Source: Comamonadaceae bacterium (GTDB lineage Bacteria; Pseudomonadota; Gammaproteobacteria; Burkholderiales; Burkholderiaceae_C). From it: 64,000 nucleotides of DNA. The position numbers and the translations under genes were made by a program. The notes under the pieces are model-generated. The model was not told the origin of the DNA. It ran no database searches and saw only the letters and a program-made list of their open reading frames with translations. Of the stretch, positions 1-64,000 are shown one piece after another. Every line of letters starts with the position of its first letter. Position 1 is the stretch's first letter. The stretch lies in the NCBI GenBank assembly GCA_947455465.1, contig CANGNS010000001.1, positions 124,001 through 188,000 of the forward strand, in the 5' to 3' direction.

Positions 1-2
1 CT

Positions 3-893
3 GCCGCTTTCTCTGTCGCGCTCGCAGGTCTCTTATTTTCTGCTTCTGACGCAAAAAGATACGTTAATGTCACGCCTTTGGGATTGCTTATCATAGCTTT
101 CTTAAGTATGGGAACCACATATTTTCTGTACCAGTTTTTTAAAGGACAGCAGCACGGAAGTTCAACTTCTGCGTCATTTGCTGGTGGCTCTTCGATTGAT
201 GATATTTTTTGGGAGCAAGCGTCACGCGAGTTGAATAGTAATAGACACGAGGCTACTTGGGCGAGGGCAATGGCAATTACCGAGGGTGACGATGGTAAGA
301 CTAAAGCTCATTATATTAAGATTCGATCTACTGACTTACAACAAATCAACAATACTGTTGTAGATGATTTTGCTGTCCGTATTGAAGAAAAACCTAATGC
401 GGTTGTTACTGAGCCGAAATTATTTTGGTCTTCATTCAGCGGGGTTGAAAAGTTGGCTATATTAGGAATAGTCGTGCTTGTAGGGTATGCGCTTTATGAT
501 TCGTCAACATCTAACCTAAAGACAAGTTCAACTTTTCATAATTCTTCTACTTCTTCGCCTGAATCGTCAGATGTTCCTTTATCTGCCCAAACTCCAACTC
601 AAGCAAATAATAGTAAAACAATTAAAAGCATAGAGGAAGTTAATTCTCTGTGTTATGTTTTTTGGGATGGACGTCGCTGGCAAAATGGAAAAACTGAAGG
701 TGGAAAATTCCAACGTCTAGTTATTGGCCGCTATGGGGTTGAAGTTATTGAAGCGGCATTGCCTATAGAAATGGCTAAAGAATTCGGAATTAATGGAAAA
801 AATCCGAATGAGATAGATATTGAAAAGAATGCTTTGGGTGCTTTTATGAAAGAGAACTGGTATCAACTAGAGTTGCTTTGTAAGTTGCGCTAA
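3..893 (+). CDS. Unknown membrane protein, 5' end outside window
   Basis: The reading frame is open to the left edge, so the true start probably lies upstream; a TTG at 78 is the first start-like codon that fits. The visible part begins with two hydrophobic stretches (roughly codons 1-15 and 26-40), then a polar Ser/Thr/Asn-rich region, a third membrane segment near residues 120-140 counted from the TTG, a low-complexity serine linker, and a compact C-terminal domain rich in Trp and charged residues. I do not recognise the family. The DNA is strikingly AT-rich compared with everything after about 1200, with AT-ending codons throughout, which suggests horizontal acquisition. It could belong to a phage, plasmid or defence-type island extending left; nothing visible decides this. 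Confidence 0.6.
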   Translation, partial: AAFSVALAGLLFSASDAKRYVNVTPLGLLIIAFLSMGTTYFLYQFFKGQQHGSSTSASFAGGSSIDDIFWEQASRELNSNRHEATWARAMAITEGDDGKTKAHYIKIRSTDLQQINNTVVDDFAVRIEEKPNAVVTEPKLFWSSFSGVEKLAILGIVVLVGYALYDSSTSNLKTSSTFHNSSTSSPESSDVPLSAQTPTQANNSKTIKSIEEVNSLCYVFWDGRRWQNGKTEGGKFQRLVIGRYGVEVIEAALPIEMAKEFGINGKNPNEIDIEKNALGAFMKENWYQLELLCKLR

Positions 894-1227
894 TCCATCA
901 CAACGTGTAACAGTTCTACGATTAAATTTATTCATAAGCTCTGATTTTTTCTTAAAACTTGCGCAAAAATTATATGCAAATATAAATATGTCGCAACCCG
1001 TTTATTTCGCTTTCTTTTTTTGTGCGTTAGTATTAAGTATAAATAATTTTATTTATGTAAATGATTGGCTTATATATTACTCCAGCAGCAATTTATAGAT
1101 CATTCTCAGCCTTTAACGAGATCCTCATGGCAAAGTTTTCCTCCCGGAGAAGTAGTCATACTTGTGCTTTCGCACTGAGGAGCGCGATGACACCAGGTGC
1201 CCCGGCGAGTCCTTAAAGATGTAAACC
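894..1227. other. AT-rich to GC-rich transition, no gene seen
   Basis: This 334-bp gap starts with very AT-rich DNA and changes near 1120 to the GC-rich composition of the rest of the window. I see no convincing ORF, tRNA, transposon end or direct repeat. It probably marks the junction of an acquired segment with the core chromosome and carries the promoter of the next gene. Confidence 0.5.
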
Positions 1228-2619
1228 ATGTCCACACCCCGCATGCAAGACATTCACTGGATGCACCTCGCCCTGCAACAGGCCACCCAAGCCGCCCAAG
1301 CCGGCGAGGTGCCCGTCGGCGCCGTGGTGGTTAAAGACGGCCAGTTGATCGCCACCGGCCACAATCGTTGCATCCGCGACCACGACCCCAGCGCGCACGC
1401 CGAGGTGGTCGCGCTGCGCGCTGCCGCCCAGGTGCTGGGCAACTACCGCCTAGACGGCTGTGAGCTCTTTGTCACGCTGGAGCCCTGCGCCATGTGCAGT
1501 GGTGCCTTGCTGCATGCGCGCCTGGACAGAGTGGTTTATGGGGCGGCCGACAGCCGGGCAGGGGCGGCGGGCTCATTACTCAATTTGTTTGCCATGCCGG
1601 CCATCAACCACCAAACCGCAGTGCAGGGCGGGGTGCTGGCGCGGGAGTGCGCGGCCGTCCTCCAGGAGTTCTTCAAGCCCCGCCGCGCCAACGACAAGCC
1701 CTTGCGCGAAGACGCCCTGCGCACGCCCGAGGCCCGGTTTGACAATTTGCCCGATTACCCTTGGCAGCCCAACTACCTTTCCGACTTGCCTGCGCTGCAA
1801 GGCCTGCGCATGCATTACCTGGACGAGGGGCCGGCGGACGCCGGTCTTACCTACCTGTGCCTGCATGGCAACCCGGCCTGGAGCTATTTGTACCGGCACA
1901 TGATTGCGCCATTCACCCAAGCGGGCCACCGCGTGGTAGCGCCCGATTTGATTGGCTTCGGCAAGAGCGACAAGCCCAAAAAAGAGGGCGCGCACCAGTT
2001 TGCATTCCACCGCGAGGTGCTTCTGCAGTTCATCGAGCGTCTGGATTTGCGCCATATCGTGCTGGTGGTGCAAGACTGGGGCGGCATTTTTGGCCTGACG
2101 CTGCCAATGGAAGCGCCGCAGCGCTATGTCGGCCTGCTGGCCATGAACACCATGCTCGCTGGCGGCGACGCTCCGCTTTCGCCCGGCTTTTTGGCATGGC
2201 GCGCCTGGTGCGGCAAGAACCCCGAATTTGACGTGGGCCGCCTGTTTGCCCGGGGCAACCCGCAGATGCCCGAGAGCCAATGGCAGGCCTATAACGCGCC
2301 TTTCCCGGATGCCGGCCACCGCGCCGCGCTGCGCGTGTTCCCGAATAGGGTGCCGGAGTTTGCTGACAGTCCGGGCGCCGATGTGTCGCGTAGGGCGCGC
2401 GATTTCTGGCAAAACAGTTGGGCAGGGCGCAGCATGATGGCCATTGGCCAGCAAGACCCTGTCCTGGGCGAGCCGGTGATGCGGGCTCTGCAGAGCCAGA
2501 TTCGTGGCTGCGAGCACGTCATGCTGCTTCCAGAGGCCGGGCATTTTGTGCAGGAGCATGGCGCCCAAATTGCCCAGACGGCGGTACCGTTTTTTGCCGA
2601 CCTGGCAGGGCGCGGATAA
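1228..2619 (+). CDS. tadA: TadA tRNA adenosine deaminase fused to haloalkane dehalogenase
   Basis: Two complete enzymes share one 463-residue frame. Residues about 8-153 are TadA, which deaminates A34 to inosine in tRNA-Arg: the zinc/proton-relay motif HAE (H57, E59) and PCAMC (C87, C90) are at the same numbers as in E. coli TadA. Residues about 165-460 are an alpha/beta hydrolase closely resembling the DhlA-type haloalkane dehalogenases: HGNP at 213-216, nucleophile Asp283 in VQDWGG with a halide-binding Trp284, acid Asp410 and catalytic His439 in AGHF. The linker starts just where free-standing dehalogenases begin (RTPEARF), so an entire gene appears to have been joined. The real substrate of the hydrolase half is not shown by the sequence. 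The S66 carboxypeptidase gene follows after 7 bp. Confidence 0.9.
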   Translation: MSTPRMQDIHWMHLALQQATQAAQAGEVPVGAVVVKDGQLIATGHNRCIRDHDPSAHAEVVALRAAAQVLGNYRLDGCELFVTLEPCAMCSGALLHARLDRVVYGAADSRAGAAGSLLNLFAMPAINHQTAVQGGVLARECAAVLQEFFKPRRANDKPLREDALRTPEARFDNLPDYPWQPNYLSDLPALQGLRMHYLDEGPADAGLTYLCLHGNPAWSYLYRHMIAPFTQAGHRVVAPDLIGFGKSDKPKKEGAHQFAFHREVLLQFIERLDLRHIVLVVQDWGGIFGLTLPMEAPQRYVGLLAMNTMLAGGDAPLSPGFLAWRAWCGKNPEFDVGRLFARGNPQMPESQWQAYNAPFPDAGHRAALRVFPNRVPEFADSPGADVSRRARDFWQNSWAGRSMMAIGQQDPVLGEPVMRALQSQIRGCEHVMLLPEAGHFVQEHGAQIAQTAVPFFADLAGRG

Positions 2620-2626
2620 TCTCTCC

Positions 2627-3535
2627 ATGAGCCATATTTATATTTATTCCCCCTCCAGTGCCATTGAGGACAAGGCGTCTTTTCAGCGTGGCGTCAAGCG
2701 CCTGCGCGCCTTGGGCCATGAAGTCGAGCTCGACGCCGACACCCTGAGCCGCCACCAGCGCTTTGCCGGCGACGATGCCACCCGTATTGCTGCCATCAGC
2801 CGCGCGGCGGCCAGCGGCGCAGATATCGCCATGATTTCGCGCGGCGGCTACGGGCTCACCCGGCTTTTGCCAGGCCTGCCATACGCTGCGCTGGAGTCGG
2901 CCATCGCCTCGGGCACCGACTTTGTCGGGTTCAGCGACTTCACCGCGTTGCAACTGGCGGTGATGGCCAAAACCGGCAGCATTACCTGGCAAGGCCCCGC
3001 TGTTGGCGAAGATTTTGGCCGTGCCGATGAGCCCGACGAGATCATGCACGCCTGTTTTGACGATTTGGCGAAAGCCCAAGGCGAGGGCGTTGGCTGGCGT
3101 ATGCCGCGCGCGGACGCCGTGCCTGCCCAGGAAATCCATGGCGCCACCTTGTGGGGCGGCAATTTGACGGTTTTGACGTCCATGCTGGGCACACCGTATT
3201 TCCCCAAGCCGCGCAAAGGCATTTTGTTCCTCGAAGACGTGGGCGAACATCCGTACCGCCTGGAGCGCATGCTGACGCAGTTGCTGCACAGCGGCGTGTT
3301 GGCCGGCCAAAAGGCGCTGGTTCTGGGTCAGTTCACCGGGATGAATGTGTTGCCCAACGACCGTGGCTTTCGTTTGTCCAGTGTGGTGCAGTGGATTCGC
3401 AGCCAGTTAGATATTCCTGTGCTCACTGGCTTGCCGATGGGCCACGTGCCAACCAAGGTCTTGCTGCCGGTGGGCGCCAAGGTGGACCTCATGCTCGACG
3501 GCACCGAAGTGCTGATCGCCTGGGGGCATCTCTAA
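2627..3535 (+). CDS. LD-carboxypeptidase family protein (peptidase S66)
   Basis: A 302-residue cytoplasmic protein of the LdcA/MccF family, serine peptidases that remove the terminal D-Ala from L,D-linked tetrapeptides of recycled murein, or inactivate microcin C-like compounds. The nucleophile elbow GFSDFTAL (near residue 106), the SRGGYG segment before it and the conserved LFLEDVGE block in the second half are present. ATG at 2627 was chosen because homologous sequence begins there; the frame is open further up but overlaps the preceding gene. There is no signal peptide, unlike the second S66 paralogue at 52675-53745. It is likely co-transcribed with the TadA fusion gene. Confidence 0.85.
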   Translation: MSHIYIYSPSSAIEDKASFQRGVKRLRALGHEVELDADTLSRHQRFAGDDATRIAAISRAAASGADIAMISRGGYGLTRLLPGLPYAALESAIASGTDFVGFSDFTALQLAVMAKTGSITWQGPAVGEDFGRADEPDEIMHACFDDLAKAQGEGVGWRMPRADAVPAQEIHGATLWGGNLTVLTSMLGTPYFPKPRKGILFLEDVGEHPYRLERMLTQLLHSGVLAGQKALVLGQFTGMNVLPNDRGFRLSSVVQWIRSQLDIPVLTGLPMGHVPTKVLLPVGAKVDLMLDGTEVLIAWGHL

Positions 3536-3573
3536 ACCATAGGGGAAAGCGCTTGTGGCGCTCCGTTTGGTTT
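3534..3573. terminator. Possible weak bidirectional terminator
   Basis: Between two convergent genes lies a nested inverted repeat: outer arms AAACCA/TGGTTT and inner arms AGCGC/GCGCT around a 5-nt loop, followed by TTTT on the plus strand. The stem is interrupted, so this is only a plausible terminator. Confidence 0.3.
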
Positions 3574-3606
3574 TATTAACATAATATACATCGTATAAAT
3601 TAGGAA

Positions 3607-4257
3607 TTACCGTGCAGGCAGGGCTTTCAGGTGGCGCTCCAACAGCTCTACGGCACCCTGGCGGCCCGCTTCGCGGGCGAAATCAAGCGTCGTCATGCCT
3701 TTCTGGTTTTTCAGGCTGGCGTCGGCACCGGCGTCTAGCAAGGCCCTTACGGTGGGCGTGTTTCCGTACATCGCCGCCATCATGAGCGGCGTGGTCTGGT
3801 TGGGCGATTGCGCGTCTATGTAGGCCGCATGGTCCAGCAGTAATTGCACAATCTCGGCGTGGCCGCCCGACGCGGCGTAATGCAGCGGCGTCCAGCCGGG
3901 TTTGTTGACATCGGCATCCTTGGCGATCAGGCGCCGGCAAACGTCGGTCATGCCCGCAAGCGCTGCCAGCATGAGCGGACTCTCGTCATTGCGATTGCGC
4001 GCCTCGGTCTGCAAACCCGGCGCCTGCAACAACAGCGACAAAACCGCCGGAGACGGCTGCCGGATGGCCAAAATCAAGGGATGCAGACCCTGAGGATCGC
4101 GGGTATTTGCGTCAAAACCGCGGGCTAAAAGCTGGCTGACGGTACGCGGGTCATCGGCTTGCAGCGCCATGAAAAACTCATCATAAGAGCCCGCATGCAA
4201 GGAGGAAAATCTAATAAATACAATAAGGTAAAGGAAATATCGCAAGTAATACTTCAC
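3607..4257 (-). CDS. Secreted ankyrin-repeat protein
   Basis: A 216-residue protein with an N-terminal hydrophobic signal segment (after a short K-Y-Y-L-R start) and about five ankyrin repeats from residue 30 to the end, visible as repeated TPLxxAAxxGxxxxVxxLLxxGAD-type units. The start is taken as GTG at 4257: it has a GAGG ribosome-binding site 5 nt upstream and gives a clean signal peptide, while longer starts would run into tatD. It lies 19 bp after the tatD stop, at the end of the mltG-tmk-holB-pilZ-tatD row. Ankyrin repeats bind other proteins; the partner is unknown, and the export signal suggests a periplasmic role. Confidence 0.8.
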   Translation of the reverse strand: MKYYLRYFLYLIVFIRFSSLHAGSYDEFFMALQADDPRTVSQLLARGFDANTRDPQGLHPLILAIRQPSPAVLSLLLQAPGLQTEARNRNDESPLMLAALAGMTDVCRRLIAKDADVNKPGWTPLHYAASGGHAEIVQLLLDHAAYIDAQSPNQTTPLMMAAMYGNTPTVRALLDAGADASLKNQKGMTTLDFAREAGRQGAVELLERHLKALPAR

Positions 4258-4276
4258 AAAAACCTCATGTATTACA

Positions 4277-5080
4277 TTAAGAAATTTGCGGGGCAGGGAG
4301 CCCAAAAAGGCGCTCGCAATTGGCCGTGCTTGCACGTGCAATCTCCTCAACCGGGCAGCCGCGCACCTGGGCAATTTGGGCTGCCACCAAAGGTACGAAA
4401 GACGGGTTATTGGTCTTGCCCCGATGCGGAACCGGCGCCAAATAAGGGCTGTCGGTCTCGATTAACAGCCGATCTAAGGGCATCCAGGCGGCGATATCAC
4501 GCAAATCCTGCGCGGTTTTGAAGGTCACGATGCCCGAAAAAGACACATAAAAGCCCAGGTCCAGCGCGGCGCGGGCCACCTCGGCCGTCTCGGTAAAGCA
4601 GTGAAAGACGCCCCCTGCACTGCCGGCGCTGCCGTCCTCGCCCTCCTCCTTCAGGATGGCCAAAGTGTCCTGCGAGGCACTGCGGGTGTGGATCACCAGC
4701 GGTTTGGACACCGCCCGGGCCGCGCGGATATGAACCCTGAAGCGCTCGCGCTGCCAATGCATATCGGCCACGCTGCGGCCGTTCAGGCGGTAGTAATCCA
4801 GGCCGGTCTCACCAATAGCGACCACTTTTGGTAACTTTGACTTGGCAACCAAACCGGCCACATCAGGCTCGGTGACGCCCTCGTTTTCGGGGTGCACCCC
4901 GACGGTGGCCCAAAAATTAGCGTAGTCGGTGGCCAGGGCGTGCACCTGATCGAACTCCTCTAAAGTGGTGCAAATACAGATTGCGCGGTCGACCTGGGCC
5001 TGCGCCATCGCCTCCCGGATATCGGGCAAAGCATCTTTAAGCTGCGGAAAATTCAGATGGCAATGGGAGTCAATAAACAC
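4277..5080 (-). CDS. TatD family metal-dependent hydrolase
   Basis: A 267-residue TatD/YcfH-type protein with a TIM-barrel metal-dependent hydrolase fold; characterised members are 3'-5' DNA exonucleases. Visible family signatures are the N-terminal metal-binding DSHCHLNF (residues 4-11), VGVHPE, GETGLDYY, PLVIHTRSA, VFHCFTE and the C-terminal IETDSPYLAPVP. The start codon is GTG at 5080. Placement behind holB and pilZ is the usual betaproteobacterial arrangement and supports its vertical inheritance. Confidence 0.93.
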   Translation of the reverse strand: MFIDSHCHLNFPQLKDALPDIREAMAQAQVDRAICICTTLEEFDQVHALATDYANFWATVGVHPENEGVTEPDVAGLVAKSKLPKVVAIGETGLDYYRLNGRSVADMHWQRERFRVHIRAARAVSKPLVIHTRSASQDTLAILKEEGEDGSAGSAGGVFHCFTETAEVARAALDLGFYVSFSGIVTFKTAQDLRDIAAWMPLDRLLIETDSPYLAPVPHRGKTNNPSFVPLVAAQIAQVRGCPVEEIARASTANCERLFGLPAPQIS

Positions 5081-5109
5081 GTGATCTTGCTCGGTGCAGG
5101 TGCAAGCAC

Positions 5110-5526
5110 TTAGAAAGTATGGTTCGCCCGGCCCGAATGCAATGCATTGCCAAGGCGGTCTTCTATCAGTTTCTTGAGCTTTTGCCCGCGCTCATCATCC
5201 GGAAAACGGATGCCCACGCCGCGTTGGCGTGTCGCGGCGTGGTTGGCGGGCGTTACCCAAGCCACTTTGCCAACCAGCGGATGGCGCTGGGCGTCGTCGC
5301 CAATGTTCAAAAGCCCGTACAACTCGTCGCCCAGTTGGTAGGGCCGACTGGTGGGCACAAACAAACCACCACCCTGAAAACTCGGAATATAGGCCTGGTA
5401 CAGCTCCTGATCGGACTCAATGCGCAGCTGCAATATCGCAGGCCGCGTGCTGGTGCCCGCTAAAGTGGATTCAGACCACATGGAGTCGCCCGGTGGGGTG
5501 GAGGAAGTTGCCATTGCAATACTCAC
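5110..5526 (-). CDS. pilZ: PilZ domain protein of type IV pilus assembly
   Basis: A 138-residue protein of the PilZ family found next to holB, needed for type IV pilus assembly together with PilF/PilB. The diagnostic stretch is QAYIPSFQGGGLFVPTSRPYQLGD followed in order by the LVGKVAWVTP strand and GVGIRFPDD. This subfamily usually lacks the RxxxR c-di-GMP motif and no such motif is obvious here. The frame can start at GTG 5526 or at an internal ATG four codons later (5514), which has a weak GAG upstream; the conserved part begins well after both. It sits 7 bp after holB. Confidence 0.85.
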   Translation of the reverse strand: MSIAMATSSTPPGDSMWSESTLAGTSTRPAILQLRIESDQELYQAYIPSFQGGGLFVPTSRPYQLGDELYGLLNIGDDAQRHPLVGKVAWVTPANHAATRQRGVGIRFPDDERGQKLKKLIEDRLGNALHSGRANHTF

Positions 5527-5533
5527 AAAAAAA

Positions 5534-6541
5534 TTAGTTAGAGCGGGTTGTCAGCGCGGCCTGTGCATCACAGACCAGGGCCTCGATAAACAAGCCCGGA
5601 TTGAACGGATGGTCCATCGTGCGCCTTTGCGCCGCCAAAGACTGGCTCCATTGTGTCAAAACTGACAAGGACACTTGCGGCCCCAGGTCTTGGGCACTGA
5701 AAAAACGCGGCTCTGCCTGTACGGCGCGGGCCAGCATGTCATGGCAAAGCTTTTGCAGCGCGCCAAGCAACTCCTGCACCGTCCATTCGCGCACCAGCTG
5801 CACATCGCCGCGCGCCATGGCAGCCGGAAAGGCTGCCCAGTGCGCTGGATCCCGGCCCGCGCGGAACCATTCCAACGCGTCTTGCGGACGTCCTGCGTTG
5901 GCGGTCAGCGCTTTTTGGGCGTCGGCATCAGACAAGCCCGCGCTTTGCAGCCACCGCAGCGATTCCTCTGCTTCTGGCCAGACCATGGTATGGCCCATGC
6001 AGCGGCTGCGAATGGTGGGCAGCAACTGGTGGCTTGACTCGGTGGCCAGCACAAAACGCACATCGCCGGGCGGCTCTTCCAGGGTCTTGAGCAAGGCGTT
6101 GGCGGTAAAGGCGTTCATGTCTTCGGCTGGGAACACCAGCACCGCCTTGCCCCTGCCCCGCGCGCTGGTGCGCTGGCAAAACTCCACCGCATCGCGCATG
6201 GCCTCGACGCGAATTTCTTTGCTGGGTTTGCGCTTTTTGTCGTCTAAATCGGATTGGGCTTTTTCGCTCAGGGGCCAGCCCAAATCCAGCATCCAGGTCT
6301 CGGGCATGAGCACACACAGATCGGCATGGGTGCGCACGTCGATGGCATGGCAGCTACCGCATTGCCCGCAAGCGCCGCCCTCCCCCGGGTTGTCGCACAA
6401 CCAAGCGCGCGTCAAAGCCAGCGCCAACCCGTACTGGCCCAAGCCGGCCGGGCCCTGTAGCAACCAGGCATGACCACGCTGCTGCAAAAGGCTGTGGGCC
6501 TGGCGTGCGATCCAGTGCGGGGTGGGTGGCGCTTGGCTCAT
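5534..6541 (-). CDS. holB: DNA polymerase III subunit delta'
   Basis: A 335-residue clamp-loader subunit. The degenerate P-loop region [14 protein letters not shown] near residue 30 and the four-cysteine zinc module ([16 protein letters not shown], about residues 47-62) are typical of delta', as are the [10 protein letters not shown] and RCMGHTM segments. It cooperates with the delta and tau/gamma subunits to load the sliding clamp. ATG at 6541 is chosen because it overlaps the tmk stop in an ATGA arrangement and has AAAGG upstream; a TTG nine bases earlier is less likely. Confidence 0.93.
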
Positions 6542-7185
6542 GCCAGGCAACCTTTGCCACGCAATGCGGCCAGCACCTGGGTGCGCACGGCATCGATCGC
6601 CACGTTGGCATCAATCCGGGCAAAGCGCTTCGGTTGCTCGGCCAAGCGGCGGGCATAACCGGCGGCCACGGCCTCAAAAAAGGCTTGTGGTTGGGCTTCA
6701 AATTTGTCCGGCACGCGGGCCGAGGCCAGGCGCGCGGCCGCAACGCTGGCGGGCAGGTCAAACCACAGCGTCAGGTCGGGTTGGAGCAAAGCGGTGCCGG
6801 GCACGCCTTGCTGCTGCACCCAGTGCTCTAAGGTTTGCAAAAGCTGCCAGTCAAAGCCGCGCCCGCCGCCCTGGTAGGCAAAGGTGGCATCCGAAAAGCG
6901 GTCGCACAAGACCACCCGCCCCTCGGCCAAGGCCGGGGCAATCACCTGCGCGATATGGTCACGCCGCGCGGCAAACACCAACAGCGACTCGGTCAGCGCG
7001 TCCATGGGCGCGTTGAGCACCATCTCGCGCAGGCGCTCGGCCAAGGGCGTTCCGCCGGGCTCGCGCGTGCGCGTCACGGCCCTGCCTTGGGCCTCAAAAG
7101 CCTGGGCCACGGCCTCGATGTGCGTGGATTTGCCGGCTCCGTCGATGCCCTCAAAGCTGATGAATAAACCCGTACGTGGCGTCAT
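6538..7185 (-). CDS. tmk: Thymidylate kinase
   Basis: A 215-residue dTMP kinase converting dTMP to dTDP. The P-loop [11 protein letters not shown] (residues 11-21), the DRx motif [13 protein letters not shown] and the [11 protein letters not shown] segment are all intact. Length is normal for the family. It overlaps holB by four bases and starts 30 bp after mltG, so the three are likely one transcript. Confidence 0.96.
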
Positions 7186-7215
7186 GACTGGATACGAAAA
7201 GTGTGCAAGACCGGC

Positions 7216-8211
7216 TCAGCGGCCCCGCTGGTATTTGTTGACAGCCCGATTGTGCTCTTCCAGGGTTGCGCTAAATTGGCTGCTGCCGTCGCCCCGGGCC
7301 ACGAAATACAAATCTTTGCTGGGCGCCGGGTGCAGCGCTGCGTATAGCGCAGGTTTGCCCGGCATGGCAATCGGAGTGGGCGGCAAGCCGCCACGGGTGT
7401 AGGTGTTGTAAGGCGAGTCGCTGGACAGGTCGGCTTTGCGCAAGTCGCCATCAAAACGCTCGGCCAGGCCGTAAATGACGGTCGGGTCGGTTTGCAGGCG
7501 CATGCCCAGCAACAGACGGTTGTGAAAGACCGCTGAAATAGCTGCTTGGTCTTTGCGCGCCCCGGTTTCTTTTTCGATTATGCTGGCCAAAATCAGCGCT
7601 TGCTCCGGGTTGTCGAGCCGGATTTTGGGGTTGCGCTGTTCCCAGGCCTGCGCCAATTGGCGGTCCATGGCGTGCAGGGCGCGGCGCAGCACGGCCAAGT
7701 CGCTGGAGCCTTTGGCATAGGTGTAGGTGTCGGGGAAAAACCGCCCTTCGGGATGGACACCGGGGCGTTCCAGGGCTTGCATAAGCTGGGCGTCGGTCCA
7801 AGCGGCGGTATCGGGCTTGAGGCGTTCGGCCTGGCGCAGTGCCTGGCGCATTTGGCGGATGTTCCAGCCTTCGACCAAGGTCACGCTGCCCGAGGTGGCG
7901 TCGCCGCGCACCAGTTTTTCCAGCATGTCGGCCGGGCTGCTGGGCGCGGTCCATTCGTAGCTGCCTGCGCGGATCAGGCGCGATTGCCCCGACATGCGGA
8001 ACCAGCCATACAAAAGATAAGGATTGACCGCCACGCCACTGCGCGCAATGGCAAACGCCACCTCCTTGGGCGAGGTGCCTGGCTCGATGGCGACTTCCAC
8101 GCTGCCTTGGGGCATGGCCAAGGGCGAAAACAGCCACCAGGCGCCGGCACCTGCGGCCAGGGCCAGAAAAAACACGCAAGCGCCTAGGACTTTGCTCAAT
8201 GAAATACGCAC
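7216..8211 (-). CDS. mltG: Endolytic murein transglycosylase MltG
   Basis: A 331-residue inner-membrane lytic transglycosylase of the YceG family that cuts nascent glycan strands and sets their length. One membrane helix lies near residues 7-26, followed by the LysM-like periplasmic part and the catalytic region with the conserved ASIIEKETG (the Glu is catalytic) and the LQTDPTVIYGL and YNTYTRGGLPPTPIAMPG blocks. GTG 8211 is taken as start because it places a short cytoplasmic N-terminus before the helix and has GGAG about 10 nt upstream. In many relatives ygfZ is directly upstream; here ygfZ is 4 kb away and divergent. Confidence 0.92.
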   Translation of the reverse strand: MRISLSKVLGACVFFLALAAGAGAWWLFSPLAMPQGSVEVAIEPGTSPKEVAFAIARSGVAVNPYLLYGWFRMSGQSRLIRAGSYEWTAPSSPADMLEKLVRGDATSGSVTLVEGWNIRQMRQALRQAERLKPDTAAWTDAQLMQALERPGVHPEGRFFPDTYTYAKGSSDLAVLRRALHAMDRQLAQAWEQRNPKIRLDNPEQALILASIIEKETGARKDQAAISAVFHNRLLLGMRLQTDPTVIYGLAERFDGDLRKADLSSDSPYNTYTRGGLPPTPIAMPGKPALYAALHPAPSKDLYFVARGDGSSQFSATLEEHNRAVNKYQRGR

Positions 8212-8277
8212 GCCTTGGGGGCTCCGGTCAGTTGAATCACCGCATGATAAAGGATGGCCCGCAGGCCCGGCGCCCAA

Positions 8278-8295
8278 GCTTGATCAGGATCAAGC
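8278..8295. promoter_or_regulatory. FNR/Anr-type box upstream of flavin oxidoreductase-nrdJ
   Basis: GCTTGATCAGGATCAAGC holds the exact FNR/Anr consensus TTGAT-N4-ATCAA (8280-8293), extended by two paired bases on each side. It is centred about 112 bp upstream of the start at 8399 and lies between divergent mltG and the oxidoreductase-nrdJ operon, where an oxygen-sensing regulator would make sense for a B12-dependent reductase. Confidence 0.6.
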
Positions 8296-8398
8296 GGGCT
8301 GCACAAAAGGCATTTTCGGCGCCTGTACAAGCCCTCAATCGGTCCAACTTGGACTAGCCTTGGCGTCCAGGGCGAGTGCCTTGAAGGAAATATGGACG

Positions 8399-9637
8399 AT
8401 GGAAACCAGTGAACGCATCGGCGCACATGGATTGGCCGATTTGGCCGCCATGTGCGTGCAATCGGGATTGGGCACCTGGCAGCTGGGACGGCGCCAACTG
8501 CTCCCGGTGGTGCAAGGTGGCATGGGCGTGGGAGTATCGGCGGGCGGACTGGCCGGCGCCGTGGCTGCCACCGGCGCTTTGGGCACGATTTCGGCGGTCG
8601 ATTTGCGCCGCCTGCACACCGACCTCATGGCCCAAACCGGCCACTTGGACAAAGAACCCGACGCGCGCCAAACCATCGAAGCGGCCAACCTGCTCGCACT
8701 GGACCGCGAAATCCGCCGGGCCCGTGGCATCGCCAAGGGCCAAGGCGCGATTGCCGTCAACATCATGAAAGCCGTAAGCCAGTACAGCGCTTATGTGCAG
8801 CAAGCGCTGCAAAGCGGTGCGGACGCCATTGTGGTGGGCGCCGGTTTGCCGCTGGACCTGCCCGAGCTGGCGCGCGACTTTCCCGAGGCCGCCCTGATTC
8901 CGATCCTGTCCGACGCCCGGGGCGTGCAGCTGGTGGTGCGCAAATGGGAAAAACGCGGCCGTTTGCCCAGCGCCGTGGTCATCGAGCACCCGCGCCTGGC
9001 CGGCGGCCACCTGGGTGCAGCCAAAGTGGCCGAGCTCAACGACCGGCGCTTTGACTTTGATGTCGCTATTCCGCAGGTGCTCGAATTCTTTAAAACGGCG
9101 GGGCTGGAGGGGCGCATACCGCTGATTGCCGCCGGCGGCATCTCCTGCCGCGCCGATATCTTGCGTTTGCAGGGCCTGGGCGCCTCGGCGGTGCAGCTCG
9201 GAACGGCGTTTGCCGTCACGCAGGAGTGCGACGCTGCGCCCGAGTTCAAACATATTTTGGCCGGCGCAAGGCCGCAGGACATTGTGGAGTTCATGAGCGT
9301 CTCTGGCCTGCCAGCGCGTGCGGTGCGCACGCCCTGGCTGGACAAATACCTGCGGGTCGAATCCAAGCTGCAAGCTGCGGCGCACGAAAAAAAGAAATGC
9401 AATATGTCGTTTGACTGCCTGGCCCACTGCGGTTTGCGCGACGGCGTGGCCACCATCGGGCAGTTTTGTATTGACCAGCAACTGGGCCATGCTTTAGAGG
9501 GCGACACCCAGCGCGGTCTGTTTTTCAGGGGCGCCGGACCACTGCCTTTTGGAGAACACATTCGATCGGTGGCCGAGTTGATGCAGTGGCTGATCGGCGA
9601 TGTCCGGCCCCTGTCCCTAGCCCCGGAGGCCTTATGA
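8399..9637 (+). CDS. Nitronate monooxygenase-like FMN oxidoreductase
   Basis: A 412-residue TIM-barrel flavoprotein of the 2-nitropropane dioxygenase/YrpB family. The N-terminal VVQGGMGVGVS flavin-binding turn, GADAIVVGAGLPLDLPELA, and the phosphate-binding IAAGGISCRADILRLQGLGASAVQLGTAF are clear. It has a cysteine-containing C-terminal extension (residues about 335-412). ATG 8399 has AAGGAA eight bases upstream; an ATG seven bases earlier is out of frame. The last bases overlap the nrdJ start (ATGA), so translation is coupled. Its substrate is unknown; flavin-dependent detoxification of nitronates is the known activity of characterised relatives. Confidence 0.85.
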   Translation: METSERIGAHGLADLAAMCVQSGLGTWQLGRRQLLPVVQGGMGVGVSAGGLAGAVAATGALGTISAVDLRRLHTDLMAQTGHLDKEPDARQTIEAANLLALDREIRRARGIAKGQGAIAVNIMKAVSQYSAYVQQALQSGADAIVVGAGLPLDLPELARDFPEAALIPILSDARGVQLVVRKWEKRGRLPSAVVIEHPRLAGGHLGAAKVAELNDRRFDFDVAIPQVLEFFKTAGLEGRIPLIAAGGISCRADILRLQGLGASAVQLGTAFAVTQECDAAPEFKHILAGARPQDIVEFMSVSGLPARAVRTPWLDKYLRVESKLQAAAHEKKKCNMSFDCLAHCGLRDGVATIGQFCIDQQLGHALEGDTQRGLFFRGAGPLPFGEHIRSVAELMQWLIGDVRPLSLAPEAL

Positions 9638-12051
9638 ACGCACGGGAGCGCGCCGCCCATGCCTTGGCGCCACAAACCATCAGCACCGACGTGCTGCAAG
9701 AGAAATACCTCAAGCCTGGCGAACACACAGCCCAAGACCTTTACCTGCGCGTGGCGCGGGCGCTGGCCTCGGTGGAGTCGCCCGATAGCCAAGCGCAGTA
9801 TGAGGCGCTGTTTCTGGCTAATTTAGAAAACGGCGCGATTGGCGCCGGGCGCATCATGAGCGCAGCGGGCGCGGGCATGGACGCCACGCTGATCAATTGC
9901 TTTGTGCAACCGGTGGGCGACTGCATTCAGGGCATGGACGAACAAGGCTACCCTGGCATTTACGAAGCCTTGCGCGAAGCGGCCGAAACCATGCGCCGAG
10001 GCGGTGGCGTGGGCTATGACTTTTCGCGCATCCGCCCGCGCGGTGCGCAGGTTAAAGGGACGGCCTCCATCGCCTCGGGGCCGTGCAGCTACATCAACGT
10101 GTTTGACCAATCCTGCGCCACGGTGGAGAGCGCGGGCGCCCGCCGGGGCGCGCAAATGGGCGTGCTGCGCATCGACCACCCGGATGTGCTGGAGTTCATC
10201 GGCGCCAAGCGTACGCCGGGGCGTTGGAATAATTTCAACGTATCGGTCGCCGTGCCTGATGCCTTTATGCAAGCATTGTCCAAGCAGGCCGATTGGCAGT
10301 TGGTGCACGCGGCCAAGCCTGGCGGTGACCGCATCGCCCAAGGCGCATGGCGCCGCGACGATGGCCAGTGGGTGTATGCCACTTTACCGGCGCAAGACCT
10401 GTGGGACCACGTTATGCGCTCGGCCTATGACTATGCTGAACCGGGTATTTTGTTTTTGGACACCATCGCCCGGGACAACAATTTATCGGCCATCGAGACC
10501 ATCAGCGCTACCAACCCTTGCGGCGAGCAGCCCTTGCCGCCCTACGGTTGCTGTGATTTGGGTCCGATCATCCTGCCGCGCTTTGTGCACAAGCCTTTTG
10601 GCGTGGGCGGACCGGCTGCGTTTGACTTTTCGGCGTTTGAAAGTGCTGTGCAACTGCAGGTGCGCGCCCTGGACAATGTGCTGGAACTCACCTATTGGCC
10701 GCTGGCGCAACAGCAAGCCGAGGCCGCCGCCAAACGGCGCATTGGCGTAGGTTTTACCGGCCTGGGCAATACCCTGACCATGCTGGGCCTGCGCTACGAC
10801 AGCGAAGACGGCCGCGCCATGGCCGCGCTGATCGCCCGCCACATGCGCGACGCAGCGTATGCCGCCTCGGTGGCGCTGGCCCGAGAGCGCGGGCCCTTCC
10901 CGCTGTTTGACCCCGAGACCTATTTTGCCGAGGGCAACTTCGCCTCGCGCCTGCCCGCCGCCCTGCAAGAGGCGATTGCCACTTACGGCATACGCAACAG
11001 CCACCTGCTCTCGATAGCGCCCACGGGCACGGTTAGCCTTGCATTCGCGGACAACGCGTCTAACGGCATCGAGCCCGCGTTTTCCTGGATGTACCGGCGC
11101 AAAAAGCGCCTGGCCGACGGCAGCACCCAAGATTACGCGGTCGAGGACCACGCCTGGCGCGTGTTCAAGCATCTGGGCGGCGACGTCAACGCCCTGCCCG
11201 ACTATTTTGTCAGCGCGCTGGAGATGTCGGCCCAAGACCATATCGCCATGATGCAGGCGGTGCAGCCTTATATCGACACCGCGATTTCCAAAACCGTGAA
11301 TGTGCCGGTGGACTACCCGTTTGCCCAGTTCAGTGACTTGTACCGCCAGGCCTGGCAAGCGGGCCTCAAAGGCCTTGCCAGTTACCGGCCTAACCCGATA
11401 TTGGGCTCGGTGCTCGATACCGGCGCGCCGGCCAGTCCGGGCGCCGCTGCCGCCGCGGACGCCCATGTCGACCCGATGCGCAGCGTCATCGAGAGCCGCC
11501 CCAAAGGCGCCTTGTCTGCGGTCGCCGAAAAAATCGAGTACTGGACGCAGGAGGGGCGCAAGCATGTGTACCTGGTGGTGTCCTTTTTGCCCGTCGCGGC
11601 CTCGGAGGGCGGGCCGACGGTGGAGCGGGCGATAGAGTTTTTCATGCCCGTGGGCCAGAGCGGCGAGTCGCAGCAGTGGATGACCTCGAGCATGCGCCTG
11701 CTCTCGCTGGCCGCGCGCGGCGGCTTTTTGCAGCGGGCGCTGGCCGATATGCGCAAAGTGGCCTGGGACCGTGGTCCGGTGCGCCTGGGTACGCTGGAGC
11801 GCGCCGATGGCGCCCAGGTTCCGCTATGGCATGACTCGGAGGTGGCTGCGATGGCCTATGCCATCCAAAACATCATCGCCCAGCGACAAGGTGCTGCACC
11901 GGCCCCTGCGCCAGGCCACAAAAGCGATGCCGCGCCGGTGTCTTCCAGCTTCGGCGGTAAAAAATGCCAGGAATGTGGGGCCCACGCCGTCATCAAGCGC
12001 GACGGCTGCGAGCACTGCAGCGCCTGCGGCTGGCTGGGCAGCTGCGGTTAA
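9634..12051 (+). CDS. nrdJ: Adenosylcobalamin-dependent ribonucleotide reductase
   Basis: An 805-residue class II reductase making deoxyribonucleotides using B12 in place of a tyrosyl or glycyl radical, so it works with or without oxygen. The active-site features are the INCF cysteine near residue 89, the radical-shuttle NPCGEQPLPPYGCC at about 294-307, and IAPTGTVS. The C-terminus carries a four-to-six-cysteine zinc-ribbon tail (KCQECG...CEHCSACGW) used to re-reduce the active-site disulfide. GGAGG lies five bases before ATG 9634, and the gene overlaps the preceding flavoprotein by four bases. The upstream FNR/Anr box suggests higher expression at low oxygen. Confidence 0.95.
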   Translation: MNARERAAHALAPQTISTDVLQEKYLKPGEHTAQDLYLRVARALASVESPDSQAQYEALFLANLENGAIGAGRIMSAAGAGMDATLINCFVQPVGDCIQGMDEQGYPGIYEALREAAETMRRGGGVGYDFSRIRPRGAQVKGTASIASGPCSYINVFDQSCATVESAGARRGAQMGVLRIDHPDVLEFIGAKRTPGRWNNFNVSVAVPDAFMQALSKQADWQLVHAAKPGGDRIAQGAWRRDDGQWVYATLPAQDLWDHVMRSAYDYAEPGILFLDTIARDNNLSAIETISATNPCGEQPLPPYGCCDLGPIILPRFVHKPFGVGGPAAFDFSAFESAVQLQVRALDNVLELTYWPLAQQQAEAAAKRRIGVGFTGLGNTLTMLGLRYDSEDGRAMAALIARHMRDAAYAASVALARERGPFPLFDPETYFAEGNFASRLPAALQEAIATYGIRNSHLLSIAPTGTVSLAFADNASNGIEPAFSWMYRRKKRLADGSTQDYAVEDHAWRVFKHLGGDVNALPDYFVSALEMSAQDHIAMMQAVQPYIDTAISKTVNVPVDYPFAQFSDLYRQAWQAGLKGLASYRPNPILGSVLDTGAPASPGAAAAADAHVDPMRSVIESRPKGALSAVAEKIEYWTQEGRKHVYLVVSFLPVAASEGGPTVERAIEFFMPVGQSGESQQWMTSSMRLLSLAARGGFLQRALADMRKVAWDRGPVRLGTLERADGAQVPLWHDSEVAAMAYAIQNIIAQRQGAAPAPAPGHKSDAAPVSSSFGGKKCQECGAHAVIKRDGCEHCSACGWLGSCG

Positions 12052-12058
12052 ACCCAGC

Positions 12059-12076
12059 GCTTGACCTAGGTCAAGC
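12059..12076. promoter_or_regulatory. FNR/CRP-family-like palindrome
   Basis: GCTTGACCTAGGTCAAGC is a perfect 18-bp palindrome with the core TTGAC-N4-GTCAA, very similar to the box at 8278-8295. It is centred about 42 bp before the ATG at 12110, close enough to overlap that gene's promoter. Confidence 0.5.
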
Positions 12077-12109
12077 CCGCCAGGGCGGCCCACGTGCGAC
12101 ACTTGCGCC

Positions 12110-12478
12110 ATGAGAAATACCGCCCTTTCCATTCCCGCCATGGCATTCGCGCGCTGCTGCGCCGCTGCCGTCACGACGATCTTGTTGCTGCTTTCGGCGC
12201 TGGCCCAGCCCGCCTATGCGTCGGATTTGCCGACCATCGGTCTGCATGAATTGCCGCAAAATTTGCAGGATATTTATGCCATCAACCGCCCAGAGCTGGG
12301 CAAGTTTGGCCATTGCGCTGCCGCCTTTGACAGCCGCACCGACGGTATGAAAATGGCCATCAGCTGCGCCATGTATGTGCGCCTGTCAGCGCAGGGCGAA
12401 CGCAAATCGGTGGAGCTGTGTACCGAGCGGGCCAAGTTCCTTAAGGTCAAGGCGCCCTGCAAACTGATCGTCGAATAA
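12110..12478 (+). CDS. Small secreted cysteine-containing protein
   Basis: A 122-residue protein with a clear signal peptide (hydrophobic residues about 14-34, AYA-S cleavage site near 38). The mature part of about 85 residues has four cysteines (GHC, SCAM, ELC, APC) that could form two disulfides. I do not recognise the family. The FNR-like palindrome just upstream suggests control by oxygen or nitrogen-oxide status. Confidence 0.75.
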   Translation: MRNTALSIPAMAFARCCAAAVTTILLLLSALAQPAYASDLPTIGLHELPQNLQDIYAINRPELGKFGHCAAAFDSRTDGMKMAISCAMYVRLSAQGERKSVELCTERAKFLKVKAPCKLIVE

Positions 12479-12558
12479 AAGGCCGCACTCCGCGCCCCCA
12501 GGGCGGCAAAACCCGCAGCCCCAGCCGGTCTTGCCTGCGCGCCGCATAATTGCGGCCT

Positions 12559-13515
12559 ATGTCTTTGCCCCCCACTCCGCTCGCGCCAGCCCAGGCGCTG
12601 CCAGAACTGCCGTCAGGCCAGCTGCCACTTGCCCATTGGGGCGTCATCCAGATCACCGGCGCCGACGCGGCCAGCTTTATCCACGGCCAGTTGAGCAATG
12701 ATTTTGTGCTGCTGCCCGATGGCGGCGCACGCTTAGCCGCTTTGTGCACCGCCAAGGGGCGGATGCAGGCCAGCTTTGTTGGCGTGCGCTCCAGCAGCAG
12801 CGACATCCGCCTGGTGTGCAGCCGCGATGTGCTGGCGCCCACGCTCAAGCGCCTGTCGATGTTTGTGCTGCGCGCCAAGGCGACGCTGCGCGACGCCACC
12901 GAGGACTTTGCCCTGTGGGGCCTAATCGGCCAAGCCTGCCTGCCACTGGCGCAGACCACGCCCTGGACGTGTGCGCGCATGGGTAGCGCGGACGTGGTGC
13001 AGCTTTACCCGGCCGGCGGACAGGCCAGGCAACTTTGGATGGGCCCGCCCAGCGAGGCACCGCCGCCGGCAGCGCATTTGGAGGCGCAACAATGGGCGCT
13101 GGGCGAGGTGTTATCAGGCGTGGCCACGGTCAACGCGGCGGTAGTCGAAGCCTTTGTGCCGCAAATGCTCAATTACGAGTCGGTCGATGGCGTGAGTTTC
13201 AAGAAAGGCTGCTACCCCGGCCAGGAGGTCGTAGCCCGCAGCCAATTCAGGGGCACGCTCAAGCGGCGCGCTTACATCTTGGCCGGCGATGCCAACGCTG
13301 AACTTGCGCCCGGGCAAGACTTGTTTTCATCCCTGGACGAAGCGCAGGCCTGCGGCACGGTGGTGCAGGTCGCGCAAGCGCCCTCTGGCCGGCGGTATTG
13401 CATTGCCTCTTTGCAGACCGAGGCGGCGGCGCAAGGCGTATTGCATGCCGGCAGCGCCCAGGGGCCGGTGCTCGGCATCATTGCCCTGCCCTACGCTTTG
13501 CGCGACGATATTTAA
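12559..13515 (+). CDS. ygfZ: YgfZ folate-binding protein
   Basis: A 318-residue protein of the YgfZ/GcvT-like family that supports iron-sulfur cluster assembly and repair. The signature K-G-C-Y-x-G-Q-E (about 216-223) followed by VVARSQFRG is intact, and the N-terminal FIHGQLSNDF segment is typical. ATG 12559 is chosen over a TTG three codons earlier; no strong ribosome-binding site is seen. The end overlaps the convergent thioesterase gene by four bases. Confidence 0.9.
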   Translation: MSLPPTPLAPAQALPELPSGQLPLAHWGVIQITGADAASFIHGQLSNDFVLLPDGGARLAALCTAKGRMQASFVGVRSSSSDIRLVCSRDVLAPTLKRLSMFVLRAKATLRDATEDFALWGLIGQACLPLAQTTPWTCARMGSADVVQLYPAGGQARQLWMGPPSEAPPPAAHLEAQQWALGEVLSGVATVNAAVVEAFVPQMLNYESVDGVSFKKGCYPGQEVVARSQFRGTLKRRAYILAGDANAELAPGQDLFSSLDEAQACGTVVQVAQAPSGRRYCIASLQTEAAAQGVLHAGSAQGPVLGIIALPYALRDDI

Positions 13516-14204
13516 GCGCCAGCGCCCGCCAACAAGGCCTGTGCGGCAAGCCCTTCCCAGCCGGAGCCACGCAACAAGGGGGCGACGGCCAGCAAATCGG
13601 GCTGCGCGCCTGGCGCTTTGGACAAGCGGGCACTGGCGACCGGTTCCTGGAGCGCATTGACCAGCACGCAGTGCACCGCGCCAGCGTCATGCCCATCGGC
13701 GGGGCGCAGGCGCAAGACGGCGTCCTCAAGCTGCGACCAACTGCCTATGCGGGTTTGCACTACGGCTTGCCCGGCCTCATAGCCCAGCAGCAAATCGCGC
13801 AGCACGGCGGGCACCGGCAAAGCGCGCTTGGCCACGGGGTCGGCAAACACGTACACCAGCTCTGCGCCCACCAGCAACTGCCCATCCCGGAAAATGCCGC
13901 TGCGCAATTGCAAAGAGCTGTTGCCGATGTGCGCGCAGCGCAGCCCGACATCTAACAGGTCGTCATAGTGCGCGGAAGCGTGGAACTCCAGGGTGGATTT
14001 GCGCACAAACAAATCGCCGCCCATGGCTTGGAGACTGGGCTCATAAGGCAACGCCAGGGCGCGCCAGTAATCGCCCAGCGCGGTGTCCACGTACATCAGG
14101 TAGTGGGGGTTAAAAACAATTTTTTGCAAATCCACCTCGGCCCAGCGCACGCGCAGGCGGTGGAAAAAACGGAATTGATCCTGCGAGAGTGCAGTTTCTG
14201 CCAT
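13512..14204 (-). CDS. FadM/YbgC-like thioesterase with truncated GNAT-like tail
   Basis: A 230-residue protein. Residues about 10-140 are a hotdog-fold acyl-CoA thioesterase: VRWAEVDLQKIVFNPHYLMYVD matches the catalytic Asp/Tyr region of the 4-hydroxybenzoyl-CoA thioesterase family. The remaining 80 or so residues look like the central strands of a GNAT acetyltransferase (VHCVLVNALQEPVASARLSK, then LLAVAPLLRGSGWEGLAAQALL resembling motif A), but the acetyl-CoA loop is poorly kept and the domain stops right after it. It may be a decayed thioesterase-GNAT fusion. The stop overlaps convergent ygfZ. Confidence 0.8.
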   Translation of the reverse strand: MAETALSQDQFRFFHRLRVRWAEVDLQKIVFNPHYLMYVDTALGDYWRALALPYEPSLQAMGGDLFVRKSTLEFHASAHYDDLLDVGLRCAHIGNSSLQLRSGIFRDGQLLVGAELVYVFADPVAKRALPVPAVLRDLLLGYEAGQAVVQTRIGSWSQLEDAVLRLRPADGHDAGAVHCVLVNALQEPVASARLSKAPGAQPDLLAVAPLLRGSGWEGLAAQALLAGAGA

Positions 14205-14207
14205 GGT

Positions 14208-15659
14208 CTAGGCCCTTTCTACTGGCTTGGACACCAAGTACAACAATCCAAACACCAAAGCGCCGTTGAGCAGCAGCATTTCCAGGCCAATCTGGTAGGT
14301 GCCAAGCAAATCGCTTTGGTACCGGTCCAGGCCCAGGCACAGCAAGGGCCCTGCCAGTGCCACCCAAGGCACCCAGCGGTCTTGCACTTGGCGATGGGTC
14401 AGGATGCCAAAACTAAACAGCCCGAGCAAAGGGCCATAGGTAAAGCCCGCCAGTTTGAGGATGAGCCCGATCATGCTGGGGCTGTCCGCCCACTTGAATC
14501 CCATGATCAGCAGCAAAAACAGCAGGGCAAAGCCCAGGTGCACGCGGTGCCGAATCCGGGTGCGGGCCGCTTCGTCCAGCTGTGCATTGCGCGAAATGCC
14601 CAAAATATCAATACAAAAACTCGAGGTCAGCGCGGTAATCGCGCCGTCGGCGCTGGGAAAAAGCGCAGAAATCAGGGCAATCACAAACAAAATTTGCACC
14701 ATAGGCGGCAGATACGCAAAAACCACCGCGGGGAATAATTTATCCCCCGTCGCCGCCAAGCCTGCGCTGCTGGCAAACATGGTCAACAGGCCGCCCAGGT
14801 ACAAAAACAAGAGCACCACGCCTAGCATGGTGACGCTGAGCAACAGAATGTTTTTCTGCGCGTCGCGCAAAGTGGTAACCGAGATACTTTTTTGCATCAT
14901 CTCCTGGTCCATGCCGGTCATGGCGATGGCGATAAATAGGCCCGCCAGAATTTGCTTGGCAAAGAAAAACCGGCTATCTACCTCGGTAGAAAATATCCGC
15001 GCCAGGCCTTTTTCCTGGAGTTGCGCCAATGCCTGCACCGGGCCCATGTCCAGTTGGCCCAATAGATAGGCGACGCAGATCAGCAAGCCGGCCAGCATGC
15101 AGGTGGTTTGTAAGGTGTCGGTCCAAATCAGTGTCTTGACACCGCCGCGGTAGGTGTAGAGCACGATCATCAGCAGTATCAGCAAAGTTGTAAACCAAAA
15201 CGGCAGGCCCAGATCGCCCAATATCACGTCTTGCAATATGCGCACCACCAAATACAGCCGCGCTGTGGCACCCAAAGTGCGCGAGAGTATGAAAAAAGTA
15301 GCCCCCGCCTGGTAACTGCGCCGGCCTAGGCGAATATCCAGGTAGTGGTAAATCGATACCAATTGCAGGCGGTAATACAGGGGCAACAGGACATAGGCAA
15401 TGACCAGATAGCCGAAAAATTGCCCCAGAATGATCTGGAAATAATAAAACCCATCGCGGCTGACCGCACCGGGAACGCTGATAAATGTCACCCCCGACAA
15501 GGAGGTGCCAATCATTCCGAAGGCCACCAGCATCCAGTGGCTGTTGCGGTTGCCAATAAAAAATGCCGCGTTATTGCCTTTGCGGCTGGTTTGCCAGGCC
15601 ACGGCCAGCAAGAGGCCGAAATAGAGCAAAACGATGGTGAACAAAATGGCGGGCGACAT
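14208..15659 (-). CDS. Sodium:solute symporter family protein
   Basis: A 483-residue protein with about 13 hydrophobic helices, a member of the SSS family that couples sodium entry to uptake of sugars, amino acids or organic acids. Features are the N-terminal FFIGNRNSHWMLVAFGMIGTSLSGVTFISVPG (sodium-site region, helix 1-2), LGRRSYQAGATFFILSRTLGA and YTYRGGVKTLIWTDTLQ. The substrate cannot be read from sequence. It starts three bases after the thioesterase gene stop when read in its own direction, so the two may form an operon. Confidence 0.88.
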   Translation of the reverse strand: MSPAILFTIVLLYFGLLLAVAWQTSRKGNNAAFFIGNRNSHWMLVAFGMIGTSLSGVTFISVPGAVSRDGFYYFQIILGQFFGYLVIAYVLLPLYYRLQLVSIYHYLDIRLGRRSYQAGATFFILSRTLGATARLYLVVRILQDVILGDLGLPFWFTTLLILLMIVLYTYRGGVKTLIWTDTLQTTCMLAGLLICVAYLLGQLDMGPVQALAQLQEKGLARIFSTEVDSRFFFAKQILAGLFIAIAMTGMDQEMMQKSISVTTLRDAQKNILLLSVTMLGVVLLFLYLGGLLTMFASSAGLAATGDKLFPAVVFAYLPPMVQILFVIALISALFPSADGAITALTSSFCIDILGISRNAQLDEAARTRIRHRVHLGFALLFLLLIMGFKWADSPSMIGLILKLAGFTYGPLLGLFSFGILTHRQVQDRWVPWVALAGPLLCLGLDRYQSDLLGTYQIGLEMLLLNGALVFGLLYLVSKPVERA

Positions 15660-15737
15660 ACGGATTCCTTCCGGCCGGCGAGGCCGCTTGCCGTATTGTG
15701 CCTTCTGCAGAAGCGGCCCCCAGCTCGGCCTGCGGAC

Positions 15738-16520
15738 TTATACCGGAGCCACCGCGCCGTACATCACGTTAATGCGTGCCACGTATTTAGGAATATCGCC
15801 CGTGACCCGGCTGCCTTCATGGACCACCGAGTTCGGCCCAAACCCGTGCCTGAAAAACAAGGCGGCGCCTTTGACTGGCGCGACGTCTACCCACTGCCCG
15901 TCGCGCTGGAGCAAACGGGTATGGCCGCCCTGTACGCCATCGGATGCGTCATTGAGGTAAAGCAGCATCGTCAGGCCCGAACGCACCGTGTCTGGCCATT
16001 GCACCATGGTGTCGCGCTGGGCATTGAGGCTGTAACCCGGCCAATCACCGTCGGTATGGCGGTTAAAGACGTCGTTGGCATCGTAGCGGTACATATTGAT
16101 GCGGTGGCTCAAGCGCGGGAAAAGCGGCTGCCCATCGAGCGTGGCCGGTAGCAAATGCCCAATGCGTTGAAACAATGGTTCCATCAGTGCCGAATCGGCC
16201 ACCCAGTGCACTGATTTGTTCATGCGCATGCCCGGCGGCGTCACGATGCCTGGGGCCTCGTCGCGGTAGCCCAGTTGCTCGGTGGCAGCAACGATCGCGT
16301 CGGCCTCCGCTGCGCTAATGACCGGCTCAATGGCAAAGGCCAGCTGGCCTTCCAAGGCAATATCGCGTCGCACGGGGGCCTGTGCGGTATGGGTCGCCAA
16401 TCGCAGTGGCTCTGGCGGGGCGTCAAAGGCATGGACCGGCGTCATCGGGACCACGCCGCCCATGGGCAAGGAGCCAGGCAAATAGGCCACCGCATGATGG
16501 CCAGGAAAATCCATAGCCAT
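15738..16520 (-). CDS. 2-oxoglutarate/Fe(II)-dependent oxygenase
   Basis: A 260-residue protein of the prolyl-hydroxylase-like 2OG-Fe(II) superfamily. The iron facial triad is visible as HTDGD (His and Asp) and a distal His in SVVHEG, with the 2OG-anchoring basic residue in KYVARINVMY downstream; the strand order fits the double-stranded beta-helix core. Target unknown; relatives hydroxylate proteins or small molecules. It follows the cytochrome c gene by 3 bp on the same strand and may be co-transcribed with it. Confidence 0.8.
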   Translation of the reverse strand: MAMDFPGHHAVAYLPGSLPMGGVVPMTPVHAFDAPPEPLRLATHTAQAPVRRDIALEGQLAFAIEPVISAAEADAIVAATEQLGYRDEAPGIVTPPGMRMNKSVHWVADSALMEPLFQRIGHLLPATLDGQPLFPRLSHRINMYRYDANDVFNRHTDGDWPGYSLNAQRDTMVQWPDTVRSGLTMLLYLNDASDGVQGGHTRLLQRDGQWVDVAPVKGAALFFRHGFGPNSVVHEGSRVTGDIPKYVARINVMYGAVAPV

Positions 16521-16523
16521 GGC

Positions 16524-16859
16524 CTACTTTGCGCTCAAAATCCAGCTGGCCAGCTTCTTGATGTCAGCGTCAGAGATTTTCGGATGGGCAGGCATTGGCA
16601 ACTCCCCCCATTTGCCCACGCTGCCGTTGCGAATGCTTTGGGCCAACACGGCTTGGGCATCGGCTTGGCCGGCGTATTTGGCGGCGACGTCCTTGTAGGC
16701 GGGGCCAACCAACTTAGTCGCAACCGAATGACAGCCCAGACAATCATTTTTTCGCGCCAAGGCTTCGTTCGCAAAGCTGGTGCTGGCCACGCAGGATAAA
16801 CCGGCAGCCAGCACAAGGCTCCATTTTCCTTGGTGCGCGCTTGGCAGATATTTCGCCAT
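16524..16859 (-). CDS. Small monoheme class I cytochrome c
   Basis: A 111-residue periplasmic electron carrier. Residues 1-30 form a signal peptide (cleavage after SFA); the heme site CLGCH is at 40-44 and the distal ligand Met89 is in the ELPMPAHP loop, as in cytochrome c551/c552. ATG 16859 lies two bases past the gloA stop. It could take electrons from the GMC dehydrogenase encoded upstream, which lacks a cytochrome subunit of its own, but this link is only positional. Confidence 0.9.
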   Translation of the reverse strand: MAKYLPSAHQGKWSLVLAAGLSCVASTSFANEALARKNDCLGCHSVATKLVGPAYKDVAAKYAGQADAQAVLAQSIRNGSVGKWGELPMPAHPKISDADIKKLASWILSAK

Positions 16860-16861
16860 AT

Positions 16862-17398
16862 TTATTGCCCCAGGTTTTTCAGTCGGCCTGGCTCGACAAT
16901 CTCGATCCAATAGCCGTCTGGGTCCTGGATAAAGGCCACGTCTTTCATCTTTCCTTGGTCGGGGCGCTTAACAAAAATTACCTGGTTTTGGTCAAACCAG
17001 GCGGTGGCGCCGTCCAGGTCCGGCACGGAAAAGCAAATATGGCCAAATCCCTGCGGTTGCGCGTTGCCATTGTGGTATTTGAATTCCGGGTCGGTTTCCG
17101 TGCCCCAGTTATGGGTCAGCTCCAAAATACCGCGCTGGGCAAATGTCCAGGCCGTGCGCTCGCCAACATCCTGCGGCGCGCTTTCGTCCTCAAATGGACG
17201 GTGTAGAAAATACAGGGAGAACTGCATCTCTGGGAAATCGAGTTTGCGCAGCAAGCGCATGCCCATAATGCGGGTGTAAAAGTCCAGCGACACCTGTGGG
17301 TCCTTCACCCGCAGCATGGAGTGGTTAAACACAAATCCGCGCGTCGCCTCGGGCACTTCGGGGCACACACCAGCTTGGTCTTCGGTCGTAAAACTCAT
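16862..17398 (-). CDS. gloA: Lactoylglutathione lyase (glyoxalase I)
   Basis: A 178-residue glyoxalase I that isomerises the methylglyoxal-glutathione hemithioacetal to S-lactoylglutathione. Metal ligands are His26, Glu93 (LELTHNWGTE), His120 (GFGHI) and Glu166 (GYWIEI). The length and blocks such as MLRVKDPQVSLDFYTR and HNGNAQPQGFGH resemble the longer zinc-type enzymes of eukaryotes and pseudomonads more than the 135-residue E. coli nickel type. ATG 17398 is the first start in the conserved region; further upstream sequence in frame is not homologous. Confidence 0.93.
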   Translation of the reverse strand: MSFTTEDQAGVCPEVPEATRGFVFNHSMLRVKDPQVSLDFYTRIMGMRLLRKLDFPEMQFSLYFLHRPFEDESAPQDVGERTAWTFAQRGILELTHNWGTETDPEFKYHNGNAQPQGFGHICFSVPDLDGATAWFDQNQVIFVKRPDQGKMKDVAFIQDPDGYWIEIVEPGRLKNLGQ

Positions 17399-17490
17399 AT
17401 TCAAATCTTCGTCATTGTCAAAATCGGGGCTCAAAGAGGGGCCATCTGCCGCGCCGCGAAGGGGCAGATGGCGTGCGATGGGAAATCGAA

Positions 17491-17817
17491 TTACCTGCCC
17501 ACCGCCAGCAAAGGCTTTGGGGCGGTGTCGAGCACTTGTTTTCGCTCCTCGCGGATCGCGCAGCGGCGCAAATAGCGCATGCTGGTGACCCGCAAAAAGG
17601 ATGCAAAGTTGGGCACCTCGCCCCGGTGCGCCAATATCTCGTCGTGGAATTGCGAAATCAGCGCATTGGTGGTGCAGCCCTCTTCTTCGGCCATTTCGGC
17701 GAGTATGTCCCACACCATGTTTTCCAAGCGCAGGCTAGTCAGCACATTTCGGATGCGTACCGTTCTGGACCGTTGTTCATACTGAATGGGATCAGCTTTA
17801 ACGAAATATTCACACAT
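17491..17817 (-). CDS. Ribbon-helix-helix domain protein
   Basis: A 108-residue protein with a ribbon-helix-helix (Arc/MetJ-like) region: the strand RIRNVLTSLRLENMVWDILAEMA followed by a helix-turn segment (EEEGCTTNALISQFHDE). Such proteins bind DNA as dimers, but many short members of this type have no known target. ATG 17817 is preferred because AGGAG lies seven bases upstream. It sits 29 bp after the GMC oxidoreductase gene and may be part of that operon, possibly as its regulator. Confidence 0.75.
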   Translation of the reverse strand: MCEYFVKADPIQYEQRSRTVRIRNVLTSLRLENMVWDILAEMAEEEGCTTNALISQFHDEILAHRGEVPNFASFLRVTSMRYLRRCAIREERKQVLDTAPKPLLAVGR

Positions 17818-17846
17818 AAAGAGCTCCTGAATTCGCAATATCCACT

Positions 17847-19415
17847 TTAGATAGCCCGCTCTGTCATTTGCTGGGCGATGTAATCCGCCTGGCGAATAGC
17901 CAGGGTAACAATCGTCAGCGTCGGGTTTTCGGCGCCGCCGGTCGTAAATTGGCTGCCGTCACTGATAAACAGGTTGGGTATATCGTGCGTTTGGCCCCAC
18001 TTATTGACCACGCCATCTTGCGGGCGCGCGCTCATGCGGCTGGTCCCCATATTATGCGTAGACGGATAAGGTGGCGTGCGGTAGGTCTTGATGGCACCCG
18101 CCGCGTGGTACACGCGCTCGCCCTGGGTAAAGGCGTGGTTACGCATGGCGATGTCATTTTCATGGTCGTCAAAGTGCACATTGGGAACGTAATTGCCCCA
18201 TTGGTCTTTGACGTTGGTGTTGAGCGTCACGCGGTTGGTTTCACGCGGCATATCTTCGCCCACCAGCCACATGCCAGCCAAATTGGTGTAATGGTCCATC
18301 CACCAGGCAAAGTCTGCGCCCCAGCCGCCCGGGTTTAGAAACGCGGCCATAAATGGCACGCCCAGGCTCAGGGTTTCCATTTCATAACCACCGACAAATC
18401 CACGGCGGGGGTTATGTCCGGCCTCGTCGCGAATAATGCCGGCCATGGTCGTGCCGCGGTACATATGCACCGGGTCTTTGAATGCCGCATACACCGAGCC
18501 CGTCATGTGGCGCATGTAATTGCGTCCCACTTGGCCGGAAGAATTGGCCAAACCGTCCTTGAACATATTGGAGGCCGACAACAGCAGCAGGCGTGGCGTC
18601 TCGATGGAGTTACCGGCGACGCACACGATGCGGGCTTTTTGGCGTTGCTCTTTGCCGTCTTTGTCGAAGTAGACCACACCCGTCACGCGGCCGGCGGCGT
18701 TGTGCTCGATGCGGGTAACGTGCGACTGGGGACGGATTTCAAAATTACCGGTCGCTTGGGCTTTGGGAATTTCGGTGTACAGGGTAGACCATTTGGCGCC
18801 GCTCTTGCAGCCCTGGAAACAAAAGCCCAACTGCATACAACGACCACGTCCATCGCGCGGCTGGCTGTTAATCGCCATATTGCCGGTGTGCACTTCTTTG
18901 TAACCCAGCTTGGAAGCGCCAGCGTGCATGACCTTGAAGTTGTTATTGCCCGGAAGGCCTGGAATGCCGTTGGTGCGGGTCACGCCCATTTTGTTTTCTG
19001 CTTTGGCGTAGTAAGGCTCCAGGTCTTTGAGCGTGATGGGCCAGTCCAGCAAATTGGCGCCTTTGACGTCGCCGTAGACCGATTTCACGCGGAATTCATG
19101 CTCCTGAAAGCGCAGCGAGGCACCCGCCCAGTGCGTCGTCGTGCCACCCACGGTTTTGCAAATCCAGGCGGGTAGGCCAGCAAAGTCTTTGGCGACGCGC
19201 CAGGAACCCGAAGTGGTACGGGCATCAAGCCAGGCCAGCTGGGAAAATGATTTCCACTCGTCATTGATGAAGGATGCGCTTGACTGGGTAGCGCCGGCTT
19301 CCAGCACCACGACTTTGATGCCTTTTTGGCAAAGCTCGTTGGCCAGCGTTCCGCCGCCAGCACCTGAACCAATCACTACGACGACAGAGTCATCAGAAAA
19401 ATCGAATTTGGACAT
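17847..19415 (-). CDS. GMC family FAD-dependent oxidoreductase
   Basis: A 522-residue flavoprotein resembling the large subunit of periplasmic gluconate/sorbitol-type dehydrogenases. The FAD-binding GSGAGGGTLANEL (about 16-29) with VVLEAGA, the GMC signature AGASLRF near residue 100, and the C-terminal HNMGTSRM and GGAENPTLT motifs carrying the catalytic His/Asn region are present. It has no signal peptide and would be exported by riding with the Tat-signal partner encoded just upstream. The oxidised alcohol or sugar is unknown. Confidence 0.88.
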   Translation of the reverse strand: MSKFDFSDDSVVVVIGSGAGGGTLANELCQKGIKVVVLEAGATQSSASFINDEWKSFSQLAWLDARTTSGSWRVAKDFAGLPAWICKTVGGTTTHWAGASLRFQEHEFRVKSVYGDVKGANLLDWPITLKDLEPYYAKAENKMGVTRTNGIPGLPGNNNFKVMHAGASKLGYKEVHTGNMAINSQPRDGRGRCMQLGFCFQGCKSGAKWSTLYTEIPKAQATGNFEIRPQSHVTRIEHNAAGRVTGVVYFDKDGKEQRQKARIVCVAGNSIETPRLLLLSASNMFKDGLANSSGQVGRNYMRHMTGSVYAAFKDPVHMYRGTTMAGIIRDEAGHNPRRGFVGGYEMETLSLGVPFMAAFLNPGGWGADFAWWMDHYTNLAGMWLVGEDMPRETNRVTLNTNVKDQWGNYVPNVHFDDHENDIAMRNHAFTQGERVYHAAGAIKTYRTPPYPSTHNMGTSRMSARPQDGVVNKWGQTHDIPNLFISDGSQFTTGGAENPTLTIVTLAIRQADYIAQQMTERAI

Positions 19416-19443
19416 GTTTGAACTCCTGTAACTTGATAGTGGA

Positions 19444-20073
19444 TTAACCCAGGTAAGGCGCGGGGCTGGCTTCTTTGGAAGGCTCAGGCAGCCACTTCAG
19501 GTCCTGGAATCCGCGGGTGATGTAGCCGCCCTTCTCCCATGCCGAGCCGGGGTAGCCAAATACGGCAAACGCCATGTCGTTGTCATAGAGCGAGGTGATG
19601 CACTGGCCGCGCACCGTGGCAAAAAAGGCGGTGCCTTCCATGCCCAGAACGATTTCATCGCGTTTTTTGGCGCTGGCTTTGGCAAAGTCACCACCAGCCG
19701 AGCTATTGAGCCAAGCAATTCCGTCTTGCAGCATCTTGGCGGCGCCCGCGTCGCCGCTGGCTTTGGCATCGAGGTCTTTGGCCAGCAGCGCGTAGACTGC
19801 ATCGGGCAATTTTTTGTGGGGGAACAAGGTGCGTCCCATAACCATCAAGGTCTTGCCTTCTGCGGTGGAGAGTTTTTTCAGCTCCAGCGCCCACGCGCTG
19901 GACGGGGCCAATCCAGCCAGCAAAGTGCCCGAGGCAAGCGAGCCAAATAACAGGCCCGAGCCTTTTAAAAATTCTCGGCGAGCCAAGGGCAGGTTCACTT
20001 TACGGACCACGCCGCTGTCCTCTTCGCAGCCCGCGACTTCGGGACTTTCATTTGCAATGGAAATTACGCGCAT
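19444..20073 (-). CDS. Gluconate 2-dehydrogenase subunit 3 family protein
   Basis: A 209-residue partner subunit with a twin-arginine signal (ARREFLKGSGLLFG at about 31-44, Ala-rich cleavage region near 60). Small subunits of this family carry the large GMC flavoprotein through the Tat system and shape the complex. The flavoprotein gene follows 28 bp later. The third, multi-heme cytochrome subunit of classical gluconate dehydrogenases is not next to it. Confidence 0.87.
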   Translation of the reverse strand: MRVISIANESPEVAGCEEDSGVVRKVNLPLARREFLKGSGLLFGSLASGTLLAGLAPSSAWALELKKLSTAEGKTLMVMGRTLFPHKKLPDAVYALLAKDLDAKASGDAGAAKMLQDGIAWLNSSAGGDFAKASAKKRDEIVLGMEGTAFFATVRGQCITSLYDNDMAFAVFGYPGSAWEKGGYITRGFQDLKWLPEPSKEASPAPYLG

Positions 20074-20216
20074 TTCTATCTCCTGGGTGTTAAGTGCCGA
20101 AGCACGGTTGTCGATTCGCTGGCGAAGTATCCGGCTGCTCGGGGTGCCGTGGGTGTTATCGGGCTACCTACAGGGATTACCCTGATCGAACCTCAGTCGG
20201 TGCAGTAGCACTGAAC

Positions 20217-20228
20217 TCTGAATTCAGA
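20217..20228. promoter_or_regulatory. 12-bp palindrome in divergent control region
   Basis: TCTGAATTCAGA is a perfect palindrome in the 276-bp AT-rich gap between the divergent GMC operon and the GntR gene, 144 bp from the former and 122 bp from the latter. It is a candidate operator for the adjacent regulator. Confidence 0.4.
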
Positions 20229-20248
20229 ATGCAAATATAATATTGCCG

Positions 20249-20267
20249 ATTAAAACTGCGTTTTAAT
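20249..20267. promoter_or_regulatory. Inverted repeat upstream of GntR gene
   Basis: ATTAAAAC-TGC-GTTTTAAT has perfect 8-bp arms around a 3-bp spacer, about 83 bp before the GntR start. GntR-family dimers bind such short-spaced inverted repeats, so autoregulation is plausible. Confidence 0.4.
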
Positions 20268-20349
20268 TAGGGTTATTGGCTCGTGGCTTACGCGAAATTG
20301 ACAAAACACCCCATGAGCAGCCGGTGGCGCACAGAAGTTAACGATCTTT

Positions 20350-21027
20350 ATGAAAATATTAAATACCCAGCCCAGCCTGGTGGAGCAGGTTCACAGCGCC
20401 ATACTCTCCGAAATCGCTTCCGGTAATATTCCATCGGGCACACATATCGTTCAGGAAAAAATTGCGCGCACTTTAGGCGTTTCTCGTCAACCGGTACAAC
20501 ACGCCCTTACATTGCTACGTAACCAAGGGGTGTTACACGATGCTGCGGGACGTGGATTGTTTGTGGCACCGCTAAATTTGGACCACGTCCGCCAAATGTA
20601 TGAGTTGCGGGCCGTTATTGAGGGGCTTGCGTTTCGTAATGCAGCTCAAAACAATGCGGCGCAAGCCAGGCTTCGCGGTCCGGCGCTGGTAAAAGCGGGA
20701 AAAAAAGCCTCCGCCAGTGGCGCCAAATCAGCCATGATTTCAGCGGATATGGCGTTTCACCATTTTATTTATTCCTTGTCAGGCAATCCCCTGCTAGGGG
20801 CAGCCATGGAAACGCATTTCGTTTATGCGCAACGCGTCATGGGCGAAGTGATCCAACATGAAGATAAGCACCGGGATATTTGGGACCAACATCAGGAGAT
20901 GCTGGACTGCGTTGCCTCAGGCAAGGCTGGCACAGCCGAACGTTTGGCAAAAAAGCACATCTTAGAAGCTGCCGATTTCATGATCGATCGACTACGCGCT
21001 GAGCGAGGTCAGGCCGCTATTTGCTGA
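20350..21027 (+). CDS. GntR family regulator, FCD type
   Basis: A 225-residue repressor-type protein. Residues about 8-75 are the GntR winged helix (HSAILSEIASGNIPSGTHIVQEKIARTLGVSRQPVQHALTLL pattern) and residues about 80-215 the all-helical FCD ligand-binding domain, with the metal/ligand residues typified by MYELRAVIEGLAFRNA, the HHFIYSLSGNP segment and the final DHH-like HxxxLDC part (WDQHQEMLDC). FCD regulators usually sense carboxylates or sugar acids. It could govern the GMC operon on its left or the peptidase cluster on its right; the two palindromes in its promoter fit the former and autoregulation. Confidence 0.87.
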   Translation: MKILNTQPSLVEQVHSAILSEIASGNIPSGTHIVQEKIARTLGVSRQPVQHALTLLRNQGVLHDAAGRGLFVAPLNLDHVRQMYELRAVIEGLAFRNAAQNNAAQARLRGPALVKAGKKASASGAKSAMISADMAFHHFIYSLSGNPLLGAAMETHFVYAQRVMGEVIQHEDKHRDIWDQHQEMLDCVASGKAGTAERLAKKHILEAADFMIDRLRAERGQAAIC

Positions 21028-23044
21028 ATCTTGCGCACCACCCGAAAAACTCTTGATACCAAAGTCTGGAGTTTTGAGGCTTCAATATCCAGTGGTTTTC
21101 GTCGGGGAAAAATACGAGTCGCGAGGGGATATTTCTGGCGCGCAGTGTGTTGTAGTAGGCCAGACCCTGATAGTAAGGGACGCGGTAATCTAATTCACCA
21201 TGCATAACCAGCGTGGGCGTCGAGAATTTATGCGCATAATGGTGTGGAGATTGTCTGAGTACGCGCAGCTCATCTTCCCAATGAAATGCGCCCAACTCAT
21301 GACCGAACCAAAAATAGCCATCCGAGCCCATCATAGAGACCCAGTCATAGCAGCCAGCGTGGCATACATAGGCCGCATATCGGGTCTTGGGTAAATTCCC
21401 ATTCATATAGGCGACCATATATCCGCCATAGCTACCGCCGGTTGCGACCATTCGGCTTTTGTCAATACGTTCAGCAGCGAGCATATAGTCAGTACCTGCC
21501 TCGATGTCTGCCAATTCGCGGCGCCCCCAATCGCCATTAATGGATGATAAGTACTGCTGACCGAAACCACTTGAACCATGGTAATTAACCGCGCAAACGA
21601 CATAGCCTTGGGCTGCAAATAGCTGCATATTCCAGCGCCAATGCCAGGTATCGTTCCAGCAAGTATGGGGGCCACCATGAATGACCTGCATCAGTGGCCA
21701 CCTTTTGGTGCGACTCTGTGTGTATCCCTTAGGCTTGAGAACCCACATTTGTACCGACTCATTGTCGAAGCCTTTGATTTGAACTGACTCGGGCTGGCAA
21801 ATATGCAATCGTCGAAGAAGAGCATCATTCAACTTCTCAATTTGAACCTCACGCTGCGTGGCAATATCTAGGGTCAGTACCGTCGCCGGACGCTGCATGC
21901 TGGACCGCGTAAATGCTAAGGTCTTGCCGTCCTTACTGAGCAAAATGTCGCTGGCTACCCCGCCATACCCAGGGGCACGCGATATTTCCGTAGGAGTTTC
22001 ATCCTTTAAGGCCAATCGCCAAATAGGTTGGGCAAGCCCGCACTCAGCGGAAAAATACACCGCGTCATTGCTTGGCGCCCACACGACGGGGCCATTGACA
22101 CTACGATCCCACTTGCCACTCCACTCATCCAACGATTCAGTAGTCACTTCCAGCAGCCACAAGCGATTTTGTTCGTTATGCTGCATACCAAAGTTAGTAC
22201 CCAGTAAAGCAATATGCTGCCCATCGGGCGAGTAACGCGGGCGATCAAAAGCACAGCGGAGGTGTTTCTTGGCCCGTTTAGTTATGCTGCGACTCGTACG
22301 AGTCATTAGATCCATGGCGACAATGTCAGTGCAAGAATAATCGCGCGGATCAGGATTGAAATCAAAGGTAAAGACAATCTGAGTTCCGTCGGGACTGATA
22401 TCAAATTGAGACGCATTAGGCTCTTGCGGAGGCAAATGGTATGGTGATCCGGCAAATAGGTCTTGGTATAGCCCAGTTCGAATATCTACAATGTGAATGT
22501 GCGGTTTGCGGCCCCGCGCAAACCAATGGTCCCAATAACGGTAGTGGTTGTTTTCAACAACCATAGCCTTGACCTTATCTTCTTTATCCTGCTTGAGTCG
22601 TTTCTCTTGCGCCGCTGGCTTGCGTAGTTCAGGCCAGACCCAAGAAACGCAGGCAATACGCTTGCTGTCCGGGAACCAACGTAAAGCACCGACACCCGTC
22701 GCTAGATACCCGACTCTCGTCGCTTCGCCACCGTCGACGGCTATCAAATATAGTTGACCTGACTCGTCAACAGAATCTACTTGTGTACGCTTGGATATAA
22801 AGGCGATCCACTTTCCGTCCGGCGACCACTGGGGATCACTATCATGAGTACCCTTGGTAAGTTGCTTTTTCTTTTGCCCATCACGAGAAAACAAAAATAA
22901 TTGGGTGGTGCTATTGTTTTTTTCCAGAGTGAAGCTAGTCACCGTCGCGCAAATCCATTGACCATCAGGAGAAATACTTCCCGCAGATATTCTCTTGAAC
23001 GCCCAAAGGTCTTCTATCGTCATCGTACGTAACAAAGAATGCAT
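21017..23044 (-). CDS. S9 family oligopeptidase
   Basis: A 675-residue prolyl oligopeptidase-type enzyme. The N-terminal two thirds form a beta-propeller with repeated SPDG strands (residues about 24, 74, 217, 272), limiting access to short peptides. The C-terminal alpha/beta hydrolase domain has the triad Ser538 (GGSYGGYM), Asp619 (GELDYRV) and His651 (ENHWI), with HGGPH forming the oxyanion region. There is no signal peptide, so it should act in the cytoplasm. It follows the M14 carboxypeptidase gene by 36 bp, and its stop overlaps convergent gntR by 11 bp. An alternative start is the ATG at codon 8. Confidence 0.92.
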   Translation of the reverse strand: MHSLLRTMTIEDLWAFKRISAGSISPDGQWICATVTSFTLEKNNSTTQLFLFSRDGQKKKQLTKGTHDSDPQWSPDGKWIAFISKRTQVDSVDESGQLYLIAVDGGEATRVGYLATGVGALRWFPDSKRIACVSWVWPELRKPAAQEKRLKQDKEDKVKAMVVENNHYRYWDHWFARGRKPHIHIVDIRTGLYQDLFAGSPYHLPPQEPNASQFDISPDGTQIVFTFDFNPDPRDYSCTDIVAMDLMTRTSRSITKRAKKHLRCAFDRPRYSPDGQHIALLGTNFGMQHNEQNRLWLLEVTTESLDEWSGKWDRSVNGPVVWAPSNDAVYFSAECGLAQPIWRLALKDETPTEISRAPGYGGVASDILLSKDGKTLAFTRSSMQRPATVLTLDIATQREVQIEKLNDALLRRLHICQPESVQIKGFDNESVQMWVLKPKGYTQSRTKRWPLMQVIHGGPHTCWNDTWHWRWNMQLFAAQGYVVCAVNYHGSSGFGQQYLSSINGDWGRRELADIEAGTDYMLAAERIDKSRMVATGGSYGGYMVAYMNGNLPKTRYAAYVCHAGCYDWVSMMGSDGYFWFGHELGAFHWEDELRVLRQSPHHYAHKFSTPTLVMHGELDYRVPYYQGLAYYNTLRARNIPSRLVFFPDENHWILKPQNSRLWYQEFFGWCARFSK

Positions 23045-23080
23045 AGTTTCTCCGCTGAAAAACCCAATTAAGGTTTGTGT

Positions 23081-24784
23081 TTAGTTCAGTATTAATTTTG
23101 CAGACACATGACCAGCACGTGCTGCATGCGCCTGCAAAACAATGGTGCAACCTTTGGGCGCATGAATAATCCACTCTGCAGAGGCACGATCTGCGGTAAG
23201 CGTCTTACTTGGAAAAAACGCTTGTAACGAATTCGTCGCGGCATGACCTTCGAGTTGAGGGCCTTCAATTCGCTGAGCGCCCATCAGAAGTCGTGCATGG
23301 TCGGGCAATTCAATCTCAAAAATACAGGCGCGGGCCACTTTCCTTTCAAGCGCCCGTTTCGTAACATAACTGGGAAGATAACCGCTATTGGCTGCCGCCA
23401 TTCGAATTCTCCATTGGTCCGCACCCATTGATTCAGCCGTCGCACTGAGCAATTCAAGTTTAGGTAAAGTCAGTGCAATACTTGTTAACCAACCGGGAAA
23501 ACGCGCAGCTTCCCGCTCCCGCAAATGTGCAGGAGGGTTGCGCCAATAATTAAGGCGATCCCATCCACCAATTTCGACGCCACCTAACTGGGGATGATCA
23601 AAAGCGTACCAGTCGACATGGGCTTTTCCGTCGCAGTGCATGTCGCTCCAAGCCAAAAGTTTCTGGTCGTCACTTGGAGAGTGCTCACGGTACCAATCTA
23701 CCCAGTCATACTTTTCAATACCCGCCTCTTTATTGGGAGCCCATATTTCAACGGTCCAAAACAAAGCCCCCAAGTGTTCATAGAGCCAGTCTTGCGTGCC
23801 CGTAATGACTTCCTTGGGGTGGTATTTGAAATCATGGAAGGTACTGATCGTCGGATAACCCGTCATTTTGCTGCCAATGTCGGAGAGCCTTTGGTACATC
23901 CATAAATCTTCCGGCGTCATGTCTTCGTCGCTTTGGGTACTCATGGGGCGAAGAATCACACCTGAGTGCGTGTGGAAACTTACGGCCGCGCCGATATTGG
24001 GGTGCTTGGAAATGAATTCCACCATGGCGCGCACCTCAGGCTCACTGGTCGGGTAAGGGCCGGCGCCGACTTGCTCAAACTCCTGACGCCAATGTGCAGG
24101 AAAGTTTCGATTGAGATCCAAACCCTCTCGGTCGCGATTGGATTTGATGTTTACACCATCAAAATTTTGAATCCACCCCTCCGGTATCACTCGGTAGTAA
24201 ACCCCACCAAATTCCCCGGGCGAACGAGGCGTTAATAGTCGTGGTTCATCGGAATTAATCTTCCAACCTCCATGCGGATCCTGGATACGCATCATCAATA
24301 TTCGACCATCGCCGTCGATATCTTCGACGGTCAAGCCCTCTACATGGGGCTCGTCCCAAGGATACGCTCGTGTGGAGGATCTAATATGACGCGGCTTATC
24401 GGCAAGCGCAAGTTCGGCGCCGTCTGGATTTAAGCGCGGCACCATGTACACCACCCGCGTATCGAGAAGTTGGTTTATCGAAGCGTCTTTGTGATCGGTA
24501 CTGAGTAATTGATGAAGCCAATACAGACATGCAGTACTGGCCGTTAATTCGGCCGCATGTATGTTTCCATCGACCCAAAAAGCGGGCTTCTCGGTATCCG
24601 GACCACTCGACTTTCGAGTGATAACAAGCAGCCATATAGGCCGATTTTCATAACTACGGCCTAACTCCCGTATCTCAAGAATATCCGGTCTAGCCTTTTC
24701 GTATTCCTGCAGCAATGCGGTTAGCGCATCGTGCTTATAAAAGCGCGAAAAATCCGGATTTGGGAGTGGGTTTGCACTGACCAT
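23081..24784 (-). CDS. M14 family zinc carboxypeptidase
   Basis: A 567-residue metallopeptidase. Zinc ligands are His76 and Glu79 (GNIHAAE) and a His in SFHTHSG (271 or 273); the substrate-carboxylate region NRNFP at 225-229 and the catalytic Glu346 (WTVEIWAP) are present. An extra 190-residue C-terminal beta-rich part (residues 375-567) follows the catalytic domain. No signal peptide is visible. It releases C-terminal residues from peptides in characterised relatives. Located between the TonB receptor and the S9 peptidase gene on the same strand, it fits a peptide-degradation pathway. Confidence 0.9.
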   Translation of the reverse strand: MVSANPLPNPDFSRFYKHDALTALLQEYEKARPDILEIRELGRSYENRPIWLLVITRKSSGPDTEKPAFWVDGNIHAAELTASTACLYWLHQLLSTDHKDASINQLLDTRVVYMVPRLNPDGAELALADKPRHIRSSTRAYPWDEPHVEGLTVEDIDGDGRILMMRIQDPHGGWKINSDEPRLLTPRSPGEFGGVYYRVIPEGWIQNFDGVNIKSNRDREGLDLNRNFPAHWRQEFEQVGAGPYPTSEPEVRAMVEFISKHPNIGAAVSFHTHSGVILRPMSTQSDEDMTPEDLWMYQRLSDIGSKMTGYPTISTFHDFKYHPKEVITGTQDWLYEHLGALFWTVEIWAPNKEAGIEKYDWVDWYREHSPSDDQKLLAWSDMHCDGKAHVDWYAFDHPQLGGVEIGGWDRLNYWRNPPAHLREREAARFPGWLTSIALTLPKLELLSATAESMGADQWRIRMAAANSGYLPSYVTKRALERKVARACIFEIELPDHARLLMGAQRIEGPQLEGHAATNSLQAFFPSKTLTADRASAEWIIHAPKGCTIVLQAHAARAGHVSAKLILN

Positions 24785-24856
24785 AGTGGGAGAAGTTGAA
24801 ATTTGAACCGGTCGAATGGTCCAAGGGTTGATACATTCAATAAGCGCCTCACCAAA

Positions 24857-24886
24857 AAAAGCAACCCGCTAATGCGGGTTGCTTTT
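24857..24886 (-). terminator. Rho-independent terminator after TonB receptor
   Basis: A perfect stem (AAAAGCAACCCGC paired with GCGGGTTGCTTTT) closes a TAAT loop and, read on the minus strand, is followed by a run of T. It lies 38 bp after the receptor stop and before the M14 gene, so the peptidase genes need read-through or their own promoter. Confidence 0.85.
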
Positions 24887-24923
24887 GTGGAAAGAAACTG
24901 AAGAATCCTAGATTTAGGAAACC

Positions 24924-27830
24924 TCAGAAATTCGCCTGCGCAGTAAACGTGTAACGACGGCCAATCACGTCATACACCATGGGGAAGGTGTTGCCATAAT
25001 TAGAGGATGATGGTCCGATACCAGTACCAATAATCGGGGGAGCCACATCAAATGCATTGTTAATAGTCAGTGCCACTTTCAGATTCTTAGTAACTTGCCA
25101 CGATCCATTCAAATCCACATAGTTGTAGGGCTTGATCGATGTGTAGTCAGCCAAATAGCTGGTGGTGGTGTTTTGAACTGTGGTACCACCGATATAGCGC
25201 CAGTTATAGCCAAGCGCATAGTCGCCAAAGCTCCACATTGCACGCTGCGTGAAGCGGTCTGACGAATAAGGCATGCCTACGTCAACACCAAAACGACCGG
25301 CCTGCTCCAGCGTTGGAACCGATGGCAAGGCCTTGAAATCTGCCTTTGTCAGATGGCTCAATTGCAAGCTGAAATCTACTTTGCCTAATTGCGGAGCACC
25401 CAAGTCTTTGAGCATCAAGCGGTAATTAATACCTACATCGATTCCGTTGAAATCGTAGACGCCAAGGTTCGAGGCCTGGGTAATAACACCTTTGCTGCCG
25501 GTGCCGTTCAAACCACCATTGATACGATCACGCTGAATGAGTTGGCAAAACACGTTGTAAGCGTAACCAGGGTTAAGCGCAGGGTCATAGCAACCACTGA
25601 TAACCTGGCCCGCAGTGGGGGACGAGGCAGCCGAGTCAATTGCGATTTTCCAGTAGTCCAAAGTAATCGAAAGATTACTTGCAAAACTTGGCTCCCAAAC
25701 TAAGCCCAAGGTCGTGGTCTGCGCCTTTTCTGGCCCAAGATCAGGATTACCACCGCTGGTGTTGTTGATTTGGCTGGAAGAAGGTGCCGCCACGGAGCCG
25801 ATTTGGCTGGTCGGGACGCCCGTCGCCTGGCACAGGCTGGTTAGCGTTCCCGCTTTACCGGCATCCGCTGCGTTGATTTTGGCCAATTGGCAAGGATCAG
25901 CGGTCAGGGACGACAGGCCTGTCGTGACCGGCGCATAAAGTTCATTGACATTAGGCGCGCGGATGGCCAGTTGCTGCTCGCCTCTAAAGCGCAGGGCTTT
26001 CATGGGGGCCCAATCTAAACCGTATTTCCAGCTGCCGTAACTTTGGTTGCCGCCAAGCGAGGTGGAGAAAGATGTCTGGCGGTAACCAGCTTCCAAGTTG
26101 ACAGCATGGGCAAAGGCCTGGTCCTGCAACAGCGGCAACTTGGCTTCTGTGTAGTACTCGCTAAAGGTTAAGGTACCGTTACGGTCCGGTGTTGGTGATC
26201 CGCTGCCCAGCAACTCGCCTTGGGTCTGGATAATCGAATCTGATTTATTGCCGCCATAGACCTTACGATTCTCATAGCCGAACGCCACGTTTAAGGGGTA
26301 CTTTGCCATCGGGCTCTTAATGGCCTCGATCTCGCCGTTAACGGAACCCGCAACTACGGTTTGTTCGACCAAAGTCGTTCCATACGTGGGGATACTGAGG
26401 TAAGCCAACATCGCCGGGGTGATAGATCCCGCCGCACCAAACAAATTGATTGGAACGCACCCTCCAGTATTCACTACGCAATTGGTCGTGCTGACAGCGT
26501 TTGCAGCTTGCTGAAGTTTGCTGAAAGAAAAACCATTACCTGTGGTTTGGATCTGTTCAGAACGCCCAAAGGAGTAATAGGCGTCGTAGTTCCAATTGCT
26601 AACGAAAGGAATCTCGCCGCGAACACCGGCTGTGTATTGCATCGTGGTGTTGTCGTAAGAATAGATGCGTGGGCCCGCCTCAACGAAACGTCGCGCATAG
26701 GCGGCAGTAAATGGTGTCGTGTTACCCACCACGCAATTGGCCGCCGATATGGAATATGCTGAGCACAGTTGCTGACGCACCGCTTCGGGAATATAGGGGT
26801 TTCCGATTGGCATCGACAAACCTACACCAAAGGTTCCCGATGGAGCCAAATTCAAAGTCACATTGCTGCGAATGGAATACAGCTCAGCATACGCTTCTGC
26901 ATAGTCATTGATTTTGAAGCGCCCCATTCCCGTAAGTTGCGTACGGTCCAGCGGAGTTTCAAAGTAATTGGGAGGGTTGGTGTTGTAACCGTCCGGAGGA
27001 CCAGAACTGACAGCGGTTCGCAATAATCCAGTGCTTGCATCAATTACTCGGCTGCCGTTAATGGGCGCAGGCATACCGCTAATGATCGCCGGAACGGATG
27101 TTCCGGAAAATCCGCCGGGCAACCCGGTAGTCGACGTCAATGCGGTTACCGAATAACTTCTATCTGCTAAGCGAATCGGGTCGGTATGGGTAGAGCCGAT
27201 ATGAAGCACCACGTTACCTCGATCGTCGGCCAAATTGGCGCCCATGGTCACGTCATTCTTACGACGCAGCGCGTCACCGACGCCCGAGGCACTGTAGGTG
27301 GAAGTGGCCTCGATGCCAGAGAAGCTGCGTTTTGTCACAAAGTTGACGACACCAGCTACCGCATCAGCGCCATAAACAGCCGATGCGCCGCCGGTGACCA
27401 CGTCCACGCGCTCAAGCAACGAAACGGGCACATTGTTAGTATCTACAACACCGCCCAAAGTGGCAGGCACAAAACGTTTACCGTTAACCAGAACCAGAGT
27501 TCGGTTACTGCCCAAACCGCGCAGGTCTATCGAAGCCGTTCCGTTGGAACCGTTGTTGATACCTGGCCCAATGGCGGGGTACGACGCAGGCAAACCCCGC
27601 ATCAGTTCCTCAACCGCGACCGGCTGAGTTATGTCGATTTCGGCTTTACTCACTACGGAAATGGGGCTGCTGGCCTCATTGACGATGGTCTTGAGACGCG
27701 AGCCCGTTACTTCTACACGACCCATGTCGGTCGCGCCTGTTTGTTGCCCAAACGCTGTTGGTTGGAACGCAAGTGCCGCTAAGAACCCAGTAACGCCTGC
27801 TATCTGGGTGAGTCGAAAATACATTTTCAT
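24924..27830 (-). CDS. TonB-dependent outer-membrane receptor
   Basis: A 968-residue receptor. ATG 27830 gives a signal peptide (cleavage near FGQ) and has AAGGA eight bases upstream. The plug domain (about 35-180) shows VEELMRGLPA, DLRGLGSNRTLVLVNGKR and VERVDVVTGGASAVYGADAVAGVVNFVTK; the remainder is the 22-strand beta barrel, ending in the terminal Phe needed for outer-membrane insertion. Flanking S9, M14 and M28 peptidases and an amidase suggest that peptides or peptide-like compounds are the cargo. No TonB box could be identified with confidence. Confidence 0.92.
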   Translation of the reverse strand: MKMYFRLTQIAGVTGFLAALAFQPTAFGQQTGATDMGRVEVTGSRLKTIVNEASSPISVVSKAEIDITQPVAVEELMRGLPASYPAIGPGINNGSNGTASIDLRGLGSNRTLVLVNGKRFVPATLGGVVDTNNVPVSLLERVDVVTGGASAVYGADAVAGVVNFVTKRSFSGIEATSTYSASGVGDALRRKNDVTMGANLADDRGNVVLHIGSTHTDPIRLADRSYSVTALTSTTGLPGGFSGTSVPAIISGMPAPINGSRVIDASTGLLRTAVSSGPPDGYNTNPPNYFETPLDRTQLTGMGRFKINDYAEAYAELYSIRSNVTLNLAPSGTFGVGLSMPIGNPYIPEAVRQQLCSAYSISAANCVVGNTTPFTAAYARRFVEAGPRIYSYDNTTMQYTAGVRGEIPFVSNWNYDAYYSFGRSEQIQTTGNGFSFSKLQQAANAVSTTNCVVNTGGCVPINLFGAAGSITPAMLAYLSIPTYGTTLVEQTVVAGSVNGEIEAIKSPMAKYPLNVAFGYENRKVYGGNKSDSIIQTQGELLGSGSPTPDRNGTLTFSEYYTEAKLPLLQDQAFAHAVNLEAGYRQTSFSTSLGGNQSYGSWKYGLDWAPMKALRFRGEQQLAIRAPNVNELYAPVTTGLSSLTADPCQLAKINAADAGKAGTLTSLCQATGVPTSQIGSVAAPSSSQINNTSGGNPDLGPEKAQTTTLGLVWEPSFASNLSITLDYWKIAIDSAASSPTAGQVISGCYDPALNPGYAYNVFCQLIQRDRINGGLNGTGSKGVITQASNLGVYDFNGIDVGINYRLMLKDLGAPQLGKVDFSLQLSHLTKADFKALPSVPTLEQAGRFGVDVGMPYSSDRFTQRAMWSFGDYALGYNWRYIGGTTVQNTTTSYLADYTSIKPYNYVDLNGSWQVTKNLKVALTINNAFDVAPPIIGTGIGPSSSNYGNTFPMVYDVIGRRYTFTAQANF

Positions 27831-28021
27831 CACATTAATCCTTGAGATGCTGACAACCGCCGTGACAATCCGCACGGGCTCGTTAACAATATAGTCACAT
27901 TTGAAATATTTTGGTAACAATAATTTGACTTTCTTGTTCTTTGTACGCAAATTGTCTTACGCCTGCGCTGAAGCCAGTGCGCGTACTCGTTGTTTTTTGG
28001 CATCATTTTCTAGGTACGCTC

Positions 28022-29454
28022 ATGTCGTCACTCTCGTCTAGGTTTTCCTTACTGGCTTTTCTGTTGTCAAATTTGACTCCAAGTGGTGCTTGTGTGGCAG
28101 ATACATTGCCCGATTCGGTGGTCCAGACCATCGTGGCCGATATATCCAGCGCCCGTATCGAGCAAAGAATTCGCAAATTGGTGTCCTTTGAGACACGGCA
28201 TACGCTCTCACAAACCGATTCAGACCATAGAGGTATCGGTGCTGCGCGGCGCTGGATTGAGGCGGAGCTGCGCGCTTGCTCACAGGCCGCTGGCGGGCGT
28301 TTGCAAGTGAGCATCCAAGAATGGGTGGAGCCGGTTAGCCGGCGGGTCGCGCGTCCGACCACGCTGGTCAATGTGATTGCCACGCTGCCCGGCGATGCGC
28401 CCTCCTCCAAGGACCGCCTGCTCATTGTCAGCGGCCATTACGACAGTATGAATTCCGATATCAGCGACAACGTGGGCGCCGCACCTGGCGCCAACGACGA
28501 TGCATCGGGTACAGCAGTCTCTATGGAGCTCGCTTGCGTGATGGCCAAGCACCACTTTGACGCAACTCTGGTTTTTATGGCCGTGCCAGGCGAAGAACAA
28601 GGACTGCTGGGCGCTGCGCACTTTGCCCGTGAAGCCCGAAAGCAAGGGCTCAATATCGAGGCGATGATTACCAATGACATCGTAGGCAGCGCCACCGGCG
28701 ACGCGGGGCAGCGTGACCCTAAGCGATTACGCCTATTTGCCGATGGCGCAGACCCGCTCTTGCGCATGATGGTTCAGGGTCAAACTGGCCAAGCACTGGA
28801 CCCTGCAGAGCAGGAGGCAACACGTGCGGTTCGCGGGCAACTGCAAGGTATCGCGATGGCCGGAGGCGCCGCTGATTTGCCCACGCACCAACTGGGTCGC
28901 CACCTCAAGTCGTCGGCCGAACGCTACCTGCCTGGGTTTACTGTCCAACTGATCCAGCGGCGCGACCGCTACCTGCGCGGCGGCGACCACATTCCCTTCT
29001 TAGAACAGGGCTACGCTGCTGTGCGCTTTACCGAACCGTTCGAGAACTTCCGTCATCAGCACCAAAACGTGCGCACCGAAGGCGCCTTGGCATTTGGCGA
29101 CTTGCCCGACTTTGTCGAATTTGATTACGTCGCCGACGTCGCCCGAGTCAATGCCATCGGCCTAGCCACCCTGGCCTTGGCGCCACCGCCCCCGGCTAAC
29201 CTGCGCATTGACACCACCCAATTGACCAACGACAGCACGCTGCGCTGGGCCGTGAGCAATGACCCGGCCGTTGTGGGGTACCGATTGGTGTGGCGTGAAT
29301 CGGACGCCACATCCTGGCAAGGGAGCCAGGATGTGGGGCTCGTGGGCCACATTACCGTCCCCATTTCCAAGGACAACGTCGTTTTTGGCGTCCAGTCCCT
29401 TTCCAAGCGCGGTCACGCCAGCTTGGCCGTTTATCCATTACCCCAGGGCCGCTG

Positions 29455-29455
<1 letters not shown>
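28022..29455 (+). CDS. M28 family aminopeptidase with FN3-like tail
   Basis: A 477-residue exported metallopeptidase. A signal peptide spans about residues 1-26. The two-zinc site is formed by His139 (SGHYDS), Asp159 (GANDDASG), Glu191/192 (PGEEQGLLG), Asp219 (TNDIVG) and a His in GGDHIPF. Residues about 385-475 form a small beta domain resembling fibronectin type III (LRWAVSNDPAVVGYRLVWRES). It probably removes N-terminal residues from peptides in the periplasm. The gene is divergent from the TonB receptor and overlaps the amidase start by one base. Confidence 0.88.
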
Positions 29456-31005
<1,550 letters not shown>

Positions 31006-31038
31006 ACGTCACCGTCCAGCGGTCGTCCACCTGGCGCC

Positions 31039-32385
31039 TTACCGCTGCATGCAGGGTTTTTTGGGATCGAATGTCCAACCAGGTAGCAGGTATTGCATGG
31101 CCATCGCGTCGTCGCGCGCGCCCAGGCCGTGCTGCAAGTACAAAGCATGTGCGGCACGCACTTTGTCCATGTCCAATTGAACGCCCAGGCCGGGCGTCTG
31201 TGGAACTTGAATATGGCCATTGATAATTTGCAAGGGCGCTTGGCTCAGGCCATGGCCATCTTGCCAAATCCAATGGGTATCTATGGCCGTGACTTTGCCC
31301 GGCGCAGCGGCCGCTACCTGGGTAAACATGGCCAAAGAAATATCAAAATGGTTATTCGAGTGCGAGCCCCAGGTCAGCCCCCAATCACGGCAGGTTTGTG
31401 CAACACGCACCGAGCCGGCCATGGTCCAAAAATGTGGGTCGGCCAAAGGAATATCGACACTTTGCAAGGATAAGGAATGGACTAATTGGCGCCAATCGGT
31501 GGCCACCATATTGGTCGCCGTTAAAAGCCCGGTCGCGCGCCGGAATTCGGCCAATATCTCCCGGCCACTCAAACCATCTTCGGCGCCGCAGGGGTCTTCC
31601 GCATAGGCCAATACACCTTGCATATCGCGCATGAGCCGTACGGCGTCTTTTAATAGCCACCCGCCATTAGGGTCGATGGTAATGCGCGCGTCTGGAAATC
31701 GTTGGTGCAAGGCCTGTACGGCTTCTATTTCTTCTTCGCCGCGAAGCACGCCGCCTTTTAATTTGAAATCATTAAAACCATATTTGGCCTGGGCCACCTC
31801 GGCCAACTTGACCATCGATTCGGCCGTCATGGCTTCTTCATTGCGCAATGCAAACCATGCATCGGCGCCATCGGCTTCTTTGCGGTACGGTAAATCGGTT
31901 TTGGCTTTGTCGCCCACAAAGAATAGATAACCCAGCATTTCCACTTCACTGCGCTGCTGGCCCTCGCCGAGCAAGGCGCATACTGGCAAACCCAATTCTT
32001 GCCCTAATAAATCGAGCAGCGCAGACTCCACGGCCGTGATCGCATGAATGGTGACCCGTAAATCAAATGTCTGCAGACCACGGCCCTGCGTATCCCGGCC
32101 CGAAAACGCGCTTTGCAAACTATGGAGAATGGCCTGGACATTGCCAATACTTTGTCCGAGCACAAAAGGCCGCGCATCTTCTAAGGTATTGCGTATTTTC
32201 TCGCCGCCCGGAACCTCGCCAACGCCTGTGCGCCCAGCGCTGTCGGTGAGTACCACAATATTGCGGGTGAAAAAGGGCGCATGGGCACCCGATAAATTCA
32301 AAAGCATGCTGTCCTGCCCCGCCACGGGAATCACCTGCAGGCCGGTAACCGTTGGCGTTTTTTCGCGCCCAAGTTCAGAACGCAT
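31039..32385 (-). CDS. gudD: Glucarate dehydratase
   Basis: A 448-residue enolase-superfamily enzyme turning D-glucarate (and usually L-idarate) into 5-dehydro-4-deoxyglucarate. The KxK base is in FNDFKLKGG, metal ligands in [16 protein letters not shown] and ATNMVATDW, and the catalytic His in [10 protein letters not shown]. The N-terminal capping domain includes [11 protein letters not shown]. It is the last gene of the kdgD-Bug-gudD operon and starts four bases after the Bug gene. Confidence 0.95.
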
Positions 32386-32389
32386 AAGG

Positions 32390-33343
32390 TCAGTCTGCTT
32401 TGATATTGCGGGTTTGAATTAACTTCTTCCAACGCGCAAATTCAGCCGCTTGAAACGCCGTAAATTGCTCTGGCGTGTTGCCCACTATTTCAAATCCGAG
32501 CTCTAACAATTTGGACTTGACTTGCGGATCGTTTAAGCCCGCAAGAATAGCGCTGTGCAATTTGGCTTTGATATCCGCGGGCAAACCTTTGGGCGCTGCC
32601 ACCGCCTGCCACGAATACACATTGGCCTCTTTAATTCCCAACTCTTCCAGGGAAGGTACATTGGGCAACAAGGGGGAGCGCTTTGCGCTGGTAATGGACA
32701 AGGGGCGCAATTTGCCCGCCACTATTTGCGGCATTGCGGTATTGATATTCATAAACGAGCCGTCAACCTGGCTGCCCAGCAAATCATTCATGACCGGTCC
32801 ACCGCCTTTGTAAGGCACATGAATACCCGTGGTGCCAGTTTGTTGCCAGAAGATTTCGGCCGTCAGGTGGTCGCTGCTTCCGTTGCCCGAGGATGCCAGG
32901 GTAAATTTATTCGGGTTGGCTTTATGAAACGCGATGACGTCGGCCATCGATTTATGGGGCGAGCTTGCCGGTACCACCAACACATTGGGCGCCTGCACGG
33001 CCACGGTGATGTAATCAAAATCCTTGAGTGCGTCGTAGGTGACTTTTTCAATTAAATGCGGCGCGATGACATACGGCCCCAAAGACGACACCAAAATCGT
33101 ATAGCCATCGGCAGGCGCGCGGGCGACAAAGGCCGCGCCAATGGTGCCGGTTGCACCGGCTTTGTTATCGGTAACAAATGTTCCGCCCAATTTTTCCTGG
33201 AGTTTGGGCGCCAATACCCGCGCAATCAGGTCGGTCGAGCCGCCAGGGGGAAAGGGCACGACCAAGGACACCGGGCGCTCGGGCCAGGCCCAGGCGCTGG
33301 ACATCGTAAACAGTGCCAATAGGAGGCTAAGTACATATTTCAT
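32390..33343 (-). CDS. Bug family solute-binding protein
   Basis: A 317-residue periplasmic binding protein of the tripartite tricarboxylate transporter type, abundant in Burkholderiales. It has a signal peptide (cleavage after AWA near residue 19) and the family blocks [38 protein letters not shown] and [19 protein letters not shown]. Its position between kdgD and gudD suggests glucarate or galactarate as ligand. The TctA/TctB membrane genes are absent nearby. Confidence 0.92.
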
Positions 33344-33385
33344 AAGAGTTCCTTTGTGGCTGAAATAGCAATGACCGGTGGATAT

Positions 33386-34297
33386 TTACTGGGGGCCTAG
33401 TTTTTGAATGAGGGCGTCCAATTCCTGCATCTCGGAAGCCTTGAGGTCGGTTAGCGGCGGGCGTACCGGGCCCGCGCTGCGGCCCACCAAGGTAGCGCCT
33501 GCTTTGACAATACTGACCGCGTAGCCCGGCGTGCGGTTGCGAATTTTTAGATAGGGCATAAAAAATTCACGCAGCAAATGGTGCTGGGTGGCCATATCGT
33601 CATCGGCCACGGCGCGGTAAAACGCCATCGCTGTTTTAGGGATGAAATTAAATACGGCCGAGGAATACACGGGCGTACCCAAGGCCTTGTAGGCCGCGGC
33701 ATATACCTCCGCCGTGGGCAAGCCACCCAAATACGCAAAACGGTCCCCCATGCGCATATAAATGGCCGACATGGTTTCGATTTCACCGATGCCGTCTTTA
33801 AATCCGACCAAATTGGGGCAGCGCTCGGCCAAGAGGGCCAATGAATCGGGGCTTAATTTGCAGACATTGCGGTTGTACACAATCACGCCAAATTGCACGC
33901 TTTTGCATACCGCCTCCACATGGGCAATCAAACCCTCTTGGCCGGCCTCGGTGAGGTAATGCGGCAGCAGCAAAATGCCATGCGCTCCCTGGCGCTCTGC
34001 CTCTTGCGCGCAGGCAATAGCAAAACGGGTATTACCCCCTGCCCCCGCAATAATCGGCACTTTCCCCTTACAGGTTTGCACCGCGGTTTGAATAATCTGC
34101 GGATATTCCTGCCCGGTCAGCGAAAAAAACTCCCCGGTGCCGCCCGCCGCAAATAGCGCCGTCGCACCATAGGGCGCCAACCATTCCAGGCGCGCGGCAT
34201 AACTGTGGGGATTGAAATCGCCCTGCGCGTCAAAGTCCGTGAGCGGAAACGAGAGCAGTCCGCTGGACATGATGGATTTGAGTTCTTGGGGGTGCAT
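33386..34297 (-). CDS. kdgD: 5-dehydro-4-deoxyglucarate dehydratase
   Basis: A 303-residue class I aldolase-fold enzyme that dehydrates and decarboxylates 5-dehydro-4-deoxyglucarate to 2,5-dioxopentanoate. The Schiff-base Lys167 lies in VGFKDGIGE and the Tyr141 in VIVYNRN, with [11 protein letters not shown] as the phosphate-like loop. The next enzyme, 2,5-dioxovalerate dehydrogenase, is not in the window. A LacI-type operator sits about 60 bp upstream of its start. Confidence 0.94.
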
Positions 34298-34356
34298 AGC
34301 AATTACCAGTCAGGAAAAGTCAATCGAAAGATCAGTGTAGGAAGGCGCAACAGCCC

Positions 34357-34374
34357 AATGGTAGCGCTACCATT
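34357..34374. promoter_or_regulatory. LacI-type operator upstream of kdgD
   Basis: AATGGTAGCGCTACCATT is a perfect 18-bp palindrome with a central CG, the typical LacI-family layout. It lies between lacI and kdgD and shares the core TAGCGCTA with the site at 35465. Confidence 0.75.
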
Positions 34375-34416
34375 TCGGGCCGTCAAGTTGGGCTTGTAGG
34401 CGCGCCATCGCATGGC

Positions 34417-35445
34417 TTAGGCGCTCTCGCGCTCCACAATAGAAAACCCCAGATTCATAATCGGCTGCGGCACCGCATGGCCTTGCAGGCGCGCCATCAA
34501 ATGCTGCGCCGCGAGCGTGCCGATCTGGCCACCGTTGACCTGGACGGTGCTCAGTGCCGGAACCATGTCGCCCACAAAAGGCACGTCGCCAAAACCCATG
34601 ACGGATAGCTGCTGGGGTACCGCGATATTGCGCGCCCGTGCCTCGGTAATAACCCCCAGGGCCAGCAAATCCGAGCTGCAAAAAATGGCATCCACCTCCG
34701 GCTGGCGGCGCATTAATGCCGCCAAGGCCTCGCGCCCGGCGTGCAAAGTACGTGCATCGCCCACGTTATGCACCAGCACCTCGGCCAGTCCGACGGCATG
34801 TACTGCGTCCCTGAATGCGCCATTGCGGCGTTGGGCGCGCTCATCGCCCGCCGTGACCACGGCCAAGCGCTGTTTGCCCTTGCCCATCAAATACTGGGCG
34901 ACTGCCCGGCCAATGTCCTGGTGAGAGAAGCCGATGAGCATGTCCATCGGCGTGGGGGTTAAATCCCAGGATTCGACAATAGGAATGCCTGCGGCCATCA
35001 GCCGGTTGCGCGAACGCCCCGGCGGCATGATGCCCGTAATGAATATGCCGTCAGGCCGGCGCCCGATCACTGCGTCGAGCAAACGCGCCTCGCGCTCTGG
35101 CGAATAGCCGGTCAAACCCAGCATGCATTGGTAGCCTGCGTCAAATAATGTGCTGTTGAGCGCCTCAATGGTTTCGTTAAATACCGAAAAAACCATGCTG
35201 GGCACGACCGCCGCAATCAGCCGACTGCGCGAAGACGCCAAACCGCCGGCCATGCGGTTGGGTACATACGCGGTGCGCTCAATAGCGTCTTGCACCCGGG
35301 TACGCACCGCTTGGGATACCTGCGACGGCGAGTTGAGCGCCCGCGATACGGTAATGGGCGACACACCGGCCAGGTGGGCCACATCTTGGAGGGTGATCGC
35401 CCCACTGCCCCGGCGGGCGCGTTTTGAGTTCGGTTTATCTGCCAT
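34417..35445 (-). CDS. LacI family regulator of glucarate/galactarate genes
   Basis: A 342-residue repressor. Residues about 16-65 form the LacI helix-turn-helix and hinge ([39 protein letters not shown]), followed by a periplasmic-binding-type effector domain ([48 protein letters not shown]). ATG 35445 places the DNA-binding domain at the usual distance. It is divergent from garD and lies upstream of kdgD on the same strand; the two palindromes flanking it are its likely operators, giving autoregulation and control of all four catabolic genes. Confidence 0.9.
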
Positions 35446-35464
35446 TGCGTGTTTCCAATCACCC

Positions 35465-35480
35465 ATGATAGCGCTATCAT
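35465..35480. promoter_or_regulatory. LacI-type operator between lacI and garD
   Basis: ATGATAGCGCTATCAT is a perfect 16-bp palindrome in the 88-bp divergent gap between the regulator and garD. The core matches the kdgD operator, supporting joint control. Confidence 0.75.
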
Positions 35481-35533
35481 TTGCACATCGTCAACTATTG
35501 CGAAGCGGCCTACGCCAAGCCCCAGGAGTGAGC

Positions 35534-37084
35534 ATGCCCCCCCATACCATCGTGATGCACGCCAGCGACAATGTGGCCATCGTCGCCAACGACGGCGGCT
35601 TGCCGGCCGGCACGGTGTTGGCCCAGGGTGTCGTTTTGCAGGGCCCAGTTCCGCAGGGCCATAAAGTGGCTCTGACCGATATCGCCGCCCAGGCGCCGGT
35701 GCTGCGCTATGGCGTGCCCATCGGCTATGCGCTGCAAACCCTACCGGCCGGCACCTGGGTCCATGAGCGCCTGCTGCAGCTGCCTGCGGCGCGCGGCCTG
35801 GACGCCTTGCCCCTGTGTACCGCTAAATTGCCCGCGCCTGCGCCCCTCCAGGGATATACGTTTGAGGGGTATAAAAACCCGGACGGATCGGTGGGCACCC
35901 GCAATATTTTGGCGATTACCACCACGGTCCAATGCGTGGCGGGCGTGGTGGAGTTTGCGGTGGAAAAAATAAAGCGCGAATTACTCCCCCAATATGCCCA
36001 CGTGGACGATGTGATTGGCCTGGAGCACAGCTATGGCTGCGGCGTCGCCATCGACGCGCCGGGCGCAGAAATACCGATCCGCACCCTGCGCAATATCAGT
36101 TTGAACCCCAACTTTGGTGGCGAGGTGCTGGTGGTCAGCCTGGGCTGCGAAAAACTCCCGCCAGCCAAGCTCATGCCGGCAGGCTCCATACCGATAACGC
36201 AGCTGCAAGGACCCGAGGGCGCACTGGACGTGGTGTGCCTGCAAGACGAAGGACACGACGGGTTTATGTCCATGATTGACCATATCGTCCAATCGGCACT
36301 ACCCCATTTAGAAAGGCTCAATGCAAGGCGGCGCCAAACCGTGCCCGCCAGTGCATTGGTCGTAGGTGTGCAATGCGGTGGCAGCGACGCATTTTCGGGT
36401 GCCACCGCCAACCCGGCCGTGGGGTTTTGCACGGACCTGCTGGTGCGCGCAGGCGCGACCGTGATGTTTTCAGAGACCACCGAAGTGCGCGACGGAATCG
36501 CGCAACTCACGGCGCGGGCCAGCACGCCCGAGGTCGCCCAGGCCATGATCCGCGAAATGCAATGGTATGACGACTATTTAGGGCGTGGACAATCCGACCG
36601 CAGCGCCAACACCACACCGGGCAATAAACAAGGCGGCCTGTCCAATATTGTGGAAAAAGCCATGGGGTCGATTGTCAAATCTGGCACGCTGCCCATTACC
36701 GGCGTTTTGGCGCCGGGAGAAAAATTGCAGCACAAAGGCTTGGTCTATGCGGCAACGCCTGCCAGTGATTTCATTTGCGGTACGCTGCAATTGGCAGCTG
36801 GCATGAACTTGCATGTATTTACCACCGGGCGCGGCACGCCTTATGGCTTGGCCGAGGTGCCGGTCATTAAAGTCGCCACGCGCACGGCGCTGGCCAAACG
36901 CTGGCATGACCTGATGGATATCAACGCCGGCACGATTGCCGATGGCCAAAAATCCATCGAAGACGTGGGCTGGGAGTTATTCCATTTTCTTTTGGAAGTG
37001 GCCAGTGGCCGCAAGAAAACCTGGGCCGAGCATTGGAAACTCAAAAATGCGCTGGTGCTGTTCAACCCTGCGCCGGTCACTTAA
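35534..37084 (+). CDS. garD: Galactarate dehydratase
   Basis: A 516-residue member of the GarD/UxaA iron-dependent dehydratase family producing 5-dehydro-4-deoxyglucarate from galactarate. The small N-terminal SAF-like domain (about 1-100) is followed by the catalytic part with [54 protein letters not shown] and [15 protein letters not shown] lies six bases before ATG 35534. Altronate dehydratase is a close relative, but the neighbouring kdgD and gudD favour galactarate. Confidence 0.88.
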
Positions 37085-37129
37085 TCTGCAACGCCACACT
37101 CTTGGTTTGGGCCGACGGCGCTGATGGTT

Positions 37130-37621
37130 TTACAGCTTGCGCGCTTGTATCTTGCGCAGGGTTTCCAGCCTCTCGTCGAAATCAAACCCCGGCGGCTCTT
37201 CGTAATCCATGTAGTTAAGGAAGCCCACAGAGGCCGCGGCGTTTTGGGCCACCGCAGCGGCCTTGCGCTGGTGCTTGATCGGGCAAAAGTAGGCCTCAGT
37301 TGCATGAATCACCGCCGTACTAAATGCGGCCACGCCAACGGCATAGGAGCAATAAGTGCAGTGGAATTTGGAAACCCAGTCCAGATAATGCAACTCCTGC
37401 CGGTCAAAAATAATGAATGGGGCGCGCGCAATACGCTCGATCTGATAGATCGGGAAACAAATATATTGGTACACCCAGACAAAAACATCGAGCAGCACCA
37501 GCGGAATAATCACGCTGTAAATCAGGGGCCCGGTGATCAAATTAATGGGGCGTGAGCGCTTGATAAGCGCAATCAGACCCCACTGGTGATTGGCAGGGCC
37601 CTGATCAACAATTGGTGGCAT
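37130..37621 (-). CDS. Unknown membrane protein with CxxC motif
   Basis: A 163-residue protein with a long hydrophobic stretch (about 27-60) and a second weaker one (about 90-112). The CTYC motif at the start of the second segment could bind metal or a cofactor or be redox-active. The C-terminal 50 residues are soluble and acidic (YMDYEEPPGFDFDE). I do not recognise the family. It follows the universal stress protein gene by 12 bp and is likely co-transcribed. Confidence 0.75.
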   Translation of the reverse strand: MPPIVDQGPANHQWGLIALIKRSRPINLITGPLIYSVIIPLVLLDVFVWVYQYICFPIYQIERIARAPFIIFDRQELHYLDWVSKFHCTYCSYAVGVAAFSTAVIHATEAYFCPIKHQRKAAAVAQNAAASVGFLNYMDYEEPPGFDFDERLETLRKIQARKL

Positions 37622-37633
37622 GGGTGCCCCAGC

Positions 37634-38059
37634 CTATTTCACCAAGGTCACCGCGGTTTTACTGGTGCTGGCGACACGCTGCGATACCGAGCCGGTTAGC
37701 AAATCGCCAAATGCAGAGCGGCCTTTGGTGCCCATAACGATCAGGTCGAATTTCCCGGCTTTGGCGGCATTGACAATCTCCTCTGCCACATGGCCGGTTT
37801 TGATAATCATGTCATGGGCCAATTCCAGTTTGTCTAGGTATTTGCGTGACGCCTTCAGGTCTTTGTCACTTAGTTCGCGCAAATAATCGGCCAGCGTACC
37901 TTTGGGGGTGAATTTTTTCAGGTGCTTAAAGCCCGTGTCATCATGGACCGAAATCAGCGTGATTTTGGATTTATCACGCAAAGCCAAGGCCAATTGCGCG
38001 GCATAGTGGGTGGCGCGCAAAGCGCTGGGTGAACCGTCGACGGCAACGAGAATACGCAT
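37634..38059 (-). CDS. Universal stress protein (UspA family)
   Basis: A 141-residue single-domain protein with the nucleotide-binding alpha/beta fold: ILVAVDGSPSALRA at the N-terminus and the ATP-loop GTKGRSAFGDLLTGSVSQRVA at residues about 112-132 (G-x2-G-x9-G-S/T). Such proteins help survival under starvation and other stress. The complete ATP motif suggests it binds ATP. Confidence 0.93.
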   Translation of the reverse strand: MRILVAVDGSPSALRATHYAAQLALALRDKSKITLISVHDDTGFKHLKKFTPKGTLADYLRELSDKDLKASRKYLDKLELAHDMIIKTGHVAEEIVNAAKAGKFDLIVMGTKGRSAFGDLLTGSVSQRVASTSKTAVTLVK

Positions 38060-38136
38060 GGCAGTTTCCTAAGTCATTAAAAACTGCAGCTTAGGCGCCG
38101 GGCGCGCCAGTTTCTATGCGCTAGATCATGGTTTGC

Positions 38137-38808
38137 CTAAAAACCCACGTAGCGCACAAATTTGTCACTGTCCTCGCGCACCGATTTCACCGAATTGGCG
38201 ACGAAGGATTCGTCGGGATACCCCATGGCAATACAAATCATGATATTTTGATCGTCAGGAATACCGGCATGCTCGCGTACCACGGCCGATTGCATAATCC
38301 CTTGCCCATTAATCACGCAGCCCAAACCTCTTTCCCATGCCGCCAATACGATGGCGTGCGAAATAGCACCCAAATCAAATTGGCTAATGGCCGCGGGTTC
38401 CAGGTATTTATCGTAAGTGAGCACCAAAGATACCGGCGCGTCAAACTGGCGAAACCCGCGCATCACCCAATCGGTGCGCCGCACCTTGTCGTCGCGGGCA
38501 ATACCCATGGCGTCAAACAACTGCACGGCAATGTCAATTTGCCGTTGGCGATGAATTCCCTCGTAGGACTCCTTCATCGGGAAATCGCGCTTGGGCGGCA
38601 CACCACGCATCATATTGTCGGTATTGCCTTGGCGAATGCGGTCCAGCGGCTCGCCGGTCAGCACATGGATATACCAGGGCTGGGTATTCATGGACGAAGG
38701 CGCCCATTTGGCAATGTCAATGATTTCCTCAATGGTTTCGCGGGCCACCGGCTTTTGCTGGTATCCGCGAATACTTTTGCGGGCCTTCATCAGTTCTGAA
38801 AACTCCAT
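38137..38808 (-). CDS. Nitroreductase family FMN protein
   Basis: A 223-residue NAD(P)H-dependent flavoprotein. The FMN-contact segment MKARKSIRGYQQKPV, the AKWAPSSMNTQPWYIHVLTG block and the C-terminal WERGLGCVINGQG and IAMGYPDESF motifs fit the nitroreductase fold. ATG 38808 is used because GAGG is 10 bases upstream and the flavin motif begins immediately after. Physiological substrate unknown. Confidence 0.9.
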   Translation of the reverse strand: MEFSELMKARKSIRGYQQKPVARETIEEIIDIAKWAPSSMNTQPWYIHVLTGEPLDRIRQGNTDNMMRGVPPKRDFPMKESYEGIHRQRQIDIAVQLFDAMGIARDDKVRRTDWVMRGFRQFDAPVSLVLTYDKYLEPAAISQFDLGAISHAIVLAAWERGLGCVINGQGIMQSAVVREHAGIPDDQNIMICIAMGYPDESFVANSVKSVREDSDKFVRYVGF

Positions 38809-38941
38809 AGCTATTGCGCCTCTTTGAATGGGTAGGTAAAAACTTACTTTCAAATATAGCGCCAATACCCGGGTAGGTACCGGGTTGGGGTGTCGCCAAG
38901 GTGCGGTGCCTCTTGGCCCAGGCCGTGGCGGGCTCTTCCAA

Positions 38942-39652
38942 TTAATCGGCGCTTATGCGCCCGTCGACCACTTCAATCGTGCGATCGCAGCGGGCGGAGA
39001 GCAAGGGGTTGTGGGTAACAAAGAGCACCGCTGTCGATTGCTCTTGGCACACCTTGCGCAGCAACTCAAAAACCCCGTCCGCACTCTTGGTGTCCAGATT
39101 GCCAGTCGGCTCGTCGGCCAGTATCAGGCCAGGGCGCATGGCCAAGGCGCGGGCAACGGCCACCCGTTGCTGTTGGCCGCCCGACAGGCGATTGGCCGGC
39201 GCATGCAGCCAAGGCGTCATGCCCACACTGTCGAGCAAACCGGCCGCGCGCTCGCGCATGGGCGCATCACGAAAACCGCGGTCGGCGTACAGCGGCATCA
39301 TGACGTTTTCCAGCGCGCTAAAGGCGCTGAGCAAATGGTGGTACTGAAATACAAAGCCGATGCGGTGGCCCCGCAGGTGCGTGCGCTGCGCATCATTGAG
39401 CACGGTGGTCTCCCTGCCATCGATGCGCAAACTGCCGCTGCTGGGCCGGTCTAGCAAGCCGACAATATTGAGCAAAGTACTTTTGCCCGACCCGGACGGG
39501 CCAATGACGGCACAAAAATCGCCGTGGTTGATGCGTAAATCAATCCCATGCAAGACCTCGGTTTCGTTGTCCGCACCGAGGTTGAAGGATTTGCGGATGC
39601 CTTGCAACTCCAGAACGGGGCCGTTCAGCATGGGGGCCTTGGGCGCGGTCAC
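38942..39652 (-). CDS. ABC transporter ATP-binding protein, MacB/LolD type
   Basis: A 236-residue ATPase with Walker [11 protein letters not shown]-loop FQYHHLL, signature [15 protein letters not shown], Walker [12 protein letters not shown] and the H-loop VTHNP. The subgroup is that of LolD, FtsE and MacB, which drive mechanotransmission rather than translocation across the membrane. GTG 39652 is chosen as start since GAGG is seven bases upstream and it follows the permease stop; an upstream ATG would overlap the permease. Confidence 0.9.
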
Positions 39653-39665
39653 CAGCACCTCTTGC

Positions 39666-40906
<1,241 letters not shown>

Positions 40907-40910
<4 letters not shown>

Positions 40911-42109
40911 GGCAGCGCTTGCCGGATACGCCCGCCCTCGTGCACACCGGTTTGCGCCGTAGGAACGACCATCTCGCCGGCTTGCAAACCCGACAGCACC
41001 TGCACTTTTCCTTGGCTGACCAAGCCCAAACCAAGGCCTTGGCGTACGGCTTTGCCATTGCGCACTACCAGCACCCAGGGGGCTGCTGAATCGACCTCGT
41101 GGATGGCCGTCTGCGCCAGCAGCAAGGCCTGCGTGCGCCGTTCCACCTCGATGTCCACGGACACCGTCATGTCCTGCTTCAGCAATTCCTGGGGCTCGCT
41201 GACATCAAGCCGCACTTCGATGGCGCCGCGCTGGGCGTCTACTGCGGGGTGGATAAAGGCCACTTGGGCGGCAAATTTACGCTCTGGGAAGGCATCGGCC
41301 GAGGCGGTGGCGCTCTGCCCCACGCGCAGCCATTTCAAATTCTTTTCGTCAATCTGCAAAATCAGCTGGGTGGAACCCAAGGGCGACAAGACCATCAAGA
41401 CCTTGCCGGGCACCACGCCGTCGCCCTCCTCTACATTGCGGGCCATCACCACAGCCGCTTGGGGCGCCAGGATTTGGCTGTAGCGAAAGCGCGCCAACTG
41501 TGTCTGCAGCGCCGCCTGCGCCTGCACCAGGGCCGCTTGTGCGCTGGCAGCTTCACTGCCGCCGGGCTGCACGCTGGCCCACTGGTGGCTGGCGATGCTG
41601 CGCTGGGATTGGGCGATCTCCAAGGCCCGCTGCGCGTCCTCATTGGTGGCGCCGCCATAGAAGCCTTGCGCAAAAAGCGCTTGCGCGCGGGCCACCGCCC
41701 TTTGCGCGCTCAAAAAATTGGTCTCGGCCTGGGCCACAGCCTGCTTGGCCAGCGGCGCTTTGACCTCCTGCACCATACGCAGATTGCTGCCTGCCAGTTG
41801 CTCAGCCGCCCGGGCCTGGGCGACGCTGGCGCCCAGTTCCGCGCTGTCCAGCGCCAGCAATAACTGCCCCCGCTTCACGCTTTGCCCTTCCTGGGCCAGC
41901 ACCTTGCTGACCGTTCCGGTAATCTGCGCACCCAGGTTAATACGGTGCTCTGTTTGCACATGGCCGCTGGCGACAATGGTATGCACCAAAGTGCCCTCGC
42001 CCACGGGCTCCAGATACACCCTGGGACCGATAAGCCATTGGTACACCAAATAGCCTACCGCGCAGCCCAGCAGCAGGCTGCCCGCCCAAAGATAGACCGG
42101 GCGCATCAT
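40907..42109 (-). CDS. MacA-like periplasmic adaptor protein
   Basis: A 400-residue HlyD/MacA-type adaptor with an N-terminal membrane anchor (about 5-24), the lipoyl half-motif INLGAQITGTVSKVLAQEGQSVKRGQLLLALD, an alpha-helical hairpin rich in Ala and Gln (about 88-205), the second lipoyl half (ILAPQAAVVMARNVEEGDGVVPGK) and beta-barrel and membrane-proximal domains. It bridges the permease to a TolC-type channel. It follows the BamE-like gene by 25 bp. Confidence 0.9.
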
Positions 42110-42134
42110 TATTCTTGTATGCAGCGCTTAATTA

Positions 42135-42470
42135 TCAAAATTCCGTTTCATTGGTTTCCAGACGTTCGCTGGTGGACGCTACGCGTAAATCGGGCCCAAA
42201 ATCCACATAAAACACGGTATGGGTCGCGGGGATATTGATTTCATTCACGTCATAAATCCAGGTTCCGCCGGGCGATTTGCGAAACTTCAGGCTGTGCGCC
42301 GGCCGGCCGATGGCAGCGCGCACTTCGGCTACCGTCATACCGATCTTGACCGTGGCCTCTTGCTCGGGTGTGACGCTAAAGCCTTTTGCCGCAAAGGCAA
42401 GGCCCGACACGGCGGCGGTGGCGACGACTGCGGCACTGACCGCGAGCATCTTGAGTTGAGCTGTTTTCAT
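42135..42470 (-). CDS. Exported BamE/SmpA-like domain protein
   Basis: A 111-residue protein with a cleavable signal (AFA-A near residue 28) and one SmpA/OmlA/BamE-like fold: KIGMTVAEVRAAIGRPAHSLKF then the strands WIYDV, VFYVDFG. There is no lipobox cysteine, so unlike BamE it should be soluble in the periplasm. It stands at the head of the MacAB-like operon. An FNR-type site lies about 104 bp upstream. Confidence 0.8.
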   Translation of the reverse strand: MKTAQLKMLAVSAAVVATAAVSGLAFAAKGFSVTPEQEATVKIGMTVAEVRAAIGRPAHSLKFRKSPGGTWIYDVNEINIPATHTVFYVDFGPDLRVASTSERLETNETEF

Positions 42471-42573
42471 AAATATTCCTTGTACTAAATGACTGCTTTA
42501 AGCCCATAGAACAATCTGAAAATGCCATAAATGGGGACTAAGTGCATTTCACCCCCGGCCTAGGCAATTTGAA

Positions 42574-42587
42574 TTGATATGGGTCAA
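42574..42587. promoter_or_regulatory. FNR/Dnr-type box
   Basis: TTGATATGGGTCAA matches TTGAT-N4-GTCAA, an accepted variant of FNR/Dnr sites. It lies in the 257-bp divergent gap, 104 bp from the BamE-like gene and 140 bp from nagA, so the controlled gene is open. Confidence 0.45.
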
Positions 42588-42727
42588 AGGTGGAATATTC
42601 ATCCCAATTAATTTAAATAATTTAAATACCCGGTGTGTAAAGAAAATACCCCTGCGCTGCCAACATTAAACGGCAGCCGCCAAATCCATGGGGAATGCTA
42701 AGCTTGTACTTTTCCTAGGAATTTACA

Positions 42728-43840
42728 TTGCAAACGATCAGCGGCAACATCCTCACGCCCTCTGGCTTTGTGCAGGGCAGCGCTATATGCACGCCTGAGG
42801 GGCGGATTGCGCATATTGAGGGTGTGCCCGTTAGCGAGTCCCAGGCCCGCGACTCGGGCCTGGCGCTGGTACTTCCCGGCTTTATCGACCTGCATGTGCA
42901 CGGTGGCGGCGGGCGCGACATCATGCAAGGGGGCGACGCCGCCAGACGCATCTGCCAGGTCCACGCAGAGCACGGCACCACCGCGCTGCTGGCGACCACC
43001 ATGACCGCGCCGCTGTCCGACATAGCGCAAGCGCTGCAAGGCATTCAGGGCGTCCGTGGCGACCTGCCGCAGGACGGCGCCCACATCTTGGGCGTGCACC
43101 TCGAAGGCCCTTATATCAACGAGGACAAGCTGGGCGCCCAGCCCGCATTTGCCCGTCCTTTGGCTGCGGCTGAGCTGCAGCAGCTCAGCCAATTGGCACC
43201 CATCCGGCTGATCACCTTGGCGCCCGAGGTGCCGGGCAATATGGACCTGATCGACGCCTTGTGTGCCCAGGGCATGCGCGTACAGATTGGCCATACCAGC
43301 GGGACCTATGAGGACGGCGTACAGGCCTTGGGCCGTGGCGCCAGCGGCTTTACGCATTTGTTCAACGCCATGACCGGCCTGCACCACCGTGCCCCAGGCA
43401 TGGTTGGCGCGGCTTTGGCGCATGCCCAGTACGCCGAAATCATTCCGGACCTCATCCATGTGCACCCAGGCGCTATCCGCGTGGCTTTGCGTGCCGTCCC
43501 CTGCCTGTACTGTGTGAGCGACTCTACGGCCGCCACCGGCATGCCCGACGGCCCCTACCAATTGGGGAAGCACACCGTCTACAAATGCATGGGCGGCGTG
43601 CGGCTGGAAGACGGCACGCTGGCGGGCTCGACACTGACCCTGGACCAGGCCTTGCGCAATCTGGTGGACGTTTTGGGCTTGGGCATTTTGGACGCCTCGC
43701 AGCGCGTCTCTACGCATGCGGCCAACTTCATGGGCATCAGCGATCGGGGTCGCCTGCAGCCGGGCGCTTGGGCCGATATGGCGGTGCTAAACCGCGATCT
43801 GGCCTTGCAGTCGGTCTACCTCCAAGGGCGCCCGCTATGA
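42728..43840 (+). CDS. nagA: N-acetylglucosamine-6-phosphate deacetylase
   Basis: A 370-residue amidohydrolase-fold enzyme that converts GlcNAc-6-P to glucosamine-6-P and acetate. Metal and substrate motifs are HVHGGGGRD, GVHLEGPYIN, GHTSGTYED and HLFNAMTGLHHRAPGMVG, with the catalytic Asp in YCVSDSTAATGMPDG. TTG 42728 is preferred as start because AGGAA is six bases upstream. It overlaps the SIS deaminase by four bases, linking both steps of amino-sugar entry into glycolysis. Confidence 0.93.
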   Translation: MQTISGNILTPSGFVQGSAICTPEGRIAHIEGVPVSESQARDSGLALVLPGFIDLHVHGGGGRDIMQGGDAARRICQVHAEHGTTALLATTMTAPLSDIAQALQGIQGVRGDLPQDGAHILGVHLEGPYINEDKLGAQPAFARPLAAAELQQLSQLAPIRLITLAPEVPGNMDLIDALCAQGMRVQIGHTSGTYEDGVQALGRGASGFTHLFNAMTGLHHRAPGMVGAALAHAQYAEIIPDLIHVHPGAIRVALRAVPCLYCVSDSTAATGMPDGPYQLGKHTVYKCMGGVRLEDGTLAGSTLTLDQALRNLVDVLGLGILDASQRVSTHAANFMGISDRGRLQPGAWADMAVLNRDLALQSVYLQGRPL

Positions 43841-44859
43841 GCACCGCCATGCTGACCGAGGCCTTGCAGGCCCCGCAGATGGTGGCCCAGCAACTGGCCC
43901 AAGACGCAGACCAATACGCTGCTTTCGGCGCCCTGCTGCACAGCCGCGACCCCAGCGCGGTGCTGACCGTGGCGCGCGGCAGTTCAGACCATGCAGCCCA
44001 ATTCTTGGCCTATCTGGTAATGGCCCGCATGGGCCGGCTGGTGACCTCGCTGCCCATGTCGCTCATCACCTTGTACCAATCCCATATGCGCTGCCAAGGC
44101 TTGCTGTCCCTGGCTTTTTCGCAGTCCGGCCAAAGCCCGGACTTGGTCGCACCCACCGAATTTTTCAGCCAGGGCGGCGCGATCACCGCCGCGTTCGTCA
44201 ATGAGGTCGACTCGCCACTGGCCCGCGCCGCCCAATGGGCTTTTGCGCTGCATGCCGGTCAGGAGCGCAGCGTAGCGGCTACAAAAAGTTATATCGCCCA
44301 ACTGGTAGCAGGCGGGCGCGTCGTCGCCGCCTGGCAAAACGACCCTGCGCTGCAGGCTGCCTTGGCCGACTTGCCACAGGCGCTAGAACGCGCCGCGCGC
44401 ATGGATTGGAGCGCCGCCCTTCCTATTTTACATGGCGCCGACCGCCTGTTCGTGATCGGCCGAGGCACCGGCATGCCCGTGGCCCTGGAAGCGGCCTTGA
44501 AGTTCAAAGAAACCTGCGGCATCCAGGCCGAGGCCTTTTCCAGCGCCGAGGTCCGCCATGGCCCGATGGCGCTGATCGATGAGGGCTACCCCTTGCTGGT
44601 CTTGGCCCCGCGCGGCCCGGCGCAGCCAGGTTTGCTCAGTTTTGCCAGTGATATGCGCGAACGTGGCGCCAAAGTACTACTGGCCGCCCCCCAAGGCACA
44701 CCAGCGGCCAATCTGCCCCTGGCCACCACCGGCGCCCTCGATCTGGATCCGATTGCTGTGATCCAAAGCTTCTACCCCATGGTTGAGGCCCTGGCCCGCG
44801 CCCGGGGCCGGGACCCGGACGCACCCCGTTTTTTGGCCAAGGTGACCAAGACCCATTAG
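43837..44859 (+). CDS. SIS-domain glucosamine-6-phosphate deaminase (NagB-II type)
   Basis: A 340-residue protein equal to the isomerase half of GlmS without the glutaminase domain. Two SIS domains are seen: VARGSSDHAAQFLAY and SFSQSG-like FSQSGQSPD (about 46-115), and VIGRGTGMPVALEAALKFKETCGIQAEAFSSAEVRHGPMAL (about 205-245). Such proteins deaminate glucosamine-6-P to fructose-6-P and ammonia. The overlap with nagA supports this role rather than sugar-amine synthesis. Confidence 0.88.
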   Translation: MSTAMLTEALQAPQMVAQQLAQDADQYAAFGALLHSRDPSAVLTVARGSSDHAAQFLAYLVMARMGRLVTSLPMSLITLYQSHMRCQGLLSLAFSQSGQSPDLVAPTEFFSQGGAITAAFVNEVDSPLARAAQWAFALHAGQERSVAATKSYIAQLVAGGRVVAAWQNDPALQAALADLPQALERAARMDWSAALPILHGADRLFVIGRGTGMPVALEAALKFKETCGIQAEAFSSAEVRHGPMALIDEGYPLLVLAPRGPAQPGLLSFASDMRERGAKVLLAAPQGTPAANLPLATTGALDLDPIAVIQSFYPMVEALARARGRDPDAPRFLAKVTKTH

Positions 44860-44987
44860 CCGCGTCCTGCTGTGTCCCGGCAGCTGCCACGAGCCATGCA
44901 CAAAAGTTATGGGCGCTCGGCTTAGATTCATTGGAAACTTGGCTGTGCAGTTTGTAGGCTCGACAACTTCCAACAAAGTGGGTCAAC

Positions 44988-46241
44988 ATGCGACATGTGG
45001 TGGTTATTGGTGGTGGGGTAGTCGGGCTCACAACGGCCTGGGCTTTGCTGCAGGCCGGCCATGAGGTCAGCCTGGTAGAACAGGAGACAGCGATGGCCCA
45101 AGGCGCAAGCCGGGCCAATGGCGGCCAGCTCAGTTACCGCTACGTATCGCCCCTGGCCGATGCCGGCATTGGGTTCACAGCATTGCGCTGGCTCTTGGAG
45201 GCCGATAGCCCGCTGACGTTTCGCCCCGAAGCCCGCATGGTGCAGTGGCGCTGGCTGGCCTCGTTTTTGGCCCACTGCAACTCGCAGATCAACCAACGCA
45301 CCACCCAGCGCCTGCTGGCCTTGGGCGCGTTCAGCCAGCAGTCTTTTGCGCAGCTGTATGCCCAGGCCCAATTAGAGGGCGTCAGCCTGCGCACGCCGGG
45401 CAAGCTGGTGATGTACCGCAACGCCCAAGCCCTGGCCCGTACGGCGAGCCGACTGCGCGCCGATCCGGCCAGCGTCGAGCAAGTGCTCGATGCGCACGAG
45501 TGCCTCGCCCGCGAACCCGCACTGGCGCACAGCCCTGTTGCATGGGCCGGCGGCATCTTTACCGAAGGTGAGGCGCTGGCCGATTGCCACGCCCTGTGCC
45601 TGCAACTCGCGCAGCGCCTGCAAGCGCACTCCCACTTCAAGGGCTTTGTCCACGCCCAGGCGCAAAGCCTGCACGTGCGCCAGGGCCAGGCGCAGGCACT
45701 AAACACCAGCGTAGGCGCCCTGGGTGCTGACGGGTTTGTGATCGCAGCCGGCCTGGGCAGCCGGGCCTTGGCAGCAACTGCAGGGATCGATCTACCGCTC
45801 TATCCGCTCAAGGGCTACAGCCTGACCGCAGACATCGGGCCAGGCCACCACGCACCGCAAGTCAGCGTAACGGATATTGAGAAAAAAGTGCTGTACGCGC
45901 AAATTGGCAGCCATCTGCGTGTGGCAGCGATGGTGGATTTGGTCGGTGAAGACGCCCGCATTGACCCTGGCCGCATGGCCTCGCTGCACCGCCTGGTGCA
46001 GGCGACTTTTCCGCAGGCTGCCCACTACGAGAGCGCGACGCCCTGGGCGGGCTTGCGCCCTGCGACACCTTCGGGCGCGCCGATTTTGGGCGCCACTGCG
46101 GTGCGTGGCTTATGGCTCAACGTGGGCCATGGCGGCCTGGGTTTCACCATGTCATTTGGCTCGGCACGCATCGTCGCAGACCTCATGGGTGGCAAGGCCA
46201 GCCCGATAAGCCTCGACGGTTTGCAGCTTTCCTCCATGTAA
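44988..46241 (+). CDS. dadA: D-amino acid dehydrogenase
   Basis: A 417-residue flavoprotein with the FAD-binding VVIGGGVVGLTTAWALLQAG at residues 4-23, SRANGGQLSYRYVSPLAD matching the DadA family, and the C-terminal AGLRPATPSGAPILGAT and NVGHGGLGFTMSFGSA blocks. It oxidises D-alanine and other D-amino acids to keto acids and passes electrons to the respiratory chain. In this setting it would use D-Ala released from murein peptides. Confidence 0.92.
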   Translation: MRHVVVIGGGVVGLTTAWALLQAGHEVSLVEQETAMAQGASRANGGQLSYRYVSPLADAGIGFTALRWLLEADSPLTFRPEARMVQWRWLASFLAHCNSQINQRTTQRLLALGAFSQQSFAQLYAQAQLEGVSLRTPGKLVMYRNAQALARTASRLRADPASVEQVLDAHECLAREPALAHSPVAWAGGIFTEGEALADCHALCLQLAQRLQAHSHFKGFVHAQAQSLHVRQGQAQALNTSVGALGADGFVIAAGLGSRALAATAGIDLPLYPLKGYSLTADIGPGHHAPQVSVTDIEKKVLYAQIGSHLRVAAMVDLVGEDARIDPGRMASLHRLVQATFPQAAHYESATPWAGLRPATPSGAPILGATAVRGLWLNVGHGGLGFTMSFGSARIVADLMGGKASPISLDGLQLSSM

Positions 46242-46251
46242 TACCCATAAA

Positions 46252-46283
46252 AAAACCCCGCCGGCTTGCGCTGGCGGGGTTTT
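46252..46283. terminator. Bidirectional terminator between dadA and TonB receptor
   Basis: AAAACCCCGCC pairs with GGCGGGGTTTT across a 10-nt loop, with A-runs before and T-runs after, so it can stop both convergent transcripts. Confidence 0.85.
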
Positions 46284-46304
46284 CCTGTTGCACGTCCTGA
46301 TAAA

Positions 46305-49172
46305 TCAGAACTTGTAGGTGGCCTGCATGGTGTAGGCACGTCCACGGGGATCGGCTACGCGCGGGTCCCATGAGCTGCCGGCACCGGTGTTGGTGTCATA
46401 GCTGATCGCAAACGGAGGATCGGTATTGAGCAAGTTTTTGATGCCGAAGGTCAGATCCAGGTTTTTGATGCCACTGTAAGTCACGCTGGTGTTGTACAGG
46501 ATGTAAGCATCCACATCAGGATTCCAATCCGTCGGGGTGTAAGTCGGCACGTAAATCACGGCCTGCTTGTAGCCACTGCGGTACAGCTGCGTGATGGACG
46601 CGGACCAAGGGCCATCGGTGTAGCTAGCTGTCAAGGAATGCTTCCAACGCAATGCAGGATCGTCATTGGCATTGAACTGGCCAATCAGGCTGTCACCAAA
46701 AGCGGCATTGGGCACAGGACGGGATTTCTTCTCGAGCAGGTAAGTACCTTCGAGCATGATGCCCCAGCGCGCTGTATCCAATTTGCCATAGAGGCTGGCA
46801 TTGATGTCCACACCCGTGGTGACGGTCTCGCCAGCGTTAATCCAGCGCGTGTCGACTTGGACGATATTGCCCGAAGCGTCACGGATGAAGTTGCTGGCAA
46901 AGGAAGCATAGTTGGCCAACAAGCCGTTGGCACCGGTCAGGGCCGCCGCCTGGATAGTGCCGGTCTTATTGATGGTCCACCAGTCGGCACCGACGGTCAT
47001 GCCTTCGGTAGGCTCCCATACGAATCCGACGGTCCCTTGTTTGCTCTTCTCAGGCTGCAATGCCGGGTTGCCACCAAACAAGGTGGTGAACACAATGGCT
47101 TGGCAGCCAGGCGTGGTCGAGACTTTGAGTGTGGGGCATGTCACGGGGTCTACCGTGTTCGTTCCGCCAGGAGACTCTGTCACACCAAAGAACTGCTGCT
47201 TAAAGTCCGGCACACGGAAGCCCGTGTTGTACGAACCGCGCACCATGAAATGCTCCACCGGCGCAAAGCGCAAAGACACTTTGGGGTTGGTCGTGGAACC
47301 AAAGCCGGTGTAATCGTCGCGGCGCAGCGCAACCGTTGCTTCCAATTCTTTAGTAATGGGCAACAACAATTCGCCATAGACCGCTTTGATATCGCGGGTC
47401 ATGGTGTCCATGGTGTTGACATAGTCAAAGGCGGCGTTAGGAATGCCGATCTGGGTAATCAAGTCGGTATCTTTGCCGTTGAAGGCAAACTTCTCGGTAC
47501 GCAGGTCAACGCCCACCGCAGCCATGGCGTCGCCGCCGGCCATTTTGAAGACCGGTCCGCTGGTCTTGGCATCGGCCTGAACCAGGGTGAACTTACCACC
47601 GTAGAGCTTGACGCCCGTGGCAGAAGCAGCTGCCAAAGCGGCAGTTGCAGCAGCCGTTTGTGGCTGGTTAGGCGCCAGGAAGGGGTTCAAAACACCGGTG
47701 TTAATGGCGGTCGCCAATGGCGCGCCAAAGTAATAGCCGCCGCCCAAGATAGACGAAGACTCGCTGCTGGCCGTAGAAATGCCTGCGCGGTAATCCCAAT
47801 CGGCCACGCCAGGCAGCGGGCCTTCCAGGCCCACCAAACCACGCGAGGTTTCGGTTGTGGTGTCGTATTGGCGCGGACCGCAAGGAACGCAGCGCCACCG
47901 GAAGGCCAGAGGCTGGCCACGGTTGGCTTCCAGGGTGGGGAACACCGCCACCATTTGGTTAAACACCGTGTTGTAGGACGAACCCGTGCTGGGGTAGGCC
48001 AGGTTGTACAGCGGGTTATTGATTTGGTAAGGCGCGGTGCCAGAAAGCACGGTTGCCGAGCTGCTCAATTGCTGCGCTGAAAACACCTTGGACGACTTGA
48101 CAGTGGCCTGGGTAATCTCGCCATACAACTCGTGTTCGCCAATGCGGAATGTGCCGCGCGCCACCAAGTTGGTGTTGGCAACCGGTTGCTGCAGGGTCGC
48201 CGCAACGCCCGTATCAAAGGTACACGAGTATTTGTTACTCAGCGTGCCTTGCCACAGCATGTACTCGTAGGGCGCCATACCGGGCACTGAACTACAGCCT
48301 GCGCCGCCAGGCAGTGCCAGGGGGTTCACGCGTGCGTAAGTTTGGGTGCTTCCGGGCAAGGTCGGGCCGGTGGATGTTTTGTTACTCAGTCCGGACCACA
48401 GGCTTGCAATGCCCACCACAGTGGCGACCGGTGTACCGCCAGTGTCAGGAGAGACGCCACGGTTAGGCTGGTTGGTATTGATAAAACCGCGCTGGCTACC
48501 AAGCAAGGCCTGGTTCTCGCTGCGCGTCAGTCCGACGATGAAATTGAACTTATCGGTATCTAGGTCGCCAGCGCCGCCGGTCACGCTCACGCGGTTGACG
48601 TTTGCGCCACCTTGCTGCGTCACGTCAGTAAAGGCGCTGACGGTCAGGCCCTGGTAGTTTTTCTTCAAGATGAAGTTAATCACGCCGCCAATTGCGTCTG
48701 TGCCATACACGGCAGAGGCGCCGTCTTTCAAAATTTCAACCCGCTCCACGGCGGCCATAGGAATTTGATTCAGGTCGACCGAACCGCCGTTCAGTCCGTG
48801 TGCAGCAAGGCGGCGACCGTTGAGCAAAACCAGGGTGTTATTGGAGCCCTGACCGCGCAAATTAGCGGCCGAAAGTCCATTACTGCCACGACCGGAGCCT
48901 GCGGCCACGTCCGAGTTACTGGCCAAATTATCCAGGCCATTACCCGCAACGCTCAGGACGCTCATTAACTGCTCGGCAGTCACAATACCTTGGCGTTTCA
49001 AATCTTCGCTGGATATGACCTGCACGGGCAAAGCCCCTTCGGCGGCAACGCGCTTGATACTGCTTCCGGTAACCTCGACGCGCTGCAATTGCGCATCTGC
49101 GGCCGATTGCGCCAGGGCCACGGTGGCCATTCCCATAAGGGCCATGGCGTGGGCGAGTTTGTTAAGTTTCAA
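46305..49172 (-). CDS. TonB-dependent outer-membrane receptor
   Basis: A 955-residue receptor with signal peptide (cleavage after ALA near 21), a plug domain (DLKRQGIVTAEQLMSVLS, NLRGQGSNNTLVLLNGRRLAAHG, VERVEILKDGASAVYGTDAIGGVINFILKK) and a long beta barrel ending in YKF. Receptors of this size carry oligosaccharides or peptides more often than siderophores. Neighbours are dadA, nagA and dacB, so peptidoglycan fragments are a reasonable cargo, but no ligand can be read from the barrel. Confidence 0.92.
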   Translation of the reverse strand: MKLNKLAHAMALMGMATVALAQSAADAQLQRVEVTGSSIKRVAAEGALPVQVISSEDLKRQGIVTAEQLMSVLSVAGNGLDNLASNSDVAAGSGRGSNGLSAANLRGQGSNNTLVLLNGRRLAAHGLNGGSVDLNQIPMAAVERVEILKDGASAVYGTDAIGGVINFILKKNYQGLTVSAFTDVTQQGGANVNRVSVTGGAGDLDTDKFNFIVGLTRSENQALLGSQRGFINTNQPNRGVSPDTGGTPVATVVGIASLWSGLSNKTSTGPTLPGSTQTYARVNPLALPGGAGCSSVPGMAPYEYMLWQGTLSNKYSCTFDTGVAATLQQPVANTNLVARGTFRIGEHELYGEITQATVKSSKVFSAQQLSSSATVLSGTAPYQINNPLYNLAYPSTGSSYNTVFNQMVAVFPTLEANRGQPLAFRWRCVPCGPRQYDTTTETSRGLVGLEGPLPGVADWDYRAGISTASSESSSILGGGYYFGAPLATAINTGVLNPFLAPNQPQTAAATAALAAASATGVKLYGGKFTLVQADAKTSGPVFKMAGGDAMAAVGVDLRTEKFAFNGKDTDLITQIGIPNAAFDYVNTMDTMTRDIKAVYGELLLPITKELEATVALRRDDYTGFGSTTNPKVSLRFAPVEHFMVRGSYNTGFRVPDFKQQFFGVTESPGGTNTVDPVTCPTLKVSTTPGCQAIVFTTLFGGNPALQPEKSKQGTVGFVWEPTEGMTVGADWWTINKTGTIQAAALTGANGLLANYASFASNFIRDASGNIVQVDTRWINAGETVTTGVDINASLYGKLDTARWGIMLEGTYLLEKKSRPVPNAAFGDSLIGQFNANDDPALRWKHSLTASYTDGPWSASITQLYRSGYKQAVIYVPTYTPTDWNPDVDAYILYNTSVTYSGIKNLDLTFGIKNLLNTDPPFAISYDTNTGAGSSWDPRVADPRGRAYTMQATYKF

Positions 49173-49223
49173 TTTATCTACTCCTAAAAAAATGCAATCT
49201 GTCCAAATCAGTGAAAGTACGGT

Positions 49224-49275
49224 CTATGGGCAAATAAGCCCCGTGCAAGCCCCGCGCTTTTCCCACAGCCCATAG
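49224..49275. repeat. Inverted repeat in leader of TonB receptor
   Basis: CTATGGGC (49224-49231) and GCCCATAG (49268-49275) are perfect inverted 8-mers 36 bp apart, about 50-100 bp before the receptor start; CCATAG/CTATGG recurs twice more before dacB. It may be an operator pair or a leader hairpin. Confidence 0.25.
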
Positions 49276-49440
49276 TGACGCAAAAACCCATTGTCAACAA
49301 GGGGTAAATATCTGCAAAGTCACAGTTTTGTAATGAATCATACCGCGCAAACCATAACTTATCGGAATACCTCCATAGGAATACCGCGCAGCAAGGGTGA
49401 CTCCTATGGGCGCCTGGACAAAATTGGTGAGAATGGTGCC

Positions 49441-50919
49441 ATGCAGCGCCCCACCCTTGGTTCCAACCCCATCGCAGCCCGGACGGTAAGTTACCGCTGG
49501 CTGCTCGCTTTATGCACAACGACCCTGGCCGCCTGCGCCAGTGCGCCACCGCCCAGTACCCTGCCGCCGCCCGTGCGCGCCGCCCTGGACAAAGCTGGCC
49601 TGGGCCCAGAAACCTTGGGGGTGGTCGCCTACCCGCTGACGGGCAAGGCGGCGGGCCTGGCCATCAACCCCCACAAGGCGCAGCAGCCCGGCTCGACCAT
49701 GAAAATCGTCACCACGCTGGTGGCGCTGGACCGCCTGGGCACCAATGCACGTGGGCGCACCGACTTGCTCGCAGCGGCCCCACCCCAAGGCGGCATCGTG
49801 GAGGGCCCCCTTTACTTGCGCGGCGGGGCTGATAGCGACCTGGATTGGGACAGCCTCTGGGGCCTGCTGCGCCAATTGCGCGAGCAAGGCGTGCAAGAAA
49901 TCCGGGGTGGCTTGGTCGTGGACCGCCAGCTCTTTAACCCGCCCCGCTTGGACGTGGGCGCAACGCCTTTTGATGCCTCGCCCGAGTTCCAGTACAACGT
50001 GATCCCGGATGCGCTGTACCTCAATTCCAGCTTGTTGAGCTACGTGCTGCGCTCGGACGACCAAGGCGTCAGCGTGCGCACCAGCCCGGCGCTGAAAAAT
50101 TTGGATTTGGATACCAGTGCAATGTTGCTAAACGACAACAGTTGTGCCCAATGGGAAGCCAGCTGGGTCCTCCCCCAGACCAGCACCGAGGGCGGGCGCA
50201 TGCGCGTTCGCTTTCTTGGCCAATTTCCCAAAAACTGCAGCCAGACGCTGGAACTGCAATTGCTCGACCGCCAATGGCTGACCGCCGCCGTCGTGCGTCA
50301 GCTGTGGGAGGAGCTCGGCGGGCGTATCAGCGGACCGGACGCAGAAGGCGGCACGCCCAATAGCGCCGTGGTTTTGGCCACCCACATGGGGCGACCGTTT
50401 GCCGAAGTGGCGCGCGGCATGATGAAGCGCTCGGACAACCCGCTCACGCGCCTGACTTATTTGCGCTTGGGCGCGCTCAACGCCGCGCCCGGCGAACCGA
50501 CGCTGGCGGCAGCATCGCGCGTCGTGAACGATTGGTTGCGCGCCAAAGGCATACCCACCGAGGGCTTGGTGATGGACAACGGCTCGGGGCTTTCGCGCAG
50601 CGAGCGCATCAGCGCGCAGCAAATGGCCGCTCTTTTGGAAAACGCCTACCGCAGCCCTGTTGCACCCGAACTGCTGGGCACCATGCCGGTGGCCGGTGTT
50701 GATGGAACGCTGGGACGGCGTTTTAAGGACACCCCGGTCCAAGGCCGGGCGCGCCTGAAAACCGGCACCTTGCGCAACGTGGTGGCCTTGGCCGGCTATG
50801 TGCAGGACCAGGACAACAACACCTGGATTGTGGTGGCCATGCTCAACCATGACGAGGCGCCAGCCAAAGGGCGTCCGGTGATTGACAGCATCATCCAATG
50901 GGTGGCAGCGCCCCATTGA
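49441..50919 (+). CDS. dacB: D-Ala-D-Ala carboxypeptidase/endopeptidase (PBP4), lipoprotein
   Basis: A 492-residue class C penicillin-binding protein that trims and cleaves murein peptides. ATG 49441 is chosen since it gives a lipoprotein signal with lipobox LAAC (Cys32). The active site has Ser85 and Lys88 (PGSTMKIV), the SxN-equivalent in DNGSGLSRSERIS and KTGTLRN near the C-terminus; the PBP4-specific insert lies between the first two. Lipid anchoring is unusual for DacB, which is soluble in E. coli. The next gene starts 26 bp downstream. Confidence 0.9.
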   Translation: MQRPTLGSNPIAARTVSYRWLLALCTTTLAACASAPPPSTLPPPVRAALDKAGLGPETLGVVAYPLTGKAAGLAINPHKAQQPGSTMKIVTTLVALDRLGTNARGRTDLLAAAPPQGGIVEGPLYLRGGADSDLDWDSLWGLLRQLREQGVQEIRGGLVVDRQLFNPPRLDVGATPFDASPEFQYNVIPDALYLNSSLLSYVLRSDDQGVSVRTSPALKNLDLDTSAMLLNDNSCAQWEASWVLPQTSTEGGRMRVRFLGQFPKNCSQTLELQLLDRQWLTAAVVRQLWEELGGRISGPDAEGGTPNSAVVLATHMGRPFAEVARGMMKRSDNPLTRLTYLRLGALNAAPGEPTLAAASRVVNDWLRAKGIPTEGLVMDNGSGLSRSERISAQQMAALLENAYRSPVAPELLGTMPVAGVDGTLGRRFKDTPVQGRARLKTGTLRNVVALAGYVQDQDNNTWIVVAMLNHDEAPAKGRPVIDSIIQWVAAPH

Positions 50920-50945
50920 TGCGCGCGCACGCACAGGCTTTGTAG

Positions 50946-51794
50946 ATGCGAAAACTGGCCCTGCTGTTGTGCTTTGCGGCGTGGGGCGCATGGGGCCCAC
51001 TGGCTTGGGCTCAAGCGCTGTCCTGGGAGACCATCCGCCCTGGCCTGCAGTACGCGCGGCAAGACGTTGATATCGAAGGCACCACAAGCCAGCACCGCCT
51101 GCATTGGCTGCGCCTGGACCTGGCCCAGCCCGATCTGCATCTGGCGCTCAGCCCCCAAGTCTGCGCAGGGCTGCAAATGCCCGCCCTGGACCGTCCGCCT
51201 ATTGTGGCGAGCATGAATGCCTCGTTTTTTAGCAAGGAATTTTTCACCCGGGGGCACACCGTCTCGCAGGGCCAGGTGTGGAGGGGCAATTACCGCCTGG
51301 CCGACAGCCCGGTGCTCGCTTGCACAACCGGGCGCAAATGCCAAGCGCTGCACCAGGCGCCCGCACAAGAATCGCCGACCTGGGCGAACGCGGCAGCCGG
51401 CGTGCAATCTCTCATTCAGAGCGGGCGCGCCCGCAGCGACGCAGACGATGCGCAATGCGGCGCGTTTTGCACCACCACGCATCCACGCTCGGCCGTGGGC
51501 CTGGATGCCAGCGGGCAAACCATGGTCTGGGTGGCCGCCGAAGGCCGCCAAAAACAAGTCGCCGGCCTCGCCCTGGCTCCATTGGCGCGCCTGATGCAAG
51601 CGCAAGGTGTAGCCGAGGCCATCAATTTCGACGGCGGCGGCAGCACCGCCTTGCACGTACTGGGGCAAGCCCGCACGCACCGCCCCGATAACGAGCCGCA
51701 AGCGCGCGCCATCGCCAACGCCTGGGTGCTCAGCACCCAGGCCGACCTCGACTGGGCCGCAATCTGCCCAAAGCCCCCCGCTTCGCAGCCCTAA
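50946..51794 (+). CDS. Phosphodiester glycosidase family protein
   Basis: A 282-residue exported protein (signal cleaved near AWA-Q, residue 22) of the NAGPA/DUF2233 family. Typical are [31 protein letters not shown] and INFDGGGSTALHV. The human relative removes GlcNAc from GlcNAc-1-phospho-mannose; bacterial members act on phosphodiester-linked sugars. Placed behind dacB, it could strip sugar-phosphate decorations from walls or polysaccharides. It ends two bases before convergent mepA. Confidence 0.85.
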   Translation: MRKLALLLCFAAWGAWGPLAWAQALSWETIRPGLQYARQDVDIEGTTSQHRLHWLRLDLAQPDLHLALSPQVCAGLQMPALDRPPIVASMNASFFSKEFFTRGHTVSQGQVWRGNYRLADSPVLACTTGRKCQALHQAPAQESPTWANAAAGVQSLIQSGRARSDADDAQCGAFCTTTHPRSAVGLDASGQTMVWVAAEGRQKQVAGLALAPLARLMQAQGVAEAINFDGGGSTALHVLGQARTHRPDNEPQARAIANAWVLSTQADLDWAAICPKPPASQP

Positions 51795-51796
51795 GC

Positions 51797-52675
51797 CTAT
51801 TTTTGGGGCCCAGGGGCGCGGAGCACGCCCGCACAGGCTGCGGGCAGCTTGTCCAGCGTTAAGGGCGCGGGGGGTGGAAGCGGCTTGGGGTGCAAGGCCT
51901 CTTGGGTAAACCAGCCCTCCAAACTCGCGTCACAGCCGTCACCTTCGGGCGTGGGCTCCTGGGCCTCGCACTGGGTGGCGCCGGCCGGGCAATGCAAGCG
52001 CACATGAAAGTGGTAATCATGCCCATGCTCAGGCCGGATTTTGCGCAACCACGGCGCGCCTTTGTCGCTAGCGCACAGCGCCTTTTTGATGGCGGCATTC
52101 ACAAAAATGCGTTGTACCGCAGCGTCCATGGCGGCGGTGCGCAACAGCGCCGTGTGGGCGGGCGACCAGCTCGTGGGCTCAATGTCCAGACGATCGGCGC
52201 GCACCAGCGAGATGGACGAAAGGTTTTCGCGCTCGCCTGCCGGCATGCGCTCGGCGGGCATGGGGCGGTACCAAATATCGGCGTCCAGGCCAAGTTGGTG
52301 GCTGGCGTGCCCGGTCAGCATGGGGCCGCCCCGAGGCTGGGCCATATCGCCGATCAAAATTCCGGGCCAGCCGCCGGCCTGGGCGGCGGCCGGTGCAAAG
52401 CGCTCCAAAAATGCAATCAGCGCGGGATGGCCCCAGTTACGCTTGCGCGATGGGCGCATTACCTGCCACTGCGGCCCATCGGCGGGCAGCGCCTGCGCGC
52501 CGGCCAGGCAGCCTTTGGAGTAGTAACCGATGGGCTCGGGCACCATGGCTGCGGGCGCGCTGGCCTTGCCAAACCATTTTTTCGCCGGCACCGGCGCCGC
52601 GCCCACTGCCGCACCCATCCACAGGCCTATGAGGGCACCGACCCAGGCCCCGCGAAGCAGGCGCGTGGCCCGCAT
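51797..52675 (-). CDS. mepA: Penicillin-insensitive murein endopeptidase
   Basis: A 292-residue LAS-type zinc endopeptidase that cuts D-Ala-mDAP cross-links. The signal peptide covers about residues 1-27. Zinc ligands are in GHASHQLGLDADIW (His and Asp) and in HDYHFHVRLHC; paired cysteines near 55, 205 and 245 fit the disulfides of MepA. ATG 52675 overlaps the stop of the upstream LD-carboxypeptidase by one base, so the two are translated together. Confidence 0.92.
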   Translation of the reverse strand: MRATRLLRGAWVGALIGLWMGAAVGAAPVPAKKWFGKASAPAAMVPEPIGYYSKGCLAGAQALPADGPQWQVMRPSRKRNWGHPALIAFLERFAPAAAQAGGWPGILIGDMAQPRGGPMLTGHASHQLGLDADIWYRPMPAERMPAGERENLSSISLVRADRLDIEPTSWSPAHTALLRTAAMDAAVQRIFVNAAIKKALCASDKGAPWLRKIRPEHGHDYHFHVRLHCPAGATQCEAQEPTPEGDGCDASLEGWFTQEALHPKPLPPPAPLTLDKLPAACAGVLRAPGPQK

Positions 52676-53745
52676 CACAAGACCGCCGGGCCTAGCAATT
52701 GCAGTGTTCCGGCATCGGCGTCCATCTCGGCGTCCAGACCCACCGGCAGGGTGAACTTGCGTTTGATATGCCCGATCATGGCACCGCGGTAGACCGGCAC
52801 GTTCAGGGGCAAAAAGTAATCGTCAAACACCTCGTCCAGGGTCAAATTTCCGTAGCGCCCATCGCCGGGTTCGCACTTGGTGAACTTGCCCAGCACCACG
52901 CCCGCGAGCTGGTCCAAGGCGCCGCACAGACGCAAGGTAGAGAGCATGCGGTCCACGCGGTAAATGTATTCATTGACTTCTTCGATAAACAAAATACAGC
53001 CGCGCGTATCGGGCATGTAAGCCGAACCCGCCAAGGACGACAGCACCGCCAAATTCCCCCCGGCCAAGCGGCCCCGCGCTTTGCCCGGGCGCACGGTGCT
53101 GGTGCGGTCCTGGGTCTGGACCAGGTTGTCGCCTTTTTCACCACTGGGGTTGCGCAGCACAGGCGCTTGCGCCTGCATCACGATGGCACGAAACGAGGCC
53201 AGGCTGAAGTCATTCCACTCCGACTCGGCAACCGGGCAATGAAAAGTCACCAAGCCGGTGTGCCGCTGAATGCCGTTGACCAGCGCCGTCAGGTCCGAAA
53301 AACCGCCAAAGAATTTGGGCTTGGCGCGGATCAGCGCGTAATCGAGCTTGTCGATGATGCGGTTACAACCCGAGCCGCCGGTCATGGCGATCAGGCCGGC
53401 CACCTCGTCATCGGCAAACAAGGCATTGATATCGCTGGCACGTTCGACGTCGGTGCCTGCAAAGTGGCCGTAGCGGCTGCGGGCATGGGCACCGACCTTG
53501 ACCTTAAAGCCCAAAGCCTGCAAGGCCTCGATCGCCAACTGCATCGGCTCGCGCTCAAAAGTTGCGCTGGCCGGGCTGAACAAGCCAACGGTGTCGCCGG
53601 GGCGCAGACGCCGCGCCTTCAGGATCGGCCAGCTTGGCGCTGTTGCAGCGGCCGGGGCCGCAAATGCAGGCGCTGCGCCCGCCGCGCCCAAGGCGGCAGC
53701 CCCCACGCCTACGGACTGAAAAAACTGGCGTCTTTGAACCGTCAT
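52675..53745 (-). CDS. Tat-exported LD-carboxypeptidase (peptidase S66)
   Basis: A 356-residue S66 peptidase with a twin-arginine signal (QRRQFFQSVGVGAAALG at 4-20, cleavage near AFA). The catalytic elbow GGFSDLTAL, the MTGGSGCNRIID block and the VGLDAEMDADAGTLQLLGPAV end fit the LdcA family, and the second half includes CILFIEEVNEYIYRVDRML. LdcA enzymes are normally cytoplasmic; export would let it remove D-Ala from murein tetrapeptides in the periplasm. It differs clearly from the paralogue at 2627. Confidence 0.9.
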   Translation of the reverse strand: MTVQRRQFFQSVGVGAAALGAAGAAPAFAAPAAATAPSWPILKARRLRPGDTVGLFSPASATFEREPMQLAIEALQALGFKVKVGAHARSRYGHFAGTDVERASDINALFADDEVAGLIAMTGGSGCNRIIDKLDYALIRAKPKFFGGFSDLTALVNGIQRHTGLVTFHCPVAESEWNDFSLASFRAIVMQAQAPVLRNPSGEKGDNLVQTQDRTSTVRPGKARGRLAGGNLAVLSSLAGSAYMPDTRGCILFIEEVNEYIYRVDRMLSTLRLCGALDQLAGVVLGKFTKCEPGDGRYGNLTLDEVFDDYFLPLNVPVYRGAMIGHIKRKFTLPVGLDAEMDADAGTLQLLGPAVL

Positions 53746-53787
53746 GGACTGAGCCTTCCCAATGAAAAATGGATGAAAAATGCCACC

Positions 53788-54408
53788 TTAGCGCACCCGC
53801 TGCAAGGTGTCGCGCACCTGCTCGCGGTCGCCCAGATCAAAATGCCACCACTCCGAATGGATGCCGGTAAACCCGGCTTGGCGCATAGCGGCGCGCAAAA
53901 GACCCCGGTTGTAGAGGTGTGAACTGCGCAATTGGCCGCTGACCAGGTGTTCGGCTTCGCGGTCGGGGTGCGAGGCCAGCGTCATTTCGTCAAAACCCGA
54001 GCCCATGTCCAGCTCCTGGCCTTGGGCGTCCAAAAGCGTGACATCAACGGCCATGCCAAAGGAATGGATAGACCCGCGCTGCGGATGCGCCAGGTACATT
54101 TCCTGCGGGGTGTTTTCAAATAGGCGGTACAGCTGCTCTTGCACCCGCTGCGGGCGCAAAGCGTCCAGCACCCGAATACGCCAGCCTGGCTGCTGTGCCA
54201 CCAGCCAGTGCGCAGCCTGCTGCAGGGCCACAACCGCCTCGGTGCGCAAGTAGGCGCAATCGAGGCCGGCGTACAGCACTTGCTGGACAAAGTTATTGCT
54301 GGTGGCATAGCGCAAATCAACATCGATGTGGACCAAACCCGCCAGGGCCCGAAAGCCAGGGTCGCGGGGCACGTCTTCGCAGGCGATCATGGCGCGCAGG
54401 GGCGGCAC
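53788..54408 (-). CDS. D-Ala-D-Ala dipeptidase (VanX/DdpX type)
   Basis: A 206-residue M15 zinc dipeptidase that splits D-Ala-D-Ala. Zinc ligands are SIHSFGMAVDV (His and Asp) and the EWWHFDL motif (catalytic Glu and His); the DALRPQRVQEQLY segment holds the substrate Arg. The start is GTG 54408, or ATG 54390. No signal peptide is visible, so it should be cytoplasmic. It would feed D-Ala to DadA. One base separates it from the LysR gene. Confidence 0.9.
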   Translation of the reverse strand: MPPLRAMIACEDVPRDPGFRALAGLVHIDVDLRYATSNNFVQQVLYAGLDCAYLRTEAVVALQQAAHWLVAQQPGWRIRVLDALRPQRVQEQLYRLFENTPQEMYLAHPQRGSIHSFGMAVDVTLLDAQGQELDMGSGFDEMTLASHPDREAEHLVSGQLRSSHLYNRGLLRAAMRQAGFTGIHSEWWHFDLGDREQVRDTLQRVR

Positions 54409-54409
54409 G

Positions 54410-55312
54410 CTAGGCGCCTACCAAGGCCAGACTGGCGCGGGCCGCCTCGGTCAGGTATTTCACCAGCCGGCGCGCCGACTGCGCTGGTGGCGCACTGGTG
54501 GCCGTCAGCAGATACAGCTGCACCGACAAGGTCGGCTCCAAAGCCCGCACCCGCACGCGCTGCAGGTCAGCGCCGGCGGCGGTAAAGGGGTCGACCACCG
54601 TCATGCCCGCGCCGGCCTCGGCCAGTGAACAGGCCAGCTGGTAGGTTTGCACCGTAATGCGGCTGGCTACATGCACGCCCTGCTCTTCCAAGGCGCCGGC
54701 GACCAAATTGCCCAGCGGGTCCCCTTCGGCGATAGCGATCAGCGGCGAGCGGATATCGGCCACCTGCAGCGGACCCTCTTGCATCGCCTCCGGGCTGCCC
54801 AAAGGACACAAGGCCATGAGCGGGCCGCTGGCCAAGGGCTCAGCCAGGATGCCGGGATAGCAGGGGTCGTGCAGCGAAAGCGCCAAATCGGCCTCGTTGA
54901 GCAACAAGGCGCTGATGATCTCGCGCGTGTGATGTGTCGCCAAAGTGCAGCGCGCACCAGGAAAAGCCGCGCCCCACTGCACGATGGCCGAGGGCACGAT
55001 AGACACCCCCAGCGCCGGCGTGCTGACCAGGCGCAGCAGCTCGAACTCGCCGGTGCGCAGGTTATTGGCCAGGCGGCGGATAGACACCAGGTCTTTATTG
55101 AGTTTGTCGATTTCTACGCGCAGGCGCTGGGCCTCGGGCGTGGGGTAGAGCTTGCCGCGCACCCGATTGAACAGCGGGATGCCCAGTTTGAGTTCGCAAT
55201 GCTGCAAAACCTTGGTCACCGCCGGCTGCGAAATATGCAACAACTGGGCTGCGCCAGTGATCGTGCCAGCCTGCATGATGGCGTGAAAAACCTCGATATG
55301 GCGCAGGCGCAT
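54410..55312 (-). CDS. LysR family regulator inside the murein operon
   Basis: A 300-residue regulator. The helix-turn-helix is at about 5-62 (HIEVFHAIMQAGTITGAAQLLHISQPAVTKVLQHCE) and the effector-binding domain covers the rest. It is encoded between the SpmAB-like protein and the dipeptidase on the same strand, with only 9 and 1 bp gaps, so it is expressed from within the operon it may control. Its sensor ligand is unknown; a muropeptide or D-Ala-D-Ala would fit the neighbourhood. Confidence 0.9.
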   Translation of the reverse strand: MRLRHIEVFHAIMQAGTITGAAQLLHISQPAVTKVLQHCELKLGIPLFNRVRGKLYPTPEAQRLRVEIDKLNKDLVSIRRLANNLRTGEFELLRLVSTPALGVSIVPSAIVQWGAAFPGARCTLATHHTREIISALLLNEADLALSLHDPCYPGILAEPLASGPLMALCPLGSPEAMQEGPLQVADIRSPLIAIAEGDPLGNLVAGALEEQGVHVASRITVQTYQLACSLAEAGAGMTVVDPFTAAGADLQRVRVRALEPTLSVQLYLLTATSAPPAQSARRLVKYLTEAARASLALVGA

Positions 55313-55321
55313 GGCTACCGA

Positions 55322-56560
55322 TCAATGAAAAAAGACGTAGGCGACCCAGATGGAAGCGACAACGCCAGCCAAGTCGGCCAGCAGGCCGTAGCCAATGGCG
55401 TACCGGGGGCGCTTGATGTTGACCGCGCCAAAATACAGCGCCACGATATAGAAAGTCGTGTCCGTCGCGCCCTGTAACACGCAGGCCAGGCGCCCGACAA
55501 AAGAATCCACACCGTAGACCTGCATGGCATCAATCATCATGGCGCGTGCACCGCTGCCGCTGATCGGCTTCATGAGCGCAGTGGGCAAAGCGGGCGTGAA
55601 ATCGCTGTTCCAGCCCATTTGCGTGAACACCCAGGTAAAGCCGCTGACCACGAAATTGAGCACCCCCGAATTGCGCAGCACGCTAATGGCCACCAACATA
55701 CCTACCAGGTAGGGAATGATGGTCAGCGAGGTCTGGATGCCGCCCTTGGCGCCTTCTATAAAAGCATCAAAAATATTGATGCGCTTGCGCAAAGCGCCGA
55801 TCAAAAATGCCGCAATGATGGAGGCTAAAACCACATTGCTCGACACCTTGGAAAACAACTCGATCTCCGGGCGGCTCATGTAGTTGCTCATGTACCAGAC
55901 CATGCCGCCCAGCGCAGCGGTAATGCCGCCTATCCAGCCCAGAATGACCCGGTCCCACAGATTGATGCGTTGGCGAATCGCCACCGACACCATGCCGACC
56001 AGGGCGGCGACATAGGTAGCCACCAGGATGGGCAAAAAGATGTCCGACGGGTCTTTGGCGCCCATGATGGCGCGCTGCGCAATGATGGACAGCGGGATAA
56101 AAGTCAGGCCCGAGGTGTGCAAGACCAAAAACATGATCTGCGGATCGCTGGCCTCCTCTTTGTTGGGGTTCAGGGTCTGCAAACTCTCCATGGCCTTGAG
56201 GCCAAAGGGCGTGGCGGCGTTGTCCAAGCCCAAAAAATTGGCCGAAAAATTCATTACCATATGGCCCGCCGCCGGGTGGTTGCGCGGCACCTGCGGGAAG
56301 ATGCGGGAGAAAAACGGCCCAATCACTTTGGCCACAAACTCGATGGCGCCGGCCTTTTCGCCGATATTGAGCAAGCCCAGCCACAGCGTCATCACGCCGG
56401 CCAAAGGCAAAGCAATGTCCATGACCGCTGTTTTAGAGGCACTAAAAGTGCCTTCGACGATGCGTTTGAACACCTCCACATCGCCCATCAACAACCACTG
56501 CGCCAGCGCAGCCGAAAACCCCACCAGAAAAAACCCGGACCAAATATAAGACAGCGCCAT
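55322..56560 (-). CDS. SpmAB-like nucleoside-recognition (Gate) membrane protein
   Basis: A 412-residue protein with about 10 hydrophobic helices that corresponds to Bacillus spore-maturation proteins SpmA and SpmB joined end to end. Each half has a Gate domain: NFSANFLGLDNAATPFGLKAMESL near 105 and the second near 340-370 (GSGARAMMIDAMQVYG, LQGATDTTFYIVALYFG). SpmA/B influence spore core dehydration, and the Gate fold resembles transporters. Between amiD and vanX genes it is a candidate for moving a murein-derived compound, which is inference only. Confidence 0.85.
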   Translation of the reverse strand: MALSYIWSGFFLVGFSAALAQWLLMGDVEVFKRIVEGTFSASKTAVMDIALPLAGVMTLWLGLLNIGEKAGAIEFVAKVIGPFFSRIFPQVPRNHPAAGHMVMNFSANFLGLDNAATPFGLKAMESLQTLNPNKEEASDPQIMFLVLHTSGLTFIPLSIIAQRAIMGAKDPSDIFLPILVATYVAALVGMVSVAIRQRINLWDRVILGWIGGITAALGGMVWYMSNYMSRPEIELFSKVSSNVVLASIIAAFLIGALRKRINIFDAFIEGAKGGIQTSLTIIPYLVGMLVAISVLRNSGVLNFVVSGFTWVFTQMGWNSDFTPALPTALMKPISGSGARAMMIDAMQVYGVDSFVGRLACVLQGATDTTFYIVALYFGAVNIKRPRYAIGYGLLADLAGVVASIWVAYVFFH

Positions 56561-56568
56561 AGCAGAAC

Positions 56569-57468
56569 TTACCAGCGGGTGGTGTACGGTGCGGCCGCAG
56601 GGCCGGGTTTGGACATGCGCATGCCTTGCGGGTGGGTGGCCACATCCAGGAGCGCGGCGGTTTCGGCGTCAGGCGCGCCGGTATAGACGGCGGGCCGGTA
56701 TTTCATCTGAAAGCTGATCATGCTGTCGCGGGTTAAGTCGTCCCACTGGCCGCTGCGCGAGGTGTTAAAGCCATAGTCCGTGAGGCGGTCCTGGAACCAG
56801 CGCGCATCGGGCAATTGGGCCTCATAGACCGGTTTTTTAGCGGCCACCATGGCAGCATCGGGCCAGGCCATCAGGCCCTCGTCGGCAAAACGTTTCCAGG
56901 GGAACAGCGGGCCGGGGTCTTGTTTACGGCCGGGGGCAATGTCGTTGTGGCCGATGATGCGGTCGGGCCGGATGTTGTGGCGCGCAACAATGTCCTTGCA
57001 CAAAGCGATCACCGCGTCCATCTGCGCTTGCGAGTACGGCGCATACACCTCGCTGCCGTCGGCCCGTCTGCTGGGCCCGGGGTTGACAATTTCGATGCCT
57101 ATCGAACTGGCGTTGAGGTTGCGGTGACCCTGCCAGCCGCTGGGCCCGGCATGCCAGGCGCGCCGGTTTTCGTCCACCAGGCGGTAGATGACAACGGGCT
57201 CATCGCGCACCAAGTAATGGCTGGAGACCGAGCGGTTGGACGGCTTGGTCAGGGTTTGCAGCGAGCTGTCATAGTCGCCCACGGTGTAGTGCAGCACTAA
57301 AAATAGCACCCGGCTATCTTGGTTTTCCGAGGTGTAGCTGGTATCCAGACGCACGCCGCTTGCGCAACCGCCCAGCGCCAGGGCGGCCAGCACGCCCAAC
57401 AAGAGGGGCTGCAAGCGCTGCACAAGGCGTGCTAATAATGAAGGGCCATGGGTCATAGGGGCAGGCAA
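56569..57468 (-). CDS. amiD: AmiD-like N-acetylmuramoyl-L-alanine amidase, lipoprotein
   Basis: A 299-residue zinc amidase of the amidase_2/AmpD fold. The N-terminus has a lipoprotein signal with lipobox LGGC (Cys near 35). Zinc ligands are in LVLHYTVG, RAWHAGPSGWQGHRNLN and GHNDIAPGRKQDPG. A C-terminal peptidoglycan-binding-like helix domain (about 215-275, SMISFQMKYRP) follows. It cleaves the sugar-peptide bond of muropeptides at the outer membrane. It heads the minus-strand operon amiD-spmAB-lysR-vanX-ldcA-mepA. Confidence 0.92.
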   Translation of the reverse strand: MPAPMTHGPSLLARLVQRLQPLLLGVLAALALGGCASGVRLDTSYTSENQDSRVLFLVLHYTVGDYDSSLQTLTKPSNRSVSSHYLVRDEPVVIYRLVDENRRAWHAGPSGWQGHRNLNASSIGIEIVNPGPSRRADGSEVYAPYSQAQMDAVIALCKDIVARHNIRPDRIIGHNDIAPGRKQDPGPLFPWKRFADEGLMAWPDAAMVAAKKPVYEAQLPDARWFQDRLTDYGFNTSRSGQWDDLTRDSMISFQMKYRPAVYTGAPDAETAALLDVATHPQGMRMSKPGPAAAPYTTRW

Positions 57469-57516
57469 TCCGCGAAAAAAGAGGGGTTCAGCGTACTACG
57501 GTCGGTCCGCACGGGT

Positions 57517-57562
57517 GCATAGCCATCTTACCGTAGGCCATAACAATCAGGTATGGCTGTGC
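57517..57562. promoter_or_regulatory. Inverted repeat in divergent control region
   Basis: GCATAGCCAT (57517-57526) and ATGGCTGTGC (57553-57562) are inverted with one mismatch, 26 bp apart, in the 198-bp gap between the divergent amiD and murQ operons. It is a possible binding site of the LysR regulator. A TACAAT at 57632 could be the -10 element of the plus-strand operon. Confidence 0.3.
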
Positions 57563-57666
57563 GACCAGTGCCAACGCGTCCATGCTGAGACGGCCAAGTG
57601 CGCCCCATAGCGGCGCGGCGAGGCCTCGCACTACAATGAATTTTCATTTTTTACGCGCCAGCCATA

Positions 57667-58647
57667 ATGAAATATTCCACCGCGCATCTGCGCAGCCACC
57701 AGTTTTCAGCCCTCGAACCCGGCCCGCGCCTGATCATCACCGGGGCCGTACACGGCAGTGAGCAGTGCGGCACGCGCGGCATTGAACGGGTCTTGGCCGA
57801 GTTGGAGCGCGGCGACCTCAGCATCCTGCGCGGCCACCTCACCTTGTTGCCAGTGACCAACCCGCTGGCCTACAACAAGGGCGAGCGCAACGGAGACCGC
57901 AACCTCAACCGCAACCTGCGCCCCAGCGCCGCGCCGATTGACAACGAGGACCGCGTCGCCAATGCGCTGTGCCCCTTGTTGGCGCAGCACGAGGTCTTGC
58001 TGGACTTGCATTCCTTTCGCGCCCCGGGCCAGCCCTTTGCCATGATCGGTCCGGCCAATAACACGGGCAGCCTCGAGCCAGTCCACCAAGCCCACTTGGA
58101 ACAGGCCCTGGCGCTGCGTCTGGGGCCGCGCCGCATCGTTGAAGGGTGGCTGTCCACGTACGCGCAGGGCGTAAAAGAGCGTCTGGCGCGCACCACGGGC
58201 AGCGAGCGCGCCAACTTGCTCAGCACCGACCCGAGCTACGGCGTGGGCACCACTGAATACATGCGCAGCACCGGCGGCTACGCCATCACCCTGGAGTGCG
58301 GGCAGCACGCCGATCCGCAAGCACCCGACGTGGCCTACCACGCCATCCGCAACACCCTGGCCTTTTTGGGCCTGACCGGCGAGCCCAGCCCGCCAGCCCA
58401 CACCGATATCGAGTTTTTGCGCCTGGCCCAGGTGATTGACCGTTACCACCCCGAGGATGCCTTTAGCCGCGCCTGGTCCAGCTTTGACGCGGTGGCCGAA
58501 GGCGAATTGATCGCCCGCCGCCATGACGGCACCGAGGTGCGCGCACCGCGGGCGGGCTACATCATGTTCCCCGACGCCAACGCCACACCGGGCAATGAAT
58601 GGTTCTACCTAGCCCAGCCTAGCGACCGAAAAATCACCGAGGCTTAG
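57667..58647 (+). CDS. AstE/AspA-like M14 hydrolase
   Basis: A 326-residue zinc hydrolase of the succinylglutamate desuccinylase/aspartoacylase family. Zinc ligands are His29 and Glu32 (VHGSE) and His115 (LLDLHSF); the NGDRNLNRNLRP segment is the family's substrate-binding RNxNR-type motif. Known members cut N-acyl amino acids. First in an operon with murQ (3 bp apart), it may act on an acyl or murein-peptide amide bond, but the substrate is not shown. Confidence 0.82.
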   Translation: MKYSTAHLRSHQFSALEPGPRLIITGAVHGSEQCGTRGIERVLAELERGDLSILRGHLTLLPVTNPLAYNKGERNGDRNLNRNLRPSAAPIDNEDRVANALCPLLAQHEVLLDLHSFRAPGQPFAMIGPANNTGSLEPVHQAHLEQALALRLGPRRIVEGWLSTYAQGVKERLARTTGSERANLLSTDPSYGVGTTEYMRSTGGYAITLECGQHADPQAPDVAYHAIRNTLAFLGLTGEPSPPAHTDIEFLRLAQVIDRYHPEDAFSRAWSSFDAVAEGELIARRHDGTEVRAPRAGYIMFPDANATPGNEWFYLAQPSDRKITEA

Positions 58648-58650
58648 TCC

Positions 58651-59547
58651 ATGCTCCCCACCGAAAGCCCCAGCGCGCAGCACCCCGACCTCGACTTGTA
58701 TGCCAGCGCAGACCTGGTGGCGGCCTTCGTGGACGACCAGTTGCTTGCGGTGCAAGCCGTACGCGCCGCCGCCCCTGACCTGGCACGCGCAGTAGATGCC
58801 GCGCTGCCCCGCATTCAAGCAGGTGGGCGTCTGTTGTATGCCGGCGCGGGCACCTCGGGCCGCCTGGGCGTGCTCGACAGTGTGGAGCTTTACCCCACCT
58901 TCTCCTGGCCGCATGGGCGGGCGCAAGCGCTGCTGGCCGGTGGCCAGGGCGCCATGTTCCAGGCCGTCGAGGGCGCTGAGGACGACACGGCCCAAGGGGC
59001 AAAAGATTTGATTTCGGTCCAGGTCGGCCCCCAGGACGTCGTTTTGTTATTGGCCGCCTCGGGCTCCACCCCCTATGTGCTGGGGGCCTTGCAGGCCGCC
59101 CGTGCGGCGGGTGCCTTGACTATTGGCATGGCCAACAACCCCGGCTCGCCGCTGACAGCCCAAGCCGATATCGGCATCACGCTCGATACGGGTAGCGAAA
59201 TCATCTCGGGCAGCACGCGCCTTAAAGCGGGCACCTCGCAAAAAATCGCGCTCAACACCTTTTCCAGCGCACTGATGGTGCGCATGCACAAAGTGCACGG
59301 CAACCTGATGGTCGACCTCAAAGCCACCAATGCCAAATTGCTGCGCCGCGCCGTCGCGCTAACCATGCGCGCAGCTGACTGCGACGAAGCGCTGGCGCGC
59401 CATACCCTGCAGGCCTGCGACAACCATGTCAAAGTAGCCGTTGTCGCCATCAAAAACGGCAGCGATATCGCCAGCGCCCGCGCCCGTTTAGCGGCTGCCG
59501 GCGACAGCGTGCGCGGGGCCTTGGACAGCGCACTGGACGGCGCGTGA
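58651..59547 (+). CDS. murQ: N-acetylmuramic acid 6-phosphate etherase
   Basis: A 298-residue SIS-fold enzyme that splits MurNAc-6-P into GlcNAc-6-P and D-lactate. The phosphate-binding YAGAGTSGRLGVLDSVELYPTFSWP and AASGSTPYVLGAL loops are intact, as are GSEIISGSTRLKAGTSQKIALN and MVDLKATNAKL. It supplies GlcNAc-6-P to NagA at 42728. The stop overlaps the ampG start (GTGA). Confidence 0.95.
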   Translation: MLPTESPSAQHPDLDLYASADLVAAFVDDQLLAVQAVRAAAPDLARAVDAALPRIQAGGRLLYAGAGTSGRLGVLDSVELYPTFSWPHGRAQALLAGGQGAMFQAVEGAEDDTAQGAKDLISVQVGPQDVVLLLAASGSTPYVLGALQAARAAGALTIGMANNPGSPLTAQADIGITLDTGSEIISGSTRLKAGTSQKIALNTFSSALMVRMHKVHGNLMVDLKATNAKLLRRAVALTMRAADCDEALARHTLQACDNHVKVAVVAIKNGSDIASARARLAAAGDSVRGALDSALDGA

Positions 59548-60836
59548 GCGACACTGCAGGCCCCGCACCCCAACCCTGGGCCTGGATTCCCAGCCTGTAC
59601 TTTGGCCAGGGGCTGCCCTATGTGGTGGTGATGACCTTGTCGGTCATCTTTTACAAAAACATGGGCGTAGATAACACGGCGATTGCGCTCTACACCAGTT
59701 GGCTGTATTTGCCCTGGGTCATCAAACCTCTGTGGTCGCCACTCGTGGAGCTGTTTGGCACGAAACGGCACTGGGTGCTGGCGTTGCAGTTTGTGGTGGG
59801 TGTCGCCTTGGCCATGGTGGCTCTGACGATTCCGGGCCCCGACTATTTCCGCATGTCGCTGGCGGTGTTTTGGCTGATGGCTTTTGCCTCGGCCTCGCAC
59901 GACATTGCGGCCGATGGCTTTTATTTGCTGGCCTTGCCCGGCCACCAGCAAGCGGCCTTTGTGGGCGTGCGCTCCACGTTTTACCGGCTGGCCAATATCG
60001 GCGCCCAGGGCGGACTGGTCTACCTGGCCGGCATGTTGCAAGAGCGCACCGGCAGCATGCAAACCGCGTGGAGTGCCGTCTTTGGCGTGCTGAGCGTGCT
60101 CTTTGTGCTGATGGCCCTCTACCACCGCTACGCCCTGCCCCGCCCGCTGGCAGATGTACCCGGCCAGGGGCAGGCCCAGGCCGGCGCGCTGGTGCGCGAT
60201 TTTGTGGGCGTGTTTCGCGCATTTTTCGCCCGTCCGGGTATGGGCGTGGTGCTGGGCTTTTTGCTCTTGTACCGCTTCCCCGAGGCACAGCTGCTCAAGC
60301 TGGCGACGCCGTTTTTGCTGGACAGTACCGCCCAGGGTGGCCTGGCACTGAGCACCAAAGACGTGGGCATCGCCTACGGCACCGTAGGCCTGACGGCGCT
60401 CACGCTGGGCGGCTTGCTCGGGGGCTGGGTGATCTCTAAGGTGGGCCTCAAGCGGGCGCTGTGGCCGCTCATTTTGCTGATGCATGTCCCCAACGCCGTG
60501 TTTGTCGCACTGGCGGTCTACCAACCGCAGGATCTGTGGACCGTCAGCACCGCGCTGGCCATCGAACAGTTTGGCTATGGTATGGGCTTTACCGCCTACC
60601 TGATGTATATGATTTTGGTGTCCCAAGGGCCGCACAAAACCGCGCACTACGCCATTTGCACCGGCTTCATGGCCTTGGGCATGATGCTGCCCGGTATGTG
60701 GAGCGGCTGGTTGCAGCAGCAACTGGGCTATTTGCCGTTTTTTGGCTGGGTCTTGCTCGCCACCCTGCCCTCCTTGGCGATGGCAGCCCTGGTGCGCATT
60801 CCCGCCGATTTTGGAAAGGAAAGCGCCGATGCATGA
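59544..60836 (+). CDS. ampG: AmpG muropeptide permease
   Basis: A 430-residue major-facilitator transporter with about 12-14 helices. The N-terminal PSLYFGQGLPYVVVMTLSVIFYKNMGVDN, LPWVIKPLWSPLVELFGTKRHWVL and ASASHDIAADGFYLLAL blocks are typical of AmpG, which imports GlcNAc-anhydroMurNAc peptides. GTG 59544 overlaps murQ, and the gene overlaps nagX by eight bases, so the three are tightly coupled. Confidence 0.92.
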   Translation: MSDTAGPAPQPWAWIPSLYFGQGLPYVVVMTLSVIFYKNMGVDNTAIALYTSWLYLPWVIKPLWSPLVELFGTKRHWVLALQFVVGVALAMVALTIPGPDYFRMSLAVFWLMAFASASHDIAADGFYLLALPGHQQAAFVGVRSTFYRLANIGAQGGLVYLAGMLQERTGSMQTAWSAVFGVLSVLFVLMALYHRYALPRPLADVPGQGQAQAGALVRDFVGVFRAFFARPGMGVVLGFLLLYRFPEAQLLKLATPFLLDSTAQGGLALSTKDVGIAYGTVGLTALTLGGLLGGWVISKVGLKRALWPLILLMHVPNAVFVALAVYQPQDLWTVSTALAIEQFGYGMGFTAYLMYMILVSQGPHKTAHYAICTGFMALGMMLPGMWSGWLQQQLGYLPFFGWVLLATLPSLAMAALVRIPADFGKESADA

Positions 60837-61965
60837 ACAACGCCTGCAGTCCCTGGACGCTTTTCGGGGCCTGACCATCGCAGCCATGCTGGTGGTCAAC
60901 AACCCTGGCGATTGGGGCCATGTCTACGCGCCCCTGCAACACGCCGCCTGGGACGGCTGGACGCTCACCGACTGTATTTTTCCGTTTTTCGTCTTCATCA
61001 GCGGTATCTCCATGGTGCTGAGCTTGCAGCGCCGCGCGCTCGCTGGGGCCGACAAGTTGCAGCTCTGGGGCCAGGCCACCCGGCGCGGCCTGTTGATCAT
61101 GGCCATCGGGCTGGCGCTGAACTTTATCCCCGCGCTGGACCCGAGCACCCTGCGCTTTCCTGGCGTGTTGCAACGTTTGGGCTTGTGTACGGTCTTGGCC
61201 GCGCCTCTTGTTTTGTACTTTGCTTGGCGCGCCCAACTGGCCTGGTTGATTGGCCTGCTTGTGGTCTACACCGGCTTGCAAAGCGGAGTGCCGGTACCCG
61301 ACGCCCAGGGCGTTTGGCATACCGGATCGTGGTTGGCCGGGCAGGACACCGGCGCCTGGCTGGACCGACTGCTCATGGACGGCCATCTGTGGCGCACCAG
61401 CAAGACCTGGGACCCCGAAGGCCTGCTCTCCACCGTGCCGGCTGTGGCCAGCCAATTGGCCGGCGTGCTGGCGGGGCACTGGCTGGTGGTACAACGCGCA
61501 CCGATGGAGAAAACGGTGTGGCTGCTCGTCGCTGGCCTAGCCTTGGTGTGGCTGGGCCCTATCGTCGGCGCCTGGAGTATGCCCATCAACAAAGCACTGT
61601 GGAGCCCCGCCTATGTGCTGCTGATGGCGGGCTGGGCCTGCGCCAGTTTGGGTGTCTTGCATTGGCTGCTGGACGCCATGCCGTCGGTAATTTGGCGCAC
61701 GCGCGCTGCCGCATGCGCCCGGCCGGCGGTGATTTTTGGCATGAACGCCTTGTTTTTGTTTGCCTTGTCGGGCCTGGTGGCCAAGATGCTGGGCTTTATC
61801 AAAGTCGCGCCCGGGCAATCGCTCAAGGTCTGGATGGTCGAGGGGCTTGGCAGCATGGGCTTGGCGCCGATCAACACCTCCTTGCTGTTTGCCTTGTTGT
61901 TTATGGTTTGCTTTTACGCCGTGGCTTGGGCCATGTGGCGCAAACGCTGGTTTGTGCGGGTATAA
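60829..61965 (+). CDS. nagX: NagX-type membrane acyltransferase (DUF5009)
   Basis: A 378-residue multi-helix protein of the heparan-alpha-glucosaminide N-acetyltransferase/NagX family. Key segments are RLQSLDAFRGLTIAAMLVVNNPG, TLTDCIFPFFVFISGISM with the putative catalytic region, and FPGVLQRLGLCTVLA. NagX occurs in GlcNAc-utilisation clusters of Xanthomonas and others, where its exact step is not settled; it may acetylate aminosugars across the membrane. GGAAAGGA lies seven to ten bases before ATG 60829. Confidence 0.87.
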   Translation: MHEQRLQSLDAFRGLTIAAMLVVNNPGDWGHVYAPLQHAAWDGWTLTDCIFPFFVFISGISMVLSLQRRALAGADKLQLWGQATRRGLLIMAIGLALNFIPALDPSTLRFPGVLQRLGLCTVLAAPLVLYFAWRAQLAWLIGLLVVYTGLQSGVPVPDAQGVWHTGSWLAGQDTGAWLDRLLMDGHLWRTSKTWDPEGLLSTVPAVASQLAGVLAGHWLVVQRAPMEKTVWLLVAGLALVWLGPIVGAWSMPINKALWSPAYVLLMAGWACASLGVLHWLLDAMPSVIWRTRAAACARPAVIFGMNALFLFALSGLVAKMLGFIKVAPGQSLKVWMVEGLGSMGLAPINTSLLFALLFMVCFYAVAWAMWRKRWFVRV

Positions 61966-61970
61966 GCACC

Positions 61971-63545
61971 ATGCAGCACTGGAGCCGCCGCCAAACCTTG
62001 CTCGCCGCCGCAGGATCCGCCTTGGCGGCCAGCGGCTTAGAGGCCTGCGCCAGCCTGCCGCCGGTCTGGCAAGTGGCGCCCGAGTTGGACGCGCTTGCGC
62101 CCGCCGCCCCGCGCGAGTTCCGTGCCGCCTGGGTTGCCACCGTCGCCAATATCGACTGGCCCAGCCGCAAAGGCCTGAGCAGCGCTGAGCAGCAGGCGCA
62201 AATCCGCGCCATCGTGGACCGTGCAGCCGAGCTCGGCCTCAATGCACTGATCCTGCAAGTGCGCACCAGTGCCGATGCCTTCTACCCCTCAGCGCTCGAG
62301 CCCTGGAGCGAGTACCTCACCGGCACCCAAGGCCAGGCGCCCGAGCCGTTTTACGACCCGCTGGCACTGTGGATTGAATTGGCCCACGCACGCGGCATGG
62401 AGTTGCACGCCTGGTTCAACCCCTTTCGGGCGCGGCAAAGCGCGGGCCGCTCGGCACCGCATGCCAGCCATGTCAGCCAATCCCAACCGACCTGGGTCAA
62501 GACCTATGGCGACCAGCTCTGGATGGACCCGGGCGAACCCGCTGCCGCCGCGCACACCCTGGCTGTCTTCCAAGATGTGCTGCAGCGCTACGACGTGGAC
62601 GGCATCCATATCGACGACTACTTTTACCCCTACCCGGTGACCGAGAACGCCCAGTCCAAAACCGAGATCGACTTCCCAGACCAGCCCGCGTGGCAACGCT
62701 ACCTGGACGGCGGGGGAACGCTGGAGCGCGCGGACTGGCGTCGCGACAACGTGAACCGCCTGGTGGAACGCATTTACACCATGATCCGCAGCACCAAGCC
62801 CTGGGTGCAGTTTGGCATCAGCCCTTTTGGCCTGGGCAGACCAGACTTGCGCCCGCCAGGCATTCAAGGCTTTAGCCAGTACCACAAGCTGTACGCCGAC
62901 ATTGAGCGCTGGCTACAGCAAGGCACGCTGGATTATTTGGTGCCCCAGCTCTATTGGCGCATGGACCAGGCGGCGCAGGCTTTTGTGCCCTTGCTGGATT
63001 ATTGGAACCAACAAAACAGCCAAGGCCGCCATGTTTATGCCGGTATGTTTACCAGCCGCATTGCGGCGCCGGGCGCCGACAGCGCCAGCGGCTGGGCACC
63101 GTCCGAAATCAGCAAGCAAATCGCCGCCACGCGCGAGCGCGCGCCGGGCAGCGGCCATGTGCACTTCAGCATGGTGGCGCTGATGCAAAACCGCCAAGGC
63201 CTGGCCGACACTTTGCGCACCCAAACCTACGCTCAGCCCGCGCTGGTGCCCGCCTCACCCTGGCTGGGCCAGGCGCTTGCGGCTCTGCCCGTGGCGCAGG
63301 TACGCGCAGCAGGAGAAAACGCCGTGACGCTGCAAATTGCGCCAACGCCGACCGCCCGCCGCTGGGCTCTGTGGCTGCGCTACGGCGAGAAATGGCAATG
63401 GATGCCGAGCACCCAGCCCATCATCACGATAGCTGCAACTTCGCCGGACGGGCTACTCAATGCCGTGGTGGTGTCGGCACTCAATAGGGCCAGCCAAGAG
63501 TCGCCCCGTTTGGGTTTGCTGCCGCCATCAGGAGGCAAAGAATGA
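61971..63545 (+). CDS. digH: DigH-like glycosyl hydrolase (GHL10), Tat lipoprotein
   Basis: A 524-residue enzyme related to DigH (YddW), which binds and cuts murein glycan strands stripped of peptides. The N-terminus has an RR pair and lipobox LEAC (Cys near 26), giving a Tat-exported lipoprotein. The TIM-barrel part spans about 40-400 with REFRAAWVATVANIDWPS, GLNALILQVRTSADAFYPS, WFNPFRA and the VDGIHIDDYFYPYP acidic motif. The last 100 residues form a small beta domain. ATG 61971 was preferred: the open frame above overlaps nagX in a different frame and is not homologous. Confidence 0.9.
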   Translation: MQHWSRRQTLLAAAGSALAASGLEACASLPPVWQVAPELDALAPAAPREFRAAWVATVANIDWPSRKGLSSAEQQAQIRAIVDRAAELGLNALILQVRTSADAFYPSALEPWSEYLTGTQGQAPEPFYDPLALWIELAHARGMELHAWFNPFRARQSAGRSAPHASHVSQSQPTWVKTYGDQLWMDPGEPAAAAHTLAVFQDVLQRYDVDGIHIDDYFYPYPVTENAQSKTEIDFPDQPAWQRYLDGGGTLERADWRRDNVNRLVERIYTMIRSTKPWVQFGISPFGLGRPDLRPPGIQGFSQYHKLYADIERWLQQGTLDYLVPQLYWRMDQAAQAFVPLLDYWNQQNSQGRHVYAGMFTSRIAAPGADSASGWAPSEISKQIAATRERAPGSGHVHFSMVALMQNRQGLADTLRTQTYAQPALVPASPWLGQALAALPVAQVRAAGENAVTLQIAPTPTARRWALWLRYGEKWQWMPSTQPIITIAATSPDGLLNAVVVSALNRASQESPRLGLLPPSGGKE

Positions 63546-64000
63546 GCGCCTCGCAAGCGATGGGCTTGGGCCTAGACGCGGGCGGTAGCCGCACCCGCTG
63601 GGCCTTGGCAGATGCACAAGGCCAAACCCTGGCGCAAGGCGAGGTCGCTGGCATGAGCGGCCTGCAAATGCAATCGGATGCGGGTCGCGCCACCTTGCGC
63701 GCCACGCTGCACGAATTGGCGCAGGCACTGCGCGTTACCGGGCCCGTGGGTGACCTGGGGCTGTATGGTGGCTTTACTGGCCTGGGTGGGCCGGCAGAGG
63801 AGGCCCGCATGCTGGCCTTGATGCACGAATGCTTGCCCTTGGCCCCGGGGCGCGCAACCCTAACCCACGACATGGACATCGCCTACCGCGCAGCCTACGC
63901 GCCGGGCGAAGGCTATTTGGTGTACGCGGGCACCGGCTCGATTGCCGCATTCATCGACGCGCATGGCACCACCCTGCGCGCTGGCGGGCGTGGCCCGGCG
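63542..64000 (+). CDS. BadF/BadG-type N-acetylhexosamine kinase, partial
   Basis: The first 153 codons of a sugar kinase; the end lies beyond the window. The phosphate-1 motif GLGLDAGGSRTRWALAD (residues 8-24), the GLYGGFTGLGGP block and the phosphate-2 motif VYAGTGSIAAFIDAHG are intact, as in BadF/BcrA-family GlcNAc kinases and the MurK kinase of Clostridium acetobutylicum, which phosphorylates MurNAc and GlcNAc. ATGA overlap with digH. Following murQ and ampG, it probably supplies MurNAc-6-P or GlcNAc-6-P. Confidence 0.88.
   Translation, partial: MSASQAMGLGLDAGGSRTRWALADAQGQTLAQGEVAGMSGLQMQSDAGRATLRATLHELAQALRVTGPVGDLGLYGGFTGLGGPAEEARMLALMHECLPLAPGRATLTHDMDIAYRAAYAPGEGYLVYAGTGSIAAFIDAHGTTLRAGGRGPA

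Follow-up and report, generated by a model that had tools for sequence, protein, structure and literature searches.

A gene cluster of about 31 kb (42.7-73.7 kb) in a Comamonadaceae bacterium probably encodes a regulated island for peptidoglycan capture and catabolism, serving extracellular murein fragments. It begins in the window, by which we mean the whole 64,000-nt stretch of DNA analyzed here, and runs past its right end (gene coordinates follow the window numbering, and downstream coordinates continue past 64,000). The enzymes are known; what is new is their assembly, plus a candidate family of muropeptide receptors, as neither such a locus nor a TonB receptor for muropeptides was recognized in the literature searched (open-licence PMC papers). 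Intact muropeptides exceed the size that passes general porins, and their uptake from outside by Gram-negative bacteria is therefore an open point, for which the receptor subfamily described here, associated with peptidoglycan genes in 30 of 32 genomes, provides a defined candidate importer. If this reading is true, a patchy group of Burkholderiales can feed on bacterial wall, using its sugar, D-Ala, and peptide, and the entry route of wall fragments through the outer membrane becomes known.

Gene Content and Layout

Profile searches identified 18 genes over 42,728-64,000, the majority from families acting on peptidoglycan or its products (Table 1). NagB-II, LdcA, the VanX-like protein, LysR, the amidase, AmpG, NagX, BadF, and the epimerase score below the curated thresholds of the NCBIfam models that match them best. 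Every gene named in the initial annotation is present in this interval, and the 21-kb extent given there is right in gene content but not in its boundary, since the island extends to about 73,685. Beyond 64,000 lie genes for an L-Ala-D/L-Glu epimerase and an Opp-type ABC transporter, which would make up the D,L-peptide route suggested for that side, along with those for an AmpH-like protein and a MurA; NagZ, AnmK, and Mpl, for which a position to the right had also been suggested, are encoded on other contigs instead.

TABLE 1. Features of the island within the window and the profile matches behind their names.
Feature	Position	Strand	Evidence
nagA, N-acetylglucosamine-6-phosphate deacetylase	42728..43840	+	TIGR00221 239 bits, over cut-off 225.65
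SIS-domain glucosamine-6-phosphate deaminase, NagB-II type	43837..44859	+	PF01380; best NCBIfam NF046059 255 bits, under cut-off 430
dadA-like D-amino acid dehydrogenase, D-Ala to pyruvate	44988..46241	+	NF001933 406 bits, over cut-off 383
TonB-dependent outer-membrane receptor, candidate peptidoglycan-fragment importer	46305..49172	-	PF00593 + PF07715 (barrel + Plug)
PBP4/DacB DD-carboxypeptidase/endopeptidase	49291..50919	+	TIGR00666 178 bits, over cut-off
NAGPA-type phosphodiester glycosidase, accessory	50946..51794	+	PF09992
MepA murein endopeptidase, accessory	51797..52678	-	NF006947 347 bits, over cut-off; 4/41 murQ regions
LD-carboxypeptidase (LdcA/S66), twin-arginine leader	52675..53745	-	PF02016 + PF17676; NF008424 173 bits, under cut-off 378
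VanX/DdpX-like D-Ala-D-Ala dipeptidase	53788..54408	-	PF01427; NF007557 150 bits, under cut-off 176
LysR-type regulator inside leftward operon	54410..55312	-	PF00126 + PF03466; best NCBIfam NF008239/PRK11013 124 bits, under cut-off 288; next model 78
Gate-domain SpmA-SpmB-like (SpmAB-like) membrane protein	55322..56560	-	PF07670 twice
AmiD/AmpD-type N-acetylmuramoyl-L-alanine amidase, lipoprotein with peptidoglycan-binding domain	56569..57468	-	PF01510 + PF01471; NF008758 92 bits, under cut-off 143
Divergent intergenic region between two operons	57469..57666	.	198 bp by mechanical start codons
AstE/aspartoacylase-family (AstE/AspA-type) zinc hydrolase, proposed murein-peptide amidase	57667..58647	+	PF24827 (AstE_AspA_cat)
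MurQ, MurNAc-6-phosphate etherase	58651..59547	+	TIGR00274 303 bits, over cut-off 302
AmpG-type muropeptide permease	59544..60836	+	TIGR00901 (subfamily model) 177 bits, under cut-off 350
NagX, HGSNAT-type transmembrane acetyltransferase	60829..61965	+	PF07786; NF046061 148 bits, under cut-off 480
DigH/GHL10 glycosyl-hydrolase-like lipoprotein, Tat-like leader	61971..63545	+	PF02638 217 bits
BadF-type GlcNAc/MurNAc kinase	63542..64000, continues to 64468	+	PF01869 over cut-off; NF046058 61 bits, under 370

The island contains two tight gene runs, leftward amiD-spmAB-lysR-vanX-ldcA-mepA and rightward astE-murQ-ampG-nagX-digH-badF-epimerase-AmpH-like, in which neighboring genes are spaced -8 to 42 bp apart and which stand back to back across the 198-bp divergent region. 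An alignment of eight orthologous divergent regions, including that of the window, shows that a TACAAT block ahead of astE is conserved, and also shows a CAGCKTACTACG block; a search of the region for a dyad revealed a CATATCTTTTGATTATGG-like block in relatives, which is absent from the window itself.

The LysR protein, for which no close solved relative was found, may switch both divergent operons, perhaps in answer to DAP or a muropeptide. Its best model, PRK11013, is named in the model table only as a LysR family regulator; we take it to represent the DAP-responsive LysR of E. coli. The SpmAB-like protein, 82-93% identical across five congeneric regions, is judging from its sequence probably a transporter, with cargo unassigned; its structure model (pLDDT 70) gave no fold match under E 0.001, the best weak matches being VcINDY and a TRAP transporter.

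Recurrence of the Island in Related Genomes

MurQ has a patchy distribution, being found in 50 of 299 genomes of the family. We compared 40 murQ neighborhoods of related genomes, counting locus genes at a threshold of at least 45% identity, and 25 proteins of the island gave 250 matches, while 28 control ORFs taken mechanically from positions 1-40000 of the window gave three matches across all 40. At least three other locus genes are present in 28 of the 40 neighborhoods and fewer than three in the remaining 12. The genes for mepA, NAGPA, nagA, and nagB each occur in only 2 to 5 of 41 murQ regions (NAGPA in five). The comparison of gene order in relatives that had been proposed for the earlier locus claim thus supports a recurring peptidoglycan locus (28/40) but not a general one, given the sparse regions and the presence of MurQ in only 8 of 61 congeners.

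Two minor observations concern the same murQ regions. A second kind of TonB receptor, recognized by eye, recurs in those of five genomes, and many of the recurrent unlabeled ORFs looked antisense.

The TonB-Dependent Receptor

At a subfamily threshold of E <= 1e-140, with the two best candidates scored per genome, the receptor is present in 33 of the 299 family genomes, distributed over 20 genera. MurQ accompanies it in 32 of these 33, as compared with 50 of 299 overall (Fisher p 5e-29), and counted per genus the association is 19/20 vs 8/121 (p 3e-16), although both p-values overstate independence because the genomes are kin. Receptor and MurQ lie within 40 kb of each other in 20 of the 32 genomes having both. 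As to the immediate neighborhood, with the window's own genome excluded, the receptor is at most 10 kb from at least one system gene (PBP4, ldcA, vanX, lysR, ampG, murQ, dadA, amiD, astE, or nagA) in 30 of 32 genomes, and from PBP4 in 25 of 32. In a TonB-receptor catabolic cluster of the Caulobacter nag type, the receptor is expected to be conserved next to the genes that hydrolyze and catabolize a single substrate, as it is here, and the proposal in the initial annotation that the locus has its own receptor is borne out by both counts. The receptor stays beside the peptide genes even in genomes where murQ is distant, and in the sole receptor genome without MurQ (G053) it is surrounded by amiD, astE, ampG, vanX, ldcA, PBP4, and oppABCDF. 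It is without system neighbors in G084, G173 (at a contig edge), and G373, a genome of another family.

The association is looser when viewed from MurQ. With only the two best candidates scored per genome, 18 of the 50 MurQ genomes have no receptor at the threshold, and the flanks (up to 10 kb) of 80 MurQ loci contain a receptor match in only eight cases, some of them partial and less than 30% identical. The receptors of the clusters form one group of 38 (at least 489 bits), set apart from the two next-ranked receptors of the retrieved stretches, which score 216 and 179 bits. The same island slot is held by two receptor clades, and the receptor of the window has been exchanged when compared with those of its congeners. 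A class-wide search of 369 genomes recovered the receptor in only two, that of the window and G373; since the latter has no other locus gene in 15 kb around its receptor, there is no support outside the family. A control receptor (L004, ~80 kb, barrel confirmed) searched in the 299 genomes matched its own genome only (1/299) and is uninformative, and chance was therefore judged from how far apart the genes lie, from counts per genus, and from the control ORFs.

Proposed Route of Capture and Breakdown

What the sequence itself shows is the enzyme families, the layout in operons, their recurrence, and the association of the receptor; the reactions assigned below to the named enzyme families are general pathway knowledge. 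The TonB receptor would carry peptidoglycan fragments too big for porins over the outer membrane, whereupon, in the periplasm, PBP4 and MepA would cleave cross-links and remove D-Ala, the LD-carboxypeptidase, exported by Tat, would take off the fourth D-Ala, the lipoprotein amidase would release the stem peptide, and DigH would trim the bare glycan. Among the orthologues, a Tat-like pattern occurs in 19 of 27 LdcA sequences (own included) and a lipobox pattern in 24 of 25 amidase sequences. With its twin-arginine leader, the LdcA of the island (this copy only) departs from the cytoplasmic LdcA of the MurQ-type pathway.

For the sugar branch, AmpG would import GlcNAc-anhydroMurNAc, whether or not it carries peptide, NagZ and AnmK would yield MurNAc-6-P, MurQ would convert it to GlcNAc-6-P and D-lactate, and NagA and NagB-II would lead on to fructose-6-P. 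AmpG (by a subfamily model, under its cut-off), MurQ, and NagA are all present, as expected of a MurQ-type pathway. NagZ and AnmK are each represented by a single match that passes the Pfam cut-off, and these lie outside the island on contigs C20 and C7 (the C20 protein also scores 405 bits against NF003740, over its cut-off), and by family would supply MurNAc-6-P. The chain from receptor to fructose-6-P, previously described as nearly complete, is in its sugar part complete genome-wide, by family. The BadF-type kinase, of putative substrate, shares one gene run with ampG and murQ and has weak matches (at most 51 bits) to solved sugar kinases, including NAGK and a MurNAc/GlcNAc kinase. The NAGPA protein has no NCBIfam match.

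For the peptide branch, the Opp-type transporter would import peptides, the AstE-like enzyme would cleave the gamma-D-Glu-DAP bond, the epimerase would convert L-Ala-D-Glu to L-Ala-L-Glu, the VanX-like dipeptidase (in which no leader was apparent by eye) would split D-Ala-D-Ala, and DadA would oxidize D-Ala. For the epimerase (PF02746 + PF13378, under the NF041118 cut-off), the best solved match is the L-Ala-D/L-Glu epimerase 1JPM (301 bits over residues 2-357 of 366). Alignment to 1JPM shows that the DxD pair and the Lys pair, which we take to be substrate-binding and catalytic, respectively, are both kept, as expected of a member of this enzyme group. The Opp-type binding protein best matches the nickel-uptake model NikA (130 bits, under cut-off 393), followed by GsiB and DppA, and scores only 77 bits against a solved murein-peptide binding protein, so that a murein peptide is at most its presumed cargo.

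The AstE-like enzyme may perform an MpaA-like reaction, judging from its sequence. It has no M14 (PF00246) domain match as in MpaA and matches PF24827 instead; H29, E32, H115, and E210 are invariant across 23 sequences, and its fold neighbors include EutE, AstE, CphZ, and Csd4, of which CphZ cuts an isopeptide and Csd4 a murein tripeptide. The protein occurs in 47 of 50 MurQ genomes vs 40 of 249 others. However, 20 regions with astE away from murQ (19 from MurQ-less genomes and one from G261, which carries MurQ on another contig than its astE) contain one locus gene in total, and such relatives outside the clusters weaken the murein assignment.

Two further genes to the right encode a protein only distantly AmpH-like (60 bits, under cut-off 266) and a MurA-like protein (66964-68379, over the TIGR01072 cut-off) in which Asp replaces the active-site Cys.

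It is also possible, if not quite probable, that the receptor represents a family of outer-membrane TonB importers of peptidoglycan fragments, with clades swapping in one slot as receptors tracking different ligands do (perhaps the mureins of different prey or neighbors), and that the island is a "peptidoglycan utilisation locus" feeding Burkholderiales on necromass, in which an AstE-family enzyme replaces MpaA.

Alternative Explanations

The most serious rival, which we regard as rather unlikely, is that the island recovers the products of the cell's own wall turnover, with the receptor recapturing leaked fragments and no nutrition from foreign murein. Most of the island enzymes are also recycling enzymes, and Caulobacter is described as recycling without MurQ and LdcA (PMC13046382). 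The genome moreover encodes Mpl on another contig, and the tripeptide can therefore also be reused, while an AmgK-like kinase gene adjoining lptD indicates that a recycling-type MurNAc step exists too. Given that kinase, MurQ-NagA-NagB looks like an addition opening a catabolic route, and the outer-membrane receptor, exported LD-carboxypeptidase, D-Ala oxidation, epimerase, and etherase-deacetylase-deaminase chain likewise point to breakdown. The lack of MurQ in most sampled relatives means that it is no housekeeping need, and fragments already in the periplasm would need no outer-membrane receptor. Gene association cannot separate fragments of other bacteria from self-shed ones, and both a foreign origin of the murein and a net nutritional use of it are inferred; no lysozyme-like secreted enzyme was recognized among the island proteins searched, and prey lysis is therefore without support here.

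That the receptor is a mere neighbor, with a siderophore, cobalamin, a nickel complex, or another peptide or glycan as cargo, appears improbable. Solved receptors match it over the plug only, the best being BtuB, followed by colicin I and siderophore receptors, and its relatives bear generic source names ("iron complex outermembrane receptor" in one source); the nickel-type model that best fits the Opp-type binding protein, though under its cut-off, and the presence ~20 kb leftward of a further TonB receptor accompanied by peptidases would also fit such a cargo. Yet no iron or cobalamin gene was recognized among the island proteins searched, and neither the co-occurrence with MurQ nor the adjacency to system genes, kept where the island splits, is expected of a mere neighbor. 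Least probable is a response to cell-wall stress or beta-lactams, in which LysR would sense muropeptides as AmpR does and control wall-editing enzymes together with the AmpH-like protein and the Asp-containing MurA, so that the wall is protected. The position of lysR beside the genes for PBP4, MepA, LdcA, and the VanX-like protein, and the AmpH-like and MurA genes to the right, would suit it, but it leaves nagA-nagB, dadA, murQ, the epimerase, and the receptor unexplained, and of the 41 murQ regions only six have the MurA gene and four mepA.

Comparison with Known Systems

The same reactions as in the island are carried out in E. coli recycling by AmpG, NagZ, AnmK, MurQ, NagA, LdcA, MpaA, YcjG, and Mpl, whose genes are dispersed and whose LdcA is cytoplasmic; to our knowledge, no dedicated TonB receptor serves it. 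The closest solved relative of the island epimerase, 1JPM/1TKK, is presumably YkfB of B. subtilis, a Gram-positive without an outer membrane, and the remaining island has no counterpart in that comparison.

In Tannerella forsythia, the regulated operon ampG-murTKQ, which combines AmpG and MurQ with a MurNAc transporter/kinase pair, serves external muropeptides (PMC5388701), and AmpG and MurQ are clustered in both systems. T. forsythia is described as lacking MurA/MurB and requiring MurNAc (PMC7670621), whereas the island encodes a MurA over the TIGR01072 cut-off, and adds a receptor, a D-Ala branch, a peptide branch, and NagA-NagB; the word "TonB" is absent from the main text on the T. forsythia operon (PMC5388701). 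Fidelibacter multiformis IA91 is reported to use muropeptides as a source of wall, energy, and carbon, and shares with the island the step from MurNAc-6-P to GlcNAc-6-P, there used on external muropeptides; it differs in being a wall auxotroph of another phylum, and "TonB" and "transporter" are absent from the main text describing it (PMC11652737). The nag clusters of Caulobacter, which are upregulated by GlcNAc, comprise a TonB receptor, a PTS permease, NagA, and NagB, and thus resemble the island in placing a TonB receptor beside NagA/NagB-type genes, but their cargo is GlcNAc, and recycling is described as using the MurU pathway, with no MurQ or LdcA homologue (PMC13046382).

Association of the TonB receptor with peptidoglycan genes

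At a threshold of E ≤ 1e-140, homologs of the TonB-dependent outer membrane receptor encoded in the peptidoglycan salvage island were found in 33 of 299 family genomes, 32 of which also contain MurQ (Fisher p 5e-29); at the genus level, MurQ is present in 19/20 receptor genera vs. 8/121 others (p 3e-16), both p-values being weakened by the relatedness of the genomes. Where both genes are present (32 genomes), they lie within 40 kb of each other in 20, 110–153 kb apart in four, and on different contigs in eight. Receptors far from murQ mostly still have the peptide genes as neighbors, arranged wholly or in part as lysR-vanX-ldcA-PBP4-receptor-dadA. Therefore, the island joins two modules, sugar and peptide, and the receptor is part of the latter. 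Leaving out our own genome, 30/32 genomes carry one or more of ten selected island genes within 10 kb of the receptor, and 25/32 carry PBP4 there; the exceptions with none of the ten are G084 and G173 (at a contig edge), and in genomes G195 and G269 the only such neighbors are ampG and astE. Because the peptide module concerns D-Ala (PBP4, LdcA, VanX-like, and DadA), there are hints that peptide-bearing fragments are the receptor's cargo. The initial annotation, which proposed a catabolic locus with its own TonB receptor, is well supported for the receptor as an association; the locus is likely catabolic, and foreign murein may be its food.

The receptor slot is conserved and its occupant has been replaced. 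In a tree built from 38 cluster receptors plus two others (root for drawing only), 17 receptors form one clade (support 99/96) and 16 another (100/100), with five cluster receptors outside both. The window's receptor falls in the clade of 16, and those of congeners G319 and G327 and of genome G027 in the clade of 17. As in the window, the receptor sits between dadA and PBP4 in both congeners, where it is 36–38% identical to ours vs. 62–91% for the other genes found there; in G027 it adjoins PBP4.

Distribution of MurQ and of the cluster

MurQ is present in 50/299 family genomes (27/141 genera) and 8/61 congeners. We fetched 40 MurQ surroundings, covering all seven other MurQ congeners and 33 of 49 other MurQ family genomes. 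With our own included, the 41 murQ regions, several of them cut by contig ends and the counts taking in weak matches, contain digH (30), ampG (26), amiD (24), badF (21), nagX (19), lysR and ldcA (17 each), vanX (16), PBP4 (14), astE (11), spmAB and the receptor (8 each), dadA (7), nagA and NAGPA (5 each), mepA (4), and nagB (2). Among the best 80 of 101 MurQ loci in the GTDB collection (flanks up to 10 kb), the counts are digH 73, ampG 71, amiD 70, badF 64, vanX 56, dadA 54, lysR 50, nagX 43, PBP4 34, spmAB 20, astE 12, and ldcA and a receptor 8 each. At a 45% identity limit, at least three other locus genes occur in 28/40 murQ regions, and locus genes gave 250 matches in total vs. 3 for 28 control ORFs taken mechanically from window 1–40000. 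The remaining 12/40 regions contain 0 to 2 other locus genes, so MurQ occurs without the cluster too. One region (G228:C31:376452-381234) has two murQ copies in opposite orientation, about 3 kb apart. The nearest locus among the matches listed in the species collection, on a MAG contig of Comamonas sp. lk (L006), encodes a MurQ 96% identical to ours.

Gene organization and predicted location of reactions

Two back-to-back gene runs diverge from a 198-bp gap. Leftward lies amiD-spmAB-lysR-vanX-ldcA-mepA (successive gaps 8, 9, 1, 42, and -4 bp) and rightward astE-murQ-ampG-nagX-digH-badF-epimerase-AmpH-like (3, -4, -8, 5, -4, 26, and 9 bp), gap lengths resting on mechanical start codons. In 8/8 aligned orthologous regions, ours among them, the divergent gap retains a TACAAT block ahead of astE, and all seven whose aligned stretch extends far enough also retain a CAGCKTACTACG block. 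G+C content is 63.0% in 42728–64000 and 57.8% in window 1–42700.

Features of the island and its surroundings (window coordinates; right-flank locus L003 coordinate + 60,000 = window coordinate)
Feature	Coordinates	Strand	Remark
S9 peptidase, M14 carboxypeptidase, 1008-aa TonB receptor, M28 peptidase, amidase	21017-31005		
Enolase-superfamily enzyme, TctC binding protein, DHDPS-family enzyme, LacI regulator, galactarate/altronate dehydratase	31039-37084		
MacB/FtsX-type permease, HlyD-type protein	39666-42109		directly left of nagA
TonB-dependent receptor	46305-49172	-	between dadA and PBP4
SpmA-SpmB-like Gate protein	55322-56560		
Divergent gap	57469-57666		
AstE-like zinc hydrolase	57667-58647		
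L-Ala-D/L-Glu epimerase	64495-65595		
AmpH-like beta-lactamase-fold protein	65605-66957		
MurA	66964-68379	-	L003:6964-8379; passes TIGR01072
SBP5 and Opp-type permeases and ATPases	68397-73685		
TonB receptor (barrel)	~80001-81986		L004:1-1986

All 18 genes initially named were borne out by Pfam and NCBIfam. NagA, DadA, PBP4, MepA, and MurQ exceed curated NCBIfam cut-offs; NagB-II, LdcA, VanX-like, LysR, the amidase, AmpG, NagX, and the BadF kinase score under that of their best model, and their exact substrates are therefore less sure.

A twin-arginine leader precedes the LD-carboxypeptidase. By crude leader patterns, some matching upstream of the likely start, Tat-like motifs occur in 19/27 of its orthologue sequences (more by eye) and 24/29 of those of DigH, and lipoboxes in 24/25 for the amidase and 22/29 for DigH. 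Given these export signals, cross-links would be cut, D-Ala removed, and the amidase active in the envelope, ahead of import.

The AstE-like enzyme is present in 87/299 genomes, comprising 47/50 with MurQ vs. 40/249 without, and 20 other AstE-like regions examined have nearly no island neighbors. H29, E32, H115, and E210, which by analogy we take to be zinc-site residues, are invariant across 23 sequences, and the best fold matches of its model (pLDDT 92) are EutE/AstE, then CphZ, and more distantly Csd4. That this putative enzyme cuts gamma-D-Glu-DAP, as MpaA does, is at most a fair guess. The Gate protein is 82–93% identical in five congeners and was found again beside PBP4 in Massilia-type clusters.

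Right-hand extension and genes elsewhere

The island carries on into the right flank and reaches further than seen from the window alone; past 73685, no link to it was seen by eye in the flank. The epimerase's best solved relative is the L-Ala-D/L-Glu epimerase 1JPM (301 bits), and the best NCBIfam model of the SBP5 binding protein is a nickel model, scoring below cut-off. With the epimerase and Opp-type transporter genes there, the D,L-peptide route suggested to lie to the right is plausible. NagZ, AnmK, and Mpl, also suggested as possible there, are instead on contigs C20, C7, and C11 respectively of the genome (3.06 Mb, 34 contigs, 96.6% complete), of which the window covers C1:124001-188000. 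The gene for an AmgK-like kinase, which scores 355 bits with NF045759 against a cut-off of 550, adjoins lptD, so a recycling-type MurNAc step exists too.

The island's MurA, mapped in 6/41 murQ regions, has Asp at the position of Cys in the aligned PGGC motif of its two best solved relatives, presumably the active-site Cys. MurA forms with Asp in place of the active-site Cys resist fosfomycin.

According to excerpts of earlier reports, Tannerella scavenges muropeptides by means of an ampG-murTKQ operon (PMC5388701), Fidelibacter draws energy and carbon from muropeptides (PMC11652737), and Caulobacter, described as lacking MurQ and LdcA homologs, has TonB receptors for GlcNAc placed with nagA/nagB (PMC13046382). 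NagX and NagB-II appear in an excerpt of a Shewanella sugar pathway study as new assignments (PMC2996990), and an excerpt of PMC3551730 concerns muropeptides as plant elicitors, not uptake.

Other clusters and receptors nearby

The TonB receptor at about 80001–81986 had no match in any other of the 299 family genomes at E ≤ 1e-97. A different receptor-like protein of about 1000 aa, judged by eye to be a TonB receptor, is encoded within 20 kb of murQ in five genomes (G036, G075, G077, G111, and G258). Left of the island, beyond genes of an export system, the run from the enolase-superfamily enzyme to the dehydratase resembles a cluster for sugar-acid catabolism, and that from the S9 peptidase to the amidase reads as if it were a second scavenging-type cluster, for external protein or peptides.
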